Positions 1 to 64,000 of a DNA stretch of 64,000 nucleotides are shown in pieces. The notes under the pieces are model-generated. The model had not been told where the DNA came from. It did not search any database and worked only from the letters and a program-made list of their open reading frames with translations. The stretch is from Prevotella sp. (lineage in GTDB: Bacteria > Bacteroidota > Bacteroidia > Bacteroidales > Bacteroidaceae): positions 1-64,000 of the forward strand of contig JAFTQG010000018.1 of the NCBI GenBank assembly GCA_017462915.1, read 5' to 3'. The number at the start of each line of letters is the position of its first letter. Within the stretch, counting starts at the first letter, position 1. Both the position numbers and the translations under genes were made by a program.

Positions 1-314
1 CTTTTCCTCCGTTTCGCCTTTCTCTTCGCTGTCTTGCTTCCCGTTCCGTCTCGACATAGCTCGCTATGCCTTCGCCGAAATGGTCGCAATACAACGGAGA
101 TAAAAACAAAACGAAGTGAAATCTAATGACCGATTTGGGTTAAAGGTATGGAAATCAACGGTGTATAAAAGCAAAAGCGAAAGAATTTTGCTTTTCTTTC
201 GCTTTCTTTCGTATTGATATAGATATGTAAACAGTAGAAGCAGACGGACAATATGCTTGGGACGCTTGTTTCAAACACAGCAGTCTCGTTTACATTGTAG
301 ACTGTCCGCCCTCA
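1..314. other. Intergenic, no gene seen
   Basis: No convincing coding frame in this stretch at the window edge. It holds the palindrome CATAGCTCGCTATG at 55-68, which recurs with one change at 2112-2125, and the hairpin at 174-205 listed separately. The part nearest the lyase gene carries GGACA/TGTCC arms (246-250 and 303-307) around a 52-nt loop, too open to be called a terminator. Confidence 0.6.
174..205 (-). terminator. Putative terminator hairpin of the first PL1 gene
   Basis: AAAGCGAAAGA (174-184) and TCTTTCGCTTT (195-205) form a perfect 11-bp stem with a 10-nt loop. On the minus strand it lies about 110 nt past the stop of the frameshifted lyase gene and is followed by a moderately T-rich stretch. 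It reads nearly symmetrically, so it could act in both directions. Confidence 0.5.
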
Positions 315-1923
315 TCAGTCCAGCGGATAATACTCCTTGAAGGAGCTCTCGGCATCGGCGCGCTCCGCCTTTGTGATGGCGTCCACGAGCGAGTTGCAGT
401 ATACCTCGAGGTCTGTGTAGTAGCCTTTCCTGTCGAGCGTGAAGGTCGCGGAGTTGTCCTTGTCTACAGGAAGGCCATGGGCGCGCTCCCACTCGTCGGG
501 TATGCCGTCGCCGTCCGTATCGAATCCGGCAGGACGCGCAGCTGTCCCGAAGGTCTTCTCCGTATATCCGTTGACATCGGCGACAAAGTCTACAAGTCCC
601 CACGTCTGTGTTATCGAACCTTTATATGTCGCCGTGCCCGTCTCCACCTCCTTCATGTAGCGTGCATCCACGTCGTCGCGGTGCAGCGAGGCGCCGCTGT
701 ATGCCAGCACTTTCGTGTATGCCTTGTCGGCAGAGTGTGTGGTGATGTCGCCCGAAGGGCAAGGCCTCTCCATCCTGACAGGCACGCACGGCTCGCCGTT
801 CTCGTTCTTCACGTGCTTCACGGCGTCACCGTAGAAGTTGTTGGTGTCCTTGGAACAGACGATACCGCCTATGCTGTACACGCCGTCGTCATACACCACA
901 CCGTCCCAGTCCTTGCCGGCGGTCTTCACGCCTGCCACGGTCTCCGTGGTGTTGCCGGAGATATAGTAACGGCTTGTCATGCCGAAAAACTCCGGATGCT
1001 TACGTGTGGAATTGCCGGGGACGGAGACCGACATGATGGTGACGCACTCCTCGTTGCCCGTGCCGCGCGGTCCGGCCTTGTAGTAGTTGTTGACGATGTT
1101 CACCTGTCCTCCGCCCGGACCGCCGTAGCACGTCCCCCTGGGCGTTGTACATCAGGCAGTTGCGCAGGTCTACATTCTCCGCCTGCACGGTGTTCTGCCA
1201 CTTATACGCGCTGTATAGCCTGTTGTCCTTATAGCCCTCCCAGCCGTAACGCGCGCCGTTGAAGCGCGGTCCGCGGTTGGAGACGTGGGCGATGAGGTTG
1301 TGATGGAAGCTCGCGAGCTTGCCGCCCCATATACCGCCGAAGCCGTGCGGTCCCTTCGTGTGTCCGGGATTGGTGAGGCTCTCGGCGACGGTACACCACT
1401 GCATGGTGAAGTTGTTGTTGTCGTAGAACGACGCCACCTCGTCTATGCTCCACGAGAAGGAGCAGTGGTCAAGGATTATTCCCGTCTTGCGCGTTGCCGA
1501 AGAGGCGTCGGCATTGTCGTTGACATTGCGCTCCTGACCGCGGCGGAAGCGTATGTAGCGTATGATGTTGTTGGACTCCGGCACGACGGTATAGTATCTC
1601 ACGGTGATTCCCGGACTGGGAGCCGTCTGCCCCATTATGGTCGTGTTGCGTCCTGTCTCGAGGTTACTCTCCAGGGCTATGACGCCGCCGACGTCAAAGA
1701 CGACAATCTTCCTGTCGTCGCCCAGCACTGCCTCGCGCAGCGAACCAGGACCGCTGTCATTGAGATTGGTGACGTGCACGACCCTGCCGCCACGTCCTCC
1801 TGTGACATAACGGCCATGGCCTTCCGCCCCGGGGAACGCCGGAGCGGATTCAAACTGTGCCGCCGCCACTGCTGGCAGGACGGTAAGAAACATCGAGAAG
1901 AACTTCTGTCGTATAGTATTCAT
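315..1923 (-). pseudogene. Pectate lyase, PL1 family, frameshifted
   Basis: Secreted pectate lyase homologue split by one frameshift. The upstream part (1923 down to about 1140) encodes a signal peptide ending AAAQ, the PAFPGAEGHG start typical of the family, DHCSFSWSIDE and the NRGPRF arginine segment. The downstream part (from about 1130 to 315) encodes NIVNNYYKAG and a calcium-site-like DTDGDGIPDEWE tail. The break is at a C run, 1134-1138: five Cs here, four at the matching point of the intact paralogue at 7890-9488. Removing one C would restore a product of about 535 residues, against 532 in the paralogue. It could be real decay, a slippage-prone switch or a sequencing error. No SusC/SusD genes are near. 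Confidence 0.85.
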
Positions 1924-2319
1924 ATCGTTATTGTTGGTTAGGTCATGTCAGTTTGCAGAATACGACGTCATCGCCATGAGCATCGAGATACCTTTATTTA
2001 TAGAAGTAAGTCAACAAAATTAAACGATATCCTATGTAATAAAGTAAAAGTCAAAATCTTGTATGTATAGAGTTTGTTCTTTTTGGCTGTTTCCGCCTTG
2101 TCCCTCAGTCACATAGCCCGCTATGCTCCTTCTTTCAATCCTGGTATTTATTTTTAGTTGATTATCAGTGTTATACGCTCTAAACGGTAGAAAAGTGACC
2201 GTATGGATTCTGTTTATTAATAGAAAAGGTGAGATTTAACGTTTTTAACCTTCTGTCACACCAAAATTACAGAAAATGTGGGTGATGTAGGGTGGTTAGC
2301 TGTCACTCCATATTGCATT
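1924..2319. other. AT-rich intergenic region with island left boundary
   Basis: No gene recognised. GC drops abruptly after about 1950. A 20-bp motif, AAGTAAGTCAACAAAATTAA, at 2004-2023 has its exact reverse complement at 7758-7777 and may mark the left end of an inserted segment. The palindrome CATAGCCCGCTATG at 2112-2125 matches one at 55-68. Nothing else can be assigned. Confidence 0.5.
2004..2023 (+). repeat. 20-bp inverted repeat, left copy (possible element end)
   Basis: AAGTAAGTCAACAAAATTAA here is the exact reverse complement of 7758-7777. The pair brackets the AT-rich island with the Abi_2 gene, the candidate RNA and the CsgG operon. I see no matching target-site duplication outside the repeats and no transposase inside, so an element end is an inference. 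A related 15-bp core recurs at 18378-18392. Confidence 0.5.
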
Positions 2320-3219
2320 TTATTGCCACAGAGGTTCGTTTTCCCAACCAGAAGGAAAACCAAGGGCAGCCTTATCTATTTCTGGAAACGTAGCAAAAAG
2401 TCTGTTCATCTTGTCAAGCATGTCATTGTTGGGAGAGATGATGTCAAGGAAATACTTGATGATGCACATGTTATAATAGATTCTTCGCTTGTCCGCAGGA
2501 ATAGTAATCCAAGGACGAGTCATGCCTCTCATATCATTTGGAATAATCTTGTTGACTTTGTTCCAAACACGAGCGTGATGACAACAAGCGTTGCGAGTAA
2601 GCGTAAGCACAGAAAGCCAAGACTCAAACACTGGAGCATGAAGGCAGAAACGTTTGGCTATCTGTTTTTTCAGACCTTTGTCTTTTAGATTCCTATAGTA
2701 CATATTCACACTACCCATTGGGAGAAGTTCGCCAAGAATCCATGCAGGTGGGTAAAGTTCGGTGTAACTTCTTTTGAAATGTTCTATAAAGTCCTCCGTG
2801 GAACGCTCATATTCCTTCGATAACATTGCCATACTATTGCTGAAGATGGAGAGGTCACGAAAATGTATAGAATTGGTAAGCCAATATATGTCACCAGTCC
2901 GTTCTGCCGTCATATTCATCACGGCTTCTCTCACAGCAATCTCTATCTTCTCTATCTCATTAAAGAGGAGTAAGCGCAACTTCTTGTCAAAGCGATAAAG
3001 CATCATCACTTTGTTAAATGTGGCACCTGCCTTATACAGATGAAGGGTCTTTGGAGTTTTCAATAAGGGATGCATATACGCAGACAATCGATAATAGCCA
3101 ATGCTCTCCAAATACAATTGAGCCTTTTGCCTATCATTAATTATCAACCCACGACTTTCCAATAAGATTACAAGTTCTCGTGAGGTCTTGTAACCTTTTC
3201 CGAAATTTCTCTTTGCCAT
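2320..3219 (-). CDS. Abi_2 (AbiD/AbiF-like) HEPN protein
   Basis: 299-residue protein of the Abi_2 family (PF07751), a group first linked to abortive phage infection in lactococci. Family marks are visible: the N-terminal segment with YLESIGYYRLSAYMHPL, the central segment with PPAWILGELLPMGSV, and near residue 210 RNACCHHARVWNKV, which fits the HEPN nuclease motif R-x4-H. HEPN proteins of this kind are usually RNases, so a role in phage defence or a toxin-antitoxin pair is likely but not shown. The start ATG at 3219 sits 7 nt past the T tract of an intrinsic terminator, so expression seems to need read-through of the short upstream RNA. The gene is AT-rich relative to the lyases around it. 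Confidence 0.88.
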   Translation of the reverse strand: MAKRNFGKGYKTSRELVILLESRGLIINDRQKAQLYLESIGYYRLSAYMHPLLKTPKTLHLYKAGATFNKVMMLYRFDKKLRLLLFNEIEKIEIAVREAVMNMTAERTGDIYWLTNSIHFRDLSIFSNSMAMLSKEYERSTEDFIEHFKRSYTELYPPAWILGELLPMGSVNMYYRNLKDKGLKKQIAKRFCLHAPVFESWLSVLTLTRNACCHHARVWNKVNKIIPNDMRGMTRPWITIPADKRRIYYNMCIIKYFLDIISPNNDMLDKMNRLFATFPEIDKAALGFPSGWENEPLWQ

Positions 3220-3228
3220 AGCCTATAA

Positions 3229-3279
3229 ACAAAAAAGCCCAGCCTATTTAAGCATTGTAAAGAGGCTCGGCTGGAACTA
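3229..3279 (-). ncRNA. Short RNA ending in a terminator, upstream of Abi_2
   Basis: From the promoter at 3286-3316, transcription on the minus strand would start near 3279 and meet an intrinsic terminator: AGCCGAGCCT pairs with AGGCTGGGCT (plus-strand positions 3263-3272 and 3236-3245; 9 of 10 pairs, 17-nt loop), followed by TTTTTT. That leaves an RNA of about 50 nt directly before the abi gene. Known families place a structured RNA (the abiF motif) or an RNA antitoxin (type III systems) upstream of such genes. Whether this is one of those needs a covariance search. Confidence 0.55.
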
Positions 3280-3285
3280 ACACTG

Positions 3286-3316
3286 CAAAGATACGAATAA
3301 TCATTGATAATACAAA
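3286..3316 (-). promoter_or_regulatory. Bacteroidota-type promoter of the short RNA/Abi_2 unit
   Basis: On the minus strand TTTG (plus positions 3313-3316), 19 nt, then TATCTTTG (3286-3293). This fits the Bacteroides primary sigma factor consensus TTTG-N19..21-TAnnTTTG exactly. Confidence 0.75.
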
Positions 3317-3440
3317 CTTTTTGGCAAGAAAAATCATGCCAAAGTGGAATTTTTGGACATATTTATATTTAATAATGTTAAAATGGGGCTTAAAATCATA
3401 CTTTACCAGTCAAACAAAGCGGTTTCCAAGATAAAAGTAT

Positions 3441-3448
3441 TATCTTTG
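3441..3448 (+). promoter_or_regulatory. -7 box TATCTTTG
   Basis: Matches TAnnTTTG. No clear TTTG box lies 19-21 nt upstream, so only the -7 element is supported. It would start a transcript near 3452, at the 5' end of the candidate structured RNA. Confidence 0.5.
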
Positions 3449-3451
3449 TAA

Positions 3452-3782
3452 TGTCTATACCATACCGGAAGCCCCGATGGGCAGAGGTTGGGCAGACATA
3501 TACATAGTAAAAGGCGTATCTGACGCTTTGGTTTTGACGATTCGTGAACTTCGCAAACTCATTTGTCAGTCAAGAACAAAGCAACAAGGAACGTCTCATG
3601 GGTGTATTGTATACAGCCCTTATTGGCTTCGGTTGCATTTCGCATTCGTTGCCAAGAAAGGGTATTTATATACTTACACATACGTGGGGCTTTCGGCGTT
3701 GCTCGTTTCGGACTGACAGGGCAATGCGAAGGCCTACGAATCGTGGAACGAGTGACAGACTGGCTCCACGCTTTTTTATTTT
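3452..3782 (+). ncRNA. Candidate structured RNA, about 330 nt, own terminator
   Basis: No reading frame here looks protein-like, but nested pairings do. ATGTCT/AGACAT (3451-3456, 3494-3499) encloses GCCC-CGAT-GGGC (3471-3482). GCGT/ACGC forms a small hairpin (3514-3526). Three long-range helices nest in order: ACGATTCGT/ACGAATCGT (3537-3545, 3736-3744), CTTCGCA/TGCGAAG (3549-3555, 3725-3731) and TGTCAGTC/GACTGACA (3564-3571, 3711-3718). Inside them is a further hairpin (3602-3679). It ends with CGTGGA/TCCACG (3742-3747, 3765-3770) and CTTTTTTATTTT. The outer helix overlaps the terminator stem by three bases, which would allow switching. I see no separate promoter before 3851, so this could also be the regulated leader of the CsgG operon. 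Confidence 0.6.
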
Positions 3783-3850
3783 GTATATTCGCCAATAAAA
3801 AAAATAACCCTGCTGTGGTAGCCAGGCAGACATCTTAAAAATAATACAAG

Positions 3851-4393
3851 ATGAAAAGATTTTTATTCGTTACCGCAGCATTGCTCGCAATGTCGGTATC
3901 ATTCTGTTTCGGTCAGTCCAAAGAGGACATTAAGGCAAGTATCGACCGTTGTGCAAAATTGGAGAAACTTTGCTCTAAGCAGCCAAAGCAAACTGGAGTT
4001 GTAGATGTTGACACCTATGTACAGGGTGTTTACAACGCAGCCATCAGTTCCGCTGCGTCATCAGCTCTACTCCAAGACCTTTATTATCGTCAGATTGGCG
4101 AGACGAAGGATGGTGTTACAGACGTAACCATCAAGAAGCCTACCGTAGAGGAACTTGTCGCATTAGGCACAACTCTAACTGCAGAAGGTGTTTCTATCGC
4201 TGAGGCGGGGAAAGGTGCAGAAGCTGCAACCAAGGCATCTTCTACTAACAAAAATCCAATGAAAGCAGCTAAGATAGCATCAGCTCTCGCCTTTACAAAA
4301 GATGCTTACCCTGTCTTGCTTGAAGAATCAAAGGCGAAGGTCGCAGCCATCAAGCAGATGATTGAAACTGCAAAAACTGCAAAGAATCTGTAA
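3851..4393 (+). CDS. Unknown exported protein, first gene of CsgG operon
   Basis: 180 residues, not recognised. A signal peptide (MKRFLFVTAALLAMSVSFCFG, cleavage near residue 21) is followed by a helical, Ala/Lys-rich domain with no transmembrane segment, so it is probably periplasmic. Its stop overlaps the next start by one base (TAATG), which implies translational coupling to the CsgG-like gene. The leader is the structured RNA region just upstream. Function is unknown; the neighbours suggest a part in an envelope-associated complex. Confidence 0.75.
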   Translation: MKRFLFVTAALLAMSVSFCFGQSKEDIKASIDRCAKLEKLCSKQPKQTGVVDVDTYVQGVYNAAISSAASSALLQDLYYRQIGETKDGVTDVTIKKPTVEELVALGTTLTAEGVSIAEAGKGAEAATKASSTNKNPMKAAKIASALAFTKDAYPVLLEESKAKVAAIKQMIETAKTAKNL

Positions 4394-5226
4394 TGGGAAA
4401 TTATCGTATTTTATATGCGGTCATACTTGCGTGTATCCTTTGTGGATATACGCAAGTTTCTTTAGCAGCCGATGACCGCCCTGTCGTAGGCGTAACTCAG
4501 TTTACCTGCGATGAAGAGAGTCCGTACACAGGACTTGTAACAGAGAAAGTTGTGGAAATGCTGACTAACACTCACCGCTTTGTTGTAGTTGACAGAACAA
4601 GTCGCGATAAAGTAGTTGATGAACTTGAACTACAGAAGAGCGAGGCTTTTCTCGACAGCCATAATCTTGCAGAACAAGGTGCGGCTGTTGCTGCCGAGCA
4701 GTTGGTAACAGGACATATTGTTAAGATACCAGTTTATCGCATGAAGAACAGTGACGGAAGCACACGTGGTTATAAAGCAAGTGTAGCATTTCAGTTGAAA
4801 GTTGTTGACGTAGAGACAGGCGTAAGCAATGAGGCACAGAGTTTTGATGGAAAATGCAGTAAGGAAATGCTGTCGCCAGAGAGTGCTGTTACAGCAGCCA
4901 TGCAAAGCCTGCAATCCGACATATATGAATATTTCCGTATCAATTTCCCCGTCAAGGGAAAAGTCTTGAAGACGATAGATAAAAGCACGATACTTCTCAA
5001 CGTTGGCAAGGAAGCTGGAATCAATGTCGGTGATACGTTTACGATAGAATCAGTAGAGATGCTTGATGGCAAACCTTATCCGTCTGAACTTGGAAAGGCC
5101 AAGGTGACAAAACTCTCTGGAGAGTCATTCGCCGAATGCAGCGTGTCACGCAAAGTCATTACCGCTATTGAAAATAGTAAAGCTTCTCACAATTTAGTTC
5201 GTTGTAACTTAATTATCAAAAAATGA
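4393..5226 (+). CDS. CsgG-like exported protein
   Basis: 277 residues. A signal peptide ending SLAA is followed by a CsgG/FlgT-like N-terminal fold: VVGVTQF, then ML-TNTHRFVVVDRTSRDKVVDEL, and VAAEQLVTGHIVKIPV, in the order seen in CsgG relatives. CsgG itself forms the curlin secretion pore, but this protein has no lipobox cysteine and no obvious pore-forming hairpins. The C-terminal part (about 185-277) looks like a small beta domain (GKVLKTIDKSTILLNVGKEAGINVGDTF), as in flagellar FlgT-type proteins. It overlaps the genes on both sides by 1 and 4 bases. A curli system is not implied; an envelope accessory role is the safer reading. Confidence 0.75.
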   Translation: MGNYRILYAVILACILCGYTQVSLAADDRPVVGVTQFTCDEESPYTGLVTEKVVEMLTNTHRFVVVDRTSRDKVVDELELQKSEAFLDSHNLAEQGAAVAAEQLVTGHIVKIPVYRMKNSDGSTRGYKASVAFQLKVVDVETGVSNEAQSFDGKCSKEMLSPESAVTAAMQSLQSDIYEYFRINFPVKGKVLKTIDKSTILLNVGKEAGINVGDTFTIESVEMLDGKPYPSELGKAKVTKLSGESFAECSVSRKVITAIENSKASHNLVRCNLIIKK

Positions 5227-6116
5227 GTATGAAAAAAATTGCAACAATACTATTGGGGCTGTGTGCGTTCTGCTGCACATGGGCACAAAGCATAGAGTCT
5301 CAAGTTACTCCTTTACCTACGGCACGACCAAAGATTATGGTCATACCATATACAACGCAAGGTGAAGACATACGTACCGTTTTGGAGAATGACGTGAATA
5401 AGCGTATTGCCTTGACCAAGATAAAGGAAGCATTCGACAAAAGGGGGTATACTACAGTTGATTTTTTTGCCAAGGTAAAAGCCTTGTCAAAAGCAACCGC
5501 ATTAGGCAATACCCAACAACAGGATGTCAAGACTATGATTATACAACAGTCTGGTGCAGATGTTTATGTCGAAGCGGAAATAAGCCTGTTGGAATCTCCT
5601 TCTGGCAATGCCATGAAAGCAATCCTGTCTGGTTATGAAACCTCTACTGCAAATTCGCTTGCCAATGCAGTTTGCGAAAGTGGTAAGTTTTATACCGATG
5701 ACTATGGTAAACTGACATCAAGAGCTGTCGAGGCAGGGATGGACAAATTTTTGAACACCATGCAGGAGAAACTGATGGACATAGCTGAAAACGGACAATC
5801 CATAGCGGTAACAGTCGGCATTGACGAGGCATCATCTCGCTCTATGTCGCAAGAGGTTGGCGCAGACGGTCTTGCTTTGTCTGATGCCTTGGAAATGTGG
5901 GTGGAAGAAAATGCCTATAAAGGCAATTACCATATCCAGGGAACAACCGACAAGCAGATGCTCTTCGACGATATTCGCATACCGCTAAAAGACGAGAACG
6001 GAAGAACGTATAATATCAATAAGTTTGGATTGAAGTTGTTGACATTTTTCAGGAATCTTGGAATCAAGATTGAGAGAACTACAAGCAACAATATGCTAAT
6101 TGTAACCATTAAATAA
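5223..6116 (+). CDS. DUF6175-like exported protein
   Basis: 297 residues. A signal peptide (MKKIATILLGLCAFCCTWAQ) is followed by a domain starting RPKIMVIPYTTQGEDIRTVLENDVNKRIALTKIKEAFDKRGY. I recognise the family as DUF6175, a Bacteroidota family of unknown function that travels with CsgG-like genes. ATGA overlap with the previous gene shows tight coupling. The segment QQSGADVYVEAEI resembles the sensing part of CsgG/LpoB-type folds, so it may be a distant relative of its neighbour. The ATG two codons downstream (MKK) is an equally good start. Confidence 0.7.
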   Translation: MSMKKIATILLGLCAFCCTWAQSIESQVTPLPTARPKIMVIPYTTQGEDIRTVLENDVNKRIALTKIKEAFDKRGYTTVDFFAKVKALSKATALGNTQQQDVKTMIIQQSGADVYVEAEISLLESPSGNAMKAILSGYETSTANSLANAVCESGKFYTDDYGKLTSRAVEAGMDKFLNTMQEKLMDIAENGQSIAVTVGIDEASSRSMSQEVGADGLALSDALEMWVEENAYKGNYHIQGTTDKQMLFDDIRIPLKDENGRTYNINKFGLKLLTFFRNLGIKIERTTSNNMLIVTIK

Positions 6117-6130
6117 CGAGAGGGTGTATT

Positions 6131-7042
6131 ATGAGAAAAGTCTTGCTTACATTGACAATCTTGTTGACTTCTTATGCAACTATTTTCGCACAAGGAATAG
6201 AAATAGCCTTTGCGCTTCCTGTTGGTAATTGCCAATTAAGTGATAATACGGCAAAGATGCTGAGGAGCAAGTTCTTGCCAGCCATGACTGAAAGTGGAGT
6301 TGAAACAGCCGAAGTAAGTACCATTGCCATAAAGCCAGAGATTAGTTTCGTTAACAAACAAGTTGTTGAAGGCGGTATGAGGAATATACATACAAGCGAC
6401 ATACAATTCAATTTTGTCTGTACCAATCTTGCTACAAGTACAACTTTTGCAAGTTGTGTCGTTACAGTACGTGGAGAAGGATTCTCTGATGATGACGCAA
6501 TAAAAAATGCCATTTCTAAATTGTCCGCCCAAGACAAACGTCTAACAGACTTTGTGAAAAAGGCAAAAGACAAAATCATAGATTACTATCAGCATAATCT
6601 TAATTCAGTTATATCACGTGCTCGCACTTTCGCCAATATTCAACAATATGGTGAAGGACTGGCTCTGTTGTTTTCTTGTCCAGCGACAATCTCTGGTTAC
6701 ACAAAAGTCAATAACGAGATAACTACAATTTATCGTCAATACCAAACGCAGGAATGTAAGAATGTCATTCAGAAAGCTCGGGCAGAATTCTCTAATGGTA
6801 ATTTTGATGCAGCAGTCGAATATCTGCAACAAATAGATATGACAAGCTCTTGTGCTACTGAAGCCAAACAACTATGCATGCAAATCAAGCAAACTAAAGA
6901 TGCAGAAGCTCGGCGGGCAGTTGAACTCATCGAAAGACAATCACAACGTGAGGCGGATCTTGAAAAAACTAGAATAAAAGCGGCACGTGATGTGGCTGTT
7001 GCTTATTGTAAAAGAAGAAGTGATGTGTATTTTATTTGGTAA
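6131..7042 (+). CDS. Unknown exported protein, last gene of CsgG operon
   Basis: 303 residues. Signal peptide MRKVLLTLTILLTSYATIFAQ, a beta-rich N-terminal half (IEIAFALPVGNCQLSDNTAKML, again like the LpoB/CsgG-type domain), then a helical region with EFSNGNFDAAVEYLQQID resembling a TPR unit, and a charged coiled-coil stretch (ERQSQREADLEKTRIKAARDVA) at the C terminus. The protein stops abruptly after YCKRRSDVYFIW, so the true C terminus may be truncated or frameshifted. It lies 14 nt after the DUF6175-like gene on the same strand. Function unknown. Confidence 0.7.
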   Translation: MRKVLLTLTILLTSYATIFAQGIEIAFALPVGNCQLSDNTAKMLRSKFLPAMTESGVETAEVSTIAIKPEISFVNKQVVEGGMRNIHTSDIQFNFVCTNLATSTTFASCVVTVRGEGFSDDDAIKNAISKLSAQDKRLTDFVKKAKDKIIDYYQHNLNSVISRARTFANIQQYGEGLALLFSCPATISGYTKVNNEITTIYRQYQTQECKNVIQKARAEFSNGNFDAAVEYLQQIDMTSSCATEAKQLCMQIKQTKDAEARRAVELIERQSQREADLEKTRIKAARDVAVAYCKRRSDVYFIW

Positions 7043-7101
7043 CATCATTGGTGTATTCGATTAGATGTGAGAAGCCTATATGATTTCTCACATCTAATCA
7101 T

Positions 7102-7610
7102 TCACCGTTTTACCCCTGTGCTCTTTCTTTGTTTTTCCATCCGAGTAGCTTGTCGCAGACATCGTTTAATCCATTCTATCTCGTCTTCGTCCTTCTCACG
7201 TCCCCAGTCCTTGGTATCGCTGCCTCCTTGGCTTTCAGCGAAGTTCGTTGCTTCGTTTACGTAACCGACATATAAGTACATGGCACAATAGATGATTTTG
7301 TCACCATGAGTGATAAAGTCCATAGTAAAGCAATCATCAAAGAGACTACTGTCATGATTACTCGTCATACGTGGATAGATGTCTGCTATCTCAGCCAACG
7401 CCTTCATACCAGCCTACGCCCAAATCTTATTGATCATCTGTTGCTGGTATGAAACAGCTGTTTTTTCAAAATCAGCTTCAAATCAGTCCTCCATTGTAAG
7501 CACTCGTAATCCCTTGTCAACAGCATTCACGCTATGACAAAATGAAAAGCTCCGCAAATTCTCCACGGTAGAAATACGCTGCAAAAATATGTGGAAAATC
7601 GGGAACTGCC
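7102..7610 (-). pseudogene. Decayed gene, possibly mobile-element associated
   Basis: An open stretch of 101 codons (7102-7407) continues upstream in the same frame through two stops, a TAG and a TGA. Across them protein-like sequence carries on: SVNAVDKGLRVLTMED, stop, FEADFEKTAVSYQQQMINKIWA, stop, AGMKALAEIADIYPRM, then the open part with HGDKIIYCAMYLYVGYVNEA and a charged tail. The tail reminds me of Bacteroides mobilisation or plasmid proteins, but I cannot name the family with confidence. The upstream limit is not resolved. The presence of such a remnant fits an acquired island. Confidence 0.5.
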
Positions 7611-7757
7611 AAAAAGCAATCAGAAAGTGTTAAAAATCAAAGAGTGTTGAATATCAAGACTTTATGTTTGGTTATTCATAGTAAGTTATGGTTAGTTATA
7701 AGGCTCTAAATACAAAAACGGAAACATCTCAAAAATAACTGCACTTTATACTATACA

Positions 7758-7777
7758 TTAATTTTGTTGACTTACTT
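7758..7777 (-). repeat. 20-bp inverted repeat, right copy
   Basis: TTAATTTTGTTGACTTACTT is the exact reverse complement of 2004-2023. The flanking 22 bp (7750-7771) also match 18371-18392 with one mismatch and in the same orientation, so the motif has at least three copies in the window and may be an insertion-element end. Confidence 0.5.
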
Positions 7778-7782
7778 ACATA

Positions 7783-7827
7783 TATCGGGAAGCCACTCCC
7801 GAGGTCTGAGAGAATGACTTCCCGATA
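7783..7827 (-). terminator. Hairpin downstream of the second PL1 gene
   Basis: TATCGGGAAG (7783-7792) and CTTCCCGATA (7818-7827) form a perfect 10-bp stem, about 60 nt past the stop of the minus-strand lyase. There is no clear T tract, so it may protect the 3' end instead of terminating. Confidence 0.4.
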
Positions 7828-7889
7828 CATGTATTATATCAGTCGCTTTGTATGATGCAAGCAACCATTTGCTTCTTGAAAACTGTAAT

Positions 7890-9488
7890 TCAGTCCAGTG
7901 GATAATACTCCTCGAAGGAGCTCTCGGCATCGGCGCGCTCCGCCTTTGTGATGGCGTCCACGAGCGAGTTGCAGTATACCTCAAGGTCTGTGTAGTAGCC
8001 TTTCTTGTCGAGCGTGAAGGTCGCGGAGTTGTCCTTGTCTACAGGAAGGCCATGGGCGCGCTCCCACTCGTCAGGTATGCCGTCGCCGTCCGTGTCGAAT
8101 CCGTCAGGGCGTGTGGCTGTCCCGAAAGTCTCCTCGGTATATCCGTTGACATCGGCGACAACGTCTATGAGGCCCGGCTTCTTTGTCACAGACCCCGTAT
8201 AGGTAGCCGTGCCCGTCTCAGCCTCCTTCATATAGCGCGCATCCACCTCGTCGCGGTACAGCGAGGCGCCGCTGTGCTCCAGCACTTTCGTGTATGCCTT
8301 GTCGGCAGTGTGTGTGGTGACGTCGCCCGAAGGGCAAGGCTTCTCCATCCTGATAGGCACGCACATGTCGCCGTTCTCGTTCTTCACATGCTTCACAGCC
8401 TTGCCGTAGAAACCGTTTTTGTCGAGAGTGTACATGTCGCCCTTGATGTTGTATGTGCCCTTGTCATAGCTGACGCCGCGCCAGTCCCTGTTGGCGGTCT
8501 TCTTTCCTGCCACGGTCTCCGTGGTGTTGCCCGAGATATAGTAGCGGCTTGTCATGCCGAGAAATTCCGGATGGTTGTCCACAGAGTTGTCTGGTGCAGC
8601 CACGGAGATGGAGGTGAGACGCTCCTGACTGCCCTTGCCGCAAGGACCAGCCTTGTAATAGTTGTTGACGATGTTCACCTGTCCTCCGCCCGGGCCGCCG
8701 TAGCATGTCCCCTGGGCGTTGTACATCAGGCAGTTGCGGAAGTCGACATTCTCCGCCTGCACGGTGTTCTGCCACTTGTATTTGCCGTAAGCCATATTCT
8801 CCTTGTAGCCTTCCCACCCGAAGCGTGCGCCGTGGAAGCGCGGACCGCGGTTGGAGACGTGGGCGATGAAGTTATGATGGAAGCTCGCGAGCTTGCCGCC
8901 CCATATACCGCCGTAGCCGTGTGCGCCCTTGCTGTGGCCCGGATTGTTAAGGCTCTCGGCTATGGTACACCACTGCATGGTGAAGTTGTTGTTGTCGTAG
9001 AACGACGCCACCTCGTCTATGCTCCACGAGAAGGAGCAGTGGTCGAGGATGATGCCTGTACGGTTTCGTGCGTAGGCGGCGTCGGCACCGTCGTTGATGT
9101 CACGCTCCTGACCGCGGCGGAAGCGTATGTAGCGTATGATGTTGTTGGACTCCGGTTTGATGGTGTAATACCTTACGGTGATTCCAGGTGCAGGAGCCGT
9201 CTGTCCCATGATGGTCGTGTTCTGCCCTATCTTCAGGTCTTTGTCAAGGGCGATGACACCGGCGACGTCAAAGACGACAATCTTCTTCTCGTTGCCCTTT
9301 ACTGCCGCGCGCAGCGAACCGGGACCGTTGTCATTGAGATTGGTGACATGCACCACCTTTCCACCACGGCCTCCGGTGACATAACGGCCATGGCCTTCCG
9401 CTCCTGGGAACGCCGGAGCGGAGTCGAACTGCGCCATTGCTGCCACGGGAAGGACAGCGGCGAGTATTGCAAATAGTTTCTTTCTCAT
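7890..9488 (-). CDS. Pectate lyase, PL1 family, secreted
   Basis: 532 residues; intact paralogue of the frameshifted gene at 315-1923. Signal peptide MRKKLFAILAAVLPVAAMAQ, then APAFPGAEGHGRYVTGGRGG, ILDHCSFSWSIDE (about 147-159), FHHNFIAHVSNRGPRF (about 203-218) and IVNNYYKAG, the usual PL1 parallel-beta-helix landmarks; the arginine in NRGPRF lies where the catalytic arginine is expected. DTDGDGIPDEWE near the C terminus looks like a calcium-binding linker common in Bacteroidota polysaccharide lyases. The likely role is calcium-dependent cleavage of polygalacturonate at the cell surface or outside. I placed the start at the ATG at 9488, directly before the signal peptide; the longer frame only reads through the intergenic repeat. 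Confidence 0.9.
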   Translation of the reverse strand: MRKKLFAILAAVLPVAAMAQFDSAPAFPGAEGHGRYVTGGRGGKVVHVTNLNDNGPGSLRAAVKGNEKKIVVFDVAGVIALDKDLKIGQNTTIMGQTAPAPGITVRYYTIKPESNNIIRYIRFRRGQERDINDGADAAYARNRTGIILDHCSFSWSIDEVASFYDNNNFTMQWCTIAESLNNPGHSKGAHGYGGIWGGKLASFHHNFIAHVSNRGPRFHGARFGWEGYKENMAYGKYKWQNTVQAENVDFRNCLMYNAQGTCYGGPGGGQVNIVNNYYKAGPCGKGSQERLTSISVAAPDNSVDNHPEFLGMTSRYYISGNTTETVAGKKTANRDWRGVSYDKGTYNIKGDMYTLDKNGFYGKAVKHVKNENGDMCVPIRMEKPCPSGDVTTHTADKAYTKVLEHSGASLYRDEVDARYMKEAETGTATYTGSVTKKPGLIDVVADVNGYTEETFGTATRPDGFDTDGDGIPDEWERAHGLPVDKDNSATFTLDKKGYYTDLEVYCNSLVDAITKAERADAESSFEEYYPLD

Positions 9489-9496
9489 AGGATTAA

Positions 9497-9612
9497 TATA
9501 TTGTTGTTTAGTCGTTTTGTTGTTTGGTCGTTTAGTTATCAGTCTATTGCGGCTATATCGGCTATTACGGCTATCTCCGCCCAACCGCACAACCGCAATA
9601 ACCGCCTGCGCC
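9497..9612. repeat. Composite intergenic element
   Basis: Between two lyase genes. G/T arm 9501-9539 (TTTAGTCGTTTTGTTGTTTGG-like, 8-nt period), 9-nt-period core 9544-9576 (CTATATCGG-type units), C/A arm 9577-9607. It fills nearly the whole spacer. Confidence 0.8.
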
Positions 9613-9614
9613 TG

Positions 9615-11378
9615 TCATTCCACGACCTTTGTGGATACGCGGCGGTTGTCGCTGAGGGTGACGGTCTTTATCTTCACGCCTTTGGCATCAGCACTTACAG
9701 GCTGACCCTGCAGATTGTAGTAAACCGTGGACACGACCTCGGCGTCTGCGGCAGGAATATCGGCTATTGCAGTAGAGGCAGAAGAGGGATAATACTCGTC
9801 TACGCCACTGACGGCATCGGCGTTGCCGCCCTTCATGATATGCTCCACAAGCGAGTTGCAGTACACCTCGAGATTGGTGTACCAGCCGCGGGTGTCTACA
9901 GTGGCCTTCAAGGCATCGCTTGCATCGTTGGGATTCAGTCCGTTGGCTATCTCCCAGGCGTCAGCCATGCCGTCGCCGTCCGTGTCAAAGTCGGCAGGAC
10001 GCTTAGACGTGGCGAGGTCAGGGTAGGAGGCTGTCGTGTTGTCCGCTGTCTCACCAGGGACGTTTATGACATCAAGAATACCCTGCGTATCGGCATGTCC
10101 GCCTGTGAAAGTCACCGTCCCTGTCCGCGCCTCCTCCATGTAACGGGCGTCGACGGCATCGCGGTGAAGGCTCGCGCCGCAGTATTCGAGCACCTTCTCG
10201 TATGCTGTCCGGGCGTCATGTGTGGTGACATCGCCAGCCTCTATAGGGCTGTCGAGCCTTATCCTTATACAGTCCACGCCGTCAGAGTTCTTCACGTATG
10301 TCTGGTCCTCACCGTATCTGTGCTGCGGGTCGTTGCAGTACATCTCGCCATTGATGTCGAAAAGGCCTCCGTCATACACTACACCCTGCCAGTCATAGTT
10401 CTCGGGACGGGCGGCGGCAGTGACGTAATTGCCGCTGATGTAGTAGCGGCTGGTGTATCCCGGGAAAGGATTGTCTCCGCCGTTGCCGGCGTCAGACTTG
10501 GAGACAAGTGTCACACGAGTCTTGTTGGCAGTGCCCGGACCGGCCTTGTAGTAGTTGTTCACCATATTTATATGTCCTCCTCCGGGACCTCCGTAGCATC
10601 CGCCCGTGCCCCAGTTGTACATGACACAGTTGCGGAAGTCCACGCGCTCGGCCTGTATGGAGTTGGCATACTTGGTCTTGTCGTAGCCCGTCCAGTTGTA
10701 CCGTGCTCCGTTGAAGCGCGGCGCACGGTTCTGCACATGCGTGATATAGTTATGGTGGAACGACGCTCCCTTTCCGCCCCAGATGCCGCCATAGCTATGG
10801 TCGCCCTTGTCGTGTCCCGAGTTGAGCCCCTCGCCGACGGTACACCACTGCATGGTGAAGTCACGGTTGTCATAGAAAGACGCCACCTCGTCTATGCTCC
10901 ATGAGAACGAGCAGTGGTCGAGAATGATATTCTTGTGCTCACGTCCCCACGTCGCGTCGGCACCGTCGTTGACATCTTTCACCTGCGAACGGCGGAAGCG
11001 CATGAAGCGGCAGATGACGTTATCGCAATTTGTAAACTCTACAGTGTAGTATCGGAGCGTTATGCCCGGCGCAGGAGCTGTCTGCCCGAGGATGGAGGTG
11101 TTGGACGATATGCGCAGATTGCTTTTGAGGTCTATGTATCCGCCGACGTCGAAGACGATGGTCTTCTTGCCGCTTTGGCTCAACGCCCAGCGCAGCGAAC
11201 CGGTGCCGGAGTCGTTGAGATTGGTGACGTGGATTGTCTTTCCGCCGCGTCCTCCTGTGGCATAGCGGCCGAATCCTTCCGCTCCCGGGAATGCCGGAGC
11301 TGTCTCTGTCTGCGCCATTGCCGCTACAGGAAGGGCGGCAAGGATAAATGAAAAGAGTTTCTGCTTTATGGATTGCAT
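9615..11378 (-). CDS. Pectate lyase, PL1 family, with sorting-type tail
   Basis: 587 residues. Signal peptide MQSIKQKLFSFILAALPVAAMAQ, PAFPGAEGFGRYATGGRGG, ILDHCSFSWSIDE, FHHNYITHVQNRAPRF and MVNNYYKAG mark a PL1 beta-helix. DTDGDGMADAWE follows near residue 455. Unlike the 532-residue paralogue, it ends with about 50 extra residues (VYYNLQGQPVSADAKGVKIKTV) resembling a type IX secretion C-terminal domain, which would place it on the cell surface or outside. It is the third of four lyases in tandem on this strand, and each is separated by a repeat-filled spacer, so one shared operon is uncertain. Confidence 0.9.
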   Translation of the reverse strand: MQSIKQKLFSFILAALPVAAMAQTETAPAFPGAEGFGRYATGGRGGKTIHVTNLNDSGTGSLRWALSQSGKKTIVFDVGGYIDLKSNLRISSNTSILGQTAPAPGITLRYYTVEFTNCDNVICRFMRFRRSQVKDVNDGADATWGREHKNIILDHCSFSWSIDEVASFYDNRDFTMQWCTVGEGLNSGHDKGDHSYGGIWGGKGASFHHNYITHVQNRAPRFNGARYNWTGYDKTKYANSIQAERVDFRNCVMYNWGTGGCYGGPGGGHINMVNNYYKAGPGTANKTRVTLVSKSDAGNGGDNPFPGYTSRYYISGNYVTAAARPENYDWQGVVYDGGLFDINGEMYCNDPQHRYGEDQTYVKNSDGVDCIRIRLDSPIEAGDVTTHDARTAYEKVLEYCGASLHRDAVDARYMEEARTGTVTFTGGHADTQGILDVINVPGETADNTTASYPDLATSKRPADFDTDGDGMADAWEIANGLNPNDASDALKATVDTRGWYTNLEVYCNSLVEHIMKGGNADAVSGVDEYYPSSASTAIADIPAADAEVVSTVYYNLQGQPVSADAKGVKIKTVTLSDNRRVSTKVVE

Positions 11379-11388
11379 GTATGGTTTG

Positions 11389-11541
11389 TTTTTTTATGGT
11401 TTTGCGGTTTTGCGGTTTTGCGGTTTTACGGTTTTGCGGTGATAGCCGGAATAGCCGATATAGCCTGAATAGGGGTTGGTGGTTTAGTTGTTTAGTGGTT
11501 TTGGGTTATCGTTAGGGTTAGGGTTATCGTTAGGGTTAAGA
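11389..11541. repeat. Composite intergenic element, G/T arms on both sides
   Basis: A run of TTTTGCGG units (8-nt period, 11397-11439), then 9-nt core (11440-11474), then GGTTTAGT units and a telomere-like GTTAGGGTTAGGG stretch (11505-11540). No C/A arm follows, so this copy cannot form the long hairpin. Confidence 0.75.
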
Positions 11542-11556
11542 TCTCCCAAGCCACTG

Positions 11557-12915
11557 TCATTTCCCCTTCATGGTCTTCCTCCCGTTGCTCACCGTGATGC
11601 CAGAGGCATAGTCGCCGACAGGCTGGCCGGCAAGATTGAACGCTCTGGAGGTCACGCGTCCCGATACGGGAATAGACGTAATAGCCGTGGCGTTGCCGAA
11701 CAGTGTCGCGCCGGCATGTGTCCCTACCTCCTCGGGGACAAGGGAGGCGTCGAACGGAGTGTAGTCGTAAGGCATGGCGACCTCGCCTTTTGTCGCGAGA
11801 CGGTAGTTTGTCCCGGGGCTCTCCACGATATTCTCGCGGCTGACATACGCCGTGGCATTAGAGGCGGAGAAGCACTTGCTGACGCCCTTGGCGAAATAGT
11901 TGCCCTCGATGAGCAGCGTCGATTTGTTGCGCGCATGTATGCACGGCGAGGAGTTTCCCTGACAGTTGTAGTAGTTGTTGACTATATGCAGCGTGCCGTA
12001 GCGCACCATGGGCATACGCGCCGAGCAGCCTGCGCCCCAGACATTGTTGGCGAAAGTGATGTTGAGCTTTCCCTCGTCGTCGGGCGACTCTTCCGCGCTG
12101 CACACGAGATTGGTGAAGGAATGTGAGTAGGCGCGCTCCGTATAGCTGAACGTGCACCAGCTGACGGTGACGAAATCAGACTGCATCGTGATGTCGAAAT
12201 TGCCGTCGAGACCGTCCGTGAACTCGCAATGGTCCACCCAGATGTTCCTCGAACCGGTCATCTGCAGCAGGTCTGTGCCGCCGACATCGACAGAGCCGGG
12301 ACCGACGAACTTCAGGTTGCGCACGATGATGTTGCTGCACTTGGACATCTGGAAGACACCTGCCTGACGGTGGTTCTCGTTGCCGAACATGTCTATGAGT
12401 TCCTGACGCGTATGCTGCTCCTGCTCTTCCGAGACATAGACGCCGTTGCTGAGATAGCCGCCTGTGCCTGCCACGCCGCTCATGGAGAGCACTCCGGCGT
12501 CGTCAAGGCGCTTGCGCACAGCGTCGGTGACATACCACTGGGTGCACAGCCGCGCGCCGTTTATGCCGAGCAGGGTCTTGCCCGACAGTCTGTTCATGGG
12601 CACTGCCTTGGAGAGAATGAAGTCTCCTGCCGCGCCGTCGAAGACCACCACGCTGTAGCGGGTCACGGCATCGAGAATCTCCGCGCGCATGTCCTTGCCG
12701 CTGGACTGCAGTATCTTCACCCTACTGGCATCGATTCCCGTGCAGGGCCAGTCCTTTACACCGCCGCCGGTGACGTCGAACGGCTCGGAGCCCGGCTCGA
12801 GCGACGTGCACAAAGCCATGCCGAACGGTTCGTTGCGGTCATGTGCCGACTGTCCGTATGACGGCGTGCAGAGGGCGGCGCACAGCACGGACATGATGAT
12901 ATTCCTCAGTTTCAT
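11557..12915 (-). CDS. Pectate lyase, PL1 family, classical type
   Basis: 452 residues, closer to classical PL1 pectate lyases than its neighbours. Signal peptide MKLRNIIMSVLCAALCTPSYGQ; NIIVRNLKFVGPG; NIWVDHCEFTDGLDGNFDITMQSDFVTVSWCTF, carrying the calcium-site aspartates; and CSARMPMVRYGTLHIVNNYY with the catalytic-region arginine. C-terminal RAFNLAGQPVGDYASGITVSNGRK looks like a degenerate type IX sorting tail. The start was set at the ATG at 12915, just before the signal peptide; the 65-codon upward extension has no signal sequence. The role is extracellular pectate cleavage. Confidence 0.9.
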   Translation of the reverse strand: MKLRNIIMSVLCAALCTPSYGQSAHDRNEPFGMALCTSLEPGSEPFDVTGGGVKDWPCTGIDASRVKILQSSGKDMRAEILDAVTRYSVVVFDGAAGDFILSKAVPMNRLSGKTLLGINGARLCTQWYVTDAVRKRLDDAGVLSMSGVAGTGGYLSNGVYVSEEQEQHTRQELIDMFGNENHRQAGVFQMSKCSNIIVRNLKFVGPGSVDVGGTDLLQMTGSRNIWVDHCEFTDGLDGNFDITMQSDFVTVSWCTFSYTERAYSHSFTNLVCSAEESPDDEGKLNITFANNVWGAGCSARMPMVRYGTLHIVNNYYNCQGNSSPCIHARNKSTLLIEGNYFAKGVSKCFSASNATAYVSRENIVESPGTNYRLATKGEVAMPYDYTPFDASLVPEEVGTHAGATLFGNATAITSIPVSGRVTSRAFNLAGQPVGDYASGITVSNGRKTMKGK

Positions 12916-13272
12916 GGTTCTTATTGCGTATCTAGTTTTTGTTTTATTCTTAGATAACGCGCGACATCCGCATTTATTGTGGGAGAGACGTATAAAGTGT
13001 GTAAAAATATGCTGTCGGCCTTTTATAAATGACGCGTCTCTTCCTCCGTCGCGCCCTGCCGTCAGGCATATTGTTGTGTGCGGTTTCTGTATCCCGTTAT
13101 GGGCGGTCAAGGTTACGCGCCCTGCCGTTTCTTGTTCTCGGAAAACACCCTGAGTTTTCTTATTCGCTGTTTATCATAACGGGAAAACGCCGCTCGCGAC
13201 ACGCCTCCCGTATCGGTTTTTCAGGCCGCCGATGGCGGTTTTCATGGTGACTGATATGGGGAAAAGGGCAAA

Positions 13273-13400
13273 AAGGCCACCTTTCATGCAAAATCCATGA
13301 GGCTTTACCTTGCAAAGAGTAAGTTTTTATCCTGCAAACGGTGACTTTTTACGCTGTAAATGGTGACACTTTGTCTTATGAAAGGTCACATCTGACAGGT
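13273..13400. repeat. 22-nt-period GGTGACC array A
   Basis: Six units start at 13273, 13295, 13317, 13339, 13361 and 13383, each 22 nt. The core varies (AGGCCACC, GAGTAAG, CGGTGAC, TGGTGAC, AGGTCAC) but position is fixed, and units tend to end in TGCAAA or TGNAAA. This is the longest and most diverged of five such arrays. Confidence 0.75.
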
Positions 13401-13626
13401 TTGCTGTTGCCCGTTTTTCGTGCAAATCTTTATAAACCACTGATGGATAGGGTGTTGCATAAACGGTAAAATTTCTCGTTTTTCAGGGAGTTTCTTCCTC
13501 TTTTCATTTCTACGTGAGTATTTCAGGCTTTATACAGCGTGAGTTTTCTTTACATGGATGCCCTCGCAGTGTCAGCAGGAGATGCGCCTCCGCCGACGTA
13601 TTTGCACTTTTTAACCTGACAAACGC

Positions 13627-13656
13627 TTGGCTTTTCATGGAAAAAATGTAATTTTG
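13627..13656 (+). promoter_or_regulatory. Promoter of the small lipoprotein gene
   Basis: TTG (13627-13629), 19 nt, TAATTTTG (13649-13656), matching the Bacteroidota promoter pattern. Transcription would start near 13663, about 30 nt before the ATG. Confidence 0.6.
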
Positions 13657-13691
13657 CAACCTGTAACATCTATTATTATTTTCAATACAAG

Positions 13692-14111
13692 ATGACACGG
13701 CGACTGGCTTACATACTCCTTCTGCTGACTACGGCACTGCTCTCCTGCACCGATACGGGCGAGAGGACTGCCGAGGTATGGCACGAGGCGACGGTGGAAA
13801 GTCTTGCGGACGGCGAAGGAAGCGACGCTGTCCTCTCGGGCGACGACCGTCAGCTGACGTCCATGGCTATGCAAGGGGAGACCGTGAGCGTGCCGACAGG
13901 GGTGTCGACACCGGCTGCCTTCCACGGGACACCGTGCTCGAAGCAGGTGCGCTCCCATCATTCGCCGCTGCGGATGACGGCTTCCGCCCGCTCCGCCTCA
14001 CAGGCGCGCCGTCATCATCTGCCAATAGTTTTCGCGAAGGCAGGCACGGCCTTCGTCTCCACGCGTGCGGCAAACTATTATGTGTTTGCCCTTATGCGCA
14101 TGTTGTGTTAG
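13692..14111 (+). CDS. Small lipoprotein, unknown
   Basis: 139 residues. N-terminal MTRRLAYILLLLTTALLSCTDTG is a clear lipoprotein signal with lipobox LLSC, cysteine near residue 19. The rest is low-complexity and not recognised. In the last two thirds another frame is also open and its codon pattern is no worse, so a frameshift near 13930 is possible. A good promoter precedes it and a hairpin terminator follows, which supports expression as a single gene. Confidence 0.55.
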   Translation: MTRRLAYILLLLTTALLSCTDTGERTAEVWHEATVESLADGEGSDAVLSGDDRQLTSMAMQGETVSVPTGVSTPAAFHGTPCSKQVRSHHSPLRMTASARSASQARRHHLPIVFAKAGTAFVSTRAANYYVFALMRMLC

Positions 14112-14129
14112 ACCTTTTCCGTTTTTGAT

Positions 14130-14177
14130 GCATTTCCTTACACAGCGGCACGGCTGTCGTTGATGCAAAGGAAATGC
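14130..14177 (+). terminator. Terminator after the small lipoprotein gene
   Basis: GCATTTCCTT (14130-14139) pairs with AAGGAAATGC (14168-14177); a second stem ACAGC/GCTGT sits in the loop; TGTATTTTATTTAT follows. Confidence 0.6.
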
Positions 14178-14275
14178 TGTATTTTATTTATCTTATTATA
14201 TATCAGAGGATTTACATGCCCGGCAATAGCCTGGGCGTGCGTCCCGACATATCACATCATTAAACATAGACTGAA

Positions 14276-14686
14276 ATGGAAAAGACCAACACTACATACA
14301 CCCCAATAGGCAATCTCATCCACTCTCTGCCAGAGATAGAGCGCAAGCGCAACGGCTTCCTGAAAGCGATGTTCGGCAGCAAATATTCACTGACATACCG
14401 CCCGACGGGTGCTGTGATAAAGCCGCACACAGAGACTTACGGCGCCGAACTGGCAGAGGAGATACAGCATATCGTATGCACAGGCATTACCGACGATATG
14501 CCTGACCTCACTCCTCACGCCAACGGCAATGTGATGATTCAGGCATATATCAGCCACGACGGGCGCTTCTGCGCCATGCAGGCGTTGCGTTTCCTGGATT
14601 TCGAATATTCTCCTGTCACCGAGCCGCATGTCTACACCGGCGACAAGGCACAGGACATTGTATGTAAACTTACAGGGAGGGCTTAG
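14276..14686 (+). CDS. Conserved-looking unknown protein upstream of NhaD
   Basis: 136 residues, not recognised. No signal peptide or membrane segment, so cytoplasmic. It ends 3 nt before the NhaD start, which points to one transcript. The sequence has a mixed alpha/beta look (HANGNVMIQAYISHDGRFCAMQALRFLDFEY). It could be a regulator or partner of the antiporter, but that is only context. Confidence 0.7.
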   Translation: MEKTNTTYTPIGNLIHSLPEIERKRNGFLKAMFGSKYSLTYRPTGAVIKPHTETYGAELAEEIQHIVCTGITDDMPDLTPHANGNVMIQAYISHDGRFCAMQALRFLDFEYSPVTEPHVYTGDKAQDIVCKLTGRA

Positions 14687-14689
14687 GAT

Positions 14690-15979
14690 ATGACACTGCT
14701 TATAATACTTGTCTTCATCGTGGGCTATGCACTGATAGCCCTCGAGAACGTGACGAAAGTGAACAAGTCTGCCATTGCACTGCTCATGTGTGTCACAGTG
14801 TGGCTGCTCTTCGCCATGGGCGGATATGTGGCTGACATGGACCAGCTCAACGCCAGCATAGAGCGCAACCTCGGAGAGGCGGGCACGACACTGTTCTTCC
14901 TCATGGGCGCGATGATTATAATAGAGGTGATAGACGAGCATGGAGGCTTTGATTTCGTGCAAAAGCTCATCCACGCCCGCAGCAAGCGTTCGCTGCTGTG
15001 GAAGATAGGACTGGTGACGTTCTTCATGAGTGCCGTGCTCGACAATATGACAACGTCTATCGTGATGGTCATGATACTGAGGAAACTCGTTGCCAGCCAT
15101 GAGGACCGCCTGTGGTATGCCGCAACGATAATCATCGCGGCAAATGCCGGAGGAGCATTCTCGCCTATCGGGGATGTCACCACACTGATGCTCTGGAACA
15201 ACCACGCCATCACCTCCATGGGCATCATCCGAGGCATAATCATCCCGTCGGTGCTCGCCTTCGCCGTGCCGACACTGCTTATACAGACACAGCTCCACGG
15301 CACGCTTGAGGCTCCTTCCGCAACAGCGGGCAACAAGGCGAACACGACACCCGTGCAGAGGTGTCTGGTACTTGTCCTCGGTGTCGGCGGACTGTGCAGC
15401 GTGCCGGTGTTCCACTCCATCACAGACCTTCCCGCCTTTGTCGGCGTATTGCTGGCCCTGGGCGTGCTGTGGTTCGTGACAGAACTGCTTTACTGGCACA
15501 AGGCTGAGGACGACTCCACGGCACACCGCGTGGGACGCATGATCTCACGCATCGACATGCCTACGATAATCTTCTTCCTCGGCATACTGATGTCGGTGGC
15601 AGTGCTGTCGGAAATCGGTGCGCTTGCCGTCGCAGGACAGTGGCTCAGCGACACTATAGGCAACAGCGTGCTCGTCACAGCCGCCATAGGTCTGCTCTCT
15701 GCCGTGGTAGACAATGTGCCTCTCGTGGCAGGAGCGATGAAGATGTATGCCATCACCCCGCAGAGCGCCGACCTCGCTGTCGACGGTGACTTCTGGCAAC
15801 TGCTGGCATATTGCGCCGGGACAGGCGGCTCGCTGCTCATCATCGGTTCGGTGGCAGGCGTCGTGGTGATGGGACTGGAGAAGATCAGCTTCGGCTGGTA
15901 TCTGCGCCGTGTCACTCCCCTCGCACTCTTAGGCTACATCAGCGGCCTTGCGTTCTACTGCCTCGCCATGGCGGCATAG
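14690..15979 (+). CDS. nhaD: Na+/H+ antiporter, NhaD family
   Basis: 429 residues, with about 11-12 hydrophobic segments. The NhaD/ArsB-type core is visible: KSAIALLMCVTVW near the start, FFLMGAMIIIEVIDEHGGF, FFMSAVLDNMTTSIVMVMILRKL with the conserved Asp-Asn, and ANAGGAFSPIGDVTTLMLWNN, the signature loop of the family. The second half repeats the pattern with LLSAVVDNVPLVAGAMKM and GTGGSLLIIGSVAGV. It exchanges sodium (or lithium) for protons across the inner membrane. Length is slightly below the usual 440-480 residues of enterobacterial and Vibrio forms. Confidence 0.88.
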   Translation: MTLLIILVFIVGYALIALENVTKVNKSAIALLMCVTVWLLFAMGGYVADMDQLNASIERNLGEAGTTLFFLMGAMIIIEVIDEHGGFDFVQKLIHARSKRSLLWKIGLVTFFMSAVLDNMTTSIVMVMILRKLVASHEDRLWYAATIIIAANAGGAFSPIGDVTTLMLWNNHAITSMGIIRGIIIPSVLAFAVPTLLIQTQLHGTLEAPSATAGNKANTTPVQRCLVLVLGVGGLCSVPVFHSITDLPAFVGVLLALGVLWFVTELLYWHKAEDDSTAHRVGRMISRIDMPTIIFFLGILMSVAVLSEIGALAVAGQWLSDTIGNSVLVTAAIGLLSAVVDNVPLVAGAMKMYAITPQSADLAVDGDFWQLLAYCAGTGGSLLIIGSVAGVVVMGLEKISFGWYLRRVTPLALLGYISGLAFYCLAMAA

Positions 15980-16010
15980 CCACCTACGCCACATGAAAGA
16001 CCAAACAATA

Positions 16011-16245
16011 TATTGGTGGTTTAGTTGTTTGGTGGTTTAGTGTTTTGGTTGTTTGGTGGTTTAGTGGTTTAGTTGTTTGGTGGTTTAGTGTTTTGGTTGT
16101 TTAGTGGTTTAGTGGTTTAGTTATTTGGTGGTTTAGTCGTTTAGTTGTTTTAGTTCCTATTTCGGCTATTCCGGCTATATCGGCTATCACCACCCAAAAA
16201 CCAAATAACCAAACCACCAAACCACCAAACCACCAAACGACCACC
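16011..16245. repeat. Composite intergenic element, full length
   Basis: One of the longest copies, between convergent genes. G/T arm 16013-16155 (at least 16 GGTTTAGT-like 8-nt units), 9-nt core 16159-16188, C/A arm 16190-16243 (CCAAACCA units). The arms are complementary and would fold into a hairpin of over 50 bp. Confidence 0.85.
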
Positions 16246-17223
16246 TTACATATTCTCCTGATTTATGAGATTCACCACCACCTTCACCATCATATCCTTC
16301 TCTTCCGTACGGCTCTCGGCAATCATCAGCGTAAGAGCGACAAGCGTATTGTCGGCTATGCGCTTATGGCCGTCAGGAGCGTAAAGCACACCGTTGTTGT
16401 TCAGGAACCACAGGAAAAGCATCGCCGCGATACGCTTGTTGCCGTCGCTGAAGGAATGGTTCTTTACGACAAGATACAGAAGCATCGCCGCCTTCTCCTC
16501 CACGGAAGGATAAAGGTCCTCACCGCCGAACGTCTGGTATATCTGCCCGATGCTGCTCTTGAACGAATCATCCTTCTCGTTGGCAAACCACTGTGAGCCG
16601 CCGAACTTCTCCTTCAACGCGTTTATCGCCTCCATGGCGTTCTCGTATGTGGCATGAAACGCCTCCGCCTTCGTCGTCTTCTCTATCGCAAGCTGCTGGT
16701 AGTCATAGCGGTCAAGCATGTCAAGGGCATACACATAGTCGCCTATGACATTGAACAGCCCGTCATATTCGTCGCCGGAGACCTTGTCCTGAAGCATCAT
16801 CGTGCGCGACATCAGCCGTACCACATCCTTCAGGTCGTTGTAACGGTCTATCTGCACCTGCTGGCGTAAAGCATATCCGTTGATGATATACTGACGGAGG
16901 ACGGTGTTTGCCCACTGGCGAAACTGCGTACCTCTCCTGCTCTTGACCCTATAGCCGACAGATATTATTACGTCCAGAGAATAAAAAGCGACAGGTTGCT
17001 TCACTCCATCAACACGCAAAAAATGCGTGTTGTTCTCCTTCATCAGTTCCTGTTCCTTGAAAACATTGTTGATATGCTTCCTTACAGTCTTCTCGTCACG
17101 GTCAAACAGCGTGGACATCTGGTTAGCACTGAGCCACACCGTCTCGTTCTCCAGCTTCACATCAAGCTGTATGCTACCGTCCTGCGAGCTGTATATCTCT
17201 ATGGCATTCTGTTCTTTCTCCAT
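16246..17223 (-). CDS. RhuM-Fic/Doc fusion protein
   Basis: 325 residues. The N-terminal half (about 1-130) is a RhuM-type domain: VWLSANQMSTLFDRDEKTVRKHINNVFKE, then PVAFYSLDVIISVGYRVKSRRGTQFRQWA. The C-terminal half is Fic/Doc: HSFSDGNKRIAAMLFLWFL near residue 255. The motif is the Doc-like H-x-F-x-D-G-N-K-R, not the AMP-transferase HPFxxGNGR, so phosphotransferase-like or altered activity is possible. Such proteins occur with toxin-antitoxin or pathogenicity-island genes. No antitoxin gene is visible next to it. Confidence 0.85.
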   Translation of the reverse strand: MEKEQNAIEIYSSQDGSIQLDVKLENETVWLSANQMSTLFDRDEKTVRKHINNVFKEQELMKENNTHFLRVDGVKQPVAFYSLDVIISVGYRVKSRRGTQFRQWANTVLRQYIINGYALRQQVQIDRYNDLKDVVRLMSRTMMLQDKVSGDEYDGLFNVIGDYVYALDMLDRYDYQQLAIEKTTKAEAFHATYENAMEAINALKEKFGGSQWFANEKDDSFKSSIGQIYQTFGGEDLYPSVEEKAAMLLYLVVKNHSFSDGNKRIAAMLFLWFLNNNGVLYAPDGHKRIADNTLVALTLMIAESRTEEKDMMVKVVVNLINQENM

Positions 17224-17249
17224 GGTTTCTCCTTATTATATTACACTTT

Positions 17250-17861
17250 CTATCTCACTTTCAATACAACCTTGTATCTGGATTTCACCTTTGCAGGTAC
17301 ATCTCCTTGATAATTATGCCTTTCATGATAGTAGACATAGTCTGAAGGCCTTTCGTATTTTCTCACCAAAGGATGATAAGCAAGTTCCTCTTTATCAAAG
17401 AAATCAAAATATCTGACAGAGCATAACAATTCGTACAAGATATCATCGCTTATCCTCCCATACTTCTTTTTTCCTGCATAAACGACAACCTCGCCATCCA
17501 AGGAATCCTGTACAGGCAGAGACATTGCCACGTTTATGTTTTTACATTTTATGTCAATGACATAATCATGCCTGTCCTCCGAACTGTTGTAAACAAATCT
17601 TATATCACTAATCATGGTACAATATCTGTCAAACTGTTCTTGTCCTATGTATATTACGGTATCAACAGGATGGTTGTCTGCTTCTTTTTCAAACTCTTCA
17701 GGTGACTTCGATACAGGAGATTCCACGAAGCCCATTCTGTAATAAGCCGTAATCTCGTCAGTGTTCCTACATGATGTCATAGTGCATAGAAAGCAACACA
17801 CCAATATACTGTAAAGTTTCATCAGCATTTTATGTCTCTTCATATCACAACTCTTCATCAT
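17250..17861 (-). CDS. Lipoprotein, unknown, AT-rich
   Basis: 203 residues by the longest frame. The lipobox is MTSC within LYSILVCCFLCTMTSCRN, so the start is likely one of the internal ATGs at residue 7, 12 or 14. The mature part is not recognised. AT content is well above flanking genes, as for the next gene upstream, suggesting joint acquisition. Confidence 0.6.
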   Translation of the reverse strand: MMKSCDMKRHKMLMKLYSILVCCFLCTMTSCRNTDEITAYYRMGFVESPVSKSPEEFEKEADNHPVDTVIYIGQEQFDRYCTMISDIRFVYNSSEDRHDYVIDIKCKNINVAMSLPVQDSLDGEVVVYAGKKKYGRISDDILYELLCSVRYFDFFDKEELAYHPLVRKYERPSDYVYYHERHNYQGDVPAKVKSRYKVVLKVR

Positions 17862-17908
17862 AAGTTACAATATAATCCAATATTTTATCATTGATTTGAC
17901 ATAGCTCT

Positions 17909-18379
17909 TTAATCCGTAACTAAGCTAAAACAGTATACATACCATTCTTGGCTTGACTTCATCCTCCATTTTGATTCTGTTCTTTTCAATCCCTTTATAT
18001 ATTGTTCTACACGTTTCTTCTTTTGTCCTGTATAGTGATTAAATGGCAGTGTGATACCTCTTATCTCTTTTATCCTCAACTTGGAATCAAACAACATAAA
18101 GAAAAACACCCTATAACTATAATCATCACTGTCGGAATGATGACACTCCGTTCGAAGATAATCTTTCAAACCATCCTCTCCGTCCGTAAAATATATTTGG
18201 TTTAGTTTTACTTCATGTCTTTCACCTTTCCTTGTATTATATATAATGGTGGAATCATTTACAGGTATGTAAATCGTTCCATATTCATCATATATGTTCT
18301 TGCCGTCCTGACAATATACGCTGATTGAACAAAATAAAGCCGAATATATAAAAAGAATTAGTTGCTTCATACTATCCAT
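17909..18379 (-). CDS. Small exported protein, unknown, AT-rich
   Basis: 156 residues. Signal peptide MKQLILFIYSALFCSISVYCQ after a short lead, then a domain with IYIPVNDSTIIYNTRKGERHEVKLNQIYFTDGEDG and ending with KRTESKWRMKSSQEWYVYCF. Not recognised. The ATG lies inside a 22-bp stretch (18371-18392) that matches 7750-7771 with one mismatch, so an element end may form its 5' region. It is separated by about 50 nt from the next lipoprotein gene and could form an operon with it. Confidence 0.6.
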   Translation of the reverse strand: MDSMKQLILFIYSALFCSISVYCQDGKNIYDEYGTIYIPVNDSTIIYNTRKGERHEVKLNQIYFTDGEDGLKDYLRTECHHSDSDDYSYRVFFFMLFDSKLRIKEIRGITLPFNHYTGQKKKRVEQYIKGLKRTESKWRMKSSQEWYVYCFSLVTD

Positions 18380-18392
18380 TAATTTTGTTGAC
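18378..18392 (+). repeat. Third copy of the TTAATTTTGTTGAC motif
   Basis: ATTAATTTTGTTGAC matches 7757-7771; extended to 18371-18392 it matches 7750-7771 with one mismatch. It sits at the boundary between the AT-rich pair of genes and the GC-rich ATPase gene. Confidence 0.45.
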
Positions 18393-18406
18393 CGCCTGAT
18401 ACACCA

Positions 18407-19954
18407 TCATATTCCTCTCTCCGCCCAGTCGCCGCGGTCGAGAGTGCGGTAGGAGATGGCCTCGGCAAGATGCTGCGAGAGGACGGAAGGCGAGCCTTCA
18501 AGGTCGGCAATGGTGCGGGCGACCTTCAGGATGCGGCTGTATGCGCGGGCGGAGAGCGAGAGACGCTCCATAGCCATGCGGAGCATGTCGAGCGAACGGT
18601 CGTCGGGCTCGGCAAACTCGTGTATCATGCGCTCCGTCATCTGCGCATTGCAGTGGACGCCCTTGCAGCCTCTGAAACGCTCCTCCTGTATCCTCCGCGC
18701 GGCGATGACACGCTCGCGGATTGCCGAGGAGGGCTCGCCGGACGACTGGCGGCTGATGTCCTTGAACGGCACGGGTGTTATCTCACACTGTATGTCGATA
18801 CGGTCGAGCAGCGGACCGCTTATCTTGTTCATGTAGCGCTGGCGCTGTCCCGGCGTGCAGACACAGCGGTGGGTGGGGTCGCCGTAGTATCCGCAGGGGC
18901 AGGGATTCATCGAGGCGACGAACATTATGGAGCATGGATATTCTATCGTGTACTTGGCGCGCGAGATGGTTATCTTCCTGTCTTCCAGCGGCTGACGCAG
19001 GACTTCCAGCGTGCTCTTGCTGAACTCGGGGAGCTCATCGGCGAAAAGCACGCCGTTGTGTGCCAGACTTATCTCGCCGGGCTGTGCCTTCGTGCCGCCG
19101 CCGACAAGGGCTACCTGCGAGACGGTGTGGTGAGGAGCGCGGAACGGTCGCCGCGAGATGAGCGAGACGTCGCTGCCGAGCTTTCCTGCTATGGAGTGTA
19201 TCTGTGTAGTCTCGAGACTTTCGGCGAGGGAAAGGGGAGGGAGGATGCCGGGAAGGCGTTTTGCCATCATCGACTTTCCGCTGCCTGGAGGGCCTACCAT
19301 GATAAGGTTGTGTCCGCCGGCGGCAGCGACCTCGAAGGCTCTCTTCACGCTTTCCTGTCCGCGGACGTCGGCAAAATCGAGCGTCTCCTCTGCCTGCCTG
19401 GCGTAGAACTCCGCCCTTGTGTCCACGATTACGGGTTTGCTGTCGCCCATGCCGTTGAGGAACTCCACGACATCCGTTATCGTCTCCATGGCGTAGACGT
19501 CAAGATTGTTCACCACGGCAGCCTCGCGGCCGTTCTGCACAGGGACAATCAGTCCGCGGAACTTCTCTGCCCGTGCGCGGATGGCTATGGGCAGGGCTCC
19601 TTTCACGGGTTGCAGACGGCCGTCAAGCCCCAGTTCGCCGACAATCATATACTCTCCGAGGCGGTCTGCGGAGACCTGTTTGTCGGCGGCAAGGATGCCG
19701 ATGGCTATGGGCAGGTCGAAGCTGGCCCCTTCCTTCCTGAGGTCGGCAGGCGCGAGATTGACGGTAATCCTCTTGCAGGGATATTCGAATTTGTTTACGG
19801 TGATGGCGGAGTGTATGCGGCTCTGCGCCTCGCGCACGGCCTCGTCTCCCAGTCCGGAGAGGTAGAATTTCTCGCCTTTTGTGGCATTTACCTCTACGGT
19901 GACGGTCTTCACGTCGAGTCCGTTGACCGCCGCGCAGTAGGTTTTTACAAGCAT
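18407..19954 (-). CDS. YifB/ComM-type Mg-chelatase-like AAA+ ATPase
   Basis: 515 residues. N-terminal ChlI-like domain (MLVKTYCAAVNGLDVKTVTVEV; GLGDEAVREAQSRIHSA), AAA+ core with Walker A GPPGSGKSMMAKRLPG near residue 215, Walker B GVLFADELPEF, and a C-terminal domain with QMTERMIHEFAEPDD. ComM relatives promote branch migration during natural transformation; in Bacteroidota the gene is usually annotated as YifB. A four-cysteine-like cluster (CPCGYYGDPTHRCVC) is typical of the family. The start at 19954 begins with the conserved MLVKTY. Confidence 0.9.
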   Translation of the reverse strand: MLVKTYCAAVNGLDVKTVTVEVNATKGEKFYLSGLGDEAVREAQSRIHSAITVNKFEYPCKRITVNLAPADLRKEGASFDLPIAIGILAADKQVSADRLGEYMIVGELGLDGRLQPVKGALPIAIRARAEKFRGLIVPVQNGREAAVVNNLDVYAMETITDVVEFLNGMGDSKPVIVDTRAEFYARQAEETLDFADVRGQESVKRAFEVAAAGGHNLIMVGPPGSGKSMMAKRLPGILPPLSLAESLETTQIHSIAGKLGSDVSLISRRPFRAPHHTVSQVALVGGGTKAQPGEISLAHNGVLFADELPEFSKSTLEVLRQPLEDRKITISRAKYTIEYPCSIMFVASMNPCPCGYYGDPTHRCVCTPGQRQRYMNKISGPLLDRIDIQCEITPVPFKDISRQSSGEPSSAIRERVIAARRIQEERFRGCKGVHCNAQMTERMIHEFAEPDDRSLDMLRMAMERLSLSARAYSRILKVARTIADLEGSPSVLSQHLAEAISYRTLDRGDWAERGI

Positions 19955-20060
19955 TAGGTTTTTGGATGTTAGGTTTGGGGTTTTAGGTGATAGCCACAAT
20001 AGCCGGAATAGCCGATATAGATTCTATTCAGGCTATCGAGGCTATTCCGGCTATAATGTA
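19955..20060. repeat. Composite intergenic element
   Basis: G/T arm 19955-19985 (GGTTTTTGGATGTTAGG-like), then a 9-nt-period core from 19988 to 20058 that first reads ATAGCC-type units and then their complement, forming a hairpin. No C/A arm. Confidence 0.75.
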
Positions 20061-20069
20061 TGTCAGAGG

Positions 20070-21038
20070 CTATCTTGCAAGCCTCGATATAAGCTGTTCA
20101 AACGACAGGTCGCGGTCGGAAATCCTGCCGTTGCGTGCGAGGATATTCTGTCCTGTCTGGAAAAATCCCAGTTTTCCGGCCACTGGGCTGTCGGCCATCT
20201 TGCCGTCGCAGAACACCGGGAAGTCACGGTCTTCCCTGACGAGCATGTCTGTCGCCGCGTCATAGGCCACGCCGAGGATGTTCCATTCGGCATGTGTCTC
20301 GCTCCTCTCCGTGGCAAGGCGGCGGAGTGTGCCGGCACTCTCGAAGTCCCAGGAGGCGAAGCAGCAGATGACCCATGTCCCCTTGCTGATGTCGGGCAGC
20401 GGATTGCCCTTGATGTCCGTGCCTGCGAGGCGAGGCAGGGCAGAGCCTTTCACGGAGCGTTGCAGGTCGGCAATCCTGCTCCTCAGCACCTGCAGGGCGG
20501 CGTTTTCCCGTTGTGCGGCAAGCATCTTGTCTGCCAGCGACAGCGCCGCGCCATAGTCCGGCGACGGTGAGGCGAGGACATGGCTGCGCAGGAGATACAT
20601 GCTGACAGGCGATGCGGGGCTTTCCTCCACGACATCCTGCACAGCCTTCATCACCGCGCCGCGGTCTTTCCCGTCGCCTGCCGCCTTGCGGAACCGCGCC
20701 AGCAGCTTGTTGCCGTCGCCTCCGTCTACCTCCAGTTCCTGCAGGTTATGGGCGTTGCCCTCAAGCGACGCAGAGCCTCCCGGCGTCACCGACACGGGAA
20801 TCTCCATGCCGTTAGGCAGCATGATGACCGCCACTCCCTCATGGCGGCAGACGGGCTCGTAGGCAAAACGTCCGCCGGCAACGGTGATGGTGTCTATCCC
20901 CTCTATCGCTCCGTCAGGGCTATATACGTAAAACTCACCCTGATTGAGGTTAAGCAGATGACCTTTCAGCTTGAAATGCTCTTTGTCAGGTCCGCACGCA
21001 ACCAGCATCAGCGTGAGCAGCAGGAGTAAGTTTCTCAT
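20070..21038 (-). CDS. DUF4369 lipoprotein with degenerate thioredoxin fold
   Basis: 322 residues. Lipobox VAC in LLLLLTLMLVACGPDKE, so outer- or inner-membrane anchored. Residues about 20-110 match DUF4369 (FKLKGHLLNLNQGEFYVYSPDG), the usual N-terminal partner of TlpA/AhpC-like domains in Bacteroidota. The C-terminal domain has the thioredoxin-like order (KGTWVICCFASWDFESAG, then FPVFCDGKMADSPVAGKLGF) but WCxxC is replaced by WDFES, so ordinary disulphide exchange is not expected. The longer upstream frame reads through the tRNA gene and is not used. Confidence 0.8.
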   Translation of the reverse strand: MRNLLLLLTLMLVACGPDKEHFKLKGHLLNLNQGEFYVYSPDGAIEGIDTITVAGGRFAYEPVCRHEGVAVIMLPNGMEIPVSVTPGGSASLEGNAHNLQELEVDGGDGNKLLARFRKAAGDGKDRGAVMKAVQDVVEESPASPVSMYLLRSHVLASPSPDYGAALSLADKMLAAQRENAALQVLRSRIADLQRSVKGSALPRLAGTDIKGNPLPDISKGTWVICCFASWDFESAGTLRRLATERSETHAEWNILGVAYDAATDMLVREDRDFPVFCDGKMADSPVAGKLGFFQTGQNILARNGRISDRDLSFEQLISRLAR

Positions 21039-21092
21039 GATTTCATGTTTGTCATAAGGGCGCGACGAATATCGTGCCTTCACGTCCGCAGG

Positions 21093-21177
21093 TACCGCGA
21101 GCGGGACTCGAACCCGCACGGCCATTCCTGGCCAGGAGATTTTAAGTCTCCAGTGTCTACCATTCCACCATCGCGGC
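21093..21177 (-). tRNA. tRNA-Leu (UAA)
   Basis: Minus strand, 85 nt. The acceptor stem GCCGCGA pairs with TCGCGGT (first pair G-U). The anticodon stem-loop is GGAGA-CTTAAAA-TCTCC, anticodon UAA. The long variable arm (CTGGCCAGGAATGGCC region) and GGGTTCGAGTCCC T arm fit a class II leucine tRNA. CCA is not encoded. Confidence 0.95.
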
Positions 21178-21317
21178 ACATCAGGGTGTATACTTTCTGC
21201 AAAATTACTTATTTTAATCTACATAGAAGAGTAATGGACTTTCTTATTAGTTTTTTTTAACACGAAGAGGCGTCTCGACACGATAGTGCGAAGTGTCTGC
21301 CATGGCTTGCCCGGCGG

Positions 21318-21409
21318 AGGGTGACCTTTTGTCTGGCAAACCGTCACCCTCCACAGGGCAGAAGGTGACCCTCTGCCTGATGAAAGGTGACCCTTTGCAG
21401 GGCGATGGA
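21318..21409. repeat. 22-nt-period GGTGACC array B
   Basis: Cores at 21320, 21342, 21364 and 21386: GGTGACC, CGTCACC, GGTGACC, GGTGACC, exactly 22 nt apart. It directly precedes a composite element and the promoter of the exopolysaccharide locus. Confidence 0.8.
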
Positions 21410-21513
21410 ACGGCGATAGCCGGAATAGCCTTGATAGCCTGAATAGAAACTATAGAGGCTATATCGGCTATTCCGGCTATCGCCTAAAAACCCAACACCA
21501 CTAAACCACCAAA
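21410..21513. repeat. Composite element with 19-bp palindrome
   Basis: Arms 21412-21430 and 21466-21484 are perfect 19-bp inverted copies made of 9-nt units, with further CTATAGAGG-type units in the loop. A short C/A arm (CCACTAAACCACC) follows. It ends 4 nt before the -33 box of the next promoter. Confidence 0.85.
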
Positions 21514-21516
21514 TTC

Positions 21517-21548
21517 TTTGGAGGATTGCATTTTTTTTTGTACTTTTG
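21517..21548 (+). promoter_or_regulatory. Promoter of the exopolysaccharide locus
   Basis: TTTG (21517-21520), 20 nt including a T9 run, TACTTTTG (21541-21548). Transcription would start near 21555, leaving a leader of about 155 nt with a small hairpin CATGGG/CCCATG at 21591-21609. Confidence 0.7.
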
Positions 21549-21710
21549 CAGAGATTACAAAATAAACGAGGTGTCTCTCCGTTATCTTTACATGGGAGTA
21601 CACCCCATGACATCTATGGGAAACAGCGTGTGCACAGCCTTCGCCGCAGGAGAATGACTGCCGATGCCATGCACCGGGAAACAGAAGAAACAGAAAATCT
21701 GACTTATATA

Positions 21711-24263
21711 ATGAAACGATTCCTTGTAACCGCTTTTATCAGCATCATCGCCTTGGCTGGAGCCTTGGCGCAGTCGATGTCCGACTCGCAGATCATCGAC
21801 TATGTAACGAAAGAACAGAAGAAAGGTACATCACAGGCGCAGATAGTCACCAAACTGATGCAGAAGGGCGTCAGCGTGACGAAGCTCCAGCAGCTGCGCA
21901 AGAAATACGCGAAGATGAAGAACAGCAGCCTCGGCGCCTCCTCGGAGAAAGGCGGGGCTGACGACAGCCGCAGCCGCACGGCAAACGGCACTTCCCAGCG
22001 CGGCGGCTCTTCCAAGGCCTCGGGAAGCACGCTCGGCAACGAGGAGATGTATCCTGAGCTCAGCCGCCGCATGGACAGCGGAGACGACGACAGCTTCAGC
22101 GACGGCGTGGACGCCCTCAACGGCTTCATGCCCGACTCCACGGCGATGCTCGAGAAGAAGATAGAGCAGAAGCTGAAGAACAGGCGCAAGGTCTTCGGAC
22201 GCGACATCTTCAACAACAAGGAGCTGTCCTTCGAGCCGAACATGAACATCGCCACGCCGCAGACATACGTCCTCGGCCCCGGCGACGCCGTGATAGTAGA
22301 CATCTACGGAGCCTCGCAGAAGTCGGAGACCTACACCGTAAGTCCCGACGGCGAGATAGTCATCGACGGCTTCGGCCCCGTACAGCTCAGCGGGCTCACC
22401 GTGGCGCAGGCAAACAGGAAGCTGCGCTCCACGCTCGGCTCGAGATACGCCTCCTCGAAGGTGAAGCTCACCGTGGGACAGACGAAGACCATCATGGTCA
22501 ATGTCATGGGCGAGGTGAAGATACCGGGCACATACACCCTCTCGGCCTTCGCCAGCGTCTTCCACGCCCTCTATATGGCAGGCGGCACCAACGAGCTCGG
22601 CACGCTGCGCTCCATCAAGGTCTACCGCAACGGACGCCTCGTCTCCAACGTCGACATCTACGACTATATCCTCAACGGCAAGCTCACAGGCAATGTACGC
22701 CTGCATGACAACGATGTCATCGTCGTAGGCCCTTACGAGTGTCTCGTGAACATCACAGGCAAGGTGAAACGCCCTATGTGGTACGAGATGAAAGCCTCGG
22801 AATCCATGAAGTCGCTCCTGAAATATGCCGGCGGATTCACCGGCGACGCATACACCAAGAGCGTCCGCGACATAAGGAAAAACGGCAAGGAATACTCCGT
22901 GTACAACGTCACGGAATTTGACTTCGCCTCCTTCCGCCTCGCCGACGAAGACTCCGTCAGCGTCGACTCCATCCTCCCGAGATACTCCAATATGGTGGAG
23001 CTCAAGGGCGCGGCCTTCCGCCCCGGAAAATACCAGCTCGGAGGAGAGATAACAAGCGTCCGCAGCCTCATAACCATAGCCGACGGACTCCGTGAGGATG
23101 CCTTCACGCAGCACGCCGTCATGCACCGCATGAAGAAGGACCGCACCCTCGAGGTCATCCCCGTAGACATACAGGGCATACTCGACGGCACAGTGGCCGA
23201 TATACCGCTCGCCAACGAGGACGTGCTCTTCATACCGTCGCGCAAGGAACTCACCGCCGAGCGCAACCTCAAGATATACGGCGAGGTATACTATCCAGGC
23301 ACATACCAGTATGCCGACGGCATGACGGTCGAGGACTTCATACTCCAGGCAGGAGGACTCAAGAACTCCGCCTCCACGACCGTAAAGGTCAACCGCCGCA
23401 TGGCAGACACCGCCGCCTCGGGCAACGTCCGCACGGAATCCTATGAGATGCAGCTCGTCGACGGCTTCGTCCTCGACGGCAAGGAAGGCTTCAAGCTCAA
23501 GCCCTTTGACGAGGTATACGTGACACGCAACGCCGCATACGTCGAGCAGATGAACGTCAGCATCGAGGGCGAAGTCATCTCCGCAGGCCACTACGGCATG
23601 ACAAAGGCCAACACACGCGTCAGCGACATCCTCAAGCTCTGCGGCGGCACGACATCACAGGCAGCCCCTAACGGCACATACATCATGCGCAAGATGAACG
23701 AAGAGGAGAAGCGCATACGCCAGAAGCATCTCGACGAGCAGCGCTCATACCGCGCCTACACCTCTGCAGGACAGCAGCAGCTCTCCGACGGCGGCAGCAA
23801 GTATCTCTTCGCCGACTCCCTCCTCATCGAGCAGTTCCTCCGTCAGGACGAGTACAAGGTGGCAGTAGACCTCCAGGCCTCCATCAACGAGCCGGGCTCC
23901 CCGGGCGACATCATCCTCCGCGACGGCGACCGCATCATCGTTCAGGAGACAAACAACACCGTGAGAATCAGCGGTGCCGTGCCTTACGAGAACACCGTGC
24001 CTTACGTCAAGGGCAAGAACGTCAAATCCTACATGGCACAGGGCGGTGCACGCGGCGCGAAGAACCGCCGCTGGGCGTATGTCATCTATCAGAACGGCAC
24101 GGCGAAGATGGTCCGCGACGGCGCCAAGATAGAACCGGGCTGCGAGATAGTCCTGCCGGAGCGCAACACCCAGAACAACGCCATGCAGAATGCCTCCATG
24201 TGGGTAAGCATAGGTTCGACCCTCGCCACTATGGGTGCCGTGATAGCTTCCGTGCTGAAATGA
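21711..24263 (+). CDS. Polysaccharide export protein with SLBB domains
   Basis: 850 residues. The start was set at ATG 21711, which begins the signal peptide MKRFLVTAFISIIALAGALAQ; the upstream frame is leader. A Ser/Gly-rich linker (about 70-110) precedes the Poly_export segment TYVLGPGDAVIVDIYGASQKSETYTVSPDGEIVIDGFGPV, then several SLBB-type repeats (VNVMGEVKIPGTYTL; VNITGKVKRPMWYEM; KIYGEVYYPGTYQYADGMTVEDFILQAGGL; SIEGEVISAGHY) and a final hydrophobic segment WVSIGSTLATMGAVIASVL. The order is that of Wza-like outer-membrane exporters fused to extra SLBB domains, common in Bacteroidota. First gene of the locus; it likely forms the outer-membrane channel. Confidence 0.88.
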   Translation: MKRFLVTAFISIIALAGALAQSMSDSQIIDYVTKEQKKGTSQAQIVTKLMQKGVSVTKLQQLRKKYAKMKNSSLGASSEKGGADDSRSRTANGTSQRGGSSKASGSTLGNEEMYPELSRRMDSGDDDSFSDGVDALNGFMPDSTAMLEKKIEQKLKNRRKVFGRDIFNNKELSFEPNMNIATPQTYVLGPGDAVIVDIYGASQKSETYTVSPDGEIVIDGFGPVQLSGLTVAQANRKLRSTLGSRYASSKVKLTVGQTKTIMVNVMGEVKIPGTYTLSAFASVFHALYMAGGTNELGTLRSIKVYRNGRLVSNVDIYDYILNGKLTGNVRLHDNDVIVVGPYECLVNITGKVKRPMWYEMKASESMKSLLKYAGGFTGDAYTKSVRDIRKNGKEYSVYNVTEFDFASFRLADEDSVSVDSILPRYSNMVELKGAAFRPGKYQLGGEITSVRSLITIADGLREDAFTQHAVMHRMKKDRTLEVIPVDIQGILDGTVADIPLANEDVLFIPSRKELTAERNLKIYGEVYYPGTYQYADGMTVEDFILQAGGLKNSASTTVKVNRRMADTAASGNVRTESYEMQLVDGFVLDGKEGFKLKPFDEVYVTRNAAYVEQMNVSIEGEVISAGHYGMTKANTRVSDILKLCGGTTSQAAPNGTYIMRKMNEEEKRIRQKHLDEQRSYRAYTSAGQQQLSDGGSKYLFADSLLIEQFLRQDEYKVAVDLQASINEPGSPGDIILRDGDRIIVQETNNTVRISGAVPYENTVPYVKGKNVKSYMAQGGARGAKNRRWAYVIYQNGTAKMVRDGAKIEPGCEIVLPERNTQNNAMQNASMWVSIGSTLATMGAVIASVLK

Positions 24264-24303
24264 TTTGGGATAGGGAAATAAAGCAAAAACAGACTATAGA
24301 TAC

Positions 24304-25653
24304 TTGATACATCAGATATTACATATATTCTCAGATGAGGACAGGCGTACTTGCCAAATCAAGAGGAATATTCTTGGCTCGGCAGTCCTTAAGAGCATAG
24401 GAATGTTGGCTTCATTCCTTATAGTTCCTGTTACATTGGGATATCTGAACAGCGAGGTCTATGGAATATGGCTTACAATGTCTTCAGTCCTGTACTGGAT
24501 ATCCTTTTCAGATATAGGTCTCGGCAACGGGATGCGTAATTATCTGACAGGGGCAATATCAAGAGGCAACTGGGATGAGGCGAGAATGTATGTCAGCACG
24601 ACTGTAGTGATACTGAGCATTATAGCTCTGGTCTTTGGCGTAATATCTTATATAGCAATATCGCTTCTGGATTTAGGGCATTTCTTCAACACACGTTTGA
24701 TATCAGAAAAAGAACTGTCCACAGCCTTGACCGTTGCCGTGATGTTTACACTGGTCAATTTCGTCGTAAAGAATATTGGAATGATATTCGTTGCCCTGCA
24801 ACATTATGCGGTGAACGACCTGCTTGTAGTGTCTGGAAATGTCATTGCGCTTATTCTCGTGTACATACTTACACAGACGGTTGCCGGCAGTCTGGTGAAT
24901 GTCGTCCTTATATTCACGGCGACACCTGTTCTTGTCTTCGCACTCAGTGCTGTGCCGATATTCCGCCGATATCCGCAGCTGCGTCCTTCTTTCAAGGAAG
25001 TGGATATGAATATTGCCAGAAGGATAATTGCAAAAGGGCTTGGATTCTTTGCCATACAGATAACAAGCTGTCTTGTGATATTCGGCAGCAGCAATATATT
25101 CATAACGCAGTATTGCGGGCCGGAGTCTGTCACTGTCTACAATATAGCGTACAAATGGTTCAATATCATTGTCATTGCATATACCATAGTCATTTCTCCC
25201 ATGTGGAATGCATATACTGACGCCTATGTCAAGAATGACATGCCATGGATAGACAATACTTTCCGAAAGGCAATGAAGATATGGGCATTGACAGCTGTCG
25301 CAGGAATCCTGATGCTGGCAGGCAGTGGCTTGTTCTATGGACTGTGGGTGGGAGACAGTGTCTCCGTGCCGTTTACGGTCTCAGCAAGCGTATTGGTGTA
25401 TTTGCTGATGTTCAATCTCAACAGCGGTATAACATGCCTTCTGAACGGTTTGAATAAAATCAAAGTACAGATATATACGTCAGTGGCATTCACTGCCATT
25501 TACCTTGCTGTTGTCAATATATCAGGAGAACGGCTTGGGATAGAAGGAATAGTATCGAGCATGGCGTTGTGCTATGCGGCAATGGCGGCAATACATCTTT
25601 ACCAGTGCCGTTTGCTTACAAAAGGCAAGGCAAAAGGTATATGGAACAAATAG
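24304..25653 (+). CDS. Polysaccharide flippase, Wzx type
   Basis: 449 residues from a TTG start. No ATG occurs in the open frame before residue 32 (a TAG at 24271 limits extension), and the N-terminal sequence SDEDRRTCQIKRNILGSAVLKSIGMLASFLIVPVTLGYL is typical of the family start, so TTG at 24304 or another non-ATG codon is used. About 12 transmembrane segments follow (YGIWLTMSSVLYWISFSDIGLGNGMRNYL). It should move lipid-linked repeat units across the inner membrane. It overlaps the next gene by 13 nt. Confidence 0.85.
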   Translation: MIHQILHIFSDEDRRTCQIKRNILGSAVLKSIGMLASFLIVPVTLGYLNSEVYGIWLTMSSVLYWISFSDIGLGNGMRNYLTGAISRGNWDEARMYVSTTVVILSIIALVFGVISYIAISLLDLGHFFNTRLISEKELSTALTVAVMFTLVNFVVKNIGMIFVALQHYAVNDLLVVSGNVIALILVYILTQTVAGSLVNVVLIFTATPVLVFALSAVPIFRRYPQLRPSFKEVDMNIARRIIAKGLGFFAIQITSCLVIFGSSNIFITQYCGPESVTVYNIAYKWFNIIVIAYTIVISPMWNAYTDAYVKNDMPWIDNTFRKAMKIWALTAVAGILMLAGSGLFYGLWVGDSVSVPFTVSASVLVYLLMFNLNSGITCLLNGLNKIKVQIYTSVAFTAIYLAVVNISGERLGIEGIVSSMALCYAAMAAIHLYQCRLLTKGKAKGIWNK

Positions 25654-26921
25654 ATATGCATAATAAGATAAGTGTAATAACTGTTGTATACAACGATGCT
25701 GAGAATATCCGTCGGACCATGGAAAGTTTCTTCTCACAGACATGGGCCGACAAGGAATATATCGTCATAGACGGTGGCAGTACAGACGGTACGGCAGACA
25801 TCATCAGAGAATATGCAGGGAAACTTGCATACTGGTGTTCCGAGCCTGACGGTGGCATATACGAGGCTATGAACAAAGGTGTATGCCATTGTACAGGCGA
25901 TTGGGTGAACATTCTCAACAGCGGAGACGTATATGTCGCTCCCGATGCTTTGGAACGCGCGATAACACTTGCGGATACGGAGAATGTGGATGTGATATAC
26001 GCCAACAGCATAGAGGTACATGATGAATTCCAAAGACGCATGGAGGCTGACGGTGACACTGCACATCTTGAGATGGGACCGACATTCCGTCACGGCTCGT
26101 CACTGGTGAGGGCTTCGGTACACAAGGAGCATCTTTTTGATTTGGAGAAGAAAAAGACATTAGGATACGCTCTTGACTGGGAAATGCTGTACAGACTTTA
26201 CAAAAAAGGCTATAGGTTTGCCAAGGTAAATACATTCCTCGAAGCATATCGCATAGACGGAGTTTCCAATCATCCTGTCAGGAATCTGTGGCTTAACTAC
26301 AAGATAACTTCTCAGGGAAGACTTGATGTAAAGAAACTGGTATTCTTCATAAAACTTGTCCTCGGCACGTCTTTACGGCAGTCCTGGATATTCAAGTGGA
26401 TAAGGGCGGCTATACTGGAGTACAACGTGAATGATGTCCTGCCCCATATACCTTTCTGGTGTATCAGGCGCAAGTATATGCAATGTATAGGGATGTCGAT
26501 AGGGAAAGGTGCTTTTGTGATGAAGAAGAACTATATCATCAATGCCAATCTTCTCACGATAGGTATTAACAGTCATATAAACCGTGACTGCGTGGTGGAT
26601 GCACGTGGAAGAATAAACATAGGAAACAATGTCTCCATATCGCACCGCGTCAATATCATTACAGGAGGTCATGACCATAATTCCCCTGATTTCATAGGCA
26701 TCTTCAAGCCTATAGTCATAAAAGACCATGCATGGCTTGGTGTAGGATGCACTATACTTCAAGGTGTCACGATAGGCCGCGGTGCCGTCGTCGCCGCAGG
26801 AGCCGTCGTCGTGAATGATGTCCCCGACTATGCCATAGTAGGAGGTGTGCCTGCAAGGCAGATAGGCAGGCGCAATGAGACTTTGGAATATTCATGCAAG
26901 GGATGGATGCCTTTGACTTGA
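25641..26921 (+). CDS. GT2 glycosyltransferase fused to hexapeptide acyltransferase
   Basis: 426 residues from ATG 25641 (ATG 25656 is an alternative). Residues about 6-240 form a family 2 glycosyltransferase: KISVITVVYNDAENIRRTMESFF, VIDGGSTDGTADII, WCSEPDGGIYEAMNKGV. After a short linker, residues about 290-415 form a left-handed beta-helix acyltransferase: LTIGINSHINRDCVVDARGRINIGNNVSISHRVNIITGGH, then GVTIGRGAVVAAGAVVVNDVPDYAIVGGVPARQIG. Separate genes are the usual arrangement, so one polypeptide may both add and O-acetylate a sugar. Confidence 0.88.
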   Translation: MEQIDMHNKISVITVVYNDAENIRRTMESFFSQTWADKEYIVIDGGSTDGTADIIREYAGKLAYWCSEPDGGIYEAMNKGVCHCTGDWVNILNSGDVYVAPDALERAITLADTENVDVIYANSIEVHDEFQRRMEADGDTAHLEMGPTFRHGSSLVRASVHKEHLFDLEKKKTLGYALDWEMLYRLYKKGYRFAKVNTFLEAYRIDGVSNHPVRNLWLNYKITSQGRLDVKKLVFFIKLVLGTSLRQSWIFKWIRAAILEYNVNDVLPHIPFWCIRRKYMQCIGMSIGKGAFVMKKNYIINANLLTIGINSHINRDCVVDARGRINIGNNVSISHRVNIITGGHDHNSPDFIGIFKPIVIKDHAWLGVGCTILQGVTIGRGAVVAAGAVVVNDVPDYAIVGGVPARQIGRRNETLEYSCKGWMPLT

Positions 26922-26958
26922 AAAAAGAAACACACATATTATAATATATAGATAAAAC

Positions 26959-27996
26959 ATGGAACCTAAAACCATTGACTTGAAGAAAATAGTGAAACTG
27001 CTGTACGGCAGTAAAATGCTTTATGTAAAGGTATTACCTGTAGTATTTGTATTGTCGTCCCTGTTCATAATATGTATACCACGCTATTATACGTGTACGG
27101 TAAAACTTGCCCCAGAGTCGACACGTGCGGCTTCAGGAGGCTCTTTGTCGGCATTGGCTTCATCGTTTGGCATAAATCTTGCGTCAAAAGCTCTTGGTGC
27201 AGATGCCATTTCTCCTGAACTCTATCCTGACCTCATGAAATCCACGGATTTTGTCGTCGGGCTCATGAACATAAATGTAAAGTCAGGAGACGGCAAGGTC
27301 AACACTACTCTGTATGATTACTTGCGTACGAAACAGAAAGCAGCATGGTGGAACAGTGCATTGGGATATGTCCTTGACATGTTTGCCGATGCCGATCCTT
27401 CTGCCGCAGTAGTGCCGGAAAGCATAAATTCCTTCAGACTGTCGAAAACTCAGATGGATATGGTAAAGGTCATATCAGGCAATATTAAATGTTCCGTAGA
27501 CAAGAAGACAGATGTCATAACAATAGAGGTCACTGACCAGAATGCGCTTATATGTGCTACACTTGCCGACTCCGTGAAAGTGCATCTCCAGAAGGCCATC
27601 ACTGAATACCGTACCAACAAGGCCCGCCTGGACCTGGAATATACCAAGAAGCTGTATGCGGAATCAAAACAGGCCTATGAGCAGGCACGATATAAATATG
27701 CTGAATTTGCAGATGCCAATAATGATGCGGTGCTGAAAAGTGTGACTTCTCTTATGGAGGATTACGAAAACGAGATGCAACTCAAGTACAATGTATACAG
27801 TATGGTCTCGACACAATTGCAGGCGGCAAAGGCAAAAGTGCAGGAGACGACCCCTGCATTCACCACACTTCAGAGTGCCACAGTCCCTCAGAAGCCCGCA
27901 GGCCCCAAGAGGGTATTCTTCGTTCTCGGATGCCTTGTACTGGCAACATTCATAACATCGGCAAGAATCATATACAAACATAGTTCAGAGCTATGA
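26959..27996 (+). CDS. Chain-length determinant protein, Wzz type
   Basis: 345 residues. Two transmembrane segments, near residues 20-42 (VLPVVFVLSSLFIICI) and 318-338 (VFFVLGCLVLATFITSA), flank a periplasmic helical domain with long coiled-coil stretches (KLYAESKQAYEQARYKYAEFADA). Proline-rich PQKPAGPKR before the second segment is characteristic of Wzz. It should set polymer length with the polymerase that follows; the two genes overlap by four bases (ATGA). Confidence 0.85.
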   Translation: MEPKTIDLKKIVKLLYGSKMLYVKVLPVVFVLSSLFIICIPRYYTCTVKLAPESTRAASGGSLSALASSFGINLASKALGADAISPELYPDLMKSTDFVVGLMNINVKSGDGKVNTTLYDYLRTKQKAAWWNSALGYVLDMFADADPSAAVVPESINSFRLSKTQMDMVKVISGNIKCSVDKKTDVITIEVTDQNALICATLADSVKVHLQKAITEYRTNKARLDLEYTKKLYAESKQAYEQARYKYAEFADANNDAVLKSVTSLMEDYENEMQLKYNVYSMVSTQLQAAKAKVQETTPAFTTLQSATVPQKPAGPKRVFFVLGCLVLATFITSARIIYKHSSEL

Positions 27997-29036
27997 TACC
28001 TTATCTCATAGTCGTGTTTCTTATAGTATGCGCTTTTGTTTATCTGGAAGACTATCTGGATAAGGACAAGCTGTATGCATATATCAGCATCTGTGTGGTG
28101 CTGGTTCTGATTGCGGCATTGAGAGAGGTAGGGAAGGATGACGATTCCTTGAACTATCAGAAGATATTCGAGAATTACGATGATGAGTTTATTACAGCAA
28201 CGGTAGAGAGCTCGTATATATTCCTGTCAAGGATATTCTATAATATGGGACATGACATACACAGCATATTCTTTGTATATGCCATGATATCGATACCTTT
28301 GAAGTTCATGGCCATAAGACGTCTGTCAGAGCAGCTGTTCCTGCCGATAGTATTTTATATCAGCCATTTCTTTATCCTTCACGACATGATAGAGATAAGA
28401 GTATCGGCAGCCATAGGCTTCTTTCTTATGGGACTCTATCCGTTGGCGCAAGGAGAAAGGATGAAGGCATTCCTGTGGTTTTGCGGAGCGATGGTCTTCC
28501 ATTATTCTACATTGGCTCTGTTCCCGTTGCTGTTCCTCAGCAACAAGCCATTAAGTAATATCTGGAAATACGGATTGGCATCCATCGTGCCGCTGGGATA
28601 TGCAATGTATTTTGCCCATATAGACGTGCTTACCGCAGTCCCTCTGCCATTCATAGGTGATAAACTTGAGCTTTACAGGGAGATGAAAGAACTCGGAGCA
28701 TTCGATGAAATCATAGTGATCAAGAATCCTATACTTCTCATAAAGATAGTGTGCTTTTATATAATACTCATCTATAACGAGACAATATCCATATACAACA
28801 AGAACATACCGTTGCTGACAAAGATAATGGGCGTATCGCTCTTCTGCTTCTTCTTCTTCTCGGCATTGCCTGTCCTTTCAGGACGAATGTATGAGCTGTT
28901 CGGTGCGATAGATGTGGTGACGATATGCTCCATAGTATATGTCATAAGACCTGTCTCCGTGTCACGCGGCATAGTCATAGGTCTGGCCTGCATACAGATG
29001 TTCATGGATGTGGCTGTGTACAAACTGATAAGATAG
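27993..29036 (+). CDS. EpsG-type polysaccharide polymerase
   Basis: 347 residues, with about 9-10 membrane segments. The pattern matches EpsG/Wzy proteins: a conserved loop with REVGKDDDSLNYQKIFENYDDEF after the second segment, and KFMAIRRLS followed by hydrophobic helices. It likely joins repeat units in the periplasm. The start ATG overlaps the wzz stop codon. Confidence 0.78.
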   Translation: MIPYLIVVFLIVCAFVYLEDYLDKDKLYAYISICVVLVLIAALREVGKDDDSLNYQKIFENYDDEFITATVESSYIFLSRIFYNMGHDIHSIFFVYAMISIPLKFMAIRRLSEQLFLPIVFYISHFFILHDMIEIRVSAAIGFFLMGLYPLAQGERMKAFLWFCGAMVFHYSTLALFPLLFLSNKPLSNIWKYGLASIVPLGYAMYFAHIDVLTAVPLPFIGDKLELYREMKELGAFDEIIVIKNPILLIKIVCFYIILIYNETISIYNKNIPLLTKIMGVSLFCFFFFSALPVLSGRMYELFGAIDVVTICSIVYVIRPVSVSRGIVIGLACIQMFMDVAVYKLIR

Positions 29037-29042
29037 TATGCC

Positions 29043-30215
29043 ATGAGAATATCATTTATCATAGCAGGCTTGTTGTCAATATGCTCTCTCTCACGGTTGA
29101 AGGCGGAGATACCTATTGTGGCATGTAAGGGAGTCCTTCCTCAAGAATCCACCATAGAGCGCTTCATGGAATTGAAAGAAGCAGGATTTGATGTCAGCTG
29201 CAGCAATTTCGTCGATATGCCTACATCTCATTTCATCAAGGCTATGGACAATGCACATGCTTGCGGAATCCGCTTGTTTGCTTTAAGTACAGAACTTTGG
29301 CAATATCCGGAAAAGACGGTACGCAGAATAATGGGACACCCGGCACTTTACGGATATTTCCTGCGCGACGAGCCTTTGACAGAGAAAGACTTTGCTGATG
29401 CAGAGAACCTGTACAGAAGAATTTCCGCGATAGATGGCTCCAAGCCGTTTTATCTGAATCTTGTACCATACTATGACGATGCTTTGTTGCAGACCTTCGG
29501 TATAGAATCTTATGCAGCCTATGTACGTAGAGGCTTTGGCTCCGACATCCCACAGATATGTTTCGACTATTACCCAATAACGGAAGACGGGATAAGGGAC
29601 AATTGGTATTACAACCTTGAATTGATACGCAAGGAGAGCATAAGGTCTAAGAAAGAGTTCTGGGGATATATCCTCTCCACTCCTCATGCTGATTATCCTG
29701 TACCTACGTTGTCCATGCTGAGGCTTCAGGCATATTCCAATCTTGTATATGGGGCAAAGGCTTTATGGTATTTTACTTATTGGACTCCACCGCGGGATGA
29801 TAATTTCATCTTCCATGATGGACCTATAGGTCTTGATGGCAAGAGGACCGGCACTTATGACGTGGTGAAGAAGATGAACAAGGAATTGCGTGCAGTCAGG
29901 GAATTGTTCGACGGAGCTGTAATAGAAAGCGTGCGCCATGCCATCAATGTCCCTTATGGCACATCAAAATACAGTGTCGGCGGAAAAGGCATGAAGGTAA
30001 TCGTATCAGGCAATGACAAAGGTGCTGTGATATCCAGCTTCTCCAAGGCAGGGCGACGTTATATTGCCGTTGTCAACAAGTCGTACATGGAACGGCTCTA
30101 TGTACAGGTAAGGGCACGTGACAATGTCAGGCATATAACGAAGTCGCTGAAGCCGGAGAAACTGAAAGGGAGATATACACTCTCGGGCGGAGACATCGCC
30201 ATATTCAGTTATTAA
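29043..30215 (+). CDS. Secreted glycoside-hydrolase-like protein in EPS locus
   Basis: 390 residues, signal peptide MRISFIIAGLLSICSLSRLKAE. The sequence follows a TIM-barrel pattern: FMELKEAGFDVSCSNFVDM, HACGIRLFALS, MGHPALYGYFLRDEP (an acid residue at a typical catalytic strand end), DIPQICFDYYPI, LQAYSNLVYGAKALWYFTYW. The last 60 residues form a small beta domain. It resembles GH42/GH5-related barrels but I cannot name the family. In an exopolysaccharide locus it could trim or release polymer. Confidence 0.65.
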   Translation: MRISFIIAGLLSICSLSRLKAEIPIVACKGVLPQESTIERFMELKEAGFDVSCSNFVDMPTSHFIKAMDNAHACGIRLFALSTELWQYPEKTVRRIMGHPALYGYFLRDEPLTEKDFADAENLYRRISAIDGSKPFYLNLVPYYDDALLQTFGIESYAAYVRRGFGSDIPQICFDYYPITEDGIRDNWYYNLELIRKESIRSKKEFWGYILSTPHADYPVPTLSMLRLQAYSNLVYGAKALWYFTYWTPPRDDNFIFHDGPIGLDGKRTGTYDVVKKMNKELRAVRELFDGAVIESVRHAINVPYGTSKYSVGGKGMKVIVSGNDKGAVISSFSKAGRRYIAVVNKSYMERLYVQVRARDNVRHITKSLKPEKLKGRYTLSGGDIAIFSY

Positions 30216-30232
30216 TATATAAAATATGTACT

Positions 30233-31441
30233 ATGGAGAAGAAAAATATTCTCATAATAACGACCATACTGCCGTATCCGTTGAACTCGGGTGGAGCACA
30301 AGCGCAGTTCAATATGGTGAACGAACTAAGGAAGAAGCATAATATATTCATGCTTTTCACAGAGGATCAATGCAACACTCTGAAGAATATGCGTGCCCTG
30401 CAGGAATTATGGCCAGACGTCACCATAATCCCCTATAGATTAAGATGGCAGTTGCGTCACCCGGTTTTCATATACAACAAGGCTAAGCGTGCCTTGCAGA
30501 CTTATCTTACGCCGAGATCACAAGCCTTCCTTGTCGACAAGGCCATAAGATCTGTATGCATCTATTATTCGTCGCATCTGAAGAATTTCATCAACAGTGT
30601 TATCGAGGAGAATCGTATAGATATCGTGCAAGTGGAGTTCGTACCGGCAATGAGACTCGTATATGATTTCCCGCCAGACGTGAAGACAATATTCATACAG
30701 CATGAGATAGCTTTTGTCAAGAACAAGCGTTACCTACAGAACTTTACATTGACAGACAGGCAGAAAAATGCCTATGAAAACAGCAAGAAAGAGGAAATAC
30801 GTGCGATGAACGCTTACGACACAATCGTGACGCTGACACAGGCCGACAAGGATATTCTCATCAGCGAAGGCGTGACATCTGATATATTCGTTTCTCCGGC
30901 AGCTGTGAATGCCATAGAACACGACTATGAGGAATGGAACGGACGTCTGACGTTTGTCGGCTCTTACAACCATATTCCAAACAGAGAAGGCATGGCATGG
31001 GTCTTGGAACAAGTGGCACCGTATATGGCTGGCGAGGTCGAGACACTTGACATCGTCGGACAAGGATGGGACAATGTGAGAGGACCTGCCGGCTTGAATA
31101 CAAGAACTTTAGGCTTTGTCGACGACCTCCATGACGCGATAGGAGGTACTATCATGATTGTACCGATATTGTCCGGCAGCGGCATGCGCATGAAGATTCT
31201 TGAGGCAGCGGCAAACAGTGTGCCTATAGTCACGACAACGGTAGGTGTCGAGGGACTTGACTTTGAAGACGGAGATTCATGTCTCGTGGCAGATACGCCT
31301 GATGCCTTTGCCGATGCTGTCAAGAGACTTGCCCGCGACACAGAACTGAGGAGGAAGATAGGGACAAGAGCCCATGAGGTATATGAGGCCAAGTATACGG
31401 CAAAGGCTCTTGCAGATGTCCGTAGCAAGGTGTATGCATAG
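30233..31441 (+). CDS. Glycosyltransferase family 4
   Basis: 402 residues. N-terminal Rossmann-type start ILIITTILPYPLNSGGAQAQFNMVNEL; HEIAFVKNKRYLQ; C-terminal lobe with LTFVGSYNHIPNREGMAWVLEQVAPYM, TLDIVGQGW, TLGFVDDLHDAI and the nucleotide-sugar site IMIVPILSGSGMRMKILEAAANSVPIVTTTVGVEGL. A GT-B fold retaining transferase working on the cytoplasmic face. Confidence 0.88.
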   Translation: MEKKNILIITTILPYPLNSGGAQAQFNMVNELRKKHNIFMLFTEDQCNTLKNMRALQELWPDVTIIPYRLRWQLRHPVFIYNKAKRALQTYLTPRSQAFLVDKAIRSVCIYYSSHLKNFINSVIEENRIDIVQVEFVPAMRLVYDFPPDVKTIFIQHEIAFVKNKRYLQNFTLTDRQKNAYENSKKEEIRAMNAYDTIVTLTQADKDILISEGVTSDIFVSPAAVNAIEHDYEEWNGRLTFVGSYNHIPNREGMAWVLEQVAPYMAGEVETLDIVGQGWDNVRGPAGLNTRTLGFVDDLHDAIGGTIMIVPILSGSGMRMKILEAAANSVPIVTTTVGVEGLDFEDGDSCLVADTPDAFADAVKRLARDTELRRKIGTRAHEVYEAKYTAKALADVRSKVYA

Positions 31442-31490
31442 TTGCCGCAGGCAGAGTTTCTGGATTTAAGAAGAAAATAGTGATTGTATC

Positions 31491-32219
31491 ATGATAAGCG
31501 TATGTATGACCTCGTATGACGGCGAGAGATATATAAAAGAGCAGATTGACAGCATCCTGATGCAGCTTGGGGAAGATGATGAACTTGTCATCTCTGATGA
31601 CGGTTCTACAGACAAGACGCTGGATATAATATCTTCTTTCAATGATCCTCGTATCAGAGTGCTCCACCACGATTCAAAGACAGTCAGGACACCATTCCTT
31701 CTCGATAAGCCGACGCATAACTTCGAGTATGCCTTGAGACATTCCCAGGGGGATATAATATTTCTCAGTGACCAGGATGATGTATGGGAGCCGGGCAAAG
31801 TGACTATGATGCTCAAGGCTCTGGAACATGCTGACCTTGCTGTCCACGACTGCAAGGTAGTGGACAGCACGATGGACACGGTCGTAGAACCGTCATATTT
31901 CAGATACATAGGAGTACATCAGGGAGTATGGAACAATCTCCTCAAGGCTACATATCTGGGTTGCTGCATGGCATTCAGGCGCCGTGTACTAATGGAGGCT
32001 CTCCCGTTCCCTGAGACAAAGGTAGGGCATGACCTGTGGCTTGGAATCGTTGCTGACATGAAATACAAGACAGCTCTTGTGGACAGGCCATTGATAAGAT
32101 ACCGCAAGCACAAGGACAGCCGGACAACAAGCGGCAGACGAAGCAGACACAGTATATGGTTCAAGATGAACTACCGTCTTGCTGTCCTTGCCAATATTAT
32201 AAAACTGTATATCAGATGA
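31491..32219 (+). CDS. Glycosyltransferase family 2
   Basis: 242 residues. GT-A fold: MISVCMTSYDGERYIKEQIDSILMQLGEDDELVISDDGSTDKTLDII, then FLSDQDDVWEPGKVTMML with the DQDD metal-site motif, as in rhamnosyl- or galactosyltransferases of this group. Short tail without membrane segments. Its stop overlaps the next start (ATGA at 32216). Confidence 0.9.
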   Translation: MISVCMTSYDGERYIKEQIDSILMQLGEDDELVISDDGSTDKTLDIISSFNDPRIRVLHHDSKTVRTPFLLDKPTHNFEYALRHSQGDIIFLSDQDDVWEPGKVTMMLKALEHADLAVHDCKVVDSTMDTVVEPSYFRYIGVHQGVWNNLLKATYLGCCMAFRRRVLMEALPFPETKVGHDLWLGIVADMKYKTALVDRPLIRYRKHKDSRTTSGRRSRHSIWFKMNYRLAVLANIIKLYIR

Positions 32220-33346
32220 AGATTTTTTTCTGTGACAACCGTCTTGGCGGACTTCTCGGATTCCGTACCGATGTCATAAGACATTTTGCTGACCAGGGAC
32301 ATGAAGTGTGTCTGGTAGTTCCTCCTGCTGTTACCGATTGGGACAAGATAGGCTTTGGTGAGTCAAGAGGGGTGCGGATTATCTATGTGAAGATGCAACC
32401 GTCAGGGATGAATCCTGTCAGTGATGCAAGACTGTTCTTGCAATATCTGCGCATATACCGCAGGGAGAGACCTGATATCGTCTTCAATTATACAATAAAG
32501 CCCAATGTCTACAGCAGTATCGCGGCAAGGATGTGCGGATGCCGTGTAGTCTGTATGCTCGCAGGGCTCGGCTACATGTTTGACGGAGACAATACACTCA
32601 AAAGACTGGGGCGCTGGATATACAAGTGCGGTCTGGACAAGGCAGAGCATGTGCTTGTACTGAACAAGATGAACTACAATAAGCTTAGGGAAACGGGTAT
32701 GGTGTCAGACGACAGGCTGTTGTTGCTTGCAGGAGGCGAAGGGGTAAATCTCTGCAGATACGCAAGAAGCGAGGCGCGTTTCGACGGTGTCACTTTCCTT
32801 ATGGTTTCAAGGATATTGTATGACAAGGGCTACATGGAATTTATCGAAGCGGCCAAGATAGTAAAGACCAAGTATCCGGATGTCAGGTTCCAGTTGCTTG
32901 GACCGTTGGCATACGACAGCCCCATGGGAGTGGAGAAGGAAAAGTTTGAAAAGGACATGGCAGACAATGTTGTGGAATATCTTGGAGTAAGCGATGATGT
33001 CCCTTCCATTATGGGCAAGGAAGATGTTGTCGTTGTCCTGCCGAGCAAGTACAGAGAAGGACTGAACCGTTCACTGATGGAAGCATGTGCCATAGGTCGC
33101 CCAATCATCACTACGGATATTCCAGGATGCGCGGAAACAGTATGTAACGGGAAAAACGGCTTCGTCATTCCACCGGCTTCTGCCAACGATCTGGCTGAAG
33201 CGATGATTCGTTTCATAAGGCTTCCTGAAGCGGAGAAACGAGACATGGCAAGCTGTAGCCATGAGATGGCAGAGAAATATTTCAACGTGGATGATGTAGT
33301 AGATGTATATGAACATATTATACGGAATACAACAATGCAGGGGTAA
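32216..33346 (+). CDS. Glycosyltransferase family 4
   Basis: 376 residues from the ATG that overlaps the previous stop. GT-B fold: MKIFFCDNRLGGLLGFRTDVIRHFADQGHEVCLVVP, FNYTIKPNVYSSIAARMCGCRVVCMLAGLGYMF, and the donor-site segment PSKYREGLNRSLMEACAIGRPIITTDIPGCAETV. The middle sequence matches N,N'-diacetylbacillosaminyl/galactosyl-type transferases (the TIKPN stretch). Last gene of the locus. Confidence 0.88.
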   Translation: MKIFFCDNRLGGLLGFRTDVIRHFADQGHEVCLVVPPAVTDWDKIGFGESRGVRIIYVKMQPSGMNPVSDARLFLQYLRIYRRERPDIVFNYTIKPNVYSSIAARMCGCRVVCMLAGLGYMFDGDNTLKRLGRWIYKCGLDKAEHVLVLNKMNYNKLRETGMVSDDRLLLLAGGEGVNLCRYARSEARFDGVTFLMVSRILYDKGYMEFIEAAKIVKTKYPDVRFQLLGPLAYDSPMGVEKEKFEKDMADNVVEYLGVSDDVPSIMGKEDVVVVLPSKYREGLNRSLMEACAIGRPIITTDIPGCAETVCNGKNGFVIPPASANDLAEAMIRFIRLPEAEKRDMASCSHEMAEKYFNVDDVVDVYEHIIRNTTMQG

Positions 33347-33436
33347 ATTCGTATCGGAAACAGGGGAAAAATATCTTAATACCTCAATGAAGAATACATG
33401 TATTTGCCGTTTTCGCGAAAAATGAATATCTTTGCA

Positions 33437-33591
33437 TGACGGTTCGGTTTTACGGTCTTACGGTTGGGCGGTTATACGGCTATTGCTTCTATATCGGCTA
33501 TAAAGGCTATTCCGGCTATTGTAACCCTAACCCTAACCCAAAACCACCAAACCACCAAACCACTAAACCACTAAACAACAAAATACCCAAC
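33437..33591. repeat. Composite intergenic element ending at a start codon
   Basis: G/T arm 33440-33480 (GCGGTTATACGG units), 9-nt core 33480-33520, a telomere-like CCCTAACCCTAACCC stretch, and a C/A arm 33538-33585 that ends at the ATG of the fifth lyase. Confidence 0.8.
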
Positions 33592-35220
33592 ATGAAACTA
33601 CTATCAACATTGCTTCTCGCATTCGCGGCGGCACTGCCGTCCGCGGCACAGCAACCGGCATTCCCGGGTGCAGAAGGCTTCGGCATGTACACCACAGGAG
33701 GCCGCGGCGGCACGGTCTACCATGTCACGACCCTTGAAGACAACTCGCAGAAGGGCACCCTGCGCTACGCCCTCGGCAGGACAGGACCGAAGACCATCGT
33801 CTTCGATGTCTCCGGAACGATATGGCTCAACAGCAAGCTGGATATAAGCAAGGGTGATGTCACCATCGCCGGACAGACAGCACCGGGCGACGGCATCTGC
33901 ATCGCCGGATATCCGGTGACCATCAAGGCCGACAACGTCATCATACGCTACCTGCGTTTCCGTCTCGGCAACGAGAATGTCACCGTCGACGGAGCTGACA
34001 GCTTTGACGGCCTCGGAGGCTTCGACCATAAGGACATCATCGTGGACCACTGCTCCGTGTCGTGGAGCATAGACGAGTGCCTCTCCATCTACGGCAACAA
34101 GAACTCTACCGTGCAGTGGTGCATAGTAGACCAGAGCCTCGTCGAGGCAGGACACTCGAAGGGCGCGCACGGCTACGGCGGCAACTGGGGCGGCTCGGGA
34201 GCGTCATACCATCATAATCTCATGGCTCACCACACCTCGCGCGTGCCTCGTCTCGGCCCTCGCTATACCACACAGCTCGACGAGCGCATGGACATGCGCA
34301 ACAATGTCTTCTACAACTGGGCTGGCAACGGATGCTACGGCGGCGAGGCGATGAACGTGAACATCGTAAACAACTATTACAAGCCGGGTCCTGCCACTGA
34401 CCAGGCGAGCAACAGGGTGAAGTACCGCATAGCGGGCATAGGTATCCGTACAAACGAATATATCACCAAATATCCTGACTTTGCACCTACGCTCCACAAG
34501 TGGGGAACATTCTATGTCGCAGGCAACGTCAACCCTGACCACAAGGACAAGATCACCGCTAAAGACCAGTGGACATACGGCATCTATGCACAGGTGGAGA
34601 CCAAGAGTGTTGACGGCACATTCACGGATCAAGTGAAGAAGGACATGCGCCTCTCCGCACCGATAGCCTGCCCGTCTGTCACCACGCACACTGCAGAGAA
34701 AGCCTACGAGAAAGTGCTGGCATACGCCGGAGCATCGCTCAGCCGCGACTCCCACGACACTTACATCGTAGGTGACGTAAGAGACCGCAAGGCTTCATAT
34801 ACAGGGGCAGGACGCCTTCCTGGACTTGTAAACAGCCAGGACGAGGCTGGAGGCTTCCCGCAGCTGAAGGAGGAATACTCGGACGGCAAAGACTCGGACG
34901 GCGACGGCATTCCTGACGAATGGGAGGATGCCAACGGACTGGAGAAGTACAACAAGGCGGACGGCGCGACGGTGACGGCCGACGGATACACCAACCTCGA
35001 GCATTATCTCAACTCTCTCGTGGCGCATATCACCGAGGCGCAGAACGCCGATGCCGCCACGGCGATAGAGGAGATAAAGGGCGCATCGCTCGCCAACACT
35101 CCCTCGAACAGCAACGTCTACACCCTCGACGGCCGCTGTGTGCGCAAGGACGCGGACAACCTCTGCGGACTGGCAAAGGGGATGTACATACACAAGGGCA
35201 AGACGGTCGTCATAGACTGA
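33592..35220 (+). CDS. Pectate lyase, PL1 family, with sorting-type tail
   Basis: 542 residues. Start at ATG 33592 before signal peptide MKLLSTLLLAFAAALPSAAQ. PAFPGAEGFGMYTTGGRGG, IIVDHCSVSWSIDECLSIY, SYHHNLMAHHTSRVPRLGPRY and IVNNYYKPG give the PL1 beta-helix outline. DSDGDGIPDEWEDANGL is the calcium-type linker, and VYTLDGRCVRKDADNLCGLAKGMYIHKGKTVVI resembles a type IX sorting domain, so it is probably surface-exported. More distant from the lyases at 0.3-13 kb than those are from each other. It follows the exopolysaccharide locus but has its own repeat-type leader. Confidence 0.9.
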   Translation: MKLLSTLLLAFAAALPSAAQQPAFPGAEGFGMYTTGGRGGTVYHVTTLEDNSQKGTLRYALGRTGPKTIVFDVSGTIWLNSKLDISKGDVTIAGQTAPGDGICIAGYPVTIKADNVIIRYLRFRLGNENVTVDGADSFDGLGGFDHKDIIVDHCSVSWSIDECLSIYGNKNSTVQWCIVDQSLVEAGHSKGAHGYGGNWGGSGASYHHNLMAHHTSRVPRLGPRYTTQLDERMDMRNNVFYNWAGNGCYGGEAMNVNIVNNYYKPGPATDQASNRVKYRIAGIGIRTNEYITKYPDFAPTLHKWGTFYVAGNVNPDHKDKITAKDQWTYGIYAQVETKSVDGTFTDQVKKDMRLSAPIACPSVTTHTAEKAYEKVLAYAGASLSRDSHDTYIVGDVRDRKASYTGAGRLPGLVNSQDEAGGFPQLKEEYSDGKDSDGDGIPDEWEDANGLEKYNKADGATVTADGYTNLEHYLNSLVAHITEAQNADAATAIEEIKGASLANTPSNSNVYTLDGRCVRKDADNLCGLAKGMYIHKGKTVVID

Positions 35221-35253
35221 CACCCTTGCAGCCGCTCCGCCGCATGACGGCGG

Positions 35254-35340
35254 AGGGTGACGGTAGACAGTGTGAAAGGTCACCTTTCACCATGCAGAAG
35301 GTAACGGTCTGCACGGTGAAGGGTGACCTTTCTTTCGTTG
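35254..35340. repeat. 22-nt-period GGTGACC array C
   Basis: Cores GGTGACG, GGTCACC, GGTAACG and GGTGACC at 35256, 35278, 35300 and 35322, exactly 22 nt apart, between convergent genes. Confidence 0.8.
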
Positions 35341-35395
35341 GGGCTATACGGTCGGGACAGCCACAGCTGGCTGTCAAGCCGTGTCAGGCTCAGGC

Positions 35396-36076
35396 TCACG
35401 GCTTCATCTCCGGGACTTTCAGCGGGCAGCCCGAGACGCAGCGGCCGCACTTGAGGCAGTCGGGATGCAGGAATCCGTCTCCGTCGTTCCTGCTCTCATA
35501 GGGCTTCAGCTGCATGGGGCATACTGCGGAGCAGAGCTTGCAGCGGGTTGTGCATCTCTCGCCTACATATATGCGCCGGTAGTTTTCGGGAAGACGGCCG
35601 CGGCGCGGCGTCACCCACGACGACAGTGTCCCCATGGGGCAGAACGAACACCATGTGCGTGGCGCGAAGATGAAAGAGAGTGTCACGCCGACGACGGTGG
35701 TGACAAGGATGATGGTCCAGAACACACGTCCCATGGCGTCCCAGTCTCCCCATGCCCGGTACATCTGTATGCCGAACATCGTGAAGATGAACATCACCAT
35801 GAATGTGCGGAAACCTCTTGTGCGCACAAATGCCGGGATGGGTCTGTGGGGCGAGTACCTGCTCAGTACCTTGTCGTAGAGGCTTCCCCTCGGGCAGGCG
35901 TTGCCGCACCACCAGCGTCCCTTGCGCACGGCGAACGCGACAGGGGCTATCATGCAGACCACGGCAAGGAAGCCTATTACGGGGTAGAAGTAGCCGACGA
36001 CAAGATATGCCAGCAGAATCCAGTACAGAGGGAATCCCTTTTTGGGGACAGAACGGAAGAATTGTTTGCGTGCCAT
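35396..36076 (-). CDS. 4Fe-4S ferredoxin-like membrane protein (NapH/RsxB-like)
   Basis: 226 residues from ATG 36076. Four membrane segments (FPLYWILLAYLVVGYFYPVIGFLAVVCMIAPVAFAV; FMVMFIFTMFGIQMY; VFWTIILVTTVVGVTLSFIF) with cysteine pairs CGNACPRG and CSFCPMG facing one side, then two clusters typical of 4Fe-4S ferredoxins: CTTRCKLCSAVCP and CLKCGRCVSGCP. The order matches NapH/MauN-type electron carriers. The partner is not in the window. The promoter at 36103-36134 gives a leader of about 20 nt. Confidence 0.85.
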   Translation of the reverse strand: MARKQFFRSVPKKGFPLYWILLAYLVVGYFYPVIGFLAVVCMIAPVAFAVRKGRWWCGNACPRGSLYDKVLSRYSPHRPIPAFVRTRGFRTFMVMFIFTMFGIQMYRAWGDWDAMGRVFWTIILVTTVVGVTLSFIFAPRTWCSFCPMGTLSSWVTPRRGRLPENYRRIYVGERCTTRCKLCSAVCPMQLKPYESRNDGDGFLHPDCLKCGRCVSGCPLKVPEMKP

Positions 36077-36102
36077 ACGTTTTTTCTTTTCTTTATTGGC
36101 TG

Positions 36103-36134
36103 CAAAGTTATAAAATTCAGGCCATATATACAAA
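36103..36134 (-). promoter_or_regulatory. Promoter of the ferredoxin-like gene
   Basis: On the minus strand TTTG (36131-36134), 20 nt, TAACTTTG (36103-36110). Confidence 0.65.
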
Positions 36135-36170
36135 TGATGCGGCAGATGGCAACATTGATTTTATCGATTG

Positions 36171-36364
36171 ATGGCGGTTTTGTACGGTTGTGCGGTTGAT
36201 GGCGGTTATACGGTTATGCGGTTATACGGTTGATGGCGGTTATACGGTTATACGGTTGTGCGGTTAAGGTCAAGGTGGATAGCCGCAATAGCCAGAATAG
36301 CCGGAATAGAAGCAATAGGATCTATAGAGGCTATATCGGCTATTCCGGCTATCCACCAAACCAT
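36171..36364. repeat. Composite intergenic element
   Basis: G/T arm 36171-36270 (GCGGTTATAC 8- and 9-nt units), then a long 9-nt-period core 36276-36353 with palindromic halves, then a short CCACCAAACC arm. Confidence 0.8.
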
Positions 36365-36489
36365 CGATACAGCATCTGTAGCCTCTATGAAGACAATGGC
36401 TGCCATTGTCATAATAGCCGCTTGACAACTGCCGACTTGACGAAAACATCGGAAATTCAGTGAAAATTGTATTTTGTCGCGGAAAACCC

Positions 36490-36520
36490 TTTGCAGTTTG
36501 AATAATAAGTTATAATTTTG
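36490..36520 (+). promoter_or_regulatory. Promoter of the methyltransferase unit
   Basis: TTTG (36490-36493), 19 nt, TAATTTTG (36513-36520). Start near 36527. The 225-nt leader contains the hairpin CGGCGT/ACGCCG (36588-36602) and two GGACGCAC direct repeats (36533 and 36564 region). Confidence 0.7.
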
Positions 36521-36606
36521 TTGAGGAAAACAGGACGCACGCCGCATCTCGCCGCAAGGGTAGGGACGCACCGCGGCACCTGCTTAGGCGGCGTGAGACG
36601 CCGATA

Positions 36607-36749
36607 GGTTGTTTAGTCGTTTGGTTGTTAGCCTTCTATATCGGCTATTCCGGCTATATCGGCTATCACTCATAACTCATAACTCATAACTCACAACTCA
36701 CAACTCATAACTCACAACTCATAACTCACAACTCATAACTCACAACCCC
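36607..36749. repeat. Composite element with a CTCATAA array
   Basis: Short G/T arm (36608-36630), 9-nt core 36634-36667, then a 7-nt-period array ACTCATA/ACTCACA (36668-36746) in place of the usual CCAAACCA arm. It ends at the methyltransferase start codon. Confidence 0.8.
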
Positions 36750-36752
36750 AAA

Positions 36753-37679
36753 ATGCAAAGGGCGACAAGAAACAAGACTCTGACCGTGTCGGAGCAGGAG
36801 ATACCTCTGCTGGAGAGCCACATCAGCTCTGCAGAGGAACTGGCGCATGGCTTCCGTGACGACATGATTGTCAACGGAGACCTGCAAGACTGCCTTGACA
36901 GTCTGCCGGACGGACATTTCGACCTCATCATCGTCGACCCTCCATACAATCTCGACAAGAACTTCCACGGCCGCCGCTTCGCGGCAATGAAGAGCGGCGA
37001 CTACGAGGAGTATCTGCGCAGCTGGTTCCGCAGGCTGTGCGACAAGCTCCGTCCCGACGGCTCCCTGTACATGTGCGGCGACTGGCGATGCTCCTCGTCC
37101 ATGCAACGGGTCATAGAGGAGCGGCTCACCGTCATGAACAGGATAACATGGCAGCGGGAGAAGGGACGCGGCGCAAGGGCCAACTGGAAGAACGGGATGG
37201 AGGATATCTGGTTTGCCGTGAAAGACCCCGGAAACTACTGCTTCGACATCGAATCAGTCAAGCTCCGCCGCCGTGTGCTCGCCCCTTACAAGGCAGACGG
37301 AAAGCCGAAGGACTGGGAGGAGACAGCCTCGGGAAAGTTCAGGACCACCTGCCCCTCAAATTTCTGGGACGACATAAGCGTCCCCTTCTGGTCCATGCCC
37401 GAGAATACCGACCATCCTACACAGAAGCCCGAGAAGCTATATGCCAAGTTGATACTCGCCTCCTCAAGGCCCGGAGGCAGGATACTCGACCCGTTCATGG
37501 GGAGCGGCACCGCCGCTGTCGTGGCGCGGAAGCTCGGCCGCCGTTTCTGCGGCATAGAGATAAACAGGGAATACTGCCTGTGGGCGGCGAAGCGCCTTGA
37601 GGCAGCCGACACCGACAAGACGATACAGGGCTACGCCGGCGGTGTATTCTGGGAACGCAACTCCACGCGCAGGATGTAG
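36753..37679 (+). CDS. Orphan DNA methyltransferase, beta class
   Basis: 308 residues. Motif IV (FDLIIVDPPYNLDKNF, near residue 55) precedes motif I (RILDPFMGSGTAAVVARKLGRRFCGIEI, near residue 245), the beta-class order of CcrM-like adenine or N4-cytosine methyltransferases. DPPY favours N6-adenine. The HPTQKPEKLYAKLI segment before motif I is typical of type II/III solitary enzymes. No restriction nuclease or specificity gene lies nearby, so a regulatory or host-protective orphan is more likely. The stop is followed by another repeat element. Confidence 0.85.
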   Translation: MQRATRNKTLTVSEQEIPLLESHISSAEELAHGFRDDMIVNGDLQDCLDSLPDGHFDLIIVDPPYNLDKNFHGRRFAAMKSGDYEEYLRSWFRRLCDKLRPDGSLYMCGDWRCSSSMQRVIEERLTVMNRITWQREKGRGARANWKNGMEDIWFAVKDPGNYCFDIESVKLRRRVLAPYKADGKPKDWEETASGKFRTTCPSNFWDDISVPFWSMPENTDHPTQKPEKLYAKLILASSRPGGRILDPFMGSGTAAVVARKLGRRFCGIEINREYCLWAAKRLEAADTDKTIQGYAGGVFWERNSTRRM

Positions 37680-37680
37680 T

Positions 37681-37762
37681 GTGCGGTTTGGTGCGGTTAT
37701 GCGGTTGTTCGGTTTTACGGTGATAGCCTGAATAGCCGATATAGCTTGAATAGAAAATATAC
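37681..37762. repeat. Composite intergenic element, short
   Basis: G/T arm 37681-37717 (GTGCGGTTATGCGG units) followed by 9-nt core 37719-37758. No C/A arm. Confidence 0.75.
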
Positions 37763-37810
37763 GGTCATGTTTTTTTTCTGATATTTTTAGGATAATCGGG
37801 AAAATATCAG

Positions 37811-37818
37811 TACTTTTG
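37811..37818 (+). promoter_or_regulatory. -7 box of miaB
   Basis: TACTTTTG fits TAnnTTTG; the -33 region (TTTTTAGG) is weak. Start near 37825, about 37 nt before the ATG. Confidence 0.5.
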
Positions 37819-37861
37819 CAGACGTTTCACGAACTTATTTCCAAAACTTATAGAACAAAGT

Positions 37862-39211
37862 ATGAAGAAATTGTTTATCGAGACCTACGGTTGCCAGATG
37901 AATGTGGCAGACTCGGAGGTCGTCGCCAGCGTGATGGGCATGGCTGGCTATGAATTGTGTGAGTCGGCGGAGGACGCCGACGCTGTGTTCCTTAACACCT
38001 GCTCTGTCAGGGAGAATGCGGAGAACAAGGTGCTCCACCGCCTTGACACCTTATATAATATGTACAGGAACAAGGGGAGGAAGGTCATTCTCGGTGTGCT
38101 CGGCTGTATGGCGGAGCGTATGAAGGCGGAGCTGATAGAGAAGCATCATGCCAGTCTTGTGGCAGGGCCTGACTCTTATCTCAGTCTTCCTGACCTCATA
38201 GCGCAGTGTGAACTGGGACACACGGCGATAGACACGGAGCTCTCCACGACGGAGACGTACAAGGATATCCTGCCGCAGCGCAGCCGCGGACAGCGTCTGT
38301 CGGGCTTCGTGAGCATCATGCGCGGCTGCAACAACTTCTGCCACTACTGCATAGTGCCTTACACGAGGGGCAGGGAGAGGAGCCGCGAGGTGGAGTCGAT
38401 ACTCAACGAGTGTCGTGACCTTCAGGAGCGCGGCTTCAAGGAGCTGACGCTCCTCGGGCAGAACGTGAACTCCTACTGTGCGGAGCAGGACGGCAGGGTG
38501 GTGGCTTTCCCGCAGCTTCTTGCCATGGTGGCCGAGGCTGTCCCGGGGATGCGTGTGCGCTTCACCACGTCTCACCCTAAGGACATGAGCGACGAGACGC
38601 TGGAGGTCGTGGCAAGGTATTCTAATGTCTGCAAGCATATCCATCTGCCTGTGCAGTCGGGTTCGGACAAGATACTGAAGCTCATGAACCGCAAGTACAC
38701 GCGTGAGTGGTATCTCGACAGGGTGAATGCCATCAGGCGCATAGTGCCGGAGTGTTCCATCACGACGGATATCTTCGTTGGCTATCACGACGAGATGGAG
38801 GAGGACCACCGCCAGAGCCTGTCGCTCATGAGGGAGGTGGGCTATGATTCTGCCTTCATGTTCAAGTATTCGGAGCGTCCGGGGACATACGCGAGCAAGC
38901 ATCTCCCTGACAATGTCGCGGAGGAGGAGAAGATAAGGCGTCTTAACGAGATGATACGCTTGCAGACGGAGATTTCCGCCGAGCAGTACCGCAAGGATGT
39001 CGGCAAGACCTTCGAGGTGCTTATTGAGGGCTACAGCAAGCGTTCTCGCGAGCAGCTTTGTGGCCGCACGTCGCAGAACAAGATGGTTGTCTTCGACCGT
39101 ATATATAAAAACGCCGAAGGCAAGGAGATAACCTTGCACTCCGGCGAGTATGTCAATGTGCGTATAACCGACTCTTCAAGCGCTACGCTGAAAGGGGTTT
39201 TGGTGGTTTAG
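37862..39211 (+). CDS. miaB: tRNA-i6A37 methylthiotransferase MiaB
   Basis: 449 residues. UPF0004 domain with TYGCQMNVADSE and NTCSVRENA, radical SAM domain with CNNFCHYCIVPYTRGRERSR (CxxxCxxC binding 4Fe-4S), and a C-terminal TRAM domain (EVLIEGYSKRSREQLCGRT). It adds a methylthio group to isopentenyladenosine 37 of tRNAs. The last codons and stop lie in the first repeat of the following intergenic element (GGTTTTGGTGGTTTAG), so the C terminus VLVV comes from repeat sequence. Confidence 0.95.
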   Translation: MKKLFIETYGCQMNVADSEVVASVMGMAGYELCESAEDADAVFLNTCSVRENAENKVLHRLDTLYNMYRNKGRKVILGVLGCMAERMKAELIEKHHASLVAGPDSYLSLPDLIAQCELGHTAIDTELSTTETYKDILPQRSRGQRLSGFVSIMRGCNNFCHYCIVPYTRGRERSREVESILNECRDLQERGFKELTLLGQNVNSYCAEQDGRVVAFPQLLAMVAEAVPGMRVRFTTSHPKDMSDETLEVVARYSNVCKHIHLPVQSGSDKILKLMNRKYTREWYLDRVNAIRRIVPECSITTDIFVGYHDEMEEDHRQSLSLMREVGYDSAFMFKYSERPGTYASKHLPDNVAEEEKIRRLNEMIRLQTEISAEQYRKDVGKTFEVLIEGYSKRSREQLCGRTSQNKMVVFDRIYKNAEGKEITLHSGEYVNVRITDSSSATLKGVLVV

Positions 39212-39386
39212 TGGTTTGGTCGTTTGGTGGTTTAGTCGTTTAGTGGTTTAGTGGTTTAGTGGTTTGGTGGTTGCAGGTTATAGCCGATATAGCCAGAATA
39301 GCCGAAATAGACTAATAACTAAATAACTAAACGACTAAACCACTAAACGACCAAACGACCAAACGACCAAACAACCAAACAACCAA
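39197..39386. repeat. Composite intergenic element starting inside miaB
   Basis: G/T arm 39194-39273 (GGTTTAGT and GGTTTGGT 8-nt units, including the miaB stop), core 39278-39311, C/A arm 39318-39386. The next gene, converging, takes its stop codon TAG from the far arm. Confidence 0.85.
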
Positions 39387-40115
39387 CTACTTCTTCGCTT
39401 CCTCCTGGCATTTCATCAGTGCCTCGAGGAAGCTTTTCTTTCCGCACAGGCGGGCGAAGCCTGCTCCTGCGCAGTGTCTTGCCGCCTCTACATCGCTCTG
39501 ATAGTGGAAGCCGACGATTGTGCGGCTGTCGCCAAGCTCATGGCCTATGCGCATGATTTCCGTTCCTGCCTCGGGGAATACCGCTGTGAGAAGCATTGCC
39601 GCTGCCCAGGCACGGACAGTATGTCCTGAAGGGTAGGATGTGTAGTCGGTAGGATACTCGTCTTCAGGGATGGGAGTGCCCTCCTTGAAATGCTGGTATG
39701 GACGATGGCGTGCGAAAGTGTTCTTGGCGTGCTGTATTCCGCCGCGGACATCCTGCAACACACCTCTCAGTGTCTTTGCGAGGACAGGGTATTTCTCCTC
39801 CGTAAGTTCCTTGCCCACAGCCGGTGAGAAGCGTTTGAAATAGTAAGGTATGGAGGTGTTGACATCCATCACGGCAGTATCTCCGCGTGCTGTGAGGCGC
39901 AGCCGTTTGCCGCGCTCGTAGACGAGGCTGTCGTTTATGAATGCCTCTGTGCCTGTCTCCGGCGGTGCCGGGAGATAGTAGAGGGCGTCGGGCATGTGGT
40001 CGCCTTCTTCCATGAATGTCACGCCGTATCCGTAGGCTTTCTTTGTATTGTTGTCCTGCGCCAGGCTTGGCATGGCGAGGAGAAGGAGGGATATTATAAG
40101 ATAAGGTAGTTTCAT
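39387..40115 (-). CDS. Phosphatase, PAP2 family (acid phosphatase type)
   Basis: 242 residues, signal peptide MKLPYLIISLLLLAMPSLAQ. The three PAP2 motifs are present: KNTFARHRPYQHFKEG, SYPSGHTVRAWA and GDSRTIVGFHYQSDVEAAR. This order (class A bacterial acid phosphatase) gives a periplasmic phosphomonoesterase. The stop TAG lies in the repeat arm (GTAGTTGG). Confidence 0.88.
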   Translation of the reverse strand: MKLPYLIISLLLLAMPSLAQDNNTKKAYGYGVTFMEEGDHMPDALYYLPAPPETGTEAFINDSLVYERGKRLRLTARGDTAVMDVNTSIPYYFKRFSPAVGKELTEEKYPVLAKTLRGVLQDVRGGIQHAKNTFARHRPYQHFKEGTPIPEDEYPTDYTSYPSGHTVRAWAAAMLLTAVFPEAGTEIMRIGHELGDSRTIVGFHYQSDVEAARHCAGAGFARLCGKKSFLEALMKCQEEAKK

Positions 40116-40357
40116 TTTGGTGGTTTGGTTGTTTGGTGGTTTAGTGGTTTGGTTGTTTGGTTGTTTGGTTGTTTGGTGGTTTGGTTGTTTGGTGGTTTGG
40201 TGATTTGAGCTTCGCTCGAAGTCCCTTCCGCTCGGCAGAGCTCAAGCAAGCTTGGCTCTGCTCTCGCTTAAACGGGACTTTGGTGGTTTGGAGATAGCCG
40301 GAATAGCCGATATAGTCGGAATAGATGACTATCAACCAAACGACCAAACAACTATAT
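40116..40357. repeat. Composite element with inserted hairpin
   Basis: G/T arm 40116-40205 (GGTTTGGT and GTTTGGTT units), then a 65-nt insert (40206-40278) with nested stems AAGTCCC/GGGACTT and GCAGAGC/GCTCTGC, then 9-nt core 40292-40330 and a short C/A arm 40335-40352. Confidence 0.8.
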
Positions 40358-41743
40358 GCTGCTCTTTATAAGATTCATGAGTTTCTCCACAGCCTCTTCG
40401 GCAGGGATATTCTTCTGCACACATTCCTTCTGCTTGTAGAGGGAGACGCGTCCAGGACCTGCTCCGACATATCCGAAGTCGGCATCGGCCATTTCGCCCG
40501 GACCGTTGACGATGCATCCCATTATACCTATCTTCAGGGTCTTGAAGCGCACGTCGTGCTCCGCCTCGCTCATGACAGCTGCTTTGATGCGTGCTATTGT
40601 CGACTGGAGGTCGTACAGCGTGCGGCCGCAGCCCGGGCAGGAGATGAACTCCGGTTTTGTGAACCTTACTCTCGCCGCCTGCAATATGCTGTCGGCAAGA
40701 GCCTTGAGGTCGGTGTCAAGGGTCTCGGAGATGTTCTCTATGACAAGGTCTTTCGCCTTGCCGTCTATGAGGAGCGCGCCTGCCGACATTGCCGCTTTAA
40801 GCTGAAGGTCTTCGAGAAGATCCTCATGGAATGTCAGATGCAGAGTGCCGTCGGAGATGATGGCATTCTCCCTTTTCTCAGCACACTCATTGACAGCGGC
40901 AACAAGTTTCATGGCGACAGGAATTTCATATTCAGGTTCTTCGGAGAGGCTTACGCGGATAGTGTCGCCGATGCCCTCCGTGAGGAGTGCTCCGATGCCC
41001 ACGGCAGACTTTATCCTGCCGTCCTCGCCCTCGCCGGCTTCGGTGACGCCGAGATGCAGGGGATAGTGCATGTCTTCCTTGTCCATGGCCTCGACGAGGA
41101 GGCGCACGCTCTGTACCATGACGACGGTGTTGGACGCCTTGATGGAGATGACGACATCATCGAAATGCTCCCGGCGGCATATTCTCAGGAACTCCATGCA
41201 CGACTCCACGATGCCTGCCGGAGTATCGCCGTAGCGCGACATGATGCGGTCGGACAGCGAACCGTGGTTTACGCCTATGCGCACGGCGGTATGGTGGTCG
41301 CGGCAGATATTGAGAAACGGCACTAACCGCTGCTCTATCTTCCTGAGTTCCGCGGCATACTCCTCGTCGGTATACTCCAGTTGCTTGAAGGTTCTTGCCG
41401 GGTCAACATAGTTTCCGGGGTTTATGCGCACCTTCTCGCAGTACAGTGCCGCCGTGTCGGCGACATTGGCATTGAAATGCACGTCGGCGACGAGCGGTGT
41501 CGTGATGCCGTCCGCCTTGAGAGCCTTGGAGATATTGCGCATGTTCTCCGCCTCGCGGACGCCCTGTGTCGTCATGCGCACCAGTTCTCCGCCAGCAGAG
41601 ATTATCCTTTTCGCCTGTTCCACGCAGGCCGTGGTGTCATTGGTGTTGACGGTCGTCATCGACTGCACACGGATAGGATTGTCTCCTCCTATGGCAGTGG
41701 TGCCGACATGTGTCACGCTGGTCTTTCTTCTTTCCATGCTCAC
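40352..41743 (-). CDS. ispG: 4-hydroxy-3-methylbut-2-enyl diphosphate synthase
   Basis: 463 residues. TIM-barrel part with IGGDNPIRVQSMTTVNTNDT, LVADVHFNANVA, RINPGN, VRIGVNHGSLS, HLGVTEAGEGEDGRIKSAVGIG and GDTIRVSLSEEP; C-terminal 4Fe-4S part with FISCPGCGRTLYDL and IMGCIVNGPGEMADADFGYVG. It makes HMBPP from MEcPP in the MEP isoprenoid pathway. Between EPEYEIPVAMKLV and EFISCPG only about 85 residues lie, whereas many Bacteroidota enzymes carry an insertion near 250; Escherichia has about 13. The insertion looks reduced. The stop TAG is in the repeat arm (ATAGTTG). purE lies 3 nt upstream. Confidence 0.92.
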   Translation of the reverse strand: MSMERRKTSVTHVGTTAIGGDNPIRVQSMTTVNTNDTTACVEQAKRIISAGGELVRMTTQGVREAENMRNISKALKADGITTPLVADVHFNANVADTAALYCEKVRINPGNYVDPARTFKQLEYTDEEYAAELRKIEQRLVPFLNICRDHHTAVRIGVNHGSLSDRIMSRYGDTPAGIVESCMEFLRICRREHFDDVVISIKASNTVVMVQSVRLLVEAMDKEDMHYPLHLGVTEAGEGEDGRIKSAVGIGALLTEGIGDTIRVSLSEEPEYEIPVAMKLVAAVNECAEKRENAIISDGTLHLTFHEDLLEDLQLKAAMSAGALLIDGKAKDLVIENISETLDTDLKALADSILQAARVRFTKPEFISCPGCGRTLYDLQSTIARIKAAVMSEAEHDVRFKTLKIGIMGCIVNGPGEMADADFGYVGAGPGRVSLYKQKECVQKNIPAEEAVEKLMNLIKSSI

Positions 41744-41746
41744 GTG

Positions 41747-42256
41747 TCAGTTTGTCTTGTATGTGTACTTCACTTCCGCGAGGTCGCGGTTTGCCTTCTC
41801 TATCTTCTCGCACAGCGAAGCCTTGTATGCCGCGAGCCTTTCAGCCACGGCGCTGTCTGTGAGGGCTATCATCTCCATGGCAAGGATAGCGGCGTTGAGA
41901 GAGGCATTGACGCCTACTGTGGCGACAGGGATGCCCGGCGGCATCTGGATGATGGAGTAGAGGGCGTCGACACCGTCGAGGACACTGCCCTTGATAGGTA
42001 CGCCGATGACAGGGAGTGTGGTGGACGCTGCTATGACTCCAGGCAGTGCGGCGGCCATTCCGGCGGCGGCGATGATTACTTTTATGCCGCGTGCGGCAGT
42101 GTTCTTCGCAAATTCTTCCACTGCATCGGGAGTGCGGTGTGCTGAAAGTGCATTGACTTCAAATGGTATCTGCTGCTCGTCAAGAAACTTCAGAGCTTTT
42201 TCCATTACCGGCAGGTCGCTTGTGCTGCCCATGATGATTGATACTGAGGGATTCAT
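41747..42256 (-). CDS. purE: N5-carboxyaminoimidazole ribonucleotide mutase
   Basis: 169 residues. Class I PurE: SIIMGSTSDLPVMEKALKFL, ALSAHRTPDAVEEFAKN, AAAGMAAALPGVIAASTTLPVIGVPI and MPPGIPVATVGVNASLNAAILAMEMIAL. It converts N5-CAIR to CAIR in purine synthesis. It ends 3 nt before ispG, so both are likely co-transcribed. Confidence 0.95.
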   Translation of the reverse strand: MNPSVSIIMGSTSDLPVMEKALKFLDEQQIPFEVNALSAHRTPDAVEEFAKNTAARGIKVIIAAAGMAAALPGVIAASTTLPVIGVPIKGSVLDGVDALYSIIQMPPGIPVATVGVNASLNAAILAMEMIALTDSAVAERLAAYKASLCEKIEKANRDLAEVKYTYKTN

Positions 42257-42377
42257 GTTGGTGGTTTGGTGGTTTAGTGGTTTGGTTGATTAGTGGTTTG
42301 GTTATTTGGTTGATAGCCGGAATAGTCGAAATAGAGGTCTGGCAACCAAACCACTAAACGACTAAACAACCAAACCA
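42257..42377. repeat. Composite intergenic element
   Basis: G/T arm 42257-42312, short core 42313-42334, C/A arm 42342-42380. The C/A arm read on the minus strand supplies the stop codon (ATTTAGTGG) of the PAP2-like gene. Confidence 0.85.
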
Positions 42378-42995
42378 CTAAATGATTATTACTGTGATGA
42401 ATGTCGTGAAGAATCCTACGATGAAGCCTGTGCATATCTCCGAGAGGGTATGCAGGCGCAGCAGCATACGTGCCGTGCCGAGGACTCCGGCGATTATTAT
42501 CAGTGTCGAGAGCCACCATATGGCGTTGAAGCCGAATATGAACGAGAAGGCCGCGACACCGCCTGTCATTCCTCCTATCGCCGCCATGTGTGTGGAGACC
42601 TTCAGCCAGTTGTTGAGCAGGGCGCAGACGATCTGCACGAAGAGTGCCGCCACGATGATGGCCGACATGAAATGCGGGAAGTGCAGCCATTTCATCGTAT
42701 GGTAGCAGGCGAGGTATGACAGTATGGATATGATATACGGTATCATGCGCTTCTCGCGCTTGCCGAGATGGTAGAGCGACCATCCGTGGTAACGGCGGTA
42801 TGCGCGTATGAGTACCGTGGGGAGGAGTATCGTGAAGAAGTATGTGGAGACGATGACGTGCAGCTTGTACTGCCACGGCAGCAAGCTGAGGTAACTGAAC
42901 GTGAAGAGGGCTATCATGCCCACGATGGGCAGATAGAAAGGGGTGAACAGCAGTGACAGCATACGTGCCACGGGTATGAGTTTCTTCTCGGACAT
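42378..42995 (-). CDS. PAP2-like membrane protein
   Basis: 205 residues, about six membrane segments. Late motifs fit the PAP2 fold in weakened form: STHMAAIGGMTG (for SGHT) and ARMLLRLHTLSEICTGFIVG (for the third motif with His). The first motif is not clear. It may act on a lipid phosphate or be an inactive relative. Its stop lies in repeat sequence. Confidence 0.7.
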   Translation of the reverse strand: MSEKKLIPVARMLSLLFTPFYLPIVGMIALFTFSYLSLLPWQYKLHVIVSTYFFTILLPTVLIRAYRRYHGWSLYHLGKREKRMIPYIISILSYLACYHTMKWLHFPHFMSAIIVAALFVQIVCALLNNWLKVSTHMAAIGGMTGGVAAFSFIFGFNAIWWLSTLIIIAGVLGTARMLLRLHTLSEICTGFIVGFFTTFITVIII

Positions 42996-43183
42996 TTGGT
43001 TGTTTGGTTGTTCAGTTGTTTGGTTGTTTAGTGGTTTGGTTGTTTAGTGATTTGGTGGTTTAGTGATTTGGTGGTTTAGTTGTTTAGTTAATGGTGATAG
43101 CCGGAATAGCCGATATAGCAGGAATAGATGGCTGTCAACCAAACGACTAAACCACCAAACAACTAAACGACCAAACCACTACC
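42996..43183. repeat. Composite intergenic element, full length
   Basis: G/T arm 42997-43090 (GGTTGTTT and GGTTTAGT units), core 43094-43133, C/A arm 43136-43182 (CCAAACGACTAAACC units). Confidence 0.85.
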
Positions 43184-43186
43184 TCC

Positions 43187-44641
43187 TCATTTCCTCAGTC
43201 TTGCCACAGGGATGCCGAGCTGTTCGCGGTATTTGGCTATCGTGCGGCGTGCTATAGGGAAGCCCTTCTCCTTCATTATTGCCACGAGTTTCTCGTCAGA
43301 GAGCGGGTTTTTCTTGTCTTCATGCTCGATGACCTCCTTCAGGGCGGTCTTTATGACCTTTGTCGCCATGACCTCGCCCTCCTTTGTCTCGTAGCTTTCG
43401 GAGAAGAAGTGTCTGAGCGGAAAAGTGCCCCAAGGTGTCTGCACGTATTTCTCACGGCTGACGCGTGAGATGGTGGAGATGTCGAGCCCTGTGCGCTCCG
43501 CCACGTTTTTCAGCACCATGGGCCTTATGTCGTTCTCGTCTCCGCTGAGGAAATAAGGCCGTTGCAGCCTTATGATGGCATCCATGGCAGTCACGAGGGT
43601 GTTGTTGCGCTGTCTCAGAGCCTCTATGTAGCGCCGTGCGCTTTCCACATTGGCGCGTGTGAAGTCGAAGGCCTCCTTCTCCTTGCGGCTCATTCCCGTG
43701 CCGCTCATCTCGTTCAGAAATTCCTCGTCGTCCTTCACGACATGCAGTTGCGGCACACGGCCGTTGTTCAGTTCGAAGGAGATATTGCCGTCATAGTCCA
43801 CGTGTACGATGAAGTCGGGCGTGATCTGTTGCAGTGAGCGTCCCTGTGTCTCCCCGAAAGGAGCCCCGGGCTTGGGGTTGAGGCGGTGGCGTATCTCCCG
43901 GCGTATGTCTTCCGCCTGCTGTTCAGAGAGGTGCATCTGCCGGCATATCCGTTCCCAGCGGTTGTTGGAGAAGTCGTCGTAACATTCGTTTATGATGCGG
44001 TACATGAGCATCGTCTGCGGCGTTGCCGTCATCCTGCCCACCTGCACGAGGAGACACTCCTTGAGATTTCTTGTGCCTATGCCGGCAGGGTCAAACTCCT
44101 GTAGCTTCAGCAGGACATCCTCGATGTCGTCCGGTTCGACGAAGAGGTTCTCGTATATGGCAAGTTCGTCGGAGATAGTCTGCAGGTCCTTGCGCAGGAG
44201 TCCGTCGTCGTCGAGGGAGCAGATGAGGTATTCCATGATCTGGTGTTCCTCTTCGGTGAGCTCCTCGAGGTTCATCTGTTCGTTGAGGGTGTCTATGAAC
44301 GACACGGTATTCCCGTCCTCGACAGTCCTTTCCTCGCCGCCTCCCTGCACAGGCAGTCGGTCGTCCTTGCCCATGAGGTCGAGGGCGTCGTTGAGGGCGT
44401 CCTCCCTCCTCTCCTCCTCGTCGCTTTTCAGGGCTCTGTCGGTCTCTGGCTCTGCGGTTGCGGAGTCGTCGTAGTCGGGTTCGAGAGAGGGGTTGGTGTC
44501 CAGTTCGCGCAGCACATTATCCTCCAGTTGGGCGAGAGGCATCTCCAGCATCTTCACCACGAGTATCTGCTGTTCGGACAGATGCTGTTGCTGAAGCTGC
44601 CGCTGCTCTTGTCTCTGTATGGCGGAAAGGCTTTGTTTCAT
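43187..44641 (-). CDS. rpoN: RNA polymerase sigma-54 factor
   Basis: 484 residues from ATG 44641. Region I glutamine-rich (MKQSLSAIQRQEQRQLQQQHLSEQQILVVKMLEMPLAQLEDNV), acidic region II, core-binding and DNA-binding domain with RPMVLKNVAERTGLDISTISRVSREKYVQTPWG, and the C-terminal RpoN box ARRTIAKYREQLGIP. It directs transcription from -24/-12 promoters with enhancer-binding activators. The longer frame reads through the upstream repeat and is not used. Confidence 0.95.
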   Translation of the reverse strand: MKQSLSAIQRQEQRQLQQQHLSEQQILVVKMLEMPLAQLEDNVLRELDTNPSLEPDYDDSATAEPETDRALKSDEEERREDALNDALDLMGKDDRLPVQGGGEERTVEDGNTVSFIDTLNEQMNLEELTEEEHQIMEYLICSLDDDGLLRKDLQTISDELAIYENLFVEPDDIEDVLLKLQEFDPAGIGTRNLKECLLVQVGRMTATPQTMLMYRIINECYDDFSNNRWERICRQMHLSEQQAEDIRREIRHRLNPKPGAPFGETQGRSLQQITPDFIVHVDYDGNISFELNNGRVPQLHVVKDDEEFLNEMSGTGMSRKEKEAFDFTRANVESARRYIEALRQRNNTLVTAMDAIIRLQRPYFLSGDENDIRPMVLKNVAERTGLDISTISRVSREKYVQTPWGTFPLRHFFSESYETKEGEVMATKVIKTALKEVIEHEDKKNPLSDEKLVAIMKEKGFPIARRTIAKYREQLGIPVARLRK

Positions 44642-44757
44642 TGTTGTATGGGGTTGTGCGGATATTATACGGTTGTGCGGTTGATAGCCGGAATAGCCGA
44701 TATAGCCGGAATAGGAAGGACTGATGTCCGTATAACCGTATAACCGTATAAACCGTA
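44642..44757. repeat. Composite intergenic element
   Basis: G/T arm 44643-44682 (GGTTGTGCGG units), core 44683-44717 (ATAGCCGGA x4), C/A arm 44733-44757 (CCGTATAA 8-nt units), complementary to the G/T arm. Confidence 0.85.
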
Positions 44758-44766
44758 ACTCAGTCA

Positions 44767-45423
44767 TTATTTCCAATATACCTCCAACTGTCGTGCGAGA
44801 TTGGAGAGAATCGTCGGGTCGTCATTTGCGTATCTGTACCATATCTTCCTGCACGGCTCGAGCATAGGGTCACTGGACATGTCGGTGCTGTTGACGAACG
44901 GGTCGCAGTGGAGGTACAGCTGCAGGACGTAGACGATGTCCTTCGCGCTCACGTCTATGAGGCGCGCCGTCTCTTTCACGTCGGGTGTCTCGGGCGTCAT
45001 TGTCGCAGGGATGAGGCGGAAGTACAGGTCGAGTATCATTATGAGCATCACCGGTGTGAACAGCGGACGCCCTGTCATCTGTGCCGTGGGGGCGTTGACG
45101 GGGCGGAAGTCGAGCTCGAATGTCTCGTTGACATCGACATCGTCATAGAATTCGCTGGCGTTTCCCATGCCGCTGAGAGCCCTTAGCTTACTGCATGTCT
45201 GTGCAAGTCTCTTGGGGCTTCTCCCTATGGTGTCCATGAGGTGGCTCAGCGATGGTGTCAGCTGTTGGCGGAGCAGGAACATCTTCTGGTAGATGACCTG
45301 CGGCGGTATGTGCAGCTCAAGGGCAAGCCTCACGCTGTCGCGCGAGTACATGGGCTTGATGCCTGCCGGCTTCTTCTGATACAGTTGTATCACGAGGGGC
45401 CAAAGTTCGTCTGTCCAAGGCAT
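44767..45423 (-). CDS. Conserved-looking unknown protein next to rpoN
   Basis: 218 residues, cytoplasmic, not recognised. The N-terminal part (WTDELWPLVIQLYQKKPAGIKPMYSRDSVRLALELHIPPQVIYQKMFLLRQ) resembles a helix-turn-helix/Myb-like fold, and a second helical block follows (LIDVSAKDIVYVLQLYLHCDPF). It lies directly upstream of rpoN in transcription order, separated by one repeat element. A transcription-related role is only a context guess. Confidence 0.7.
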   Translation of the reverse strand: MPWTDELWPLVIQLYQKKPAGIKPMYSRDSVRLALELHIPPQVIYQKMFLLRQQLTPSLSHLMDTIGRSPKRLAQTCSKLRALSGMGNASEFYDDVDVNETFELDFRPVNAPTAQMTGRPLFTPVMLIMILDLYFRLIPATMTPETPDVKETARLIDVSAKDIVYVLQLYLHCDPFVNSTDMSSDPMLEPCRKIWYRYANDDPTILSNLARQLEVYWK

Positions 45424-45592
45424 GGGGATGGGTGGTTTTTTGGTGATTTTGTTGTTTAGTTGTTTAGTCGTTTGGTTATTTGTTTATGGTTGTGGGTTCG
45501 GGTTGCGATAGCCTGAATAGCCGATACAGTAGTAATAGGTGAAAACTATCAACTAAACCACTAAACGACTACACAGCCAAACCACTAAATCC
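45424..45592. repeat. Composite intergenic element, C/A arm inside sufE
   Basis: G/T arm 45430-45505, core 45506-45540, C/A arm 45548-45592. Read on the minus strand the far arm encodes the last six residues and the stop of sufE (FSGLAV, TAG). Confidence 0.85.
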
Positions 45593-45991
45593 GAGGGCAT
45601 ACATCCTTATTTTCCTCACCATGGCGAGGAGGCCGTTGGAGCGTGTCGGCGAGAGATGGTCTTTCAGTCCTATGCGGTCTATGAAGTAGAGGTCTGTGTC
45701 GAGTATCTCCTGCGGTGTATGGTCGTTGAGGACGCGTATGAGGAGGGCGATGATGCCCTTTACGATGAGGGCGTCGCTCTCTGCCTGCAGATGCAGCTTC
45801 CCGTCACGGAGGTCTGCCTGCAGCCATACGCGGCTCTGGCATCCGTCTATGAGGTTGTCGTCGGTCTTGTATCTGTCGTCGAGAGGTTCCTGCTCGTTGC
45901 CGAGGTCTATGAGCAGCTGGTACTTGTCCATCCAGTCGTCAAAGTCCTGGAATTCCTCTATCACTTCGTCTTGTATCTCGTTTATTGTCAT
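45569..45991 (-). CDS. sufE: SufE-family cysteine desulphurase activator
   Basis: 140 residues. FQDFDDWMDKYQLLIDLGNEQEPLDDRYKTDDNLIDGCQSRVWLQADL contains the sulphur-accepting cysteine of SufE (IDGCQS). ADSDALIVKGIIALLI follows as in the family. It accepts sulphur from SufS for Fe-S cluster assembly; sufS is not in the window. The last residues FSGLAV come from an intergenic repeat unit. Confidence 0.9.
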   Translation of the reverse strand: MTINEIQDEVIEEFQDFDDWMDKYQLLIDLGNEQEPLDDRYKTDDNLIDGCQSRVWLQADLRDGKLHLQAESDALIVKGIIALLIRVLNDHTPQEILDTDLYFIDRIGLKDHLSPTRSNGLLAMVRKIRMYALGFSGLAV

Positions 45992-46078
45992 TTGGTTGTC
46001 TGGTGGTTTAGTGATTTTGTTGTTTGGTTGTTGGTTTTTGTTTTATAGCCGGAATAGCCGATATAGCCGGAATAGGAT
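45992..46078. repeat. Composite intergenic element, no C/A arm
   Basis: G/T arm 45992-46043 (GGTTTAGT, GTTTGGTT units) and core 46044-46076 (ATAGCCGGA, ATAGCCGAT units). Confidence 0.8.
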
Positions 46079-46106
46079 AACGGCTGCTGATTATCAATGC
46101 TTTACA

Positions 46107-46185
46107 GAGGTGACCTTTTGCTTGGCGGAAGGTGACCTTTTGTCAGGTGAACAGTGACCTTTTATCCTGCTGACCATGACACTTG
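46107..46185. repeat. 22-nt-period GGTGACC array D
   Basis: Cores at 46109, 46131, 46153 and 46175 (GGTGACC, GGTGACC, AGTGACC, CATGACA), exactly 22 nt apart. The first three are each followed by TTTT. It lies between two composite elements. Confidence 0.8.
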
Positions 46186-46296
46186 GGTTGGTTGTTTGGT
46201 TGTTTAGTGGTTTAGTGGTTTTGTTGTTTGGTTAATAGCTGAAATAGAGACTAACAACCAAATAACTAAACGACCAAACCACTAAACCACTAAATC
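46186..46296. repeat. Composite intergenic element, minimal core
   Basis: G/T arm 46186-46232, a reduced core TAATAGCTGAAATAG (46233-46247) and C/A arm 46254-46296. The far arm supplies the stop TAG of the U32 gene (ATTTAGTGG). Confidence 0.8.
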
Positions 46297-47561
46297 CCTT
46301 TCCTCAGCACGAACAGCTTGTCGTTCGGGCGCACTTTCTCAGGCACGGGGATGCTCACGCGCTGGCCTTTCCGCGCTTTCTTGACGGGCTTGAGGTCGTA
46401 TCTTATCTCGCTGCACTCGAAGCGCAGGGCACCTGTCGTAGGTCCTGTCACGAGGAGGGTGTCGCCCACCTCTATCTCCTGCGCCTCCACCTGGAACTCC
46501 GCCACGCCTATCTTGGAGAAGTGCTTGATGGTCTTCGCGCTGTATATCTTGCGCTCCGTGGCCTTGGAACCGTACGAGTCGTTCCATTCCCCGAGAGTCT
46601 GTCCCTGGTAGTATCCGTCCCAGAAGCCTCTGTTGAAGACCCGTGAGAGGCGTTCGTCCCATTCGTCTTTCCGCTCTTCGGTGAACATCCGCGGGCTGTC
46701 CGTGTCTGCGCGGTCGTGTAGCACGGCATTGATGGCCTCGTCGTAGCAGCGCACGACATTGTCCACATATTCCGGTCCGCGCGCCCTTCCCTCTATCTTG
46801 AACACCCTTACTCCGGCGTCCATCATGCGGTCTATGAAGCGTATGGTCTTGAGGTCCTTGGGCGACATGATGTATTTGTTGTCAATCTCCAGTTCGGTGC
46901 CCGTCTCGATGTCCGTCACGCGGTATCCCCGGCGGCATATCTGGACACACTCGCCGCGGTTGGCGGAGCGGTTGGCGTTCTGCAGGGATAGGTAGCATTT
47001 GCCCGATATAGCCATGCACAGCGCGCCGTGGCAGAACATCTCTATGCGCAGCAGCTTGCCCGACGGTCCGCAGACGTTCTCCTCCACTATGCGGCGGTGA
47101 ATCTCCGCCACCTGCTCCATGTTCAGCTCACGTGCCAGGACGACGACGTCGGCAAACTGTGCGTAGAAGCGTGCCGCCTCGATGTTGGAGATGTTGAGCT
47201 GTGTGGAGAGATGCACCTCCTGTCCTATGGAGCGCGCGTATGTCATCACCGCCACGTCGCTGGCTATGACGGCAGAGATGCGGGCCTCCTTTGCCGCGTC
47301 CACGATACGGTGCATGGTCTCTATGTCCTCGCCGTAGATGACGGTGTTGACGGTGAGGTACGACTTCAGCCCGTGCTCATGGCATGTGGCGGCTATCTCG
47401 CGCAGGTCGTCTATGGAGAAGGCCGATGCGGAGTGTGCGCGCATGTTCAGCTGTCCTATGCCGAAGTACACCGACTGTGCTCCGGCGTTGATGGCTGCCG
47501 CGAGTGACTCTCGCGAGCCTACGGGAGCCATTATCTCGTATTCCTGTCTGTTTGCGTTCAT
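46290..47561 (-). CDS. U32-family protease-like protein (TrhP/YegQ type)
   Basis: 423 residues. YEIMAPVGSRESLAAAINAGAQSVYFGI at the start and the family signature EMFCHGALCMAISGKCYLSLQNANRSANRGECVQICRRGY near residue 170. Relatives (TrhP) take part in hydroxylation of uridine 34 in tRNA; others were called collagenases. Length fits the short form. The -7 box lies only 4 nt before the start codon, so the mRNA may be nearly leaderless. Confidence 0.85.
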   Translation of the reverse strand: MNANRQEYEIMAPVGSRESLAAAINAGAQSVYFGIGQLNMRAHSASAFSIDDLREIAATCHEHGLKSYLTVNTVIYGEDIETMHRIVDAAKEARISAVIASDVAVMTYARSIGQEVHLSTQLNISNIEAARFYAQFADVVVLARELNMEQVAEIHRRIVEENVCGPSGKLLRIEMFCHGALCMAISGKCYLSLQNANRSANRGECVQICRRGYRVTDIETGTELEIDNKYIMSPKDLKTIRFIDRMMDAGVRVFKIEGRARGPEYVDNVVRCYDEAINAVLHDRADTDSPRMFTEERKDEWDERLSRVFNRGFWDGYYQGQTLGEWNDSYGSKATERKIYSAKTIKHFSKIGVAEFQVEAQEIEVGDTLLVTGPTTGALRFECSEIRYDLKPVKKARKGQRVSIPVPEKVRPNDKLFVLRKGI

Positions 47562-47565
47562 AGTG

Positions 47566-47573
47566 CAAAGATA
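47566..47573 (-). promoter_or_regulatory. -7 box directly before the U32 start codon
   Basis: TATCTTTG on the minus strand ends 4 nt before the ATG at 47561. With the usual spacing, transcription would begin at or next to the start codon. The -33 position has TTTC in place of TTTG. Confidence 0.5.
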
Positions 47574-47734
47574 ATATTTTTAATCGGAAATGGAAAAGAA
47601 TAGTTCTTAAAAAATCCATTACGGCGTGATTTTTTGCCGAGGGCGGATAATCTCCCGGCAAATGCCTTCTGTTTCGGTGTGGCAATACCCTTCGCAGGCC
47701 TTGATGTCAGATACTTTACCGCCACTTACTTATA

Positions 47735-48622
47735 TCAGTATTTTATCTTGAAATAGTCCAGAAGGGACTTGTAATGGTCTTGCGCCGTCAGGCAGGTGTC
47801 TGTAAGATACTCAGGTATTCTCGTCCATTCGCGCAAGCCTCTGTAGTAGAACATCTTCAGTTCGTCGGTGATGATGAACGGTACAATGCCGTGACATAGG
47901 CATTCCTTGAACATTACAAGACGTCCTACGCGCCCGTTGCCGTCCTGAAACGGATGGATGGTCTCAAACCGGTGGTGGAAATCCAGTATGTCTTCAAAGG
48001 AAACGGAAGTCTTGTCGCGGTACTCCTTCAGCAGTGTACGGACGGCAGCTCCTGTCTTTTCGGGAGGGACGGTCTCTATTCCTCCCACCTCATTGGGCAA
48101 GCGCTTGTAGTCTCCTACCGCGAACCATGATATGGAAGCATCAGTAGTGCCGGATTTCAGCATTCCGTGCAGTTGCTTTATCATGCTTTCAGTAAGCGGT
48201 TCGGCAGCATGTCCTATGATGAAGTCGATGCAGCGGAAATGGTTGGCGGTCTCTATGATGTCGTCCACTTTCACCGCCTCGTCCGTTATGCCTATTGTAT
48301 TTGTCTCGAAGATATATCTTGTCTGCTCTTTTGTCAGACGGCTGCCTTCGATATGGTTAGAGCTGTATGTGAGGTCGATTTGCGTGCGGTGGTATATCCC
48401 GCCTTTCATCTTCGCTTCCTTCTGCTCCCTCAGAGCCCTCAGTAGCGGGGAAATCCTTTGTCTGGCATTGGCTCTGGCAGGCAAGACCGCATCGGAAGGT
48501 ATGCTCCATGTCTTTCCCACAAGTTGTGCACCGGGGATTTTCCCTTGGACACAATAGTTGCGCACGGTACGTTCTGCTATACCATGCCCTTTTGCATATT
48601 CTTTTACTGAGACGAAATCCAT
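47735..48622 (-). CDS. Fic family protein with N-terminal HTH
   Basis: 295 residues from ATG 48622. An N-terminal winged/MerR-like helix-turn-helix (FVSVKEYAKGHGIAERTVRNYCVQGKIPGAQLVGKTWSIP) is followed by the Fic domain. IDLTYSSNHIEGSRLT carries the inhibitory helix motif S-x3-E-G, and IHPFQDGNGRVGRLVMFKECL the complete HPFxDGNGR active site near residue 215, so it is an AMP-transferase kept in check in cis. A 14-bp inverted repeat around its promoter fits self-repression through the HTH. Confidence 0.9.
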   Translation of the reverse strand: MDFVSVKEYAKGHGIAERTVRNYCVQGKIPGAQLVGKTWSIPSDAVLPARANARQRISPLLRALREQKEAKMKGGIYHRTQIDLTYSSNHIEGSRLTKEQTRYIFETNTIGITDEAVKVDDIIETANHFRCIDFIIGHAAEPLTESMIKQLHGMLKSGTTDASISWFAVGDYKRLPNEVGGIETVPPEKTGAAVRTLLKEYRDKTSVSFEDILDFHHRFETIHPFQDGNGRVGRLVMFKECLCHGIVPFIITDELKMFYYRGLREWTRIPEYLTDTCLTAQDHYKSLLDYFKIKY

Positions 48623-48625
48623 ATC

Positions 48626-48690
48626 TATCGGCAAGAAAAATTGAAATTTTCTGCAAAGATAGTCATTTTCTTGCCGATAACGGCAAGAAA
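48626..48690 (-). promoter_or_regulatory. Operator and promoter of the Fic gene
   Basis: TATCGGCAAGAAAA (48626-48639) and TTTTCTTGCCGATA (48666-48679) are perfect inverted copies. A third half-site CGGCAAGAAA follows at 48681-48690. The -7 box TATCTTTG (minus strand, 48654-48661) lies between the two inverted copies, so a bound repressor would cover the promoter. Confidence 0.7.
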
Positions 48691-48851
48691 CGACGGTTAT
48701 TTTTCCTTATTAATATAAAAATCATACTGAAACATGACTGTGACACAAGGTTGTGTCACACAACTTTGTGTGATAGCTAATTAACTGTTTATGTGCGCTT
48801 TGTAATGGATGGCTTGCCGTTTTTTTATAGGTAAAAAACATGCAGAGAGTA

Positions 48852-48949
48852 TGGTCGTGGGTTGATAGCCGGAATAGCCGATATAGCCTCTATAGCTTCT
48901 ATATCGGCTATTCCGGCTATCTCCATAAAACCTAAAACCCACAACCATG
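48852..48949. repeat. Composite element, most perfect palindrome
   Basis: Inner arms 48864-48886 and 48899-48921 are perfect 23-bp inverted copies of the 9-nt core around a 12-nt loop. Outer arms ATGGTCGTGGGTT (48851-48863) and AACCCACAACCAT (48936-48948) pair with one mismatch across a 14-nt spacer. Total stem is about 36 bp. Confidence 0.85.
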
Positions 48950-49023
48950 CAGCGTCCTGCCGATTCTTCAGCATGAAAAGCAGAAAATATCTCCCGATAA
49001 TCAAGATAATTGAAAAAAATATA

Positions 49024-49169
49024 CTACCTTTGTACCCGTCATCAGTTGGCTTGCAGGCTTGAAGCCGTCCACCTCAAGCATGATGACAGGAGACACTTTT
49101 ATGTATCCGCGGCGGTAAAGCCGCAAAGTCAGAGTAGGGGCGACTGTGATTTCATGACAAAACAGGCTT
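49024..49169 (+). promoter_or_regulatory. -7 box and structured leader of the LytTR gene
   Basis: TACCTTTG (49024-49031) would start RNA near 49038. The leader pairs GTCATCA with TGATGAC (about 49038-49044 and 49080-49086), enclosing GCTTGA/TCAAGC, then has the hairpin GCGGC-GGTAAA-GCCGC (about 49109-49124). No known riboswitch pattern recognised. Confidence 0.45.
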
Positions 49170-49529
49170 ATGGAAAGACGTCTTGTTTTCACCACTGCAA
49201 CGGAGATTGTCCGTATCCCTTCCGAGACAGTAGTATATGTCTCGGCAGACGGCAACTACTCGGTCATCACGATGGCAGACGGCGAGAGCTTTGTCCTTAC
49301 CATGCAACTGGGACATGTGGAGAGGCGTATAGCCGAACTGCTCGACAGCGACGACAACAGATTCATACGCATAGGCAAGAGCTTGATTGTCAACAGCGAC
49401 TTCATAGCCTTCATCAATCCGCAGCGGCAGAAGATGGTACTGTCAGACTGCCGTACATTCCGCCGTGAGCTGACGGCATCGAAGGAGGCGTTGAGGGCAT
49501 TGAAAGAACTTTTGGATAAGGAGGCATGA
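49170..49529 (+). CDS. Stand-alone LytTR DNA-binding protein
   Basis: 119 residues with no receiver domain. Residues about 15-105 match LytTR: VVYVSADGNYSVITMADGESFVLTMQLGHVERRI, then NRFIRIGKSLIVNSDFIAFINPQRQKMVLSDCRTF. It should bind DNA directly. It overlaps the next gene by four bases (ATGA), whose product spans the membrane; the pair may form a regulator and sensor, but this is inference. Confidence 0.8.
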   Translation: MERRLVFTTATEIVRIPSETVVYVSADGNYSVITMADGESFVLTMQLGHVERRIAELLDSDDNRFIRIGKSLIVNSDFIAFINPQRQKMVLSDCRTFRRELTASKEALRALKELLDKEA

Positions 49530-50404
49530 ATATGGGAACATGGCTTTCGGAAATAAACGATGATGAAATCCGCATCATCAAATCGAACAACAATAACGGA
49601 CCGCAGGGCAACGGTGGCAACGGCAACCGGTTGTGGCTGATTATCGCCGTGGCTCTGATTCTTGCGGCGTCTGTTGCCGGCGTTGTCCGCTCTTGGATAG
49701 AGGATTGCGACATGGAGGAGTCTCTCCCCGAGGCGACAGCCCCTCAGAAGCCGGCGGGCAAGGCACAGCCGCAGGTGATGTACGGCGGCAAGGCGTTTGC
49801 CGTCGCCAGAGATACCGTTGCAGGAGATGTGAAGCTGAGCATAATAACGCCGGTCAATGCTGTCCCTACACTGGAGATGGGCAACGGAGTGCTCAGTGAT
49901 ACTACTGTCGTGCTGGCGTCCCAGGCTGCCGATGTCAGAAGTGACAACGGGAAGATTGTCGGAGCGTATATCATCAACGGAGAACTCCTCAGCAAGGGTG
50001 AGGCAAAGGGAGGCTTCTGCGCCATCATCAGAGGTGAGATTACCATAGGCGTCACCACTGCCACTCCGTTGTTCGAGCAGGCTCTTTCTGACGACGGCTG
50101 CTTCTTCCGCCAGTATCCTCTCGTCGCTGGCGGCCAGCTTGTCGAGAACAGGCCCAAGGGGCACTCCATACGTAAGGCCCTCGCCGATATAGGTGGCAAG
50201 ACGAGCATAATAGTAAGTCATGACCGCCTCACATTCAACGAATTCTCGCAGGCTCTCGTCGATATAGGCGTGAACAATGCCGTCTATCTTGTCGGCGGCG
50301 GCTCATACACTATCTACAAGGATGAAGACGGCAACGGGCATCTTTTCAAGCACGACAGAAGCTACCGAGAGGGAAAAAACACCAACTACATAGTATGGAG
50401 GTGA
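49526..50404 (+). CDS. Membrane-anchored NAGPA-domain protein
   Basis: 292 residues. Cytoplasmic N-terminal tail (IKSNNNNGPQGNGGNGNR), one membrane segment at about 35-57 (LWLIIAVALILAASVAGVV), then a periplasmic domain whose last 150 residues match phosphodiester glycosidase (NAGPA/DUF2233) order: GAYIINGELLSKGEAKGGFCAIIRGEITIG, RKALADIGGKTSIIVSHDRLTFNEFSQALVDIGVNNAVYLVGGGSYTIY. The usual LDGGGSS is here LVGGGSY, so catalysis may be altered. Coupled to the LytTR gene. Confidence 0.72.
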   Translation: MNMGTWLSEINDDEIRIIKSNNNNGPQGNGGNGNRLWLIIAVALILAASVAGVVRSWIEDCDMEESLPEATAPQKPAGKAQPQVMYGGKAFAVARDTVAGDVKLSIITPVNAVPTLEMGNGVLSDTTVVLASQAADVRSDNGKIVGAYIINGELLSKGEAKGGFCAIIRGEITIGVTTATPLFEQALSDDGCFFRQYPLVAGGQLVENRPKGHSIRKALADIGGKTSIIVSHDRLTFNEFSQALVDIGVNNAVYLVGGGSYTIYKDEDGNGHLFKHDRSYREGKNTNYIVWR

Positions 50405-50614
50405 CGGCATAATCAAGTAAGTAAAAGAATGTAAGTAAGTCTGCAAAATAAACATTATATTGCGTTTTCGTTTGTCTGTTCCATAATTCCTTATATTTAG
50501 TGTTACAATTTATTAAAGAAAAGCCACGTTTAAGATATTTTTTTATACCTTTGTGGCCGAAATGCTGGTGAAAGGGCGCGGAATGAATACTACTTCAGAC
50601 CGCACCCCAGTGGC

Positions 50615-50707
50615 TTACTTAATTCGCTTAATCATAATCACTTTTCCAAGGTCAATGACAAGCAAAATAAACCACACCGAAATGACTAATTTCTTTTTCA
50701 TCAGCAT
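50615..50707 (-). CDS. Possible 30-residue hydrophobic peptide
   Basis: ATG at 50707, TAA at 50615-50617. The product is basic at both ends and hydrophobic between (KKKLVISVWFILLVIDLGKV, then IKRIK), like small membrane peptides of type I toxin systems. A TATCTTTG box lies about 60 nt upstream. A plus-strand transcript from 50546 would be antisense to it. Evidence is weak: length, hydrophobicity and arrangement only. Confidence 0.3.
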   Translation of the reverse strand: MLMKKKLVISVWFILLVIDLGKVIMIKRIK

Positions 50708-50857
50708 TTCAATTTTAGTTAACGGTTCGTCTTTGCCGTCCTTGTCACTACTTCTGTAATGACAATGCAAAGATAATATAATTATCAGTATGGTATAAAG
50801 CGCAGCTGTTTTCTTACTTGTCGTGATATTTCATACACGGAAACGGGCATTTCATAC

Positions 50858-50895
50858 AGCGTCAGGCATTTTCATAATGTCTGACGCTTTTTTTT
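50858..50895 (+). terminator. Strong intrinsic terminator
   Basis: AGCGTCAG (50858-50865) pairs with CTGACGCT (50881-50888), with inner GCAT/ATGT pairing, followed by eight Ts. It lies 450 nt past the NAGPA gene, so it may end a separate transcript starting at the 50546 promoter. Confidence 0.75.
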
Positions 50896-50923
50896 GCTAA
50901 TTTTGCAGAAAACAAAACATGAC

Positions 50924-51997
50924 ATGAAAAGCCTTACTATCCTTGCGGCAACAATCATGCTGATGCTCGCCGCCTCATGTGCAGCTCCCGACAAGCCTGC
51001 GGCTCAGGTTCATGAAGAGATGAACTCCGTGTACTACTGGAAGACCGTCTTCCGCCTCGACAAGGCAGACCGTGCGTTTATCATGCGCCACAGGATAAGA
51101 CGGATATACCTGCGCATGTTTGATGTCTCGGAGGATGTCTGCGCACAGGTTGCGGAAGAGAGAGCCGTGCCCAATGCCTCGGTAAGGATAGGCGACGAGG
51201 AGTACCGCCTGCTGAAGGATACGCTGAAGGCTATGGAGTTCGTCCCCGTGGTCTATATCACTCTCGACGCCCTGAAGACCATGGAGGGACAGGAGGCTGT
51301 CATCGCATCGCATATCGTGGAAAGGACGGACAACATGTGCCGGTACAACGGATTGCCCAATGTCCGGGAGCTCCAGCTCGACTGCGATTGGACGGCCTCT
51401 ACGGAGACGCTGTTCTTCCGTCTCTGCAAGGCGGTGAAAGGAGACATCGCAAGGCGGAAACTGCCATGGAAAGTCAGTTCGACGATACGTCTTCACCAGC
51501 TTTCGCGCAAAGCTCCTCCTGTAGACCGCGGAGTGCTGATGGCATACAATACAGGCAACTTCAAAGACCCTGATGCCGCAAACTCCATCATCGATGCCGC
51601 GGATGTGGAGCCTTATCTCAAGCATCTGCCGTCATATCCGCTCCATCTCGATGTGGCTTATCCTGCATACTCCTGGATGCTGCTCTTCCGCAACCGTCAG
51701 TTCATCGGACTGCTTGACGGCCTTGACCTTACAGACACCGAGCAGTTCTCCTCCGCAGGAAGGAAAGTCTTCATCGCCAAGAAGGATATCCCGTACCGCA
51801 ACATGATAATACGCCAGGGAGACATGATACGCGCGGAGACCTCCTCCTACCGCGACATATCAGCAGTGAAAGCCTTGATTGAGCCGCGTCTCGCGGGACA
51901 CAGGCACTCCAGCATAATCTATCATCTCGACTCGCAGAATCTCTCAAAATACTCTTCACATGAAATCCACCACATCCTTTCTGCTGCAGACCGTTAG
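50924..51997 (+). CDS. Lipoprotein, unknown
   Basis: 357 residues from ATG 50924. Lipobox AASC in TILAATIMLMLAASCAAPDK. The mature part has a barrel-like alternation (RIRRIYLRMFDVSED; FVPVVYITLDAL; NVRELQLDCDWTASTETLF; RGVLMAYNTGNF; LHLDVAYPAYSWMLLF) suggesting a glycosidase-like TIM fold, but no family is named. It overlaps the next gene by 38 nt. Confidence 0.7.
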   Translation: MKSLTILAATIMLMLAASCAAPDKPAAQVHEEMNSVYYWKTVFRLDKADRAFIMRHRIRRIYLRMFDVSEDVCAQVAEERAVPNASVRIGDEEYRLLKDTLKAMEFVPVVYITLDALKTMEGQEAVIASHIVERTDNMCRYNGLPNVRELQLDCDWTASTETLFFRLCKAVKGDIARRKLPWKVSSTIRLHQLSRKAPPVDRGVLMAYNTGNFKDPDAANSIIDAADVEPYLKHLPSYPLHLDVAYPAYSWMLLFRNRQFIGLLDGLDLTDTEQFSSAGRKVFIAKKDIPYRNMIIRQGDMIRAETSSYRDISAVKALIEPRLAGHRHSSIIYHLDSQNLSKYSSHEIHHILSAADR

Positions 51998-54089
51998 TGC
52001 CGTGCTCCTCGTTTGTGCCGCAATGCCTGTACAGGCCTGCGGACCTTATCCGCCTATTATCCCTACTCCCGCCTTCTTCTCCCTGTCTGCGCCTCGCGAC
52101 CACTCAGGTTTTGAGAGGACGGAGAATCTGAAGCTGTGGCAGTCGCTCACCTCCCGTGACATTCCGCTCGAGGATATAAAGGAGGCTGTCTATCGGGACT
52201 CCAAGGGGCAGTTCCGCAGACGTGTCGCCTGCAGTGGCGCGGAGAAAGGAAATCTGTTCTACACCTTCCTGAGAAACTCAGGTGACGGCGAGCTAATAGA
52301 CTTCCTGCTGACAGCCAAGGAACTTGAAGAGAGGCGTGACAAGATGCTCTCCCCGTGGTATTACCCTCGGGACAGGGAGCGCACAGAGGAGACAGGCGAC
52401 TTCGACCATATAATAAATGTGTGCCGTGCTTACAGAGGCAAGCGGCTGGCAGACCGCTATGCGCTCCAGGTCGTCAGGGCATTGTTCGCCTCCCGAAGGT
52501 ATGCCGCCTGCGTAGAGTATGCCGATTCGGCGTTCGCCCATGTTGCAGACGACAATCTCATGAAACGCATGGCGCGGAGATACGTGGCAGGATGCTGGAG
52601 CCGCCTCGGCGATACGGAGCGTGCCGATGCTTTCTTCGCGGAGGCCGGCGACATCTGGTCTGTCTCGGGAAGCGACCCTGCCGGATACATGGCAGCCCGT
52701 AATCCTGCCGCTCCACAGCTGATGGAGTACATCCGGTGCAACGCCTCTGACACGGTGTTCATGCGAAGGATGGCGTCTGTGGCAAAGGGACTTCTGAAAG
52801 ACCGCAGGGTAAAGAGCAAGGGCGACTGGCACTTCCTGCTCGCCTATGTCAGCAACGAGTATGAGCGCAAGCCGGCACAGGCACGGACACATATACTCCG
52901 CGCCATGCGGCAGGCGTTCTCCTCCACAGAGTTCCGCGACCTGGCAAGGGCATACAAGATGAAGCTGGATGCCCGTACTGGCAACTCGCAGACTCTTCTC
53001 GCAGACCTGAAATGGATGGAAGGCAAGGCCGGTCTCCTCAATCCTGATGCTTATGAATGGACAAGACGGTGCCGCAATGTCATCTATGCCGACTGGGTGC
53101 CGCAGCTGTGGAGTCGCCATGACTATGCCAAGGCCATCCTGCTGTGTGCCTACGCCGACAATCTCGAACCGCAAAGGTATGATGAGTGGGGATACGGCCA
53201 CAGACGCGGCAGGCACTCTCTCTCCGTGACAATCGACGACAGGCGTGAGGGAAGCGGACGCACGAAAGGCATAGACTACGGCAGTCTCTCGTTCCAGATG
53301 ATGGGCAGCCTCTCGTCGTCACAGCTTGCGGCGGCATACAGGAAGATAAAGGGCCACAGCCCGCTCTTCGCCTTCCTGCGCAGGAAAGCCTGTACAGACA
53401 GCGACTATTACAACGAACTGATAGGGACTCTCGCCTTGCGCGAGGAAAACTACAGACGGGCAGAGAGGTATCTCGCGCGCGTCAGCAAGGATTATCTGCT
53501 CGAGATGAATGTCAACAGGTGCGGATACTTGTCGCGCGACGCCTTCACTGCTTACCCTACACGCTGGTATACAGACTCTTATAACGGCGAGACATGGAGA
53601 TATGAGTGTGCCGTCGCAAACCATAGCAGCACTTCCGCTCCTTATGCCAAACTGGAGTTCGCCCGCAAGATGCGTGCCTACGGCTACGCCATGAGACATG
53701 GCCGCACATCCGACGAGCGCGGCATAGCCAGGCTGGCGTATGCCATAGGAAGGAGAAACTCCTTCGAGGAGTGCTGGGCTCTGACACAATACTGGCGCGG
53801 AGAGTATATCGGGCTCTTCTCTCCTATTCTCGAATACTGGGACGAGGATTTCGCCGAGGCAGAATATTCTTTCCTCTATGACTACAGGAAGAGCGGCAGG
53901 CCGGAAGCCACGGAGGCTCTCTACAAGAGGGAGTGTGACGCCGCGCTTGCCATGCTTGTGGGCGACGAGGCCCGGGCGAAGGCGCAGTATATGCTGGGAA
54001 ACATGAAGACGGTCGTCAAACGCTACGGCAACACGGCTGTTGCACGGAAGATAAAGACCTCGTGCGACAACTGGAGGTCATGGCTTTGA
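51960..54089 (+). CDS. Large exported helical-repeat protein, unknown
   Basis: 709 residues. Signal peptide MKSTTSFLLQTVSAVLLVCAAMPVQA, then CGPYPPIIPTPAFFSL. The rest is helical with TPR-like units (ALQVVRALFASRRYAACVEYADSAFAHV; YVAGCWSRLGDTERADAFFAEAGDIW; TLALREENYRRAERYLARVSKDYL). The start overlaps the lipoprotein gene in another frame, so the two are translated from one mRNA and may act together at the outer membrane. Confidence 0.75.
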   Translation: MKSTTSFLLQTVSAVLLVCAAMPVQACGPYPPIIPTPAFFSLSAPRDHSGFERTENLKLWQSLTSRDIPLEDIKEAVYRDSKGQFRRRVACSGAEKGNLFYTFLRNSGDGELIDFLLTAKELEERRDKMLSPWYYPRDRERTEETGDFDHIINVCRAYRGKRLADRYALQVVRALFASRRYAACVEYADSAFAHVADDNLMKRMARRYVAGCWSRLGDTERADAFFAEAGDIWSVSGSDPAGYMAARNPAAPQLMEYIRCNASDTVFMRRMASVAKGLLKDRRVKSKGDWHFLLAYVSNEYERKPAQARTHILRAMRQAFSSTEFRDLARAYKMKLDARTGNSQTLLADLKWMEGKAGLLNPDAYEWTRRCRNVIYADWVPQLWSRHDYAKAILLCAYADNLEPQRYDEWGYGHRRGRHSLSVTIDDRREGSGRTKGIDYGSLSFQMMGSLSSSQLAAAYRKIKGHSPLFAFLRRKACTDSDYYNELIGTLALREENYRRAERYLARVSKDYLLEMNVNRCGYLSRDAFTAYPTRWYTDSYNGETWRYECAVANHSSTSAPYAKLEFARKMRAYGYAMRHGRTSDERGIARLAYAIGRRNSFEECWALTQYWRGEYIGLFSPILEYWDEDFAEAEYSFLYDYRKSGRPEATEALYKRECDAALAMLVGDEARAKAQYMLGNMKTVVKRYGNTAVARKIKTSCDNWRSWL

Positions 54090-54142
54090 CGATGGTGTCG
54101 CGACCTTATTATAAATAAGTAATAATGAAATAAAGAAAAGAA

Positions 54143-54820
54143 ATGGAATGGTCAGTGTATTTAGTGATAGCATTAGGTGTCTTCTGTATGCACATAATAT
54201 TTGGCTGGGGAAGCAGTGACAAGAAACAAGAGGAACATACGGAGCCTCCTCAGCTGGACCTGTCGCAAGTGGAGGAAGAAATATCACAAGCAGAGGAAGA
54301 AATGTCGCAAGAGCAGGAGTTATTGCAAGTGGAGCAGGAGACACGTGACACGATGCTCCAGATACTCCGCGACATAGGATGTCAGCCTGTCGTGGACGAG
54401 GATGGGGACGTCGCTGTATATTACCAGGGAGCGTACTTTGACATAATCTTTTATGGAAGATATGCAAATGTATGGCAGGTTGCTTGGGATGTAATTGAGA
54501 CTGATGGGTTTAAGTGTGCGTGGCTGTACGAGGCTGTCAATGCGGCTAACCACGACTATGGCCCGACAGTAGTGGTCGATGTCCGCGATGACGGCAAGGC
54601 ACTTGTCAGTTCACTCTGTCCTGTCATGCTTCATCCTGCCAATCCGGAGAATGCAGTTTATGTACGGACTGTCTTTGAGATGTTCTTCAAGAAGAAGGAG
54701 GGCGTACGTGCGCACTTTGCGAAGATATACATGAGAGAGAATGGGGAGGGAACGTCCGGCAGTAAGGGCTGCCCTCCCTTTATCTTAATGCCAAAGAGTC
54801 AGAAGGAAATACCGTCGTGA
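54143..54820 (+). CDS. Membrane-anchored YbjN-like protein
   Basis: 225 residues. A membrane segment at 5-22 (VYLVIALGVFCMHIIFGW), a Glu/Gln-rich coiled coil (40-75), then an alpha/beta domain (DIGCQPVVDEDGDVAVYYQGAYFDIIFYG; VVVDVRDDGKALVSSLCPVML) resembling the YbjN/type III secretion chaperone fold. Function unknown. It stands alone between the previous lipoprotein operon and a converging gene. Confidence 0.6.
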   Translation: MEWSVYLVIALGVFCMHIIFGWGSSDKKQEEHTEPPQLDLSQVEEEISQAEEEMSQEQELLQVEQETRDTMLQILRDIGCQPVVDEDGDVAVYYQGAYFDIIFYGRYANVWQVAWDVIETDGFKCAWLYEAVNAANHDYGPTVVVDVRDDGKALVSSLCPVMLHPANPENAVYVRTVFEMFFKKKEGVRAHFAKIYMRENGEGTSGSKGCPPFILMPKSQKEIPS

Positions 54821-54827
54821 CGGCTGC

Positions 54828-54860
54828 CACCTCATAACCTCATAACCTCACAACCGCCCG
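54828..54860. repeat. C/A repeat arm only
   Basis: CCTCATAA and CCTCACAA 8-nt units between convergent genes. No G/T arm or core. Confidence 0.6.
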
Positions 54861-55637
54861 TCACATCCTTGCCGTGACGGGATTGCGGATGCCCTTCATG
54901 CTTTTCAGGAACGCCTTGGCGGTGCCGAAATTGAGGTTCATGTCAAGGCGTATGGGGATATGGTTCTTGTCGTCGGTGACGAAGAAGCGCACGATTTCCT
55001 TCTCCTTCTTCCCCTCCGGCTCTATGTATGCCAGCTGTAGACATCTGTATTTCCTGCCGTCCTCCGCCTTTATGGTCTTCTTGCCGTAATATTTCAGTTT
55101 GCTGTTCTTCACGCCGCTGCCGTCGGCGATGGGGAAGACGATGGTGTAGCCCTTAGTCCAGCCCTCGGTGTTGTAGCTGCGCGCCTTGAGGAAGATGGAG
55201 AGCATGTCGTAGACAGGCTTCTTGAAGCTGTGCTGCTGTTGCAGGCGTTCGCCGTGGGAGGTCAGTTCGCGCATGGTGACATGCACGCCGTTGTCGTAGC
55301 TGTAGAGGAGTTCGTCGACATAGTATCTCTTCCCTTCGCTCGCCCCTTTGCGGTAATAGAGAGGCAGACACTCGGGCGTGGTGTAGCAGAGGAGCGTGTC
55401 TCTCATGCGGAAGTAGCGGTCTATCTTCTGACTGCTGCGTGTCGTCAGTGCGCAGCGGAAGGCTTTCCGTCCCTGATATTCGCGCTCATGGATAGTCATT
55501 GTCGCCGTTCCGGCGTTGAGCCAGATGAACTGCCAGTTGAAATACATCTTGTATTCCAGCGTCTCTCCTCCCTGGAAGGCCTGTGCGCGGCCGAGGAGGG
55601 TGGTGAGGAGCAGCAGGAGTGTGAGTGTGATTCGCAT
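54861..55637 (-). CDS. DUF3108 exported protein
   Basis: 258 residues. Signal peptide MRITLTLLLLLTTLLGRAQA, then FQGGETLEYKMYFNWQFIWLNAGTATMTI, which is the start of DUF3108, a periplasmic beta-barrel-like domain of unknown role. YYGKKTIKAEDGRKYRCLQLAYIEPEGKKEKEIVRFFVTDDKNHIPIRL fits the family end. Nothing unusual apart from the repeat-filled leader. Confidence 0.82.
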   Translation of the reverse strand: MRITLTLLLLLTTLLGRAQAFQGGETLEYKMYFNWQFIWLNAGTATMTIHEREYQGRKAFRCALTTRSSQKIDRYFRMRDTLLCYTTPECLPLYYRKGASEGKRYYVDELLYSYDNGVHVTMRELTSHGERLQQQHSFKKPVYDMLSIFLKARSYNTEGWTKGYTIVFPIADGSGVKNSKLKYYGKKTIKAEDGRKYRCLQLAYIEPEGKKEKEIVRFFVTDDKNHIPIRLDMNLNFGTAKAFLKSMKGIRNPVTARM

Positions 55638-55756
55638 TGTGGTGGTTGTATACGGTTATGCGGTTGGGCGGTGATAGCCTGAATAGCCGATATAGCCGGA
55701 ATAGAAGCTATAGAGGCTATAATATTTATAGAGGCTAATTCCGTCTGTCACGGCTA
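55638..55756. repeat. Composite intergenic element
   Basis: G/T arm 55638-55670, then 9-nt core 55671-55756 with many CTATAGAGG-type units; the last core units encode part of the next gene's stop region. Confidence 0.75.
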
Positions 55757-56791
55757 TCTCTTGCGCACCATAATCATTATCGTGGAGAGCGCGAACTGGC
55801 GCTCGGAGATATAGACATATCCGCCGTGTCCGTTGTCCTTGCCCCACGAGTTCTTCATGATGAAATACCGCCGTCCTTTGTGGTCGTGGCCTGTACCGAT
55901 GATTGCCATGCAGTGGTCGTCGGTGAGCCTGTGGCTCTCGAACAGCCGCTGGCGCTGGCGTTGCAAGGCAGCGGTAGCATTGGATTCAGGAAACTCTCCT
56001 GCCTCCTTTCCCTCACGGAGGAAAGCCATGGAGCCCTCCCACGCTACGGGATGCCCGTCGCGGAGGCTCTTGACGGTCATCGACAGCAGTTCGCCCAAAG
56101 GGATGTTCATAGCCTCGTGGCGCTGTCTGTTGTCGGGAATCTCTACGGCAAAAGGCTTACGGAAAGGATGGTGTGTGAAGGAAGTGTATGCCTTCCAGTC
56201 GCCCGGCAGGCAGAGGCTGTGGGCGAACTCCTGCGGAGTGTATTCCATGCCGAACATGAAGACGTTGCGCGGAGCCGGCCCGAGGGTGCTGTCGAGGGCG
56301 TCGTCCATGGCGCGGCGGAGCTGTTCCAGTCCTTTGCGGTGTCGGGAGAAGGTGTAAGACAGTGCCTCAGCCCTTCTCGCTGCGGAGCGCGACGGCGATG
56401 GTTCTGCAGGGCGGTAGGCGTCCCACGCCACTATGCCGTATCGCTCGAGGAGGCGCATGGCCTCGGGCAGTGTGCCGCGGAGCGACACTCTCCGTCCCGA
56501 GAGGTATCTGTCTGTGGCCTGTTCCTCGAGGGAGCGGCGTGCCAGCCACAGCGGCGAGAGCGTCACGGAGTCGCCCTCGGCGAGGCGGTCGGTCTCTATC
56601 GTGGCGAGCATGGCGTATATCCAGCACAGTTCGCTGTCCCCCTGATTGCGTACTGGTGTCGTGGGCAGGAGGATGTCTGCGGTGACGGTGAGGGAGTCCC
56701 TGCTGTCACCGTTGCCGGAAAACGGACACTCGCGCCTGCCGCAGGCGGCAAGCACGAGTGTAGCCAGTATGTAGAGGGTGATGGGTTTCAT
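55754..56791 (-). CDS. C1-family cysteine peptidase lipoprotein
   Basis: 345 residues. Lipobox LAAC in LYILATLVLAACGRRE. Papain/bleomycin-hydrolase-type catalytic residues: TTPVRNQGDSELCWIYAMLATIE (Gln and Cys, near residue 55), DDHCMAIIGTGHDHKG (His) and FIMKNSWGKDNGHGG (Asn). The spacing and the HCMAI segment resemble the C1B aminopeptidase group, though bleomycin hydrolases are cytosolic and longer. An exported peptidase is likely. Confidence 0.85.
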   Translation of the reverse strand: MKPITLYILATLVLAACGRRECPFSGNGDSRDSLTVTADILLPTTPVRNQGDSELCWIYAMLATIETDRLAEGDSVTLSPLWLARRSLEEQATDRYLSGRRVSLRGTLPEAMRLLERYGIVAWDAYRPAEPSPSRSAARRAEALSYTFSRHRKGLEQLRRAMDDALDSTLGPAPRNVFMFGMEYTPQEFAHSLCLPGDWKAYTSFTHHPFRKPFAVEIPDNRQRHEAMNIPLGELLSMTVKSLRDGHPVAWEGSMAFLREGKEAGEFPESNATAALQRQRQRLFESHRLTDDHCMAIIGTGHDHKGRRYFIMKNSWGKDNGHGGYVYISERQFALSTIMIMVRKR

Positions 56792-56900
56792 TGTTGTTTA
56801 GTGGTTTGGTCGTTTAGTGGTTTGGTTATGTGTTTTTGTGGTTTTGCCGCGCTGCATATAGCCAAACGACCAAACCACTAAACGACCAAACCACCAACCT
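56792..56900. repeat. Composite element without the 9-nt core
   Basis: G/T arm 56792-56840 (GTTTAGTGGTTTGG units) and C/A arm 56863-56897 (CCAAACGACCAAACC), separated by unrelated DNA with only one ATATAGCC unit. The arms still pair. Confidence 0.8.
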
Positions 56901-56901
56901 C

Positions 56902-58407
56902 CTACTTCACATACTCCGAGAAGTCCGTGAGATGCATGTCGCCCTTGCGCTGGAGCGTGTCGTGCATGGCGAAAGCCGCCGGCAGGCAGTGGTGTGTCTG
57001 TCCGCCCTGAGCTATCTTGAGATACTCGCGGAGCAGCGGACGGTAGTCAGGATGCGCACAGTTCTCGATTATCTCGTGTGCACGCTGCATTGGCGACTTT
57101 CCGCGGAGATCTGCCACGCCCTGCTCGGTGACGATGACATTGACGTCATGTTCCGTATGGTCGAGGTGAGAGCAGAACGGCACGATGGCAGAAATCACGC
57201 CGCCTTTCGCCGTCGAGGCGCAGGTGAAGATGGAGATGTAGGCGTTGCGCTCGAAATCGCCCGAGCCGCCTATGCCGTTCATCATCCTTGTGCCGGATAT
57301 GTGTGTGGAGTTGGCGTTGCCGAAGATGTCCACCTCTATGGCGGTGTTTATGGCGATCACTCCCAAGCGGCGGATGACCTCTGGCGAGTTGCTTATCTCT
57401 GAAGGGCGTAGCACGAGATGCTGCTTGAAGAAGTCAAGGTTGTCGTACACCTGCTTCAGACAGTCGTTGGTGACAGTCAGCGAGCATGTGGAGGCGTCCT
57501 TCACGCGACCTTCGAGGAGCATAGGGACGATGGCGTCCTGCAACACCTCGGTGTAGATGTTGAAGTCCGGGACGTTAGGGTCCTGTCCGAGAGCGGCGAG
57601 TATGGCGTTTGCCGTTGTGCCCACGCCCGACTGCAGCGGGAGAAACTCCGGCGGGATGATGCCGCGCTTCATGTCCTTCACGAGGAATTCCGCCACGTTG
57701 TGGCCTATCTGTGTCGTCACAGGGTCCTCGCCCTTGAAGCCGCGCGCCTCGTCAGGGATATTGCACTCCACCACGCCGACAATCTTCTTGGCGTCGATCT
57801 CTATGTAAGTCTTGCCTATGCGGTCCTTGACGGACGCTATCATGATAGGCTTGCGGTAAGGCGGGTCGAGAGGTTCGTAGACATCGTGGAGGAGTCCTGC
57901 CTCAGGATGGTGGAAGCTGTTGAGCTCCAGGATGACCTTGTCGGCGAGGCGTGCCACGGTAGGCGCGATGCCTCCTGCCGATGTGAGATAGGCCTTGCAT
58001 GTGGTCTCGCCCTCCTCGATGGCGCTGACCTCGAGTATCGCCACATCGACATTGCCCATGAATCCGTATCTCACCTCCTGAGCCATGTGGCTGAGGTGCA
58101 GGTCGTTGTAGCGTATCTCGCCGCAGTTGACACACTTGCGGAAGTCGCTGTTCGTGGTATACGGCGCACGGTAGCCGATAGCCTTGGCGAGAGAGAGGAC
58201 ACCGTCGGTGCTCTGTCCTGTCGATGCGCCGGTGAAGAGGTTCACCTTGAACTCGCGCCCTGCGGCATGTTCAGCCTCGGCAATGGCGGCAAGCTCCTTG
58301 GTGACAGCCTTCGGAGCCCCTGCCGGAGTGAAGCCGGAGAGCCCCAGTGTGTCACCGTTCTTGATAATCTGCGCTGCCTCTGCGGCAGTCAATCTTGTAT
58401 AAGCCAT
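56902..58407 (-). CDS. Succinate/acetate CoA-transferase
   Basis: 501 residues from ATG 58407. RLTAAEAAQIIKNGDTLGLSGFTPAGAPKAVTKELAAIAE at the start; YIEIDAKKIVGVVECNIPDEARGFKGEDPVTTQIGHNVAEFL; GIGGSGDFERNAYISIFTCASTAKGG and EHDVNVIVTEQGVADLRGKSPMQRAHEII. These match the succinyl-CoA:acetate CoA-transferase group (acetyl-CoA hydrolase/transferase family), which links succinate, acetate and propionate production in anaerobes. Long upstream frame is not coding. It is divergent from the next gene across a 15-bp inverted repeat. Confidence 0.9.
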   Translation of the reverse strand: MAYTRLTAAEAAQIIKNGDTLGLSGFTPAGAPKAVTKELAAIAEAEHAAGREFKVNLFTGASTGQSTDGVLSLAKAIGYRAPYTTNSDFRKCVNCGEIRYNDLHLSHMAQEVRYGFMGNVDVAILEVSAIEEGETTCKAYLTSAGGIAPTVARLADKVILELNSFHHPEAGLLHDVYEPLDPPYRKPIMIASVKDRIGKTYIEIDAKKIVGVVECNIPDEARGFKGEDPVTTQIGHNVAEFLVKDMKRGIIPPEFLPLQSGVGTTANAILAALGQDPNVPDFNIYTEVLQDAIVPMLLEGRVKDASTCSLTVTNDCLKQVYDNLDFFKQHLVLRPSEISNSPEVIRRLGVIAINTAIEVDIFGNANSTHISGTRMMNGIGGSGDFERNAYISIFTCASTAKGGVISAIVPFCSHLDHTEHDVNVIVTEQGVADLRGKSPMQRAHEIIENCAHPDYRPLLREYLKIAQGGQTHHCLPAAFAMHDTLQRKGDMHLTDFSEYVK

Positions 58408-58439
58408 GTCTTTATATGATGCGTTTTGTTTGAATTTTT

Positions 58440-58505
58440 GTGCAAAGTTACACAATTTTTTCCCAAACAATGAAATTTTCATATAGAAAATGTGTAACTT
58501 TGCAC
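58440..58505. promoter_or_regulatory. Divergent promoter region with 15-bp inverted repeat
   Basis: GTGCAAAGTTACACA (58440-58454) and TGTGTAACTTTGCAC (58491-58505) are exact inverted copies. Each contains a TAACTTTG -7 box, one facing each gene. A similar region lies at 59395-59455. Confidence 0.7.
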
Positions 58506-58530
58506 ATAATAGAATATAAAACATCTGTTT

Positions 58531-59355
58531 ATGAAACGTATCTACACACTCTTGCTGTCGCTCCTCGCCCTCTGTGCAGTGTATGCCCAGACCGACGGGG
58601 AGGAGGGCAGGAAAGGTGAGGTGAAGGGTACGCCTTTCATGGGACTGATAAAGGATGAGGCGGCGTATCTCGGTGTGCACGTGAGAGTTATGAACCGCAT
58701 TGGTGCCCTTATGAGCAGCCGCATGTATGCGCAGGCAGTGGAGGCGATAGACTCTTTCCGCAAGGAGTCGAGGGATGTCTGGGGAAGAGAGATGCCGGAG
58801 TATATGCTTATCTGCAGGGGAGACGCCCTGGCGCATATGGACAGGTGGGCCGAGACGGTAGAGACCTTGGACGAATGCCTGCGCCTCGGCAATCCGAAGA
58901 GCGACGCCGACCTGTTCTTCATCTATGACCTGAAAGGCTTTGCGCAGGTGGAGATGAAAGAGTACCGGCAGGCGGCGAAGTCGTACAAGAGTGCCATGAC
59001 GCATTCCATGAAGATGGACGTCATGGGAGACGTGGCGGATGCCTGCTGCAACATGGCCTATTGCTACATGCTTATGGACAGGACGTTGATGGCGCAGACC
59101 TTCTACGAGCGAGGGCTGGACACGTTCATGGACTATTTCCATACATCATACGCCTATCTGCTGAAGCATGAGCTGCAAGTGTCCGACAGATACAGGCGAC
59201 GGCATAAGTCCAAATTCGCCGACCATCTTTACGGAATGGCTTTGCTTGAAGAGAAAAACGGGAACAGGAAAGCTATGAGGAAATATCTCAGGATGTCCGC
59301 AAACTGCGGAAGCGAGCTGGCGCAGAGAGAATACAGACGACTGTACGGAGACTGA
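58531..59355 (+). CDS. Exported TPR-type protein, unknown
   Basis: 274 residues. Signal peptide MKRIYTLLLSLLALCAVYAQ, then helical repeats: SSRMYAQAVEAIDSFRKESRD, ICRGDALAHMDRWAETVETLDECLRLG, YDLKGFAQVEMKEYRQAAKSYKSAMTHS, CCNMAYCYMLMDRTLMAQTFYERGL. A periplasmic scaffold or binding protein is likely; no partner is evident. Confidence 0.75.
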   Translation: MKRIYTLLLSLLALCAVYAQTDGEEGRKGEVKGTPFMGLIKDEAAYLGVHVRVMNRIGALMSSRMYAQAVEAIDSFRKESRDVWGREMPEYMLICRGDALAHMDRWAETVETLDECLRLGNPKSDADLFFIYDLKGFAQVEMKEYRQAAKSYKSAMTHSMKMDVMGDVADACCNMAYCYMLMDRTLMAQTFYERGLDTFMDYFHTSYAYLLKHELQVSDRYRRRHKSKFADHLYGMALLEEKNGNRKAMRKYLRMSANCGSELAQREYRRLYGD

Positions 59356-59509
59356 GACCCGGTGTCTTCCCGCAATGTTTTTTTGCGTGAGGCGACACAT
59401 TTTTTCCCGAACAATGAGCTTTTTACAGAGAAATTATGTAACTTTGCACTTAATATATAATGTAGGCATCCGTCTGCACAGGCTGTGCCGCATGACGCCT
59501 GCCGTCCCG

Positions 59510-59595
59510 ACCGTGACCCTTCACCCGGCAGACCGTCACCCTTTACCATCTGAAAGGTGACCCTCCGCCACATGAAAGGTGACCCTCCGCGAGGA
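59510..59595. repeat. 22-nt-period GGTGACC array E
   Basis: Cores at 59512, 59534, 59556 and 59578 (CGTGACC, CGTCACC, GGTGACC, GGTGACC), exactly 22 nt apart, in the presumed cysS leader. Confidence 0.8.
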
Positions 59596-59619
59596 GACGG
59601 AAAGCCCCTTGCGGTCTCA

Positions 59620-59732
59620 GTCTATATAGTCATAATAGCCGTTATAGCCGGAATAGAAGCTATAGAGGCTATATCGGCTATTCCGGCTATCAACTCTAAA
59701 CCACCAAACCACTAAACCACCAAACAACCACC
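59620..59732. repeat. Composite element ending at the cysS start codon
   Basis: 9-nt core 59625-59692 with inverted halves, then C/A arm 59697-59732 (CCACCAAACCACTAAACC units) running straight into the ATG. No G/T arm. Confidence 0.85.
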
Positions 59733-61220
59733 ATGACCCAGACACTTCTCATCTACAATACCCTCCACAGACAGAAGGAACGTTTCGAACCGCTCCACGC
59801 CCCTAACGTGGGCATGTATGTCTGCGGACCGACAGTCTACGGCGACGCACATCTCGGACATGCGCGCCCGGCGATCACGTTCGACATCCTCTTCCGCTAT
59901 CTCCGCCACCTCGGCTACAAGGTGCGCTATGTCCGCAACATCACCGATGTCGGACACCTCGAGCACGATGCCGACGAGGGCGAGGACAAGATAGCCAAGA
60001 AGGCACGGTTGGAACAGCTCGAGCCGATGGAGATAGCACAGTATTACACACGCCGGTTCAACGCGGCGATGGAGAAGCTCAATGTCCTGCCGCCGTCGAT
60101 AGAGCCGCACGCCACAGGACACATCATAGAGCAGCAGCAACTCGTGCAGCAGATTCTCGACAACGGATACGCATACGTCAGCAACGGTTCCGTATACTTC
60201 GACATAGAGCGTTACAACAACGACTTCAAGTACGGCATACTCTCGGGACGCTCGCTCGAGAACGTCAAGGACGCCAGCCGCGACACCCTCGCCGGCGTGG
60301 GAGAGAAGAAAAACCAGGCAGACTTCGCCCTTTGGAAAAAGGCTCAGCCCGAACACATCATGCGCTGGCCGTCGCCATGGTCCGACGGCTTCCCCGGCTG
60401 GCACTGCGAGTGCACCGCCATGGGCAGGAAATACCTCGGCGACGAGTTTGACATCCACGGCGGAGGCATGGACCTCGTCTTCCCTCACCACGAATGTGAG
60501 ATAGCACAGGCACAGGCTTCCATGGGACACCCTGCCGTGAAATACTGGATGCACAACAACATGATAACCATCAACGGTAAGAAGATGGGCAAGTCGTACA
60601 ACAATTTCATCACCCTCGACCAGTTCTTCAAGGGCGACCACGAGCTCCTCACACAGCCTTTCGCACCGCTGACGATACGCTTCTTCATCCTCTCCGCACA
60701 CTACCGCGGCACCGTCGACTTCTCCAACGACGCCCTCATCGCGGCAGAGAAGGGACTGGAACGCCTGCAGACAGGCCTCAAAGACCTCATGCGCATACAA
60801 CCGGCAAAGGGCTCGCAGCCTGAGATACAGCAGTTTGTGGAGAGCCTCCCGCAGAAGCTCTATGACGCAATGAACGACGACCTCCAGACTCCGGAGATCA
60901 TAGCGATGCTCTTCGAGGCATGCCGACAGGTGAATATCCTCGTCGACCGCAAGGCGAAGATTTCCGCCGCCGACCTCCAGAAACTCTCAGAGACCATGCA
61001 CCTGTGGATGGAGGACATCCTCGGACTGAAGCCTGCCGAGGGCAGCGCCGACCCTGCAAAGGAGAAGGCCTTCGGAAAGGCCGTGGACATGGTGCTCGAG
61101 ATGCGCGCCAAGGCCAAGGCAGAGAAAGACTGGGCGACATCCGACCGCCTGCGCGACGAGCTCCAGGAAGCCGGCTTCGTCATCAAGGACACTGCCGACG
61201 GCGCAGTATGGTCGATCTGA
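59733..61220 (+). CDS. cysS: Cysteinyl-tRNA synthetase
   Basis: 495 residues. Class I synthetase: [30 protein letters not shown] (HIGH-type motif HLGH), zinc-site residues, [47 protein letters not shown], and [13 protein letters not shown] (KMSKS-type). The C-terminal DALR-like region ends with [22 protein letters not shown]. It charges tRNA-Cys. Start chosen at the ATG after the C/A repeat arm. Confidence 0.96.
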
Positions 61221-61223
61221 TAA

Positions 61224-61406
61224 GGCAGAAACGGTAGCCGTAATAGCCATTATAGTCTTGATAATCTCTATAGTCTTGATAATATCTATAGTCTTTATAG
61301 CCTCTATAATTCCTATAGTTTCTATTCCGGCTATATCGGCTATTCCGGCTATCTCCATAAAACCCCACAACCCACAACCTACAACCCAAAACCCAAAAAC
61401 CACCAA
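61224..61406. repeat. Composite element with long 9-nt core
   Basis: From 61231 at least 13 consecutive 9-nt units (ATAGCCGTA, ATAGCCATT, ATAGTCTTG, ATAATCTCT ...) to about 61352, the longest core in the window, then a C/A arm (CCACAACC, AACCTACAACC) to the next start codon. Confidence 0.85.
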
Positions 61407-62219
61407 ATGGCTAACCTATTCAACATCAAGGACTACGTCGTAGTCATCACCGGCGGCACAGGCATCCTCGGCCGCTGCATCGCAAAGTATCTGGCACTCG
61501 AAGGTGCCAAAGTAATCATCGGCGGACGCAAGGCCGACGTCGGCGCGGAGATTGTCTCCGACATACAGGCAGCAGGAGGCGTCTGCGAATTTGTCAAGAT
61601 GGACGTCATGAGCGAAGAAACCATGCAGGCCGCCTGCGACTATATCGTGGAGAAATACGGCAAGGTAGACACGCTCCTCAACGCCGCCGGAGGCAATATG
61701 GCAGGTGCCGTGGTAGGCCCTGACCAGACCTTCTTCGACCTCCAGCCCGACCAGTTCCAGGCAGTGCTCAACCTCAACCTCACCGGCACCGTGATACCTA
61801 CACGCATATTCCTCAAGCCGATGGTGGCACAGGGCAAGGGAAGCATCATCAACTTCTCCTCGATGTCCGCCTTCCGCCCTCTCACACGCGTCTGCGGATA
61901 CTCCGCGGCAAAGAGCGGCATCAACAGCTTCACAGCCTGGCTGGCACAGGAGGCGGCACGCAAGTTCGGCGAAGGCATCCGCGTCAACGCCATAGCACCG
62001 GGATTTTTCCTCACGGAGCAGAACCGCTCTCTCCTCACCAACCCTGACGGCTCATACACACAGCGCGGCAGTGACGTCATCCGACAGACACCGTTCTCAC
62101 GCATGGGAGAGCCTGAAGAGCTCTGCGGCACGATACACTATCTGATGTCCGACGCCGCAAAGTTCGTCACCGGCACCGTCGCCGTAGTAGACGGAGGATT
62201 CAATGTAACGGCAATGTAA
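61407..62219 (+). CDS. SDR oxidoreductase, probable mannonate oxidoreductase
   Basis: 270 residues. Rossmann start VVVITGGTGILGRCIAKYLALEGAKVIIGGRK (TGxxxGxG), NAAGGNMAG, SIINFSSMSAF and the active-site YSAAKSGINSF (YxxxK). Position directly before uxuA suggests fructuronate reductase activity (D-mannonate:NAD oxidoreductase of the SDR type), since Bacteroidota often use an SDR here in place of classical UxuB. The activity itself is inferred from context. Confidence 0.85.
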   Translation: MANLFNIKDYVVVITGGTGILGRCIAKYLALEGAKVIIGGRKADVGAEIVSDIQAAGGVCEFVKMDVMSEETMQAACDYIVEKYGKVDTLLNAAGGNMAGAVVGPDQTFFDLQPDQFQAVLNLNLTGTVIPTRIFLKPMVAQGKGSIINFSSMSAFRPLTRVCGYSAAKSGINSFTAWLAQEAARKFGEGIRVNAIAPGFFLTEQNRSLLTNPDGSYTQRGSDVIRQTPFSRMGEPEELCGTIHYLMSDAAKFVTGTVAVVDGGFNVTAM

Positions 62220-62220
62220 A

Positions 62221-62480
62221 TGATTGGTGGTTTGGTGGTTTAGTTATTAGTCTATTCTGGCTATATCGGCTATTCCGGCTATCCTCTCAAATAACCAAAT
62301 AACCAAATAACCAAACCACCAAATAACCAAACCACCAAATAACCAAACCACCAAATAACCAAACCACCAAATAACCAAACCACCAAATAACCAAACCACT
62401 AAACCACCAAACCACCAAACCACCAAACCACCAAACCACCAAACCACCAAACCACCAAACCACTAAACAACTAAACCACT
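62221..62480. repeat. Composite element with long C/A arm
   Basis: G/T arm 62223-62245, core 62250-62283, C/A arm 62287-62478 (CCAAATAA and CCAAACCA 8-nt units, over 20), ending at the uxuA start. The two arms are unequal, so only part can pair. Confidence 0.85.
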
Positions 62481-63761
62481 ATGGAAAGAACATGGCGTTG
62501 GTTTGGCAAGAACGACAAGATCACTCTTGCCATGCTGAAACAAATAGGCGTGGAAGGCATAGTCACCGCACTCCACGATGTGCCGCTCGGCGAAGTATGG
62601 ACACGCGAGAAGATACGCGACCTCAAGGAGTATATCGAAAGCTACGGCATGCGCTGGAGCGTAGTAGAGTCGCTCCCCGTGACAGAGACAATAAAATACG
62701 GCGGACCTGACCGCGACCAGCAGATAGAGGTCTACAAGGAGTCGCTCGCAAACCTCGGCAAGGAGGGCATACACTGCGTATGCTACAACTTCATGCCGGT
62801 GCTCGACTGGGCACGCACAGACCTCCTCCACGATAACCCTAACGGTGCCTCAAATCTCTACTTCAACTGGGCAGAGTTCGCATACTTCGACATACATATC
62901 CTCAAGCGCGAAGGCGCAGAGGAGGAGTGGAAAGCTATCGTCGAGGGCAACGGCTCCAATGCCTCCAAAGCCCTTCAGGGACGCGACCTCATGGCAGAGG
63001 TGGAGGCCATCCGCGCTAAGGCGGACGCGAAATACGACCGCGACCTTGTGGAGAATATCGTCATAAAGACCCAGGGCTTCGTCTCCGGCAACTTCAAGGA
63101 GGGCGACGAGAAGCCTGTAGAGCTCTTCCGCGAACTCCTCGCGCTCTATGACGGCGTGACAAAGGACGACCTGCGCAACAACATGAAGACATGGCTCGAG
63201 GCCATCATGCCTATCTGCGACGAGTACGACATCGACATGTGCGTGCATCCTGACGACCCGCCGTATCCTATCCTCGGACTTCCGCGCATCGTCAACTGCG
63301 AGGACGACATACAGTGGTTCCTCGATGCTGTCCCTAACGAGCACAACGGCCTGACATTCTGCGCCGGTTCCCTCTCGGCAGGAGGACATAACGACCTCAC
63401 GCCGCTGGCGGAGAAATTCCATGAGCGCACACATTTCGTGCACCTGCGCTCCTGCTATATCTTCCCTAATGGCGACTTCACGGAGGCAAGCCATCTCGGC
63501 GGACGCGCAAACCTCGTGGAACTGGCACGCATCTTCGAGAAGGAGGAGCAGCGCCGCATGGAGACACGCAAGCCGTCGACACAGAAGCTCCCTATGCGCG
63601 TAGACCACGGCATGACAATGCTCGGCGACGAGGACAAGGGCTACAACGCCGGATACTCGTTCCTCGGCCGCATGTTCGGTCTTGCACAGGTGCAGGGTAT
63701 CATCGCTACCGTAGACGATGAGCTTGGCATAAAGTACACACAGCCGGGATTCTTCGGGTAA
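62481..63761 (+). CDS. uxuA: Mannonate dehydratase
   Basis: 426 residues. MERTWRWFGKNDKITLAMLKQIGVEGIVTALHDVPLGEVW, then YNFMPVLDWARTDL, MCVHPDDPPYPILGLPRIVN (metal-site Cys/His region), TFCAGSLSAGGHNDL and HLRSCYIFPNGDFTEASHLGG, and MRVDHGMTMLGD. It dehydrates D-mannonate to 2-keto-3-deoxygluconate in glucuronate breakdown. It sits directly after the SDR gene. Confidence 0.95.
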   Translation: MERTWRWFGKNDKITLAMLKQIGVEGIVTALHDVPLGEVWTREKIRDLKEYIESYGMRWSVVESLPVTETIKYGGPDRDQQIEVYKESLANLGKEGIHCVCYNFMPVLDWARTDLLHDNPNGASNLYFNWAEFAYFDIHILKREGAEEEWKAIVEGNGSNASKALQGRDLMAEVEAIRAKADAKYDRDLVENIVIKTQGFVSGNFKEGDEKPVELFRELLALYDGVTKDDLRNNMKTWLEAIMPICDEYDIDMCVHPDDPPYPILGLPRIVNCEDDIQWFLDAVPNEHNGLTFCAGSLSAGGHNDLTPLAEKFHERTHFVHLRSCYIFPNGDFTEASHLGGRANLVELARIFEKEEQRRMETRKPSTQKLPMRVDHGMTMLGDEDKGYNAGYSFLGRMFGLAQVQGIIATVDDELGIKYTQPGFFG

Positions 63762-63765
63762 GGTG

Positions 63766-63900
63766 CGGTTTTACGGTTTTACGGTTAGGCGGTTGTGCGG
63801 TTTTACGGAAATCAGTCCTGCATATTCCGGCTATATCGGCTATTCCGGCTATAACCTACAACCTACAACCTACAACCTACAACCCCAAAACCTCAAAACC
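63766..63900. repeat. Composite element after uxuA
   Basis: G/T arm 63763-63805 (GCGGTTTTACGG units), core 63820-63852, C/A arm 63853-63900 (AACCTAC 7-nt units). Confidence 0.8.
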
Positions 63901-63914
63901 GTACACAACAAACA

Positions 63915-63950
63915 GCGCAGCTCTGAGATATCATCGTCTCGAAGCTGCGC
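63915..63950 (+). terminator. Possible terminator or leader hairpin
   Basis: GCGCAGCT (63915-63922) pairs with AGCTGCGC (63943-63950); a CTTCTTCTCTCTCTT stretch follows. It could end the uxuA transcript or start the leader of a gene beyond the window. Confidence 0.5.
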
Positions 63951-64000
63951 TTCTTCTCTCTCTTGTCCACACACTTATTATTATGTCTTCCCTGGTAATC

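Follow-up and report, generated by a model that had tools for sequence, protein, structure and literature searches.

Gene-anchored short-unit repeat arrays fill many spacers of a Prevotella genome and are rewritten in place between it and a close relative

Many intergenic spacers of the source Prevotella genome (G000) carry arrays of 6-9-nt repeat units, and their steadiest part is a G-poor C/A array abutting the start codon of the next gene; the palindrome, in which a G/T array pairs with the C/A array across a core, is a frequent state but not the defining part. Where a co-directional element spacer closes with a C/A arm, the arm came to within 10 nt of the start codon in most cases (46 of 60 in G000 and 25 of 28 in the close relative Prevotella sp. 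SC0317_S2_2, G060), with a median distance of 0. Between the two genomes the place of the arrays was kept while their letters were rewritten. The interpretation towards which we tentatively lean is that of fast-turnover repeat cassettes that keep their composition and polarity but not their sequence; they would act as leaders and as mRNA-shielding hairpins and would grow by slippage and copying.

In the window, that is, the whole 64-kb stretch analyzed, 24 composite repeat loci were counted by eye (Table 1), 22 of them with a strict 9-nt core, and Tandem Repeats Finder reported period-8 arms and period-9 cores throughout 9.5-63.9 kb. The strict core pattern gave 23 clusters, 22 intergenic and one a chance match within a gene. 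The arrays described by an earlier sequence-only reading, which had given about 25 intergenic composite loci, are thus real. The order among the 22 strict-core loci was G/T arm, core, C/A arm in 11 (11 or 12, since our script overlooked a C/A arm at 39.3 kb and took in a doubtful distant G/T stretch at 48.8 kb), G/T arm and core only in seven, core and C/A arm only in three, and a core between two G/T arms in one. This last, element 2 at 11.4 kb, is the sole core with G/T on both sides, which breaks the palindrome. The reversed order did not occur, as the sequence-only reading had claimed, although both arms were present in only about half of the window loci. Element 20 occupies the whole gap separating two called genes.

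Table 1. Composite repeat loci in the 64-kb window (positions are those of the window).
Element	Position	Strand	Structure and context
1	9501..9606	.	G/T arm 9501-9537, core 9544-9574, C/A arm 9577-9606; flanked by co-directional (-) genes
2	11379..11537	.	GCGGTTTT-type arm, core 11442-11472, followed by another G/T arm plus TTAGGG-like units
3	16013..16245	.	G/T 16013-16155, core 16157-16187, C/A 16188-16245; flanked by convergent genes
4	19955..20054	.	Full inverted core 19990-20054 preceded by short G/T arm; right arm not detected
5	21416..21513	.	Full core 21416-21480 and C/A arm 21483-21513 in divergent spacer; G/T arm not detected
6	33441..33590	.	ACGGTT-type G/T arm 33441-33473, core 33478-33519, CCCTAA then ACCAAACC-type C/A arm
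7	36180..36352	.	ACGGTTAT-type G/T arm ending 36265, full core 36279-36352
8	36607..36752	.	GTTTAGTC-type G/T arm, core 36636-36666, ACTCATA 7-mer C/A arm reaching start at 36753
9	37680..37744	.	CGGTT-type G/T arm immediately 3' of stop, core 37723-37744; C/A arm not detected
10	39199..39386	.	Core 39280-39310 between GGTTTAGT-type arm and AAACGACC arm; convergent spacer
11	40116..40351	.	G/T arm, GC-rich palindromic insert (nested), core 40294-40315, C/A arm
12	42257..42377	.	G/T 8-mers, core 42313-42325, C/A 8-mers; whole spacer between (-) genes occupied
13	42996..43186	.	G/T arm, core 43097-43118, C/A arm
14	44642..44766	.	CGGTT-type arm, core 44684-44714, CCGTATAA arm
15	45424..45568	.	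G/T arm, core 45508-45520, C/A arm
16	45992..46075	.	G/T arm, core 46045-46075; C/A arm not detected
17	46184..46289	.	G/T and C/A arms flanking reduced core (ATAGCTGAAATAG); outside strict count
18	48852..48947	.	Full palindromic core 48865-48920, short arms
19	55638..55720	.	CGGTT-type G/T arm, core 55674-55720
20	56792..56901	.	GTTTAGTG-type arm, one core hexamer (ATAGCC), AAACGACC arm; outside strict count
21	59626..59732	.	Full core 59626-59690, C/A arm reaching start of cysteinyl-tRNA synthetase-like gene at 59733
22	61233..61406	.	Expanded 9-nt core 61243-61352, 7-mer C/A arm reaching start at 61407
23	62221..62480	.	G/T arm, core 62252-62282, C/A arm of ~190 nt reaching start of UxuA-like gene at 62481
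24	63762..63890	.	CGGTTTTA-type arm, core 63829-63852, CTACAAC 7-mer arm

Across the whole source genome, the 15-nt core pattern ATAGCCNNAATAGCC matched 199 times and its reversed control 0 times, and in a screen of 397 other genomes of the genus only G060 rose above background, with 23 matches. A loose core pattern allowing one mismatch matched 22 of 306 genes, so an exact one was used. The sequence-only reading had named two outcomes that would speak against it, random occurrence inside genes and absence from independent related assemblies. Neither was observed: 79 core clusters lay between called genes and two within them, the latter at distances of 22 nt and about 80 nt from the end of a gene, and arrays are present in G060, an independent assembly.

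Spacer statistics for G000 come from a 461-kb sample (a 14% sample), with gene starts set by our own codon-usage caller; the G060 stretches were picked for carrying matches, so that densities there are biased upwards. In 70 of 199 sampled spacers, a 30-nt window matched itself by 73% or more at a lag of 7, 8 or 9; the count was 0 at lags 10, 11 and 13 and 0.1 in dinucleotide shuffles. These periodic arrays occurred in 59 of 154 co-directional, 7 of 20 convergent and 4 of 25 divergent spacers (divergent vs co-directional, p 0.04), and core matches in 60/150, 8/20 and 8/28, respectively (p 0.29). The units are 6-, 7- and 8-mers and not, as in the earlier reading, 8-mers alone; dialects within one genome include AAACnAC, AACCG, AACCYA, AACTCA and CCCTAA. 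Other insert-like palindromes were also seen nested inside arms.

Arms were detected in 83 of 150 co-directional G000 spacers at score 16, a threshold at which the shuffled 461-kb sample gave 205 arms, equal to the intergenic count of 205 (142 more lay in genes); because of this chance background, stricter scores of 22 and 26 were applied in a follow-up count. That nearly every spacer is filled was not confirmed. Nor was the G/T arm, core and C/A arm series confirmed as the rule: in co-directional spacers the commonest state was a C/A arm by itself, with 43 cases, whereas a G/T arm by itself was seen in 7 (p 2e-7), and some loci break the palindrome, such as C25:3603, where C/A flanks the core on both sides. 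The order itself was kept over all spacer types, adjacent arm pairs in the sample being G/T then C/A in 33 cases, C/A then C/A in 14, G/T then G/T in three and C/A then G/T in only one; in G060 the pairs were G/T then C/A in 17, C/A then C/A in seven and C/A then G/T in none.

The strand polarity is anchored to the genes. Half-cores were oriented with transcription in 36 of 42 cases in G000 (p 3e-6) and in 10 of 13 in G060, which alone is not significant (p 0.09). Near starts, 34 of 38 G000 arrays were C-rich, one G-rich and three mixed, and near stops, 17 of 41 were G-rich, eight C-rich and 16 mixed; in G060, all 14 arrays near starts were C-rich, and the nine near stops were G-rich (seven) or mixed (two). 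Other members of the genus, with units that differ from those of G000, presented 13 C-rich, five G-rich and two mixed arrays near starts and seven C-rich, 16 G-rich and seven mixed near stops (start/stop polarity p 0.01). Sense leaders of co-directional G000 genes had A.41, C.28, G.13 and T.19 (n 120), and those of divergent genes A.40 and C.18 (n 46). An A at -3 is reported to aid initiation in Bacteroidetes (PMC6847099). In C/A leaders, A stood at -3 in 34 of 53 and at -6 in 36 of 53, against 0.45 inside arms, a weak signal that is not singular, position -14 being equally high (0.66); in G060, the share of A at -3 was 0.59 for C/A leaders, compared with 0.62 for armless leaders.

To compare orthologous spacers, an element spacer was defined as one with a core hexamer plus an arm (in an earlier comparison, 7 of 29 had no core hexamer). 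Pairs were found for 67 of 216 spacers, and we dropped three whose G060 sequence has N, as well as 11 in which a core or an arm stood alone. The compared genes are about 94% identical. All 34 comparable element loci bear an arm or a core in G060, against 2 of 19 plain spacers; when arms alone are counted, 33 of 34 element loci have one there, compared with 2 of 19 plain spacers (p 9e-11). The median identity of the spacers to G060 was 0.56 for element spacers and 0.88 for the 19 plain ones, with equal identity at the gene ends. The repeat unit of the right arm differed between both genomes at 14 of 25 typed loci. In G060, the spacer of element 10 has 7-mers in both arms and that of element 13 the AACCG type in both, and the spacer orthologous to that of element 1 also has arms. 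Dialects vary between species and even inside one arm. The earlier suggestion that unit type and polarity are acted on, rather than one exact sequence, agrees with this result, as every compared locus retains an arm or core despite the rewriting of its sequence.

If transcribed, two-armed spacers would be expected to form strong hairpins, as the sequence-only reading had proposed and as the folding predictions suggest. Two-armed spacers had a mean predicted fold z of -6.9 relative to shuffles, with 22 of 24 below -2 and a median of 25 predicted pairs joining the outer thirds; the mean z was -3.6 for C/A-only and -2.3 for armless spacers. Own arms were predicted to pair better than swapped ones, both in G000 (-34.2 vs -28.5 kcal/mol; n 27, p 0.003) and in G060 (-24.0 vs -21.1 kcal/mol; n 20, p 0.02). 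Left and right unit types agreed in 21 of 27 G000 loci (13.7 expected, p 0.001) and in 6 of 10 in G060, not significant alone (p 0.13). The predicted paired fraction of the last 15 nt before the start was 0.34 in two-armed, 0.28 in armless and 0.22 in C/A-only spacers of G000, with no sign of more open starts in two-armed than in armless ones, and 0.12, 0.21 and 0.18, respectively, in G060.

The leader-plus-hairpin reading builds on the anatomy, polarity, conserved position, rewriting and predicted hairpins described above. In the direction of reading, a cassette would consist of a stop codon, an optional G/T array, a core of 9-nt CTATNCCGG units, a C/A array and a start codon. Provided that the spacers are transcribed, as we infer, the G-poor C/A array would serve the next gene as its 5' leader and may keep its start usable for Shine-Dalgarno-independent initiation, while a G/T array, where present, would pair with it over the core into an mRNA hairpin between the two genes, which may shield the 3' end of the upstream transcript. 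Slippage, and copying between arms or loci, would make the arrays grow and be rewritten up to the limit set by coding ends, and partial self-pairing would be retained while the unit letters turn over quickly. The elements in convergent and divergent spacers count against this reading, because no upstream stop precedes a start there; so do the loci with C/A on both sides of the core, the starts of two-armed G000 spacers, no more open than those of armless ones, and the lack of a singular A signal at -3 and -6. It is also conceivable, although we regard it as doubtful, that these loci are a conserved gene-boundary element class defined solely by polarity, mutual pairing and the composition of the strands, and whose repeat unit is continually replaced by an active genome-wide process, at some loci in both arms together, with sister species using different dialects in the same spacers.

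A close rival, to which we give slightly less weight, is near-neutral growth, where slippage of 6-9-nt units and hairpin-templated copying would fill nonessential spacers, with no positive function, and selection would merely remove the arrays that block initiation; the polarity would come from purging G-rich arrays before starts, and the inverted copies from template switching. The rapid rewriting next to unchanged genes, the variation of dialects, the similar polarity with other units elsewhere in the genus, the scarcity of strongly periodic arrays in divergent spacers and the lack of any sign of more open starts in two-armed G000 spacers are all in favor of it. However, an element was retained at every one of the 34 compared loci though loss is possible, and half-core polarity and own-arm matching exceed what purging of G-rich leaders explains. 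It seems improbable that the hairpins are terminators or stabilizers of mRNA 3' ends that end or protect the upstream transcript on either strand. Strong predicted hairpins do lie 3' of stop codons, and elements occur in convergent spacers, but six consecutive T in the 40 nt following the core occurred in 1 of 60 co-directional core spacers of G000 and 0 of 20 of G060, and only one of 56 terminator-like sites in 9.4-64.0 kb fell inside any of the 24 elements (42336-42352; scan limited to loops of 3-8 nt). Moreover, the arrays extend as far as the following start, and a terminator at that point would silence the gene behind it. Both scans leave the terminator role, an option of the sequence-only reading, without support, also for intrinsic terminators of the hairpin and T-run kind.

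Mobile palindromic elements inserting into spacers are very improbable. MITEs have fixed termini and vary in presence between relatives, and REP/BIME elements have a RAYT (Y1_Tnp) transposase partner in the genome and one conserved palindromic sequence in all copies. The many dispersed copies sharing a core and the palindromes nested in arms would suit such an origin; against it, the 34 compared positions are common to the sister species, the arms stop at gene ends without fixed termini, PF01797 (Y1_Tnp) had 0 matches in G000 (the control was positive in 5 of 14 named genomes), and the exact 24-nt core pattern had no match in IMG/VR. Only the 9-nt-period core is shared, arms differing by dialect and species. 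The REP/BIME and MITE readings are therefore not supported. Regarding known RNA families, only tRNA and abiF reached the gathering threshold of Rfam 15 in the window. TAnnTTTG, which we take to be the -7-like box, was not enriched in element spacers (12/67, against 18/83 in others), which does not suggest a promoter role. The polarity of the arrays resembles that of telomeric repeats, and the genome has two RVT_1 genes; telomerase-like writing by a reverse transcriptase was set aside, as nothing ties these genes to the arrays.

The closest known system, as far as the cited sections describe it, is that of the GGGAATC heptamers of Xanthomonas and Nostoc, with the same G-strand rule and, in Xanthomonas, inverted pairs. 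In those sections, Rehm et al. (2015; PMC4692102) describe intergenic arrays of GGGAATC or GGGGA(C/T)T, mainly between aligned ORFs and under-represented between divergent ones, whose G-rich strand has its largest coding-strand share within 50 bp after stops and its largest non-coding share within 50 bp before ORFs, with 70 convergent inverted pairs in Xcc, 75 in Xac and few in Nostoc. The fixed order is therefore not unique to the two genomes studied here, where the arrays are likewise intergenic, with the G-rich coding strand after stops and the C-rich one before starts. Unlike that G4-forming heptamer, the present arrays have several dialects in one genome, periods of 6-9 and a 9-nt core, and their loci swap one dialect for another at a fixed place; tandem GGGNATC pairs numbered 0 in the G000 and G060 samples. 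The TAACTGA direct repeats of Beggiatoaceae, Cyanobacteria and five Bacteroidetes (MacGregor 2015; PMC4679880) also lie within a few nt of start codons, and a translation role was proposed for them; they are one exact heptamer, and the cited sections contain no core or G/T partner arm. The STRR sequences of filamentous cyanobacteria, described in the cited part for one promoter region and the hup genes, are short tandem repeats in spacers and hairpin-capable too, with no polarity rule in that description (PMC2670836).

In the open-access literature, we found no earlier description of such elements in Prevotella or Bacteroidales. Porphyromonas gingivalis belongs to the latter order. Its BrickBuilt MITE is described as intergenic, with tandem units within an element with inverted ends, and has a 23-nt unit, 19 copies, subunits termed leader and tail, and distances of 49-591 nt from genes, whereas in the present elements the arms end at genes and the units vary (PMC4596501). 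What is new here is the core, the several unit dialects per genome and their switching in place.

Short-unit spacer repeats were already known from Xanthomonas, cyanobacteria and Beggiatoaceae, as far as the cited descriptions go, and Prevotella is a further group with gene-anchored strand polarity across different units. Two genomes so alike in the compared genes, with the unit changed in more than half of the typed spacers and place and polarity kept, constitute a natural experiment, which makes it testable whether sequence or composition is selected. If the arrays are leaders, they would be a large natural library for Shine-Dalgarno-less initiation in Bacteroidota.

Fixed-order composite palindromes had been proposed for the spacers of this stretch, and the structure was found in 24 window spacers from 9.5 kb on, but a part of it was often missing. 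A complete element combines a G/T array, a core whose 9-nt unit is ATAGCCGGA or a variant of it, and a C/A array. A strict core pattern recovered 22 of the 24 together with one chance match inside a gene; both arms were present in 11 of these 22, G/T only in 7, C/A only in 3 and G/T on both sides in 1, counts in which the 39.3-kb element is also complete by eye and the G/T stretch at 48.8 kb is doubtful. As the sequence-only reading had stated, the arm order is fixed, with no reversed element among the 22 strict-core loci. Across the window's genome (G000; 2.93 Mb, 59 contigs, 99.97% complete, the window being part of contig C49), the ATAGCCNNAATAGCC pattern occurred 199 times, and read backwards 0 times. 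In a 461-kb sample (the window plus 20 stretches of G000, which besides the window cover 14% of the genome; spacers were counted with our own gene caller), 70/199 spacers showed strong 7-9-nt periodicity, against 0 for control lags and 0.1 for shuffles. The arrays are not chance. Their intergenic location was borne out, since arms at a stricter threshold numbered 17.9 per 10 kb between genes vs 1.0 per 10 kb within them, and 79 core clusters of the sample were intergenic and 2 within genes, both near gene ends.

The co-directional spacers of G000 revealed how the parts lie relative to genes. An arm was present in 83/150; adjacent arms ran G/T to C/A in 27 cases, C/A to C/A in 11 and C/A to G/T in 0, and lone arms were C/A in 43 cases vs G/T in 7. 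In element spacers whose last arm is C/A, this arm ended 10 nt or less from the start codon in 46/60 cases in G000 and 25/28 in its close relative Prevotella sp. SC0317_S2_2 (G060), with a median of 0. Half-cores, CTATTCCGGCTATATCGGCTATTCCGGCTATC immediately ahead of the C/A arm, agreed with gene direction in 36/42 (G000) and 10/13 (G060); a further 16 co-directional core clusters contained both half-core orientations. Because lone C/A arms prevail, C/A arms end at starts and half-cores share the direction of the genes, the steadiest part is the leader-side module of core, C/A array and start codon. The G/T array is an optional partner toward the upstream stop, with or without its own half-core, and often itself supplies the stop codon of the upstream gene, the TAG lying within the repeat unit: co-directional genes followed by G/T-rich sequence ended in TAG in 14/38 cases vs 15/64 without arm or core in G000, and in 13/23 vs 3/28 in G060. 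This TAG excess looks as if arrays overwrite the extreme gene ends.

Two-armed co-directional spacers of G000 had a mean fold z of -6.9 (below -2 in 22/24), with a median of 25 pairs joining their outer thirds in the predicted folds; the means were -3.6 for C/A-only (36) and -2.3 for armless spacers (45 of 61 folded). The corresponding G060 values were -5.1 (9/11 below -2), -2.0 (22) and -2.5 (28). Own arms out-paired swapped arms (p 0.003 in G000, p 0.02 in G060). With unit types assigned by simple patterns, left and right matched in 21/27 typed G000 spacers (13.7 expected, p 0.001) and in 6/10 typed G060 spacers (p 0.13).

Within the G060 stretches analysed, an ortholog was found for 67/216 spacers, 14 of which were set aside. 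All 34 element loci had an arm or core in G060 (arm 33, core hexamer 25), where stretches had been picked for containing pattern matches; orthologs of plain spacers, which lack the element, had an arm in 2/19 and a core in 0/19. Element and plain spacers had median identities of 0.56 and 0.88, respectively; the gene ends beside them were equally similar in the two groups (identity 94.4 and 94.0). A preliminary set, smaller and less strictly defined, gave mean alignment identities of 0.55 for own element pairs and 0.38 for unrelated pairs. At 25 loci a unit type could be assigned to the right arm in both species; it was the same at 11 and different at 14. AACCG right arms of G000 had the same unit in G060 at 8/8 loci and AAACnAC ones at 3/14, the remainder being AACCYA (8) or AACCG (3) in G060. 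At the 8 loci with all four arms typed, both arms differed in 3, only the right arm in 1 and neither in 4.

The role that we tentatively put first, at somewhat less than even confidence, combines a G-poor leader with an intergenic mRNA hairpin: the C/A array would act as leader of the downstream gene, a hairpin would form in the mRNA between neighbours, and what is kept would be array composition and polarity. Its close rival, a possibility that we rank second, is near-neutral array growth under purifying selection. Against the leader-plus-hairpin role, the A-3/A-6 signal is weak, A at -14 is equally high, and in G060 A-3/A-6 shows no excess over armless starts. Furthermore, the last 15 nt before the start were not more open in two-armed than in armless spacers of G000 (paired 0.34 vs 0.28); in G060 they were (0.12 vs 0.21). 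Because of the weak A-3/A-6 signal and the G000 starts, we lowered our rating of leader plus hairpin and raised that of near-neutral growth. A terminator reading failed its tests (T-run after the core, terminator-like site scan), as did a transposon reading (Y1_Tnp profile, IMG/VR core match, locus occupancy in G060).

Other features of the window and genomes are collected in the table. The Abi_2 gene and adjoining abiF RNA make up an AbiF-type pair. A second spacer repeat family has AAAGGTGACCTTTTGC-like units of ~22 nt and is well conserved in G060 (identity 0.87; one pair measured, C38:6595). GC-rich, MITE-like palindromic inserts are nested within arms, of type AAGTCCCTTCCG...CGGGACTTT in G000 and GTAGGGACG...CGGCGTTTCACGCCG in G060.

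Further features of the window and of the two genomes
Feature	Location	Strand	Remarks
Abi_2 protein gene (PF07751)	window 2320-3274	-	profile match; abiF RNA directly adjoining
Segment with AbiF-type pair	window ~2003-7776 (2.0-7.8 kb)		absent from G060; flanks adjacent there (C175 ~8853)
Two sides of this segment	window 315-1861, 7890-9435	both -	paralogous; 83% identity to the other's G060 counterpart
AAAGGTGACCTTTTGC-like repeat sites	window 13304-13367, ~21300-21400, 35270-35330, 46085-46185, 59565-59605		
Nested GC-rich palindromic inserts	window ~40207-40283; C38 spacers 25093, 56088, 92914; G060 C208 spacers		
Telomere-like TTAGGG / CCCTAA hexamer stretches	window 11503-11538, 33519-33540		within elements
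Dispersed repeat, ~140 bp	L073 1-142 (start of G000 C25)		15 near-full G060 matches, 78-95% identity
Two reverse-transcriptase domain genes (PF00078)	L219 (C29:75978), L220 (C58:34926)		above cut-off in G000

In a draw of 398 genomes including G000, the core pattern matched 23 times in G060 and 0-4 times in the other 396, where its reversed control reached 6. A scan of one genome per species (84,980 species, which may not include the window's own genome) gave only two matches to a 24-nt core pattern, both in Prevotella sp. SC0317_S2_2, whose genes, where compared, are ~94% identical to those of G000 and collinear with them. The G000-type core is absent from more distant members of the genus, several of which have periodic spacers with units of their own. 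Periodic spacers numbered 7/33 in G008, 5/19 in G001, 4/10 in G022, 8/30 in G019, 12/39 in G004, 18/251 summed over the other 17 genus samples and 1/86 over six samples taken outside the family but within the order, with control lags giving one match each in three genomes; those of G004 have GGAGTTAA arms and 9-nt GGCTNATNN cores. No earlier description of such elements was found in the open-access literature searched (Prevotella/Bacteroidales).

A strand rule, C-rich ahead of starts and G-rich behind stops, held in both G000 and G060. Arrays near starts were C-rich in 34, G-rich in 1 and mixed in 3 of 38 cases in G000, and C-rich in 14/14 in G060; the 41 near stops in G000 were G-rich in 17, C-rich in 8 and mixed in 16. 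Other genus members, with other units, followed this rule more weakly (p 0.01): C-rich 13 vs G-rich 5 near starts and C-rich 7 vs G-rich 16 near stops, with 9 mixed in both together. According to PMC4692102, GGGAATC-type repeats of Xanthomonas and Nostoc are preferentially C-rich before starts and G-rich after stops, a preference shared by the Prevotella elements, and also make convergent inverted pairs in Xanthomonas. Because of the likeness to this preference and to these inverted pairs, we take the composite palindrome, by analogy, to belong to a broader class of spacer repeats, which accommodate translation and may even exploit it.
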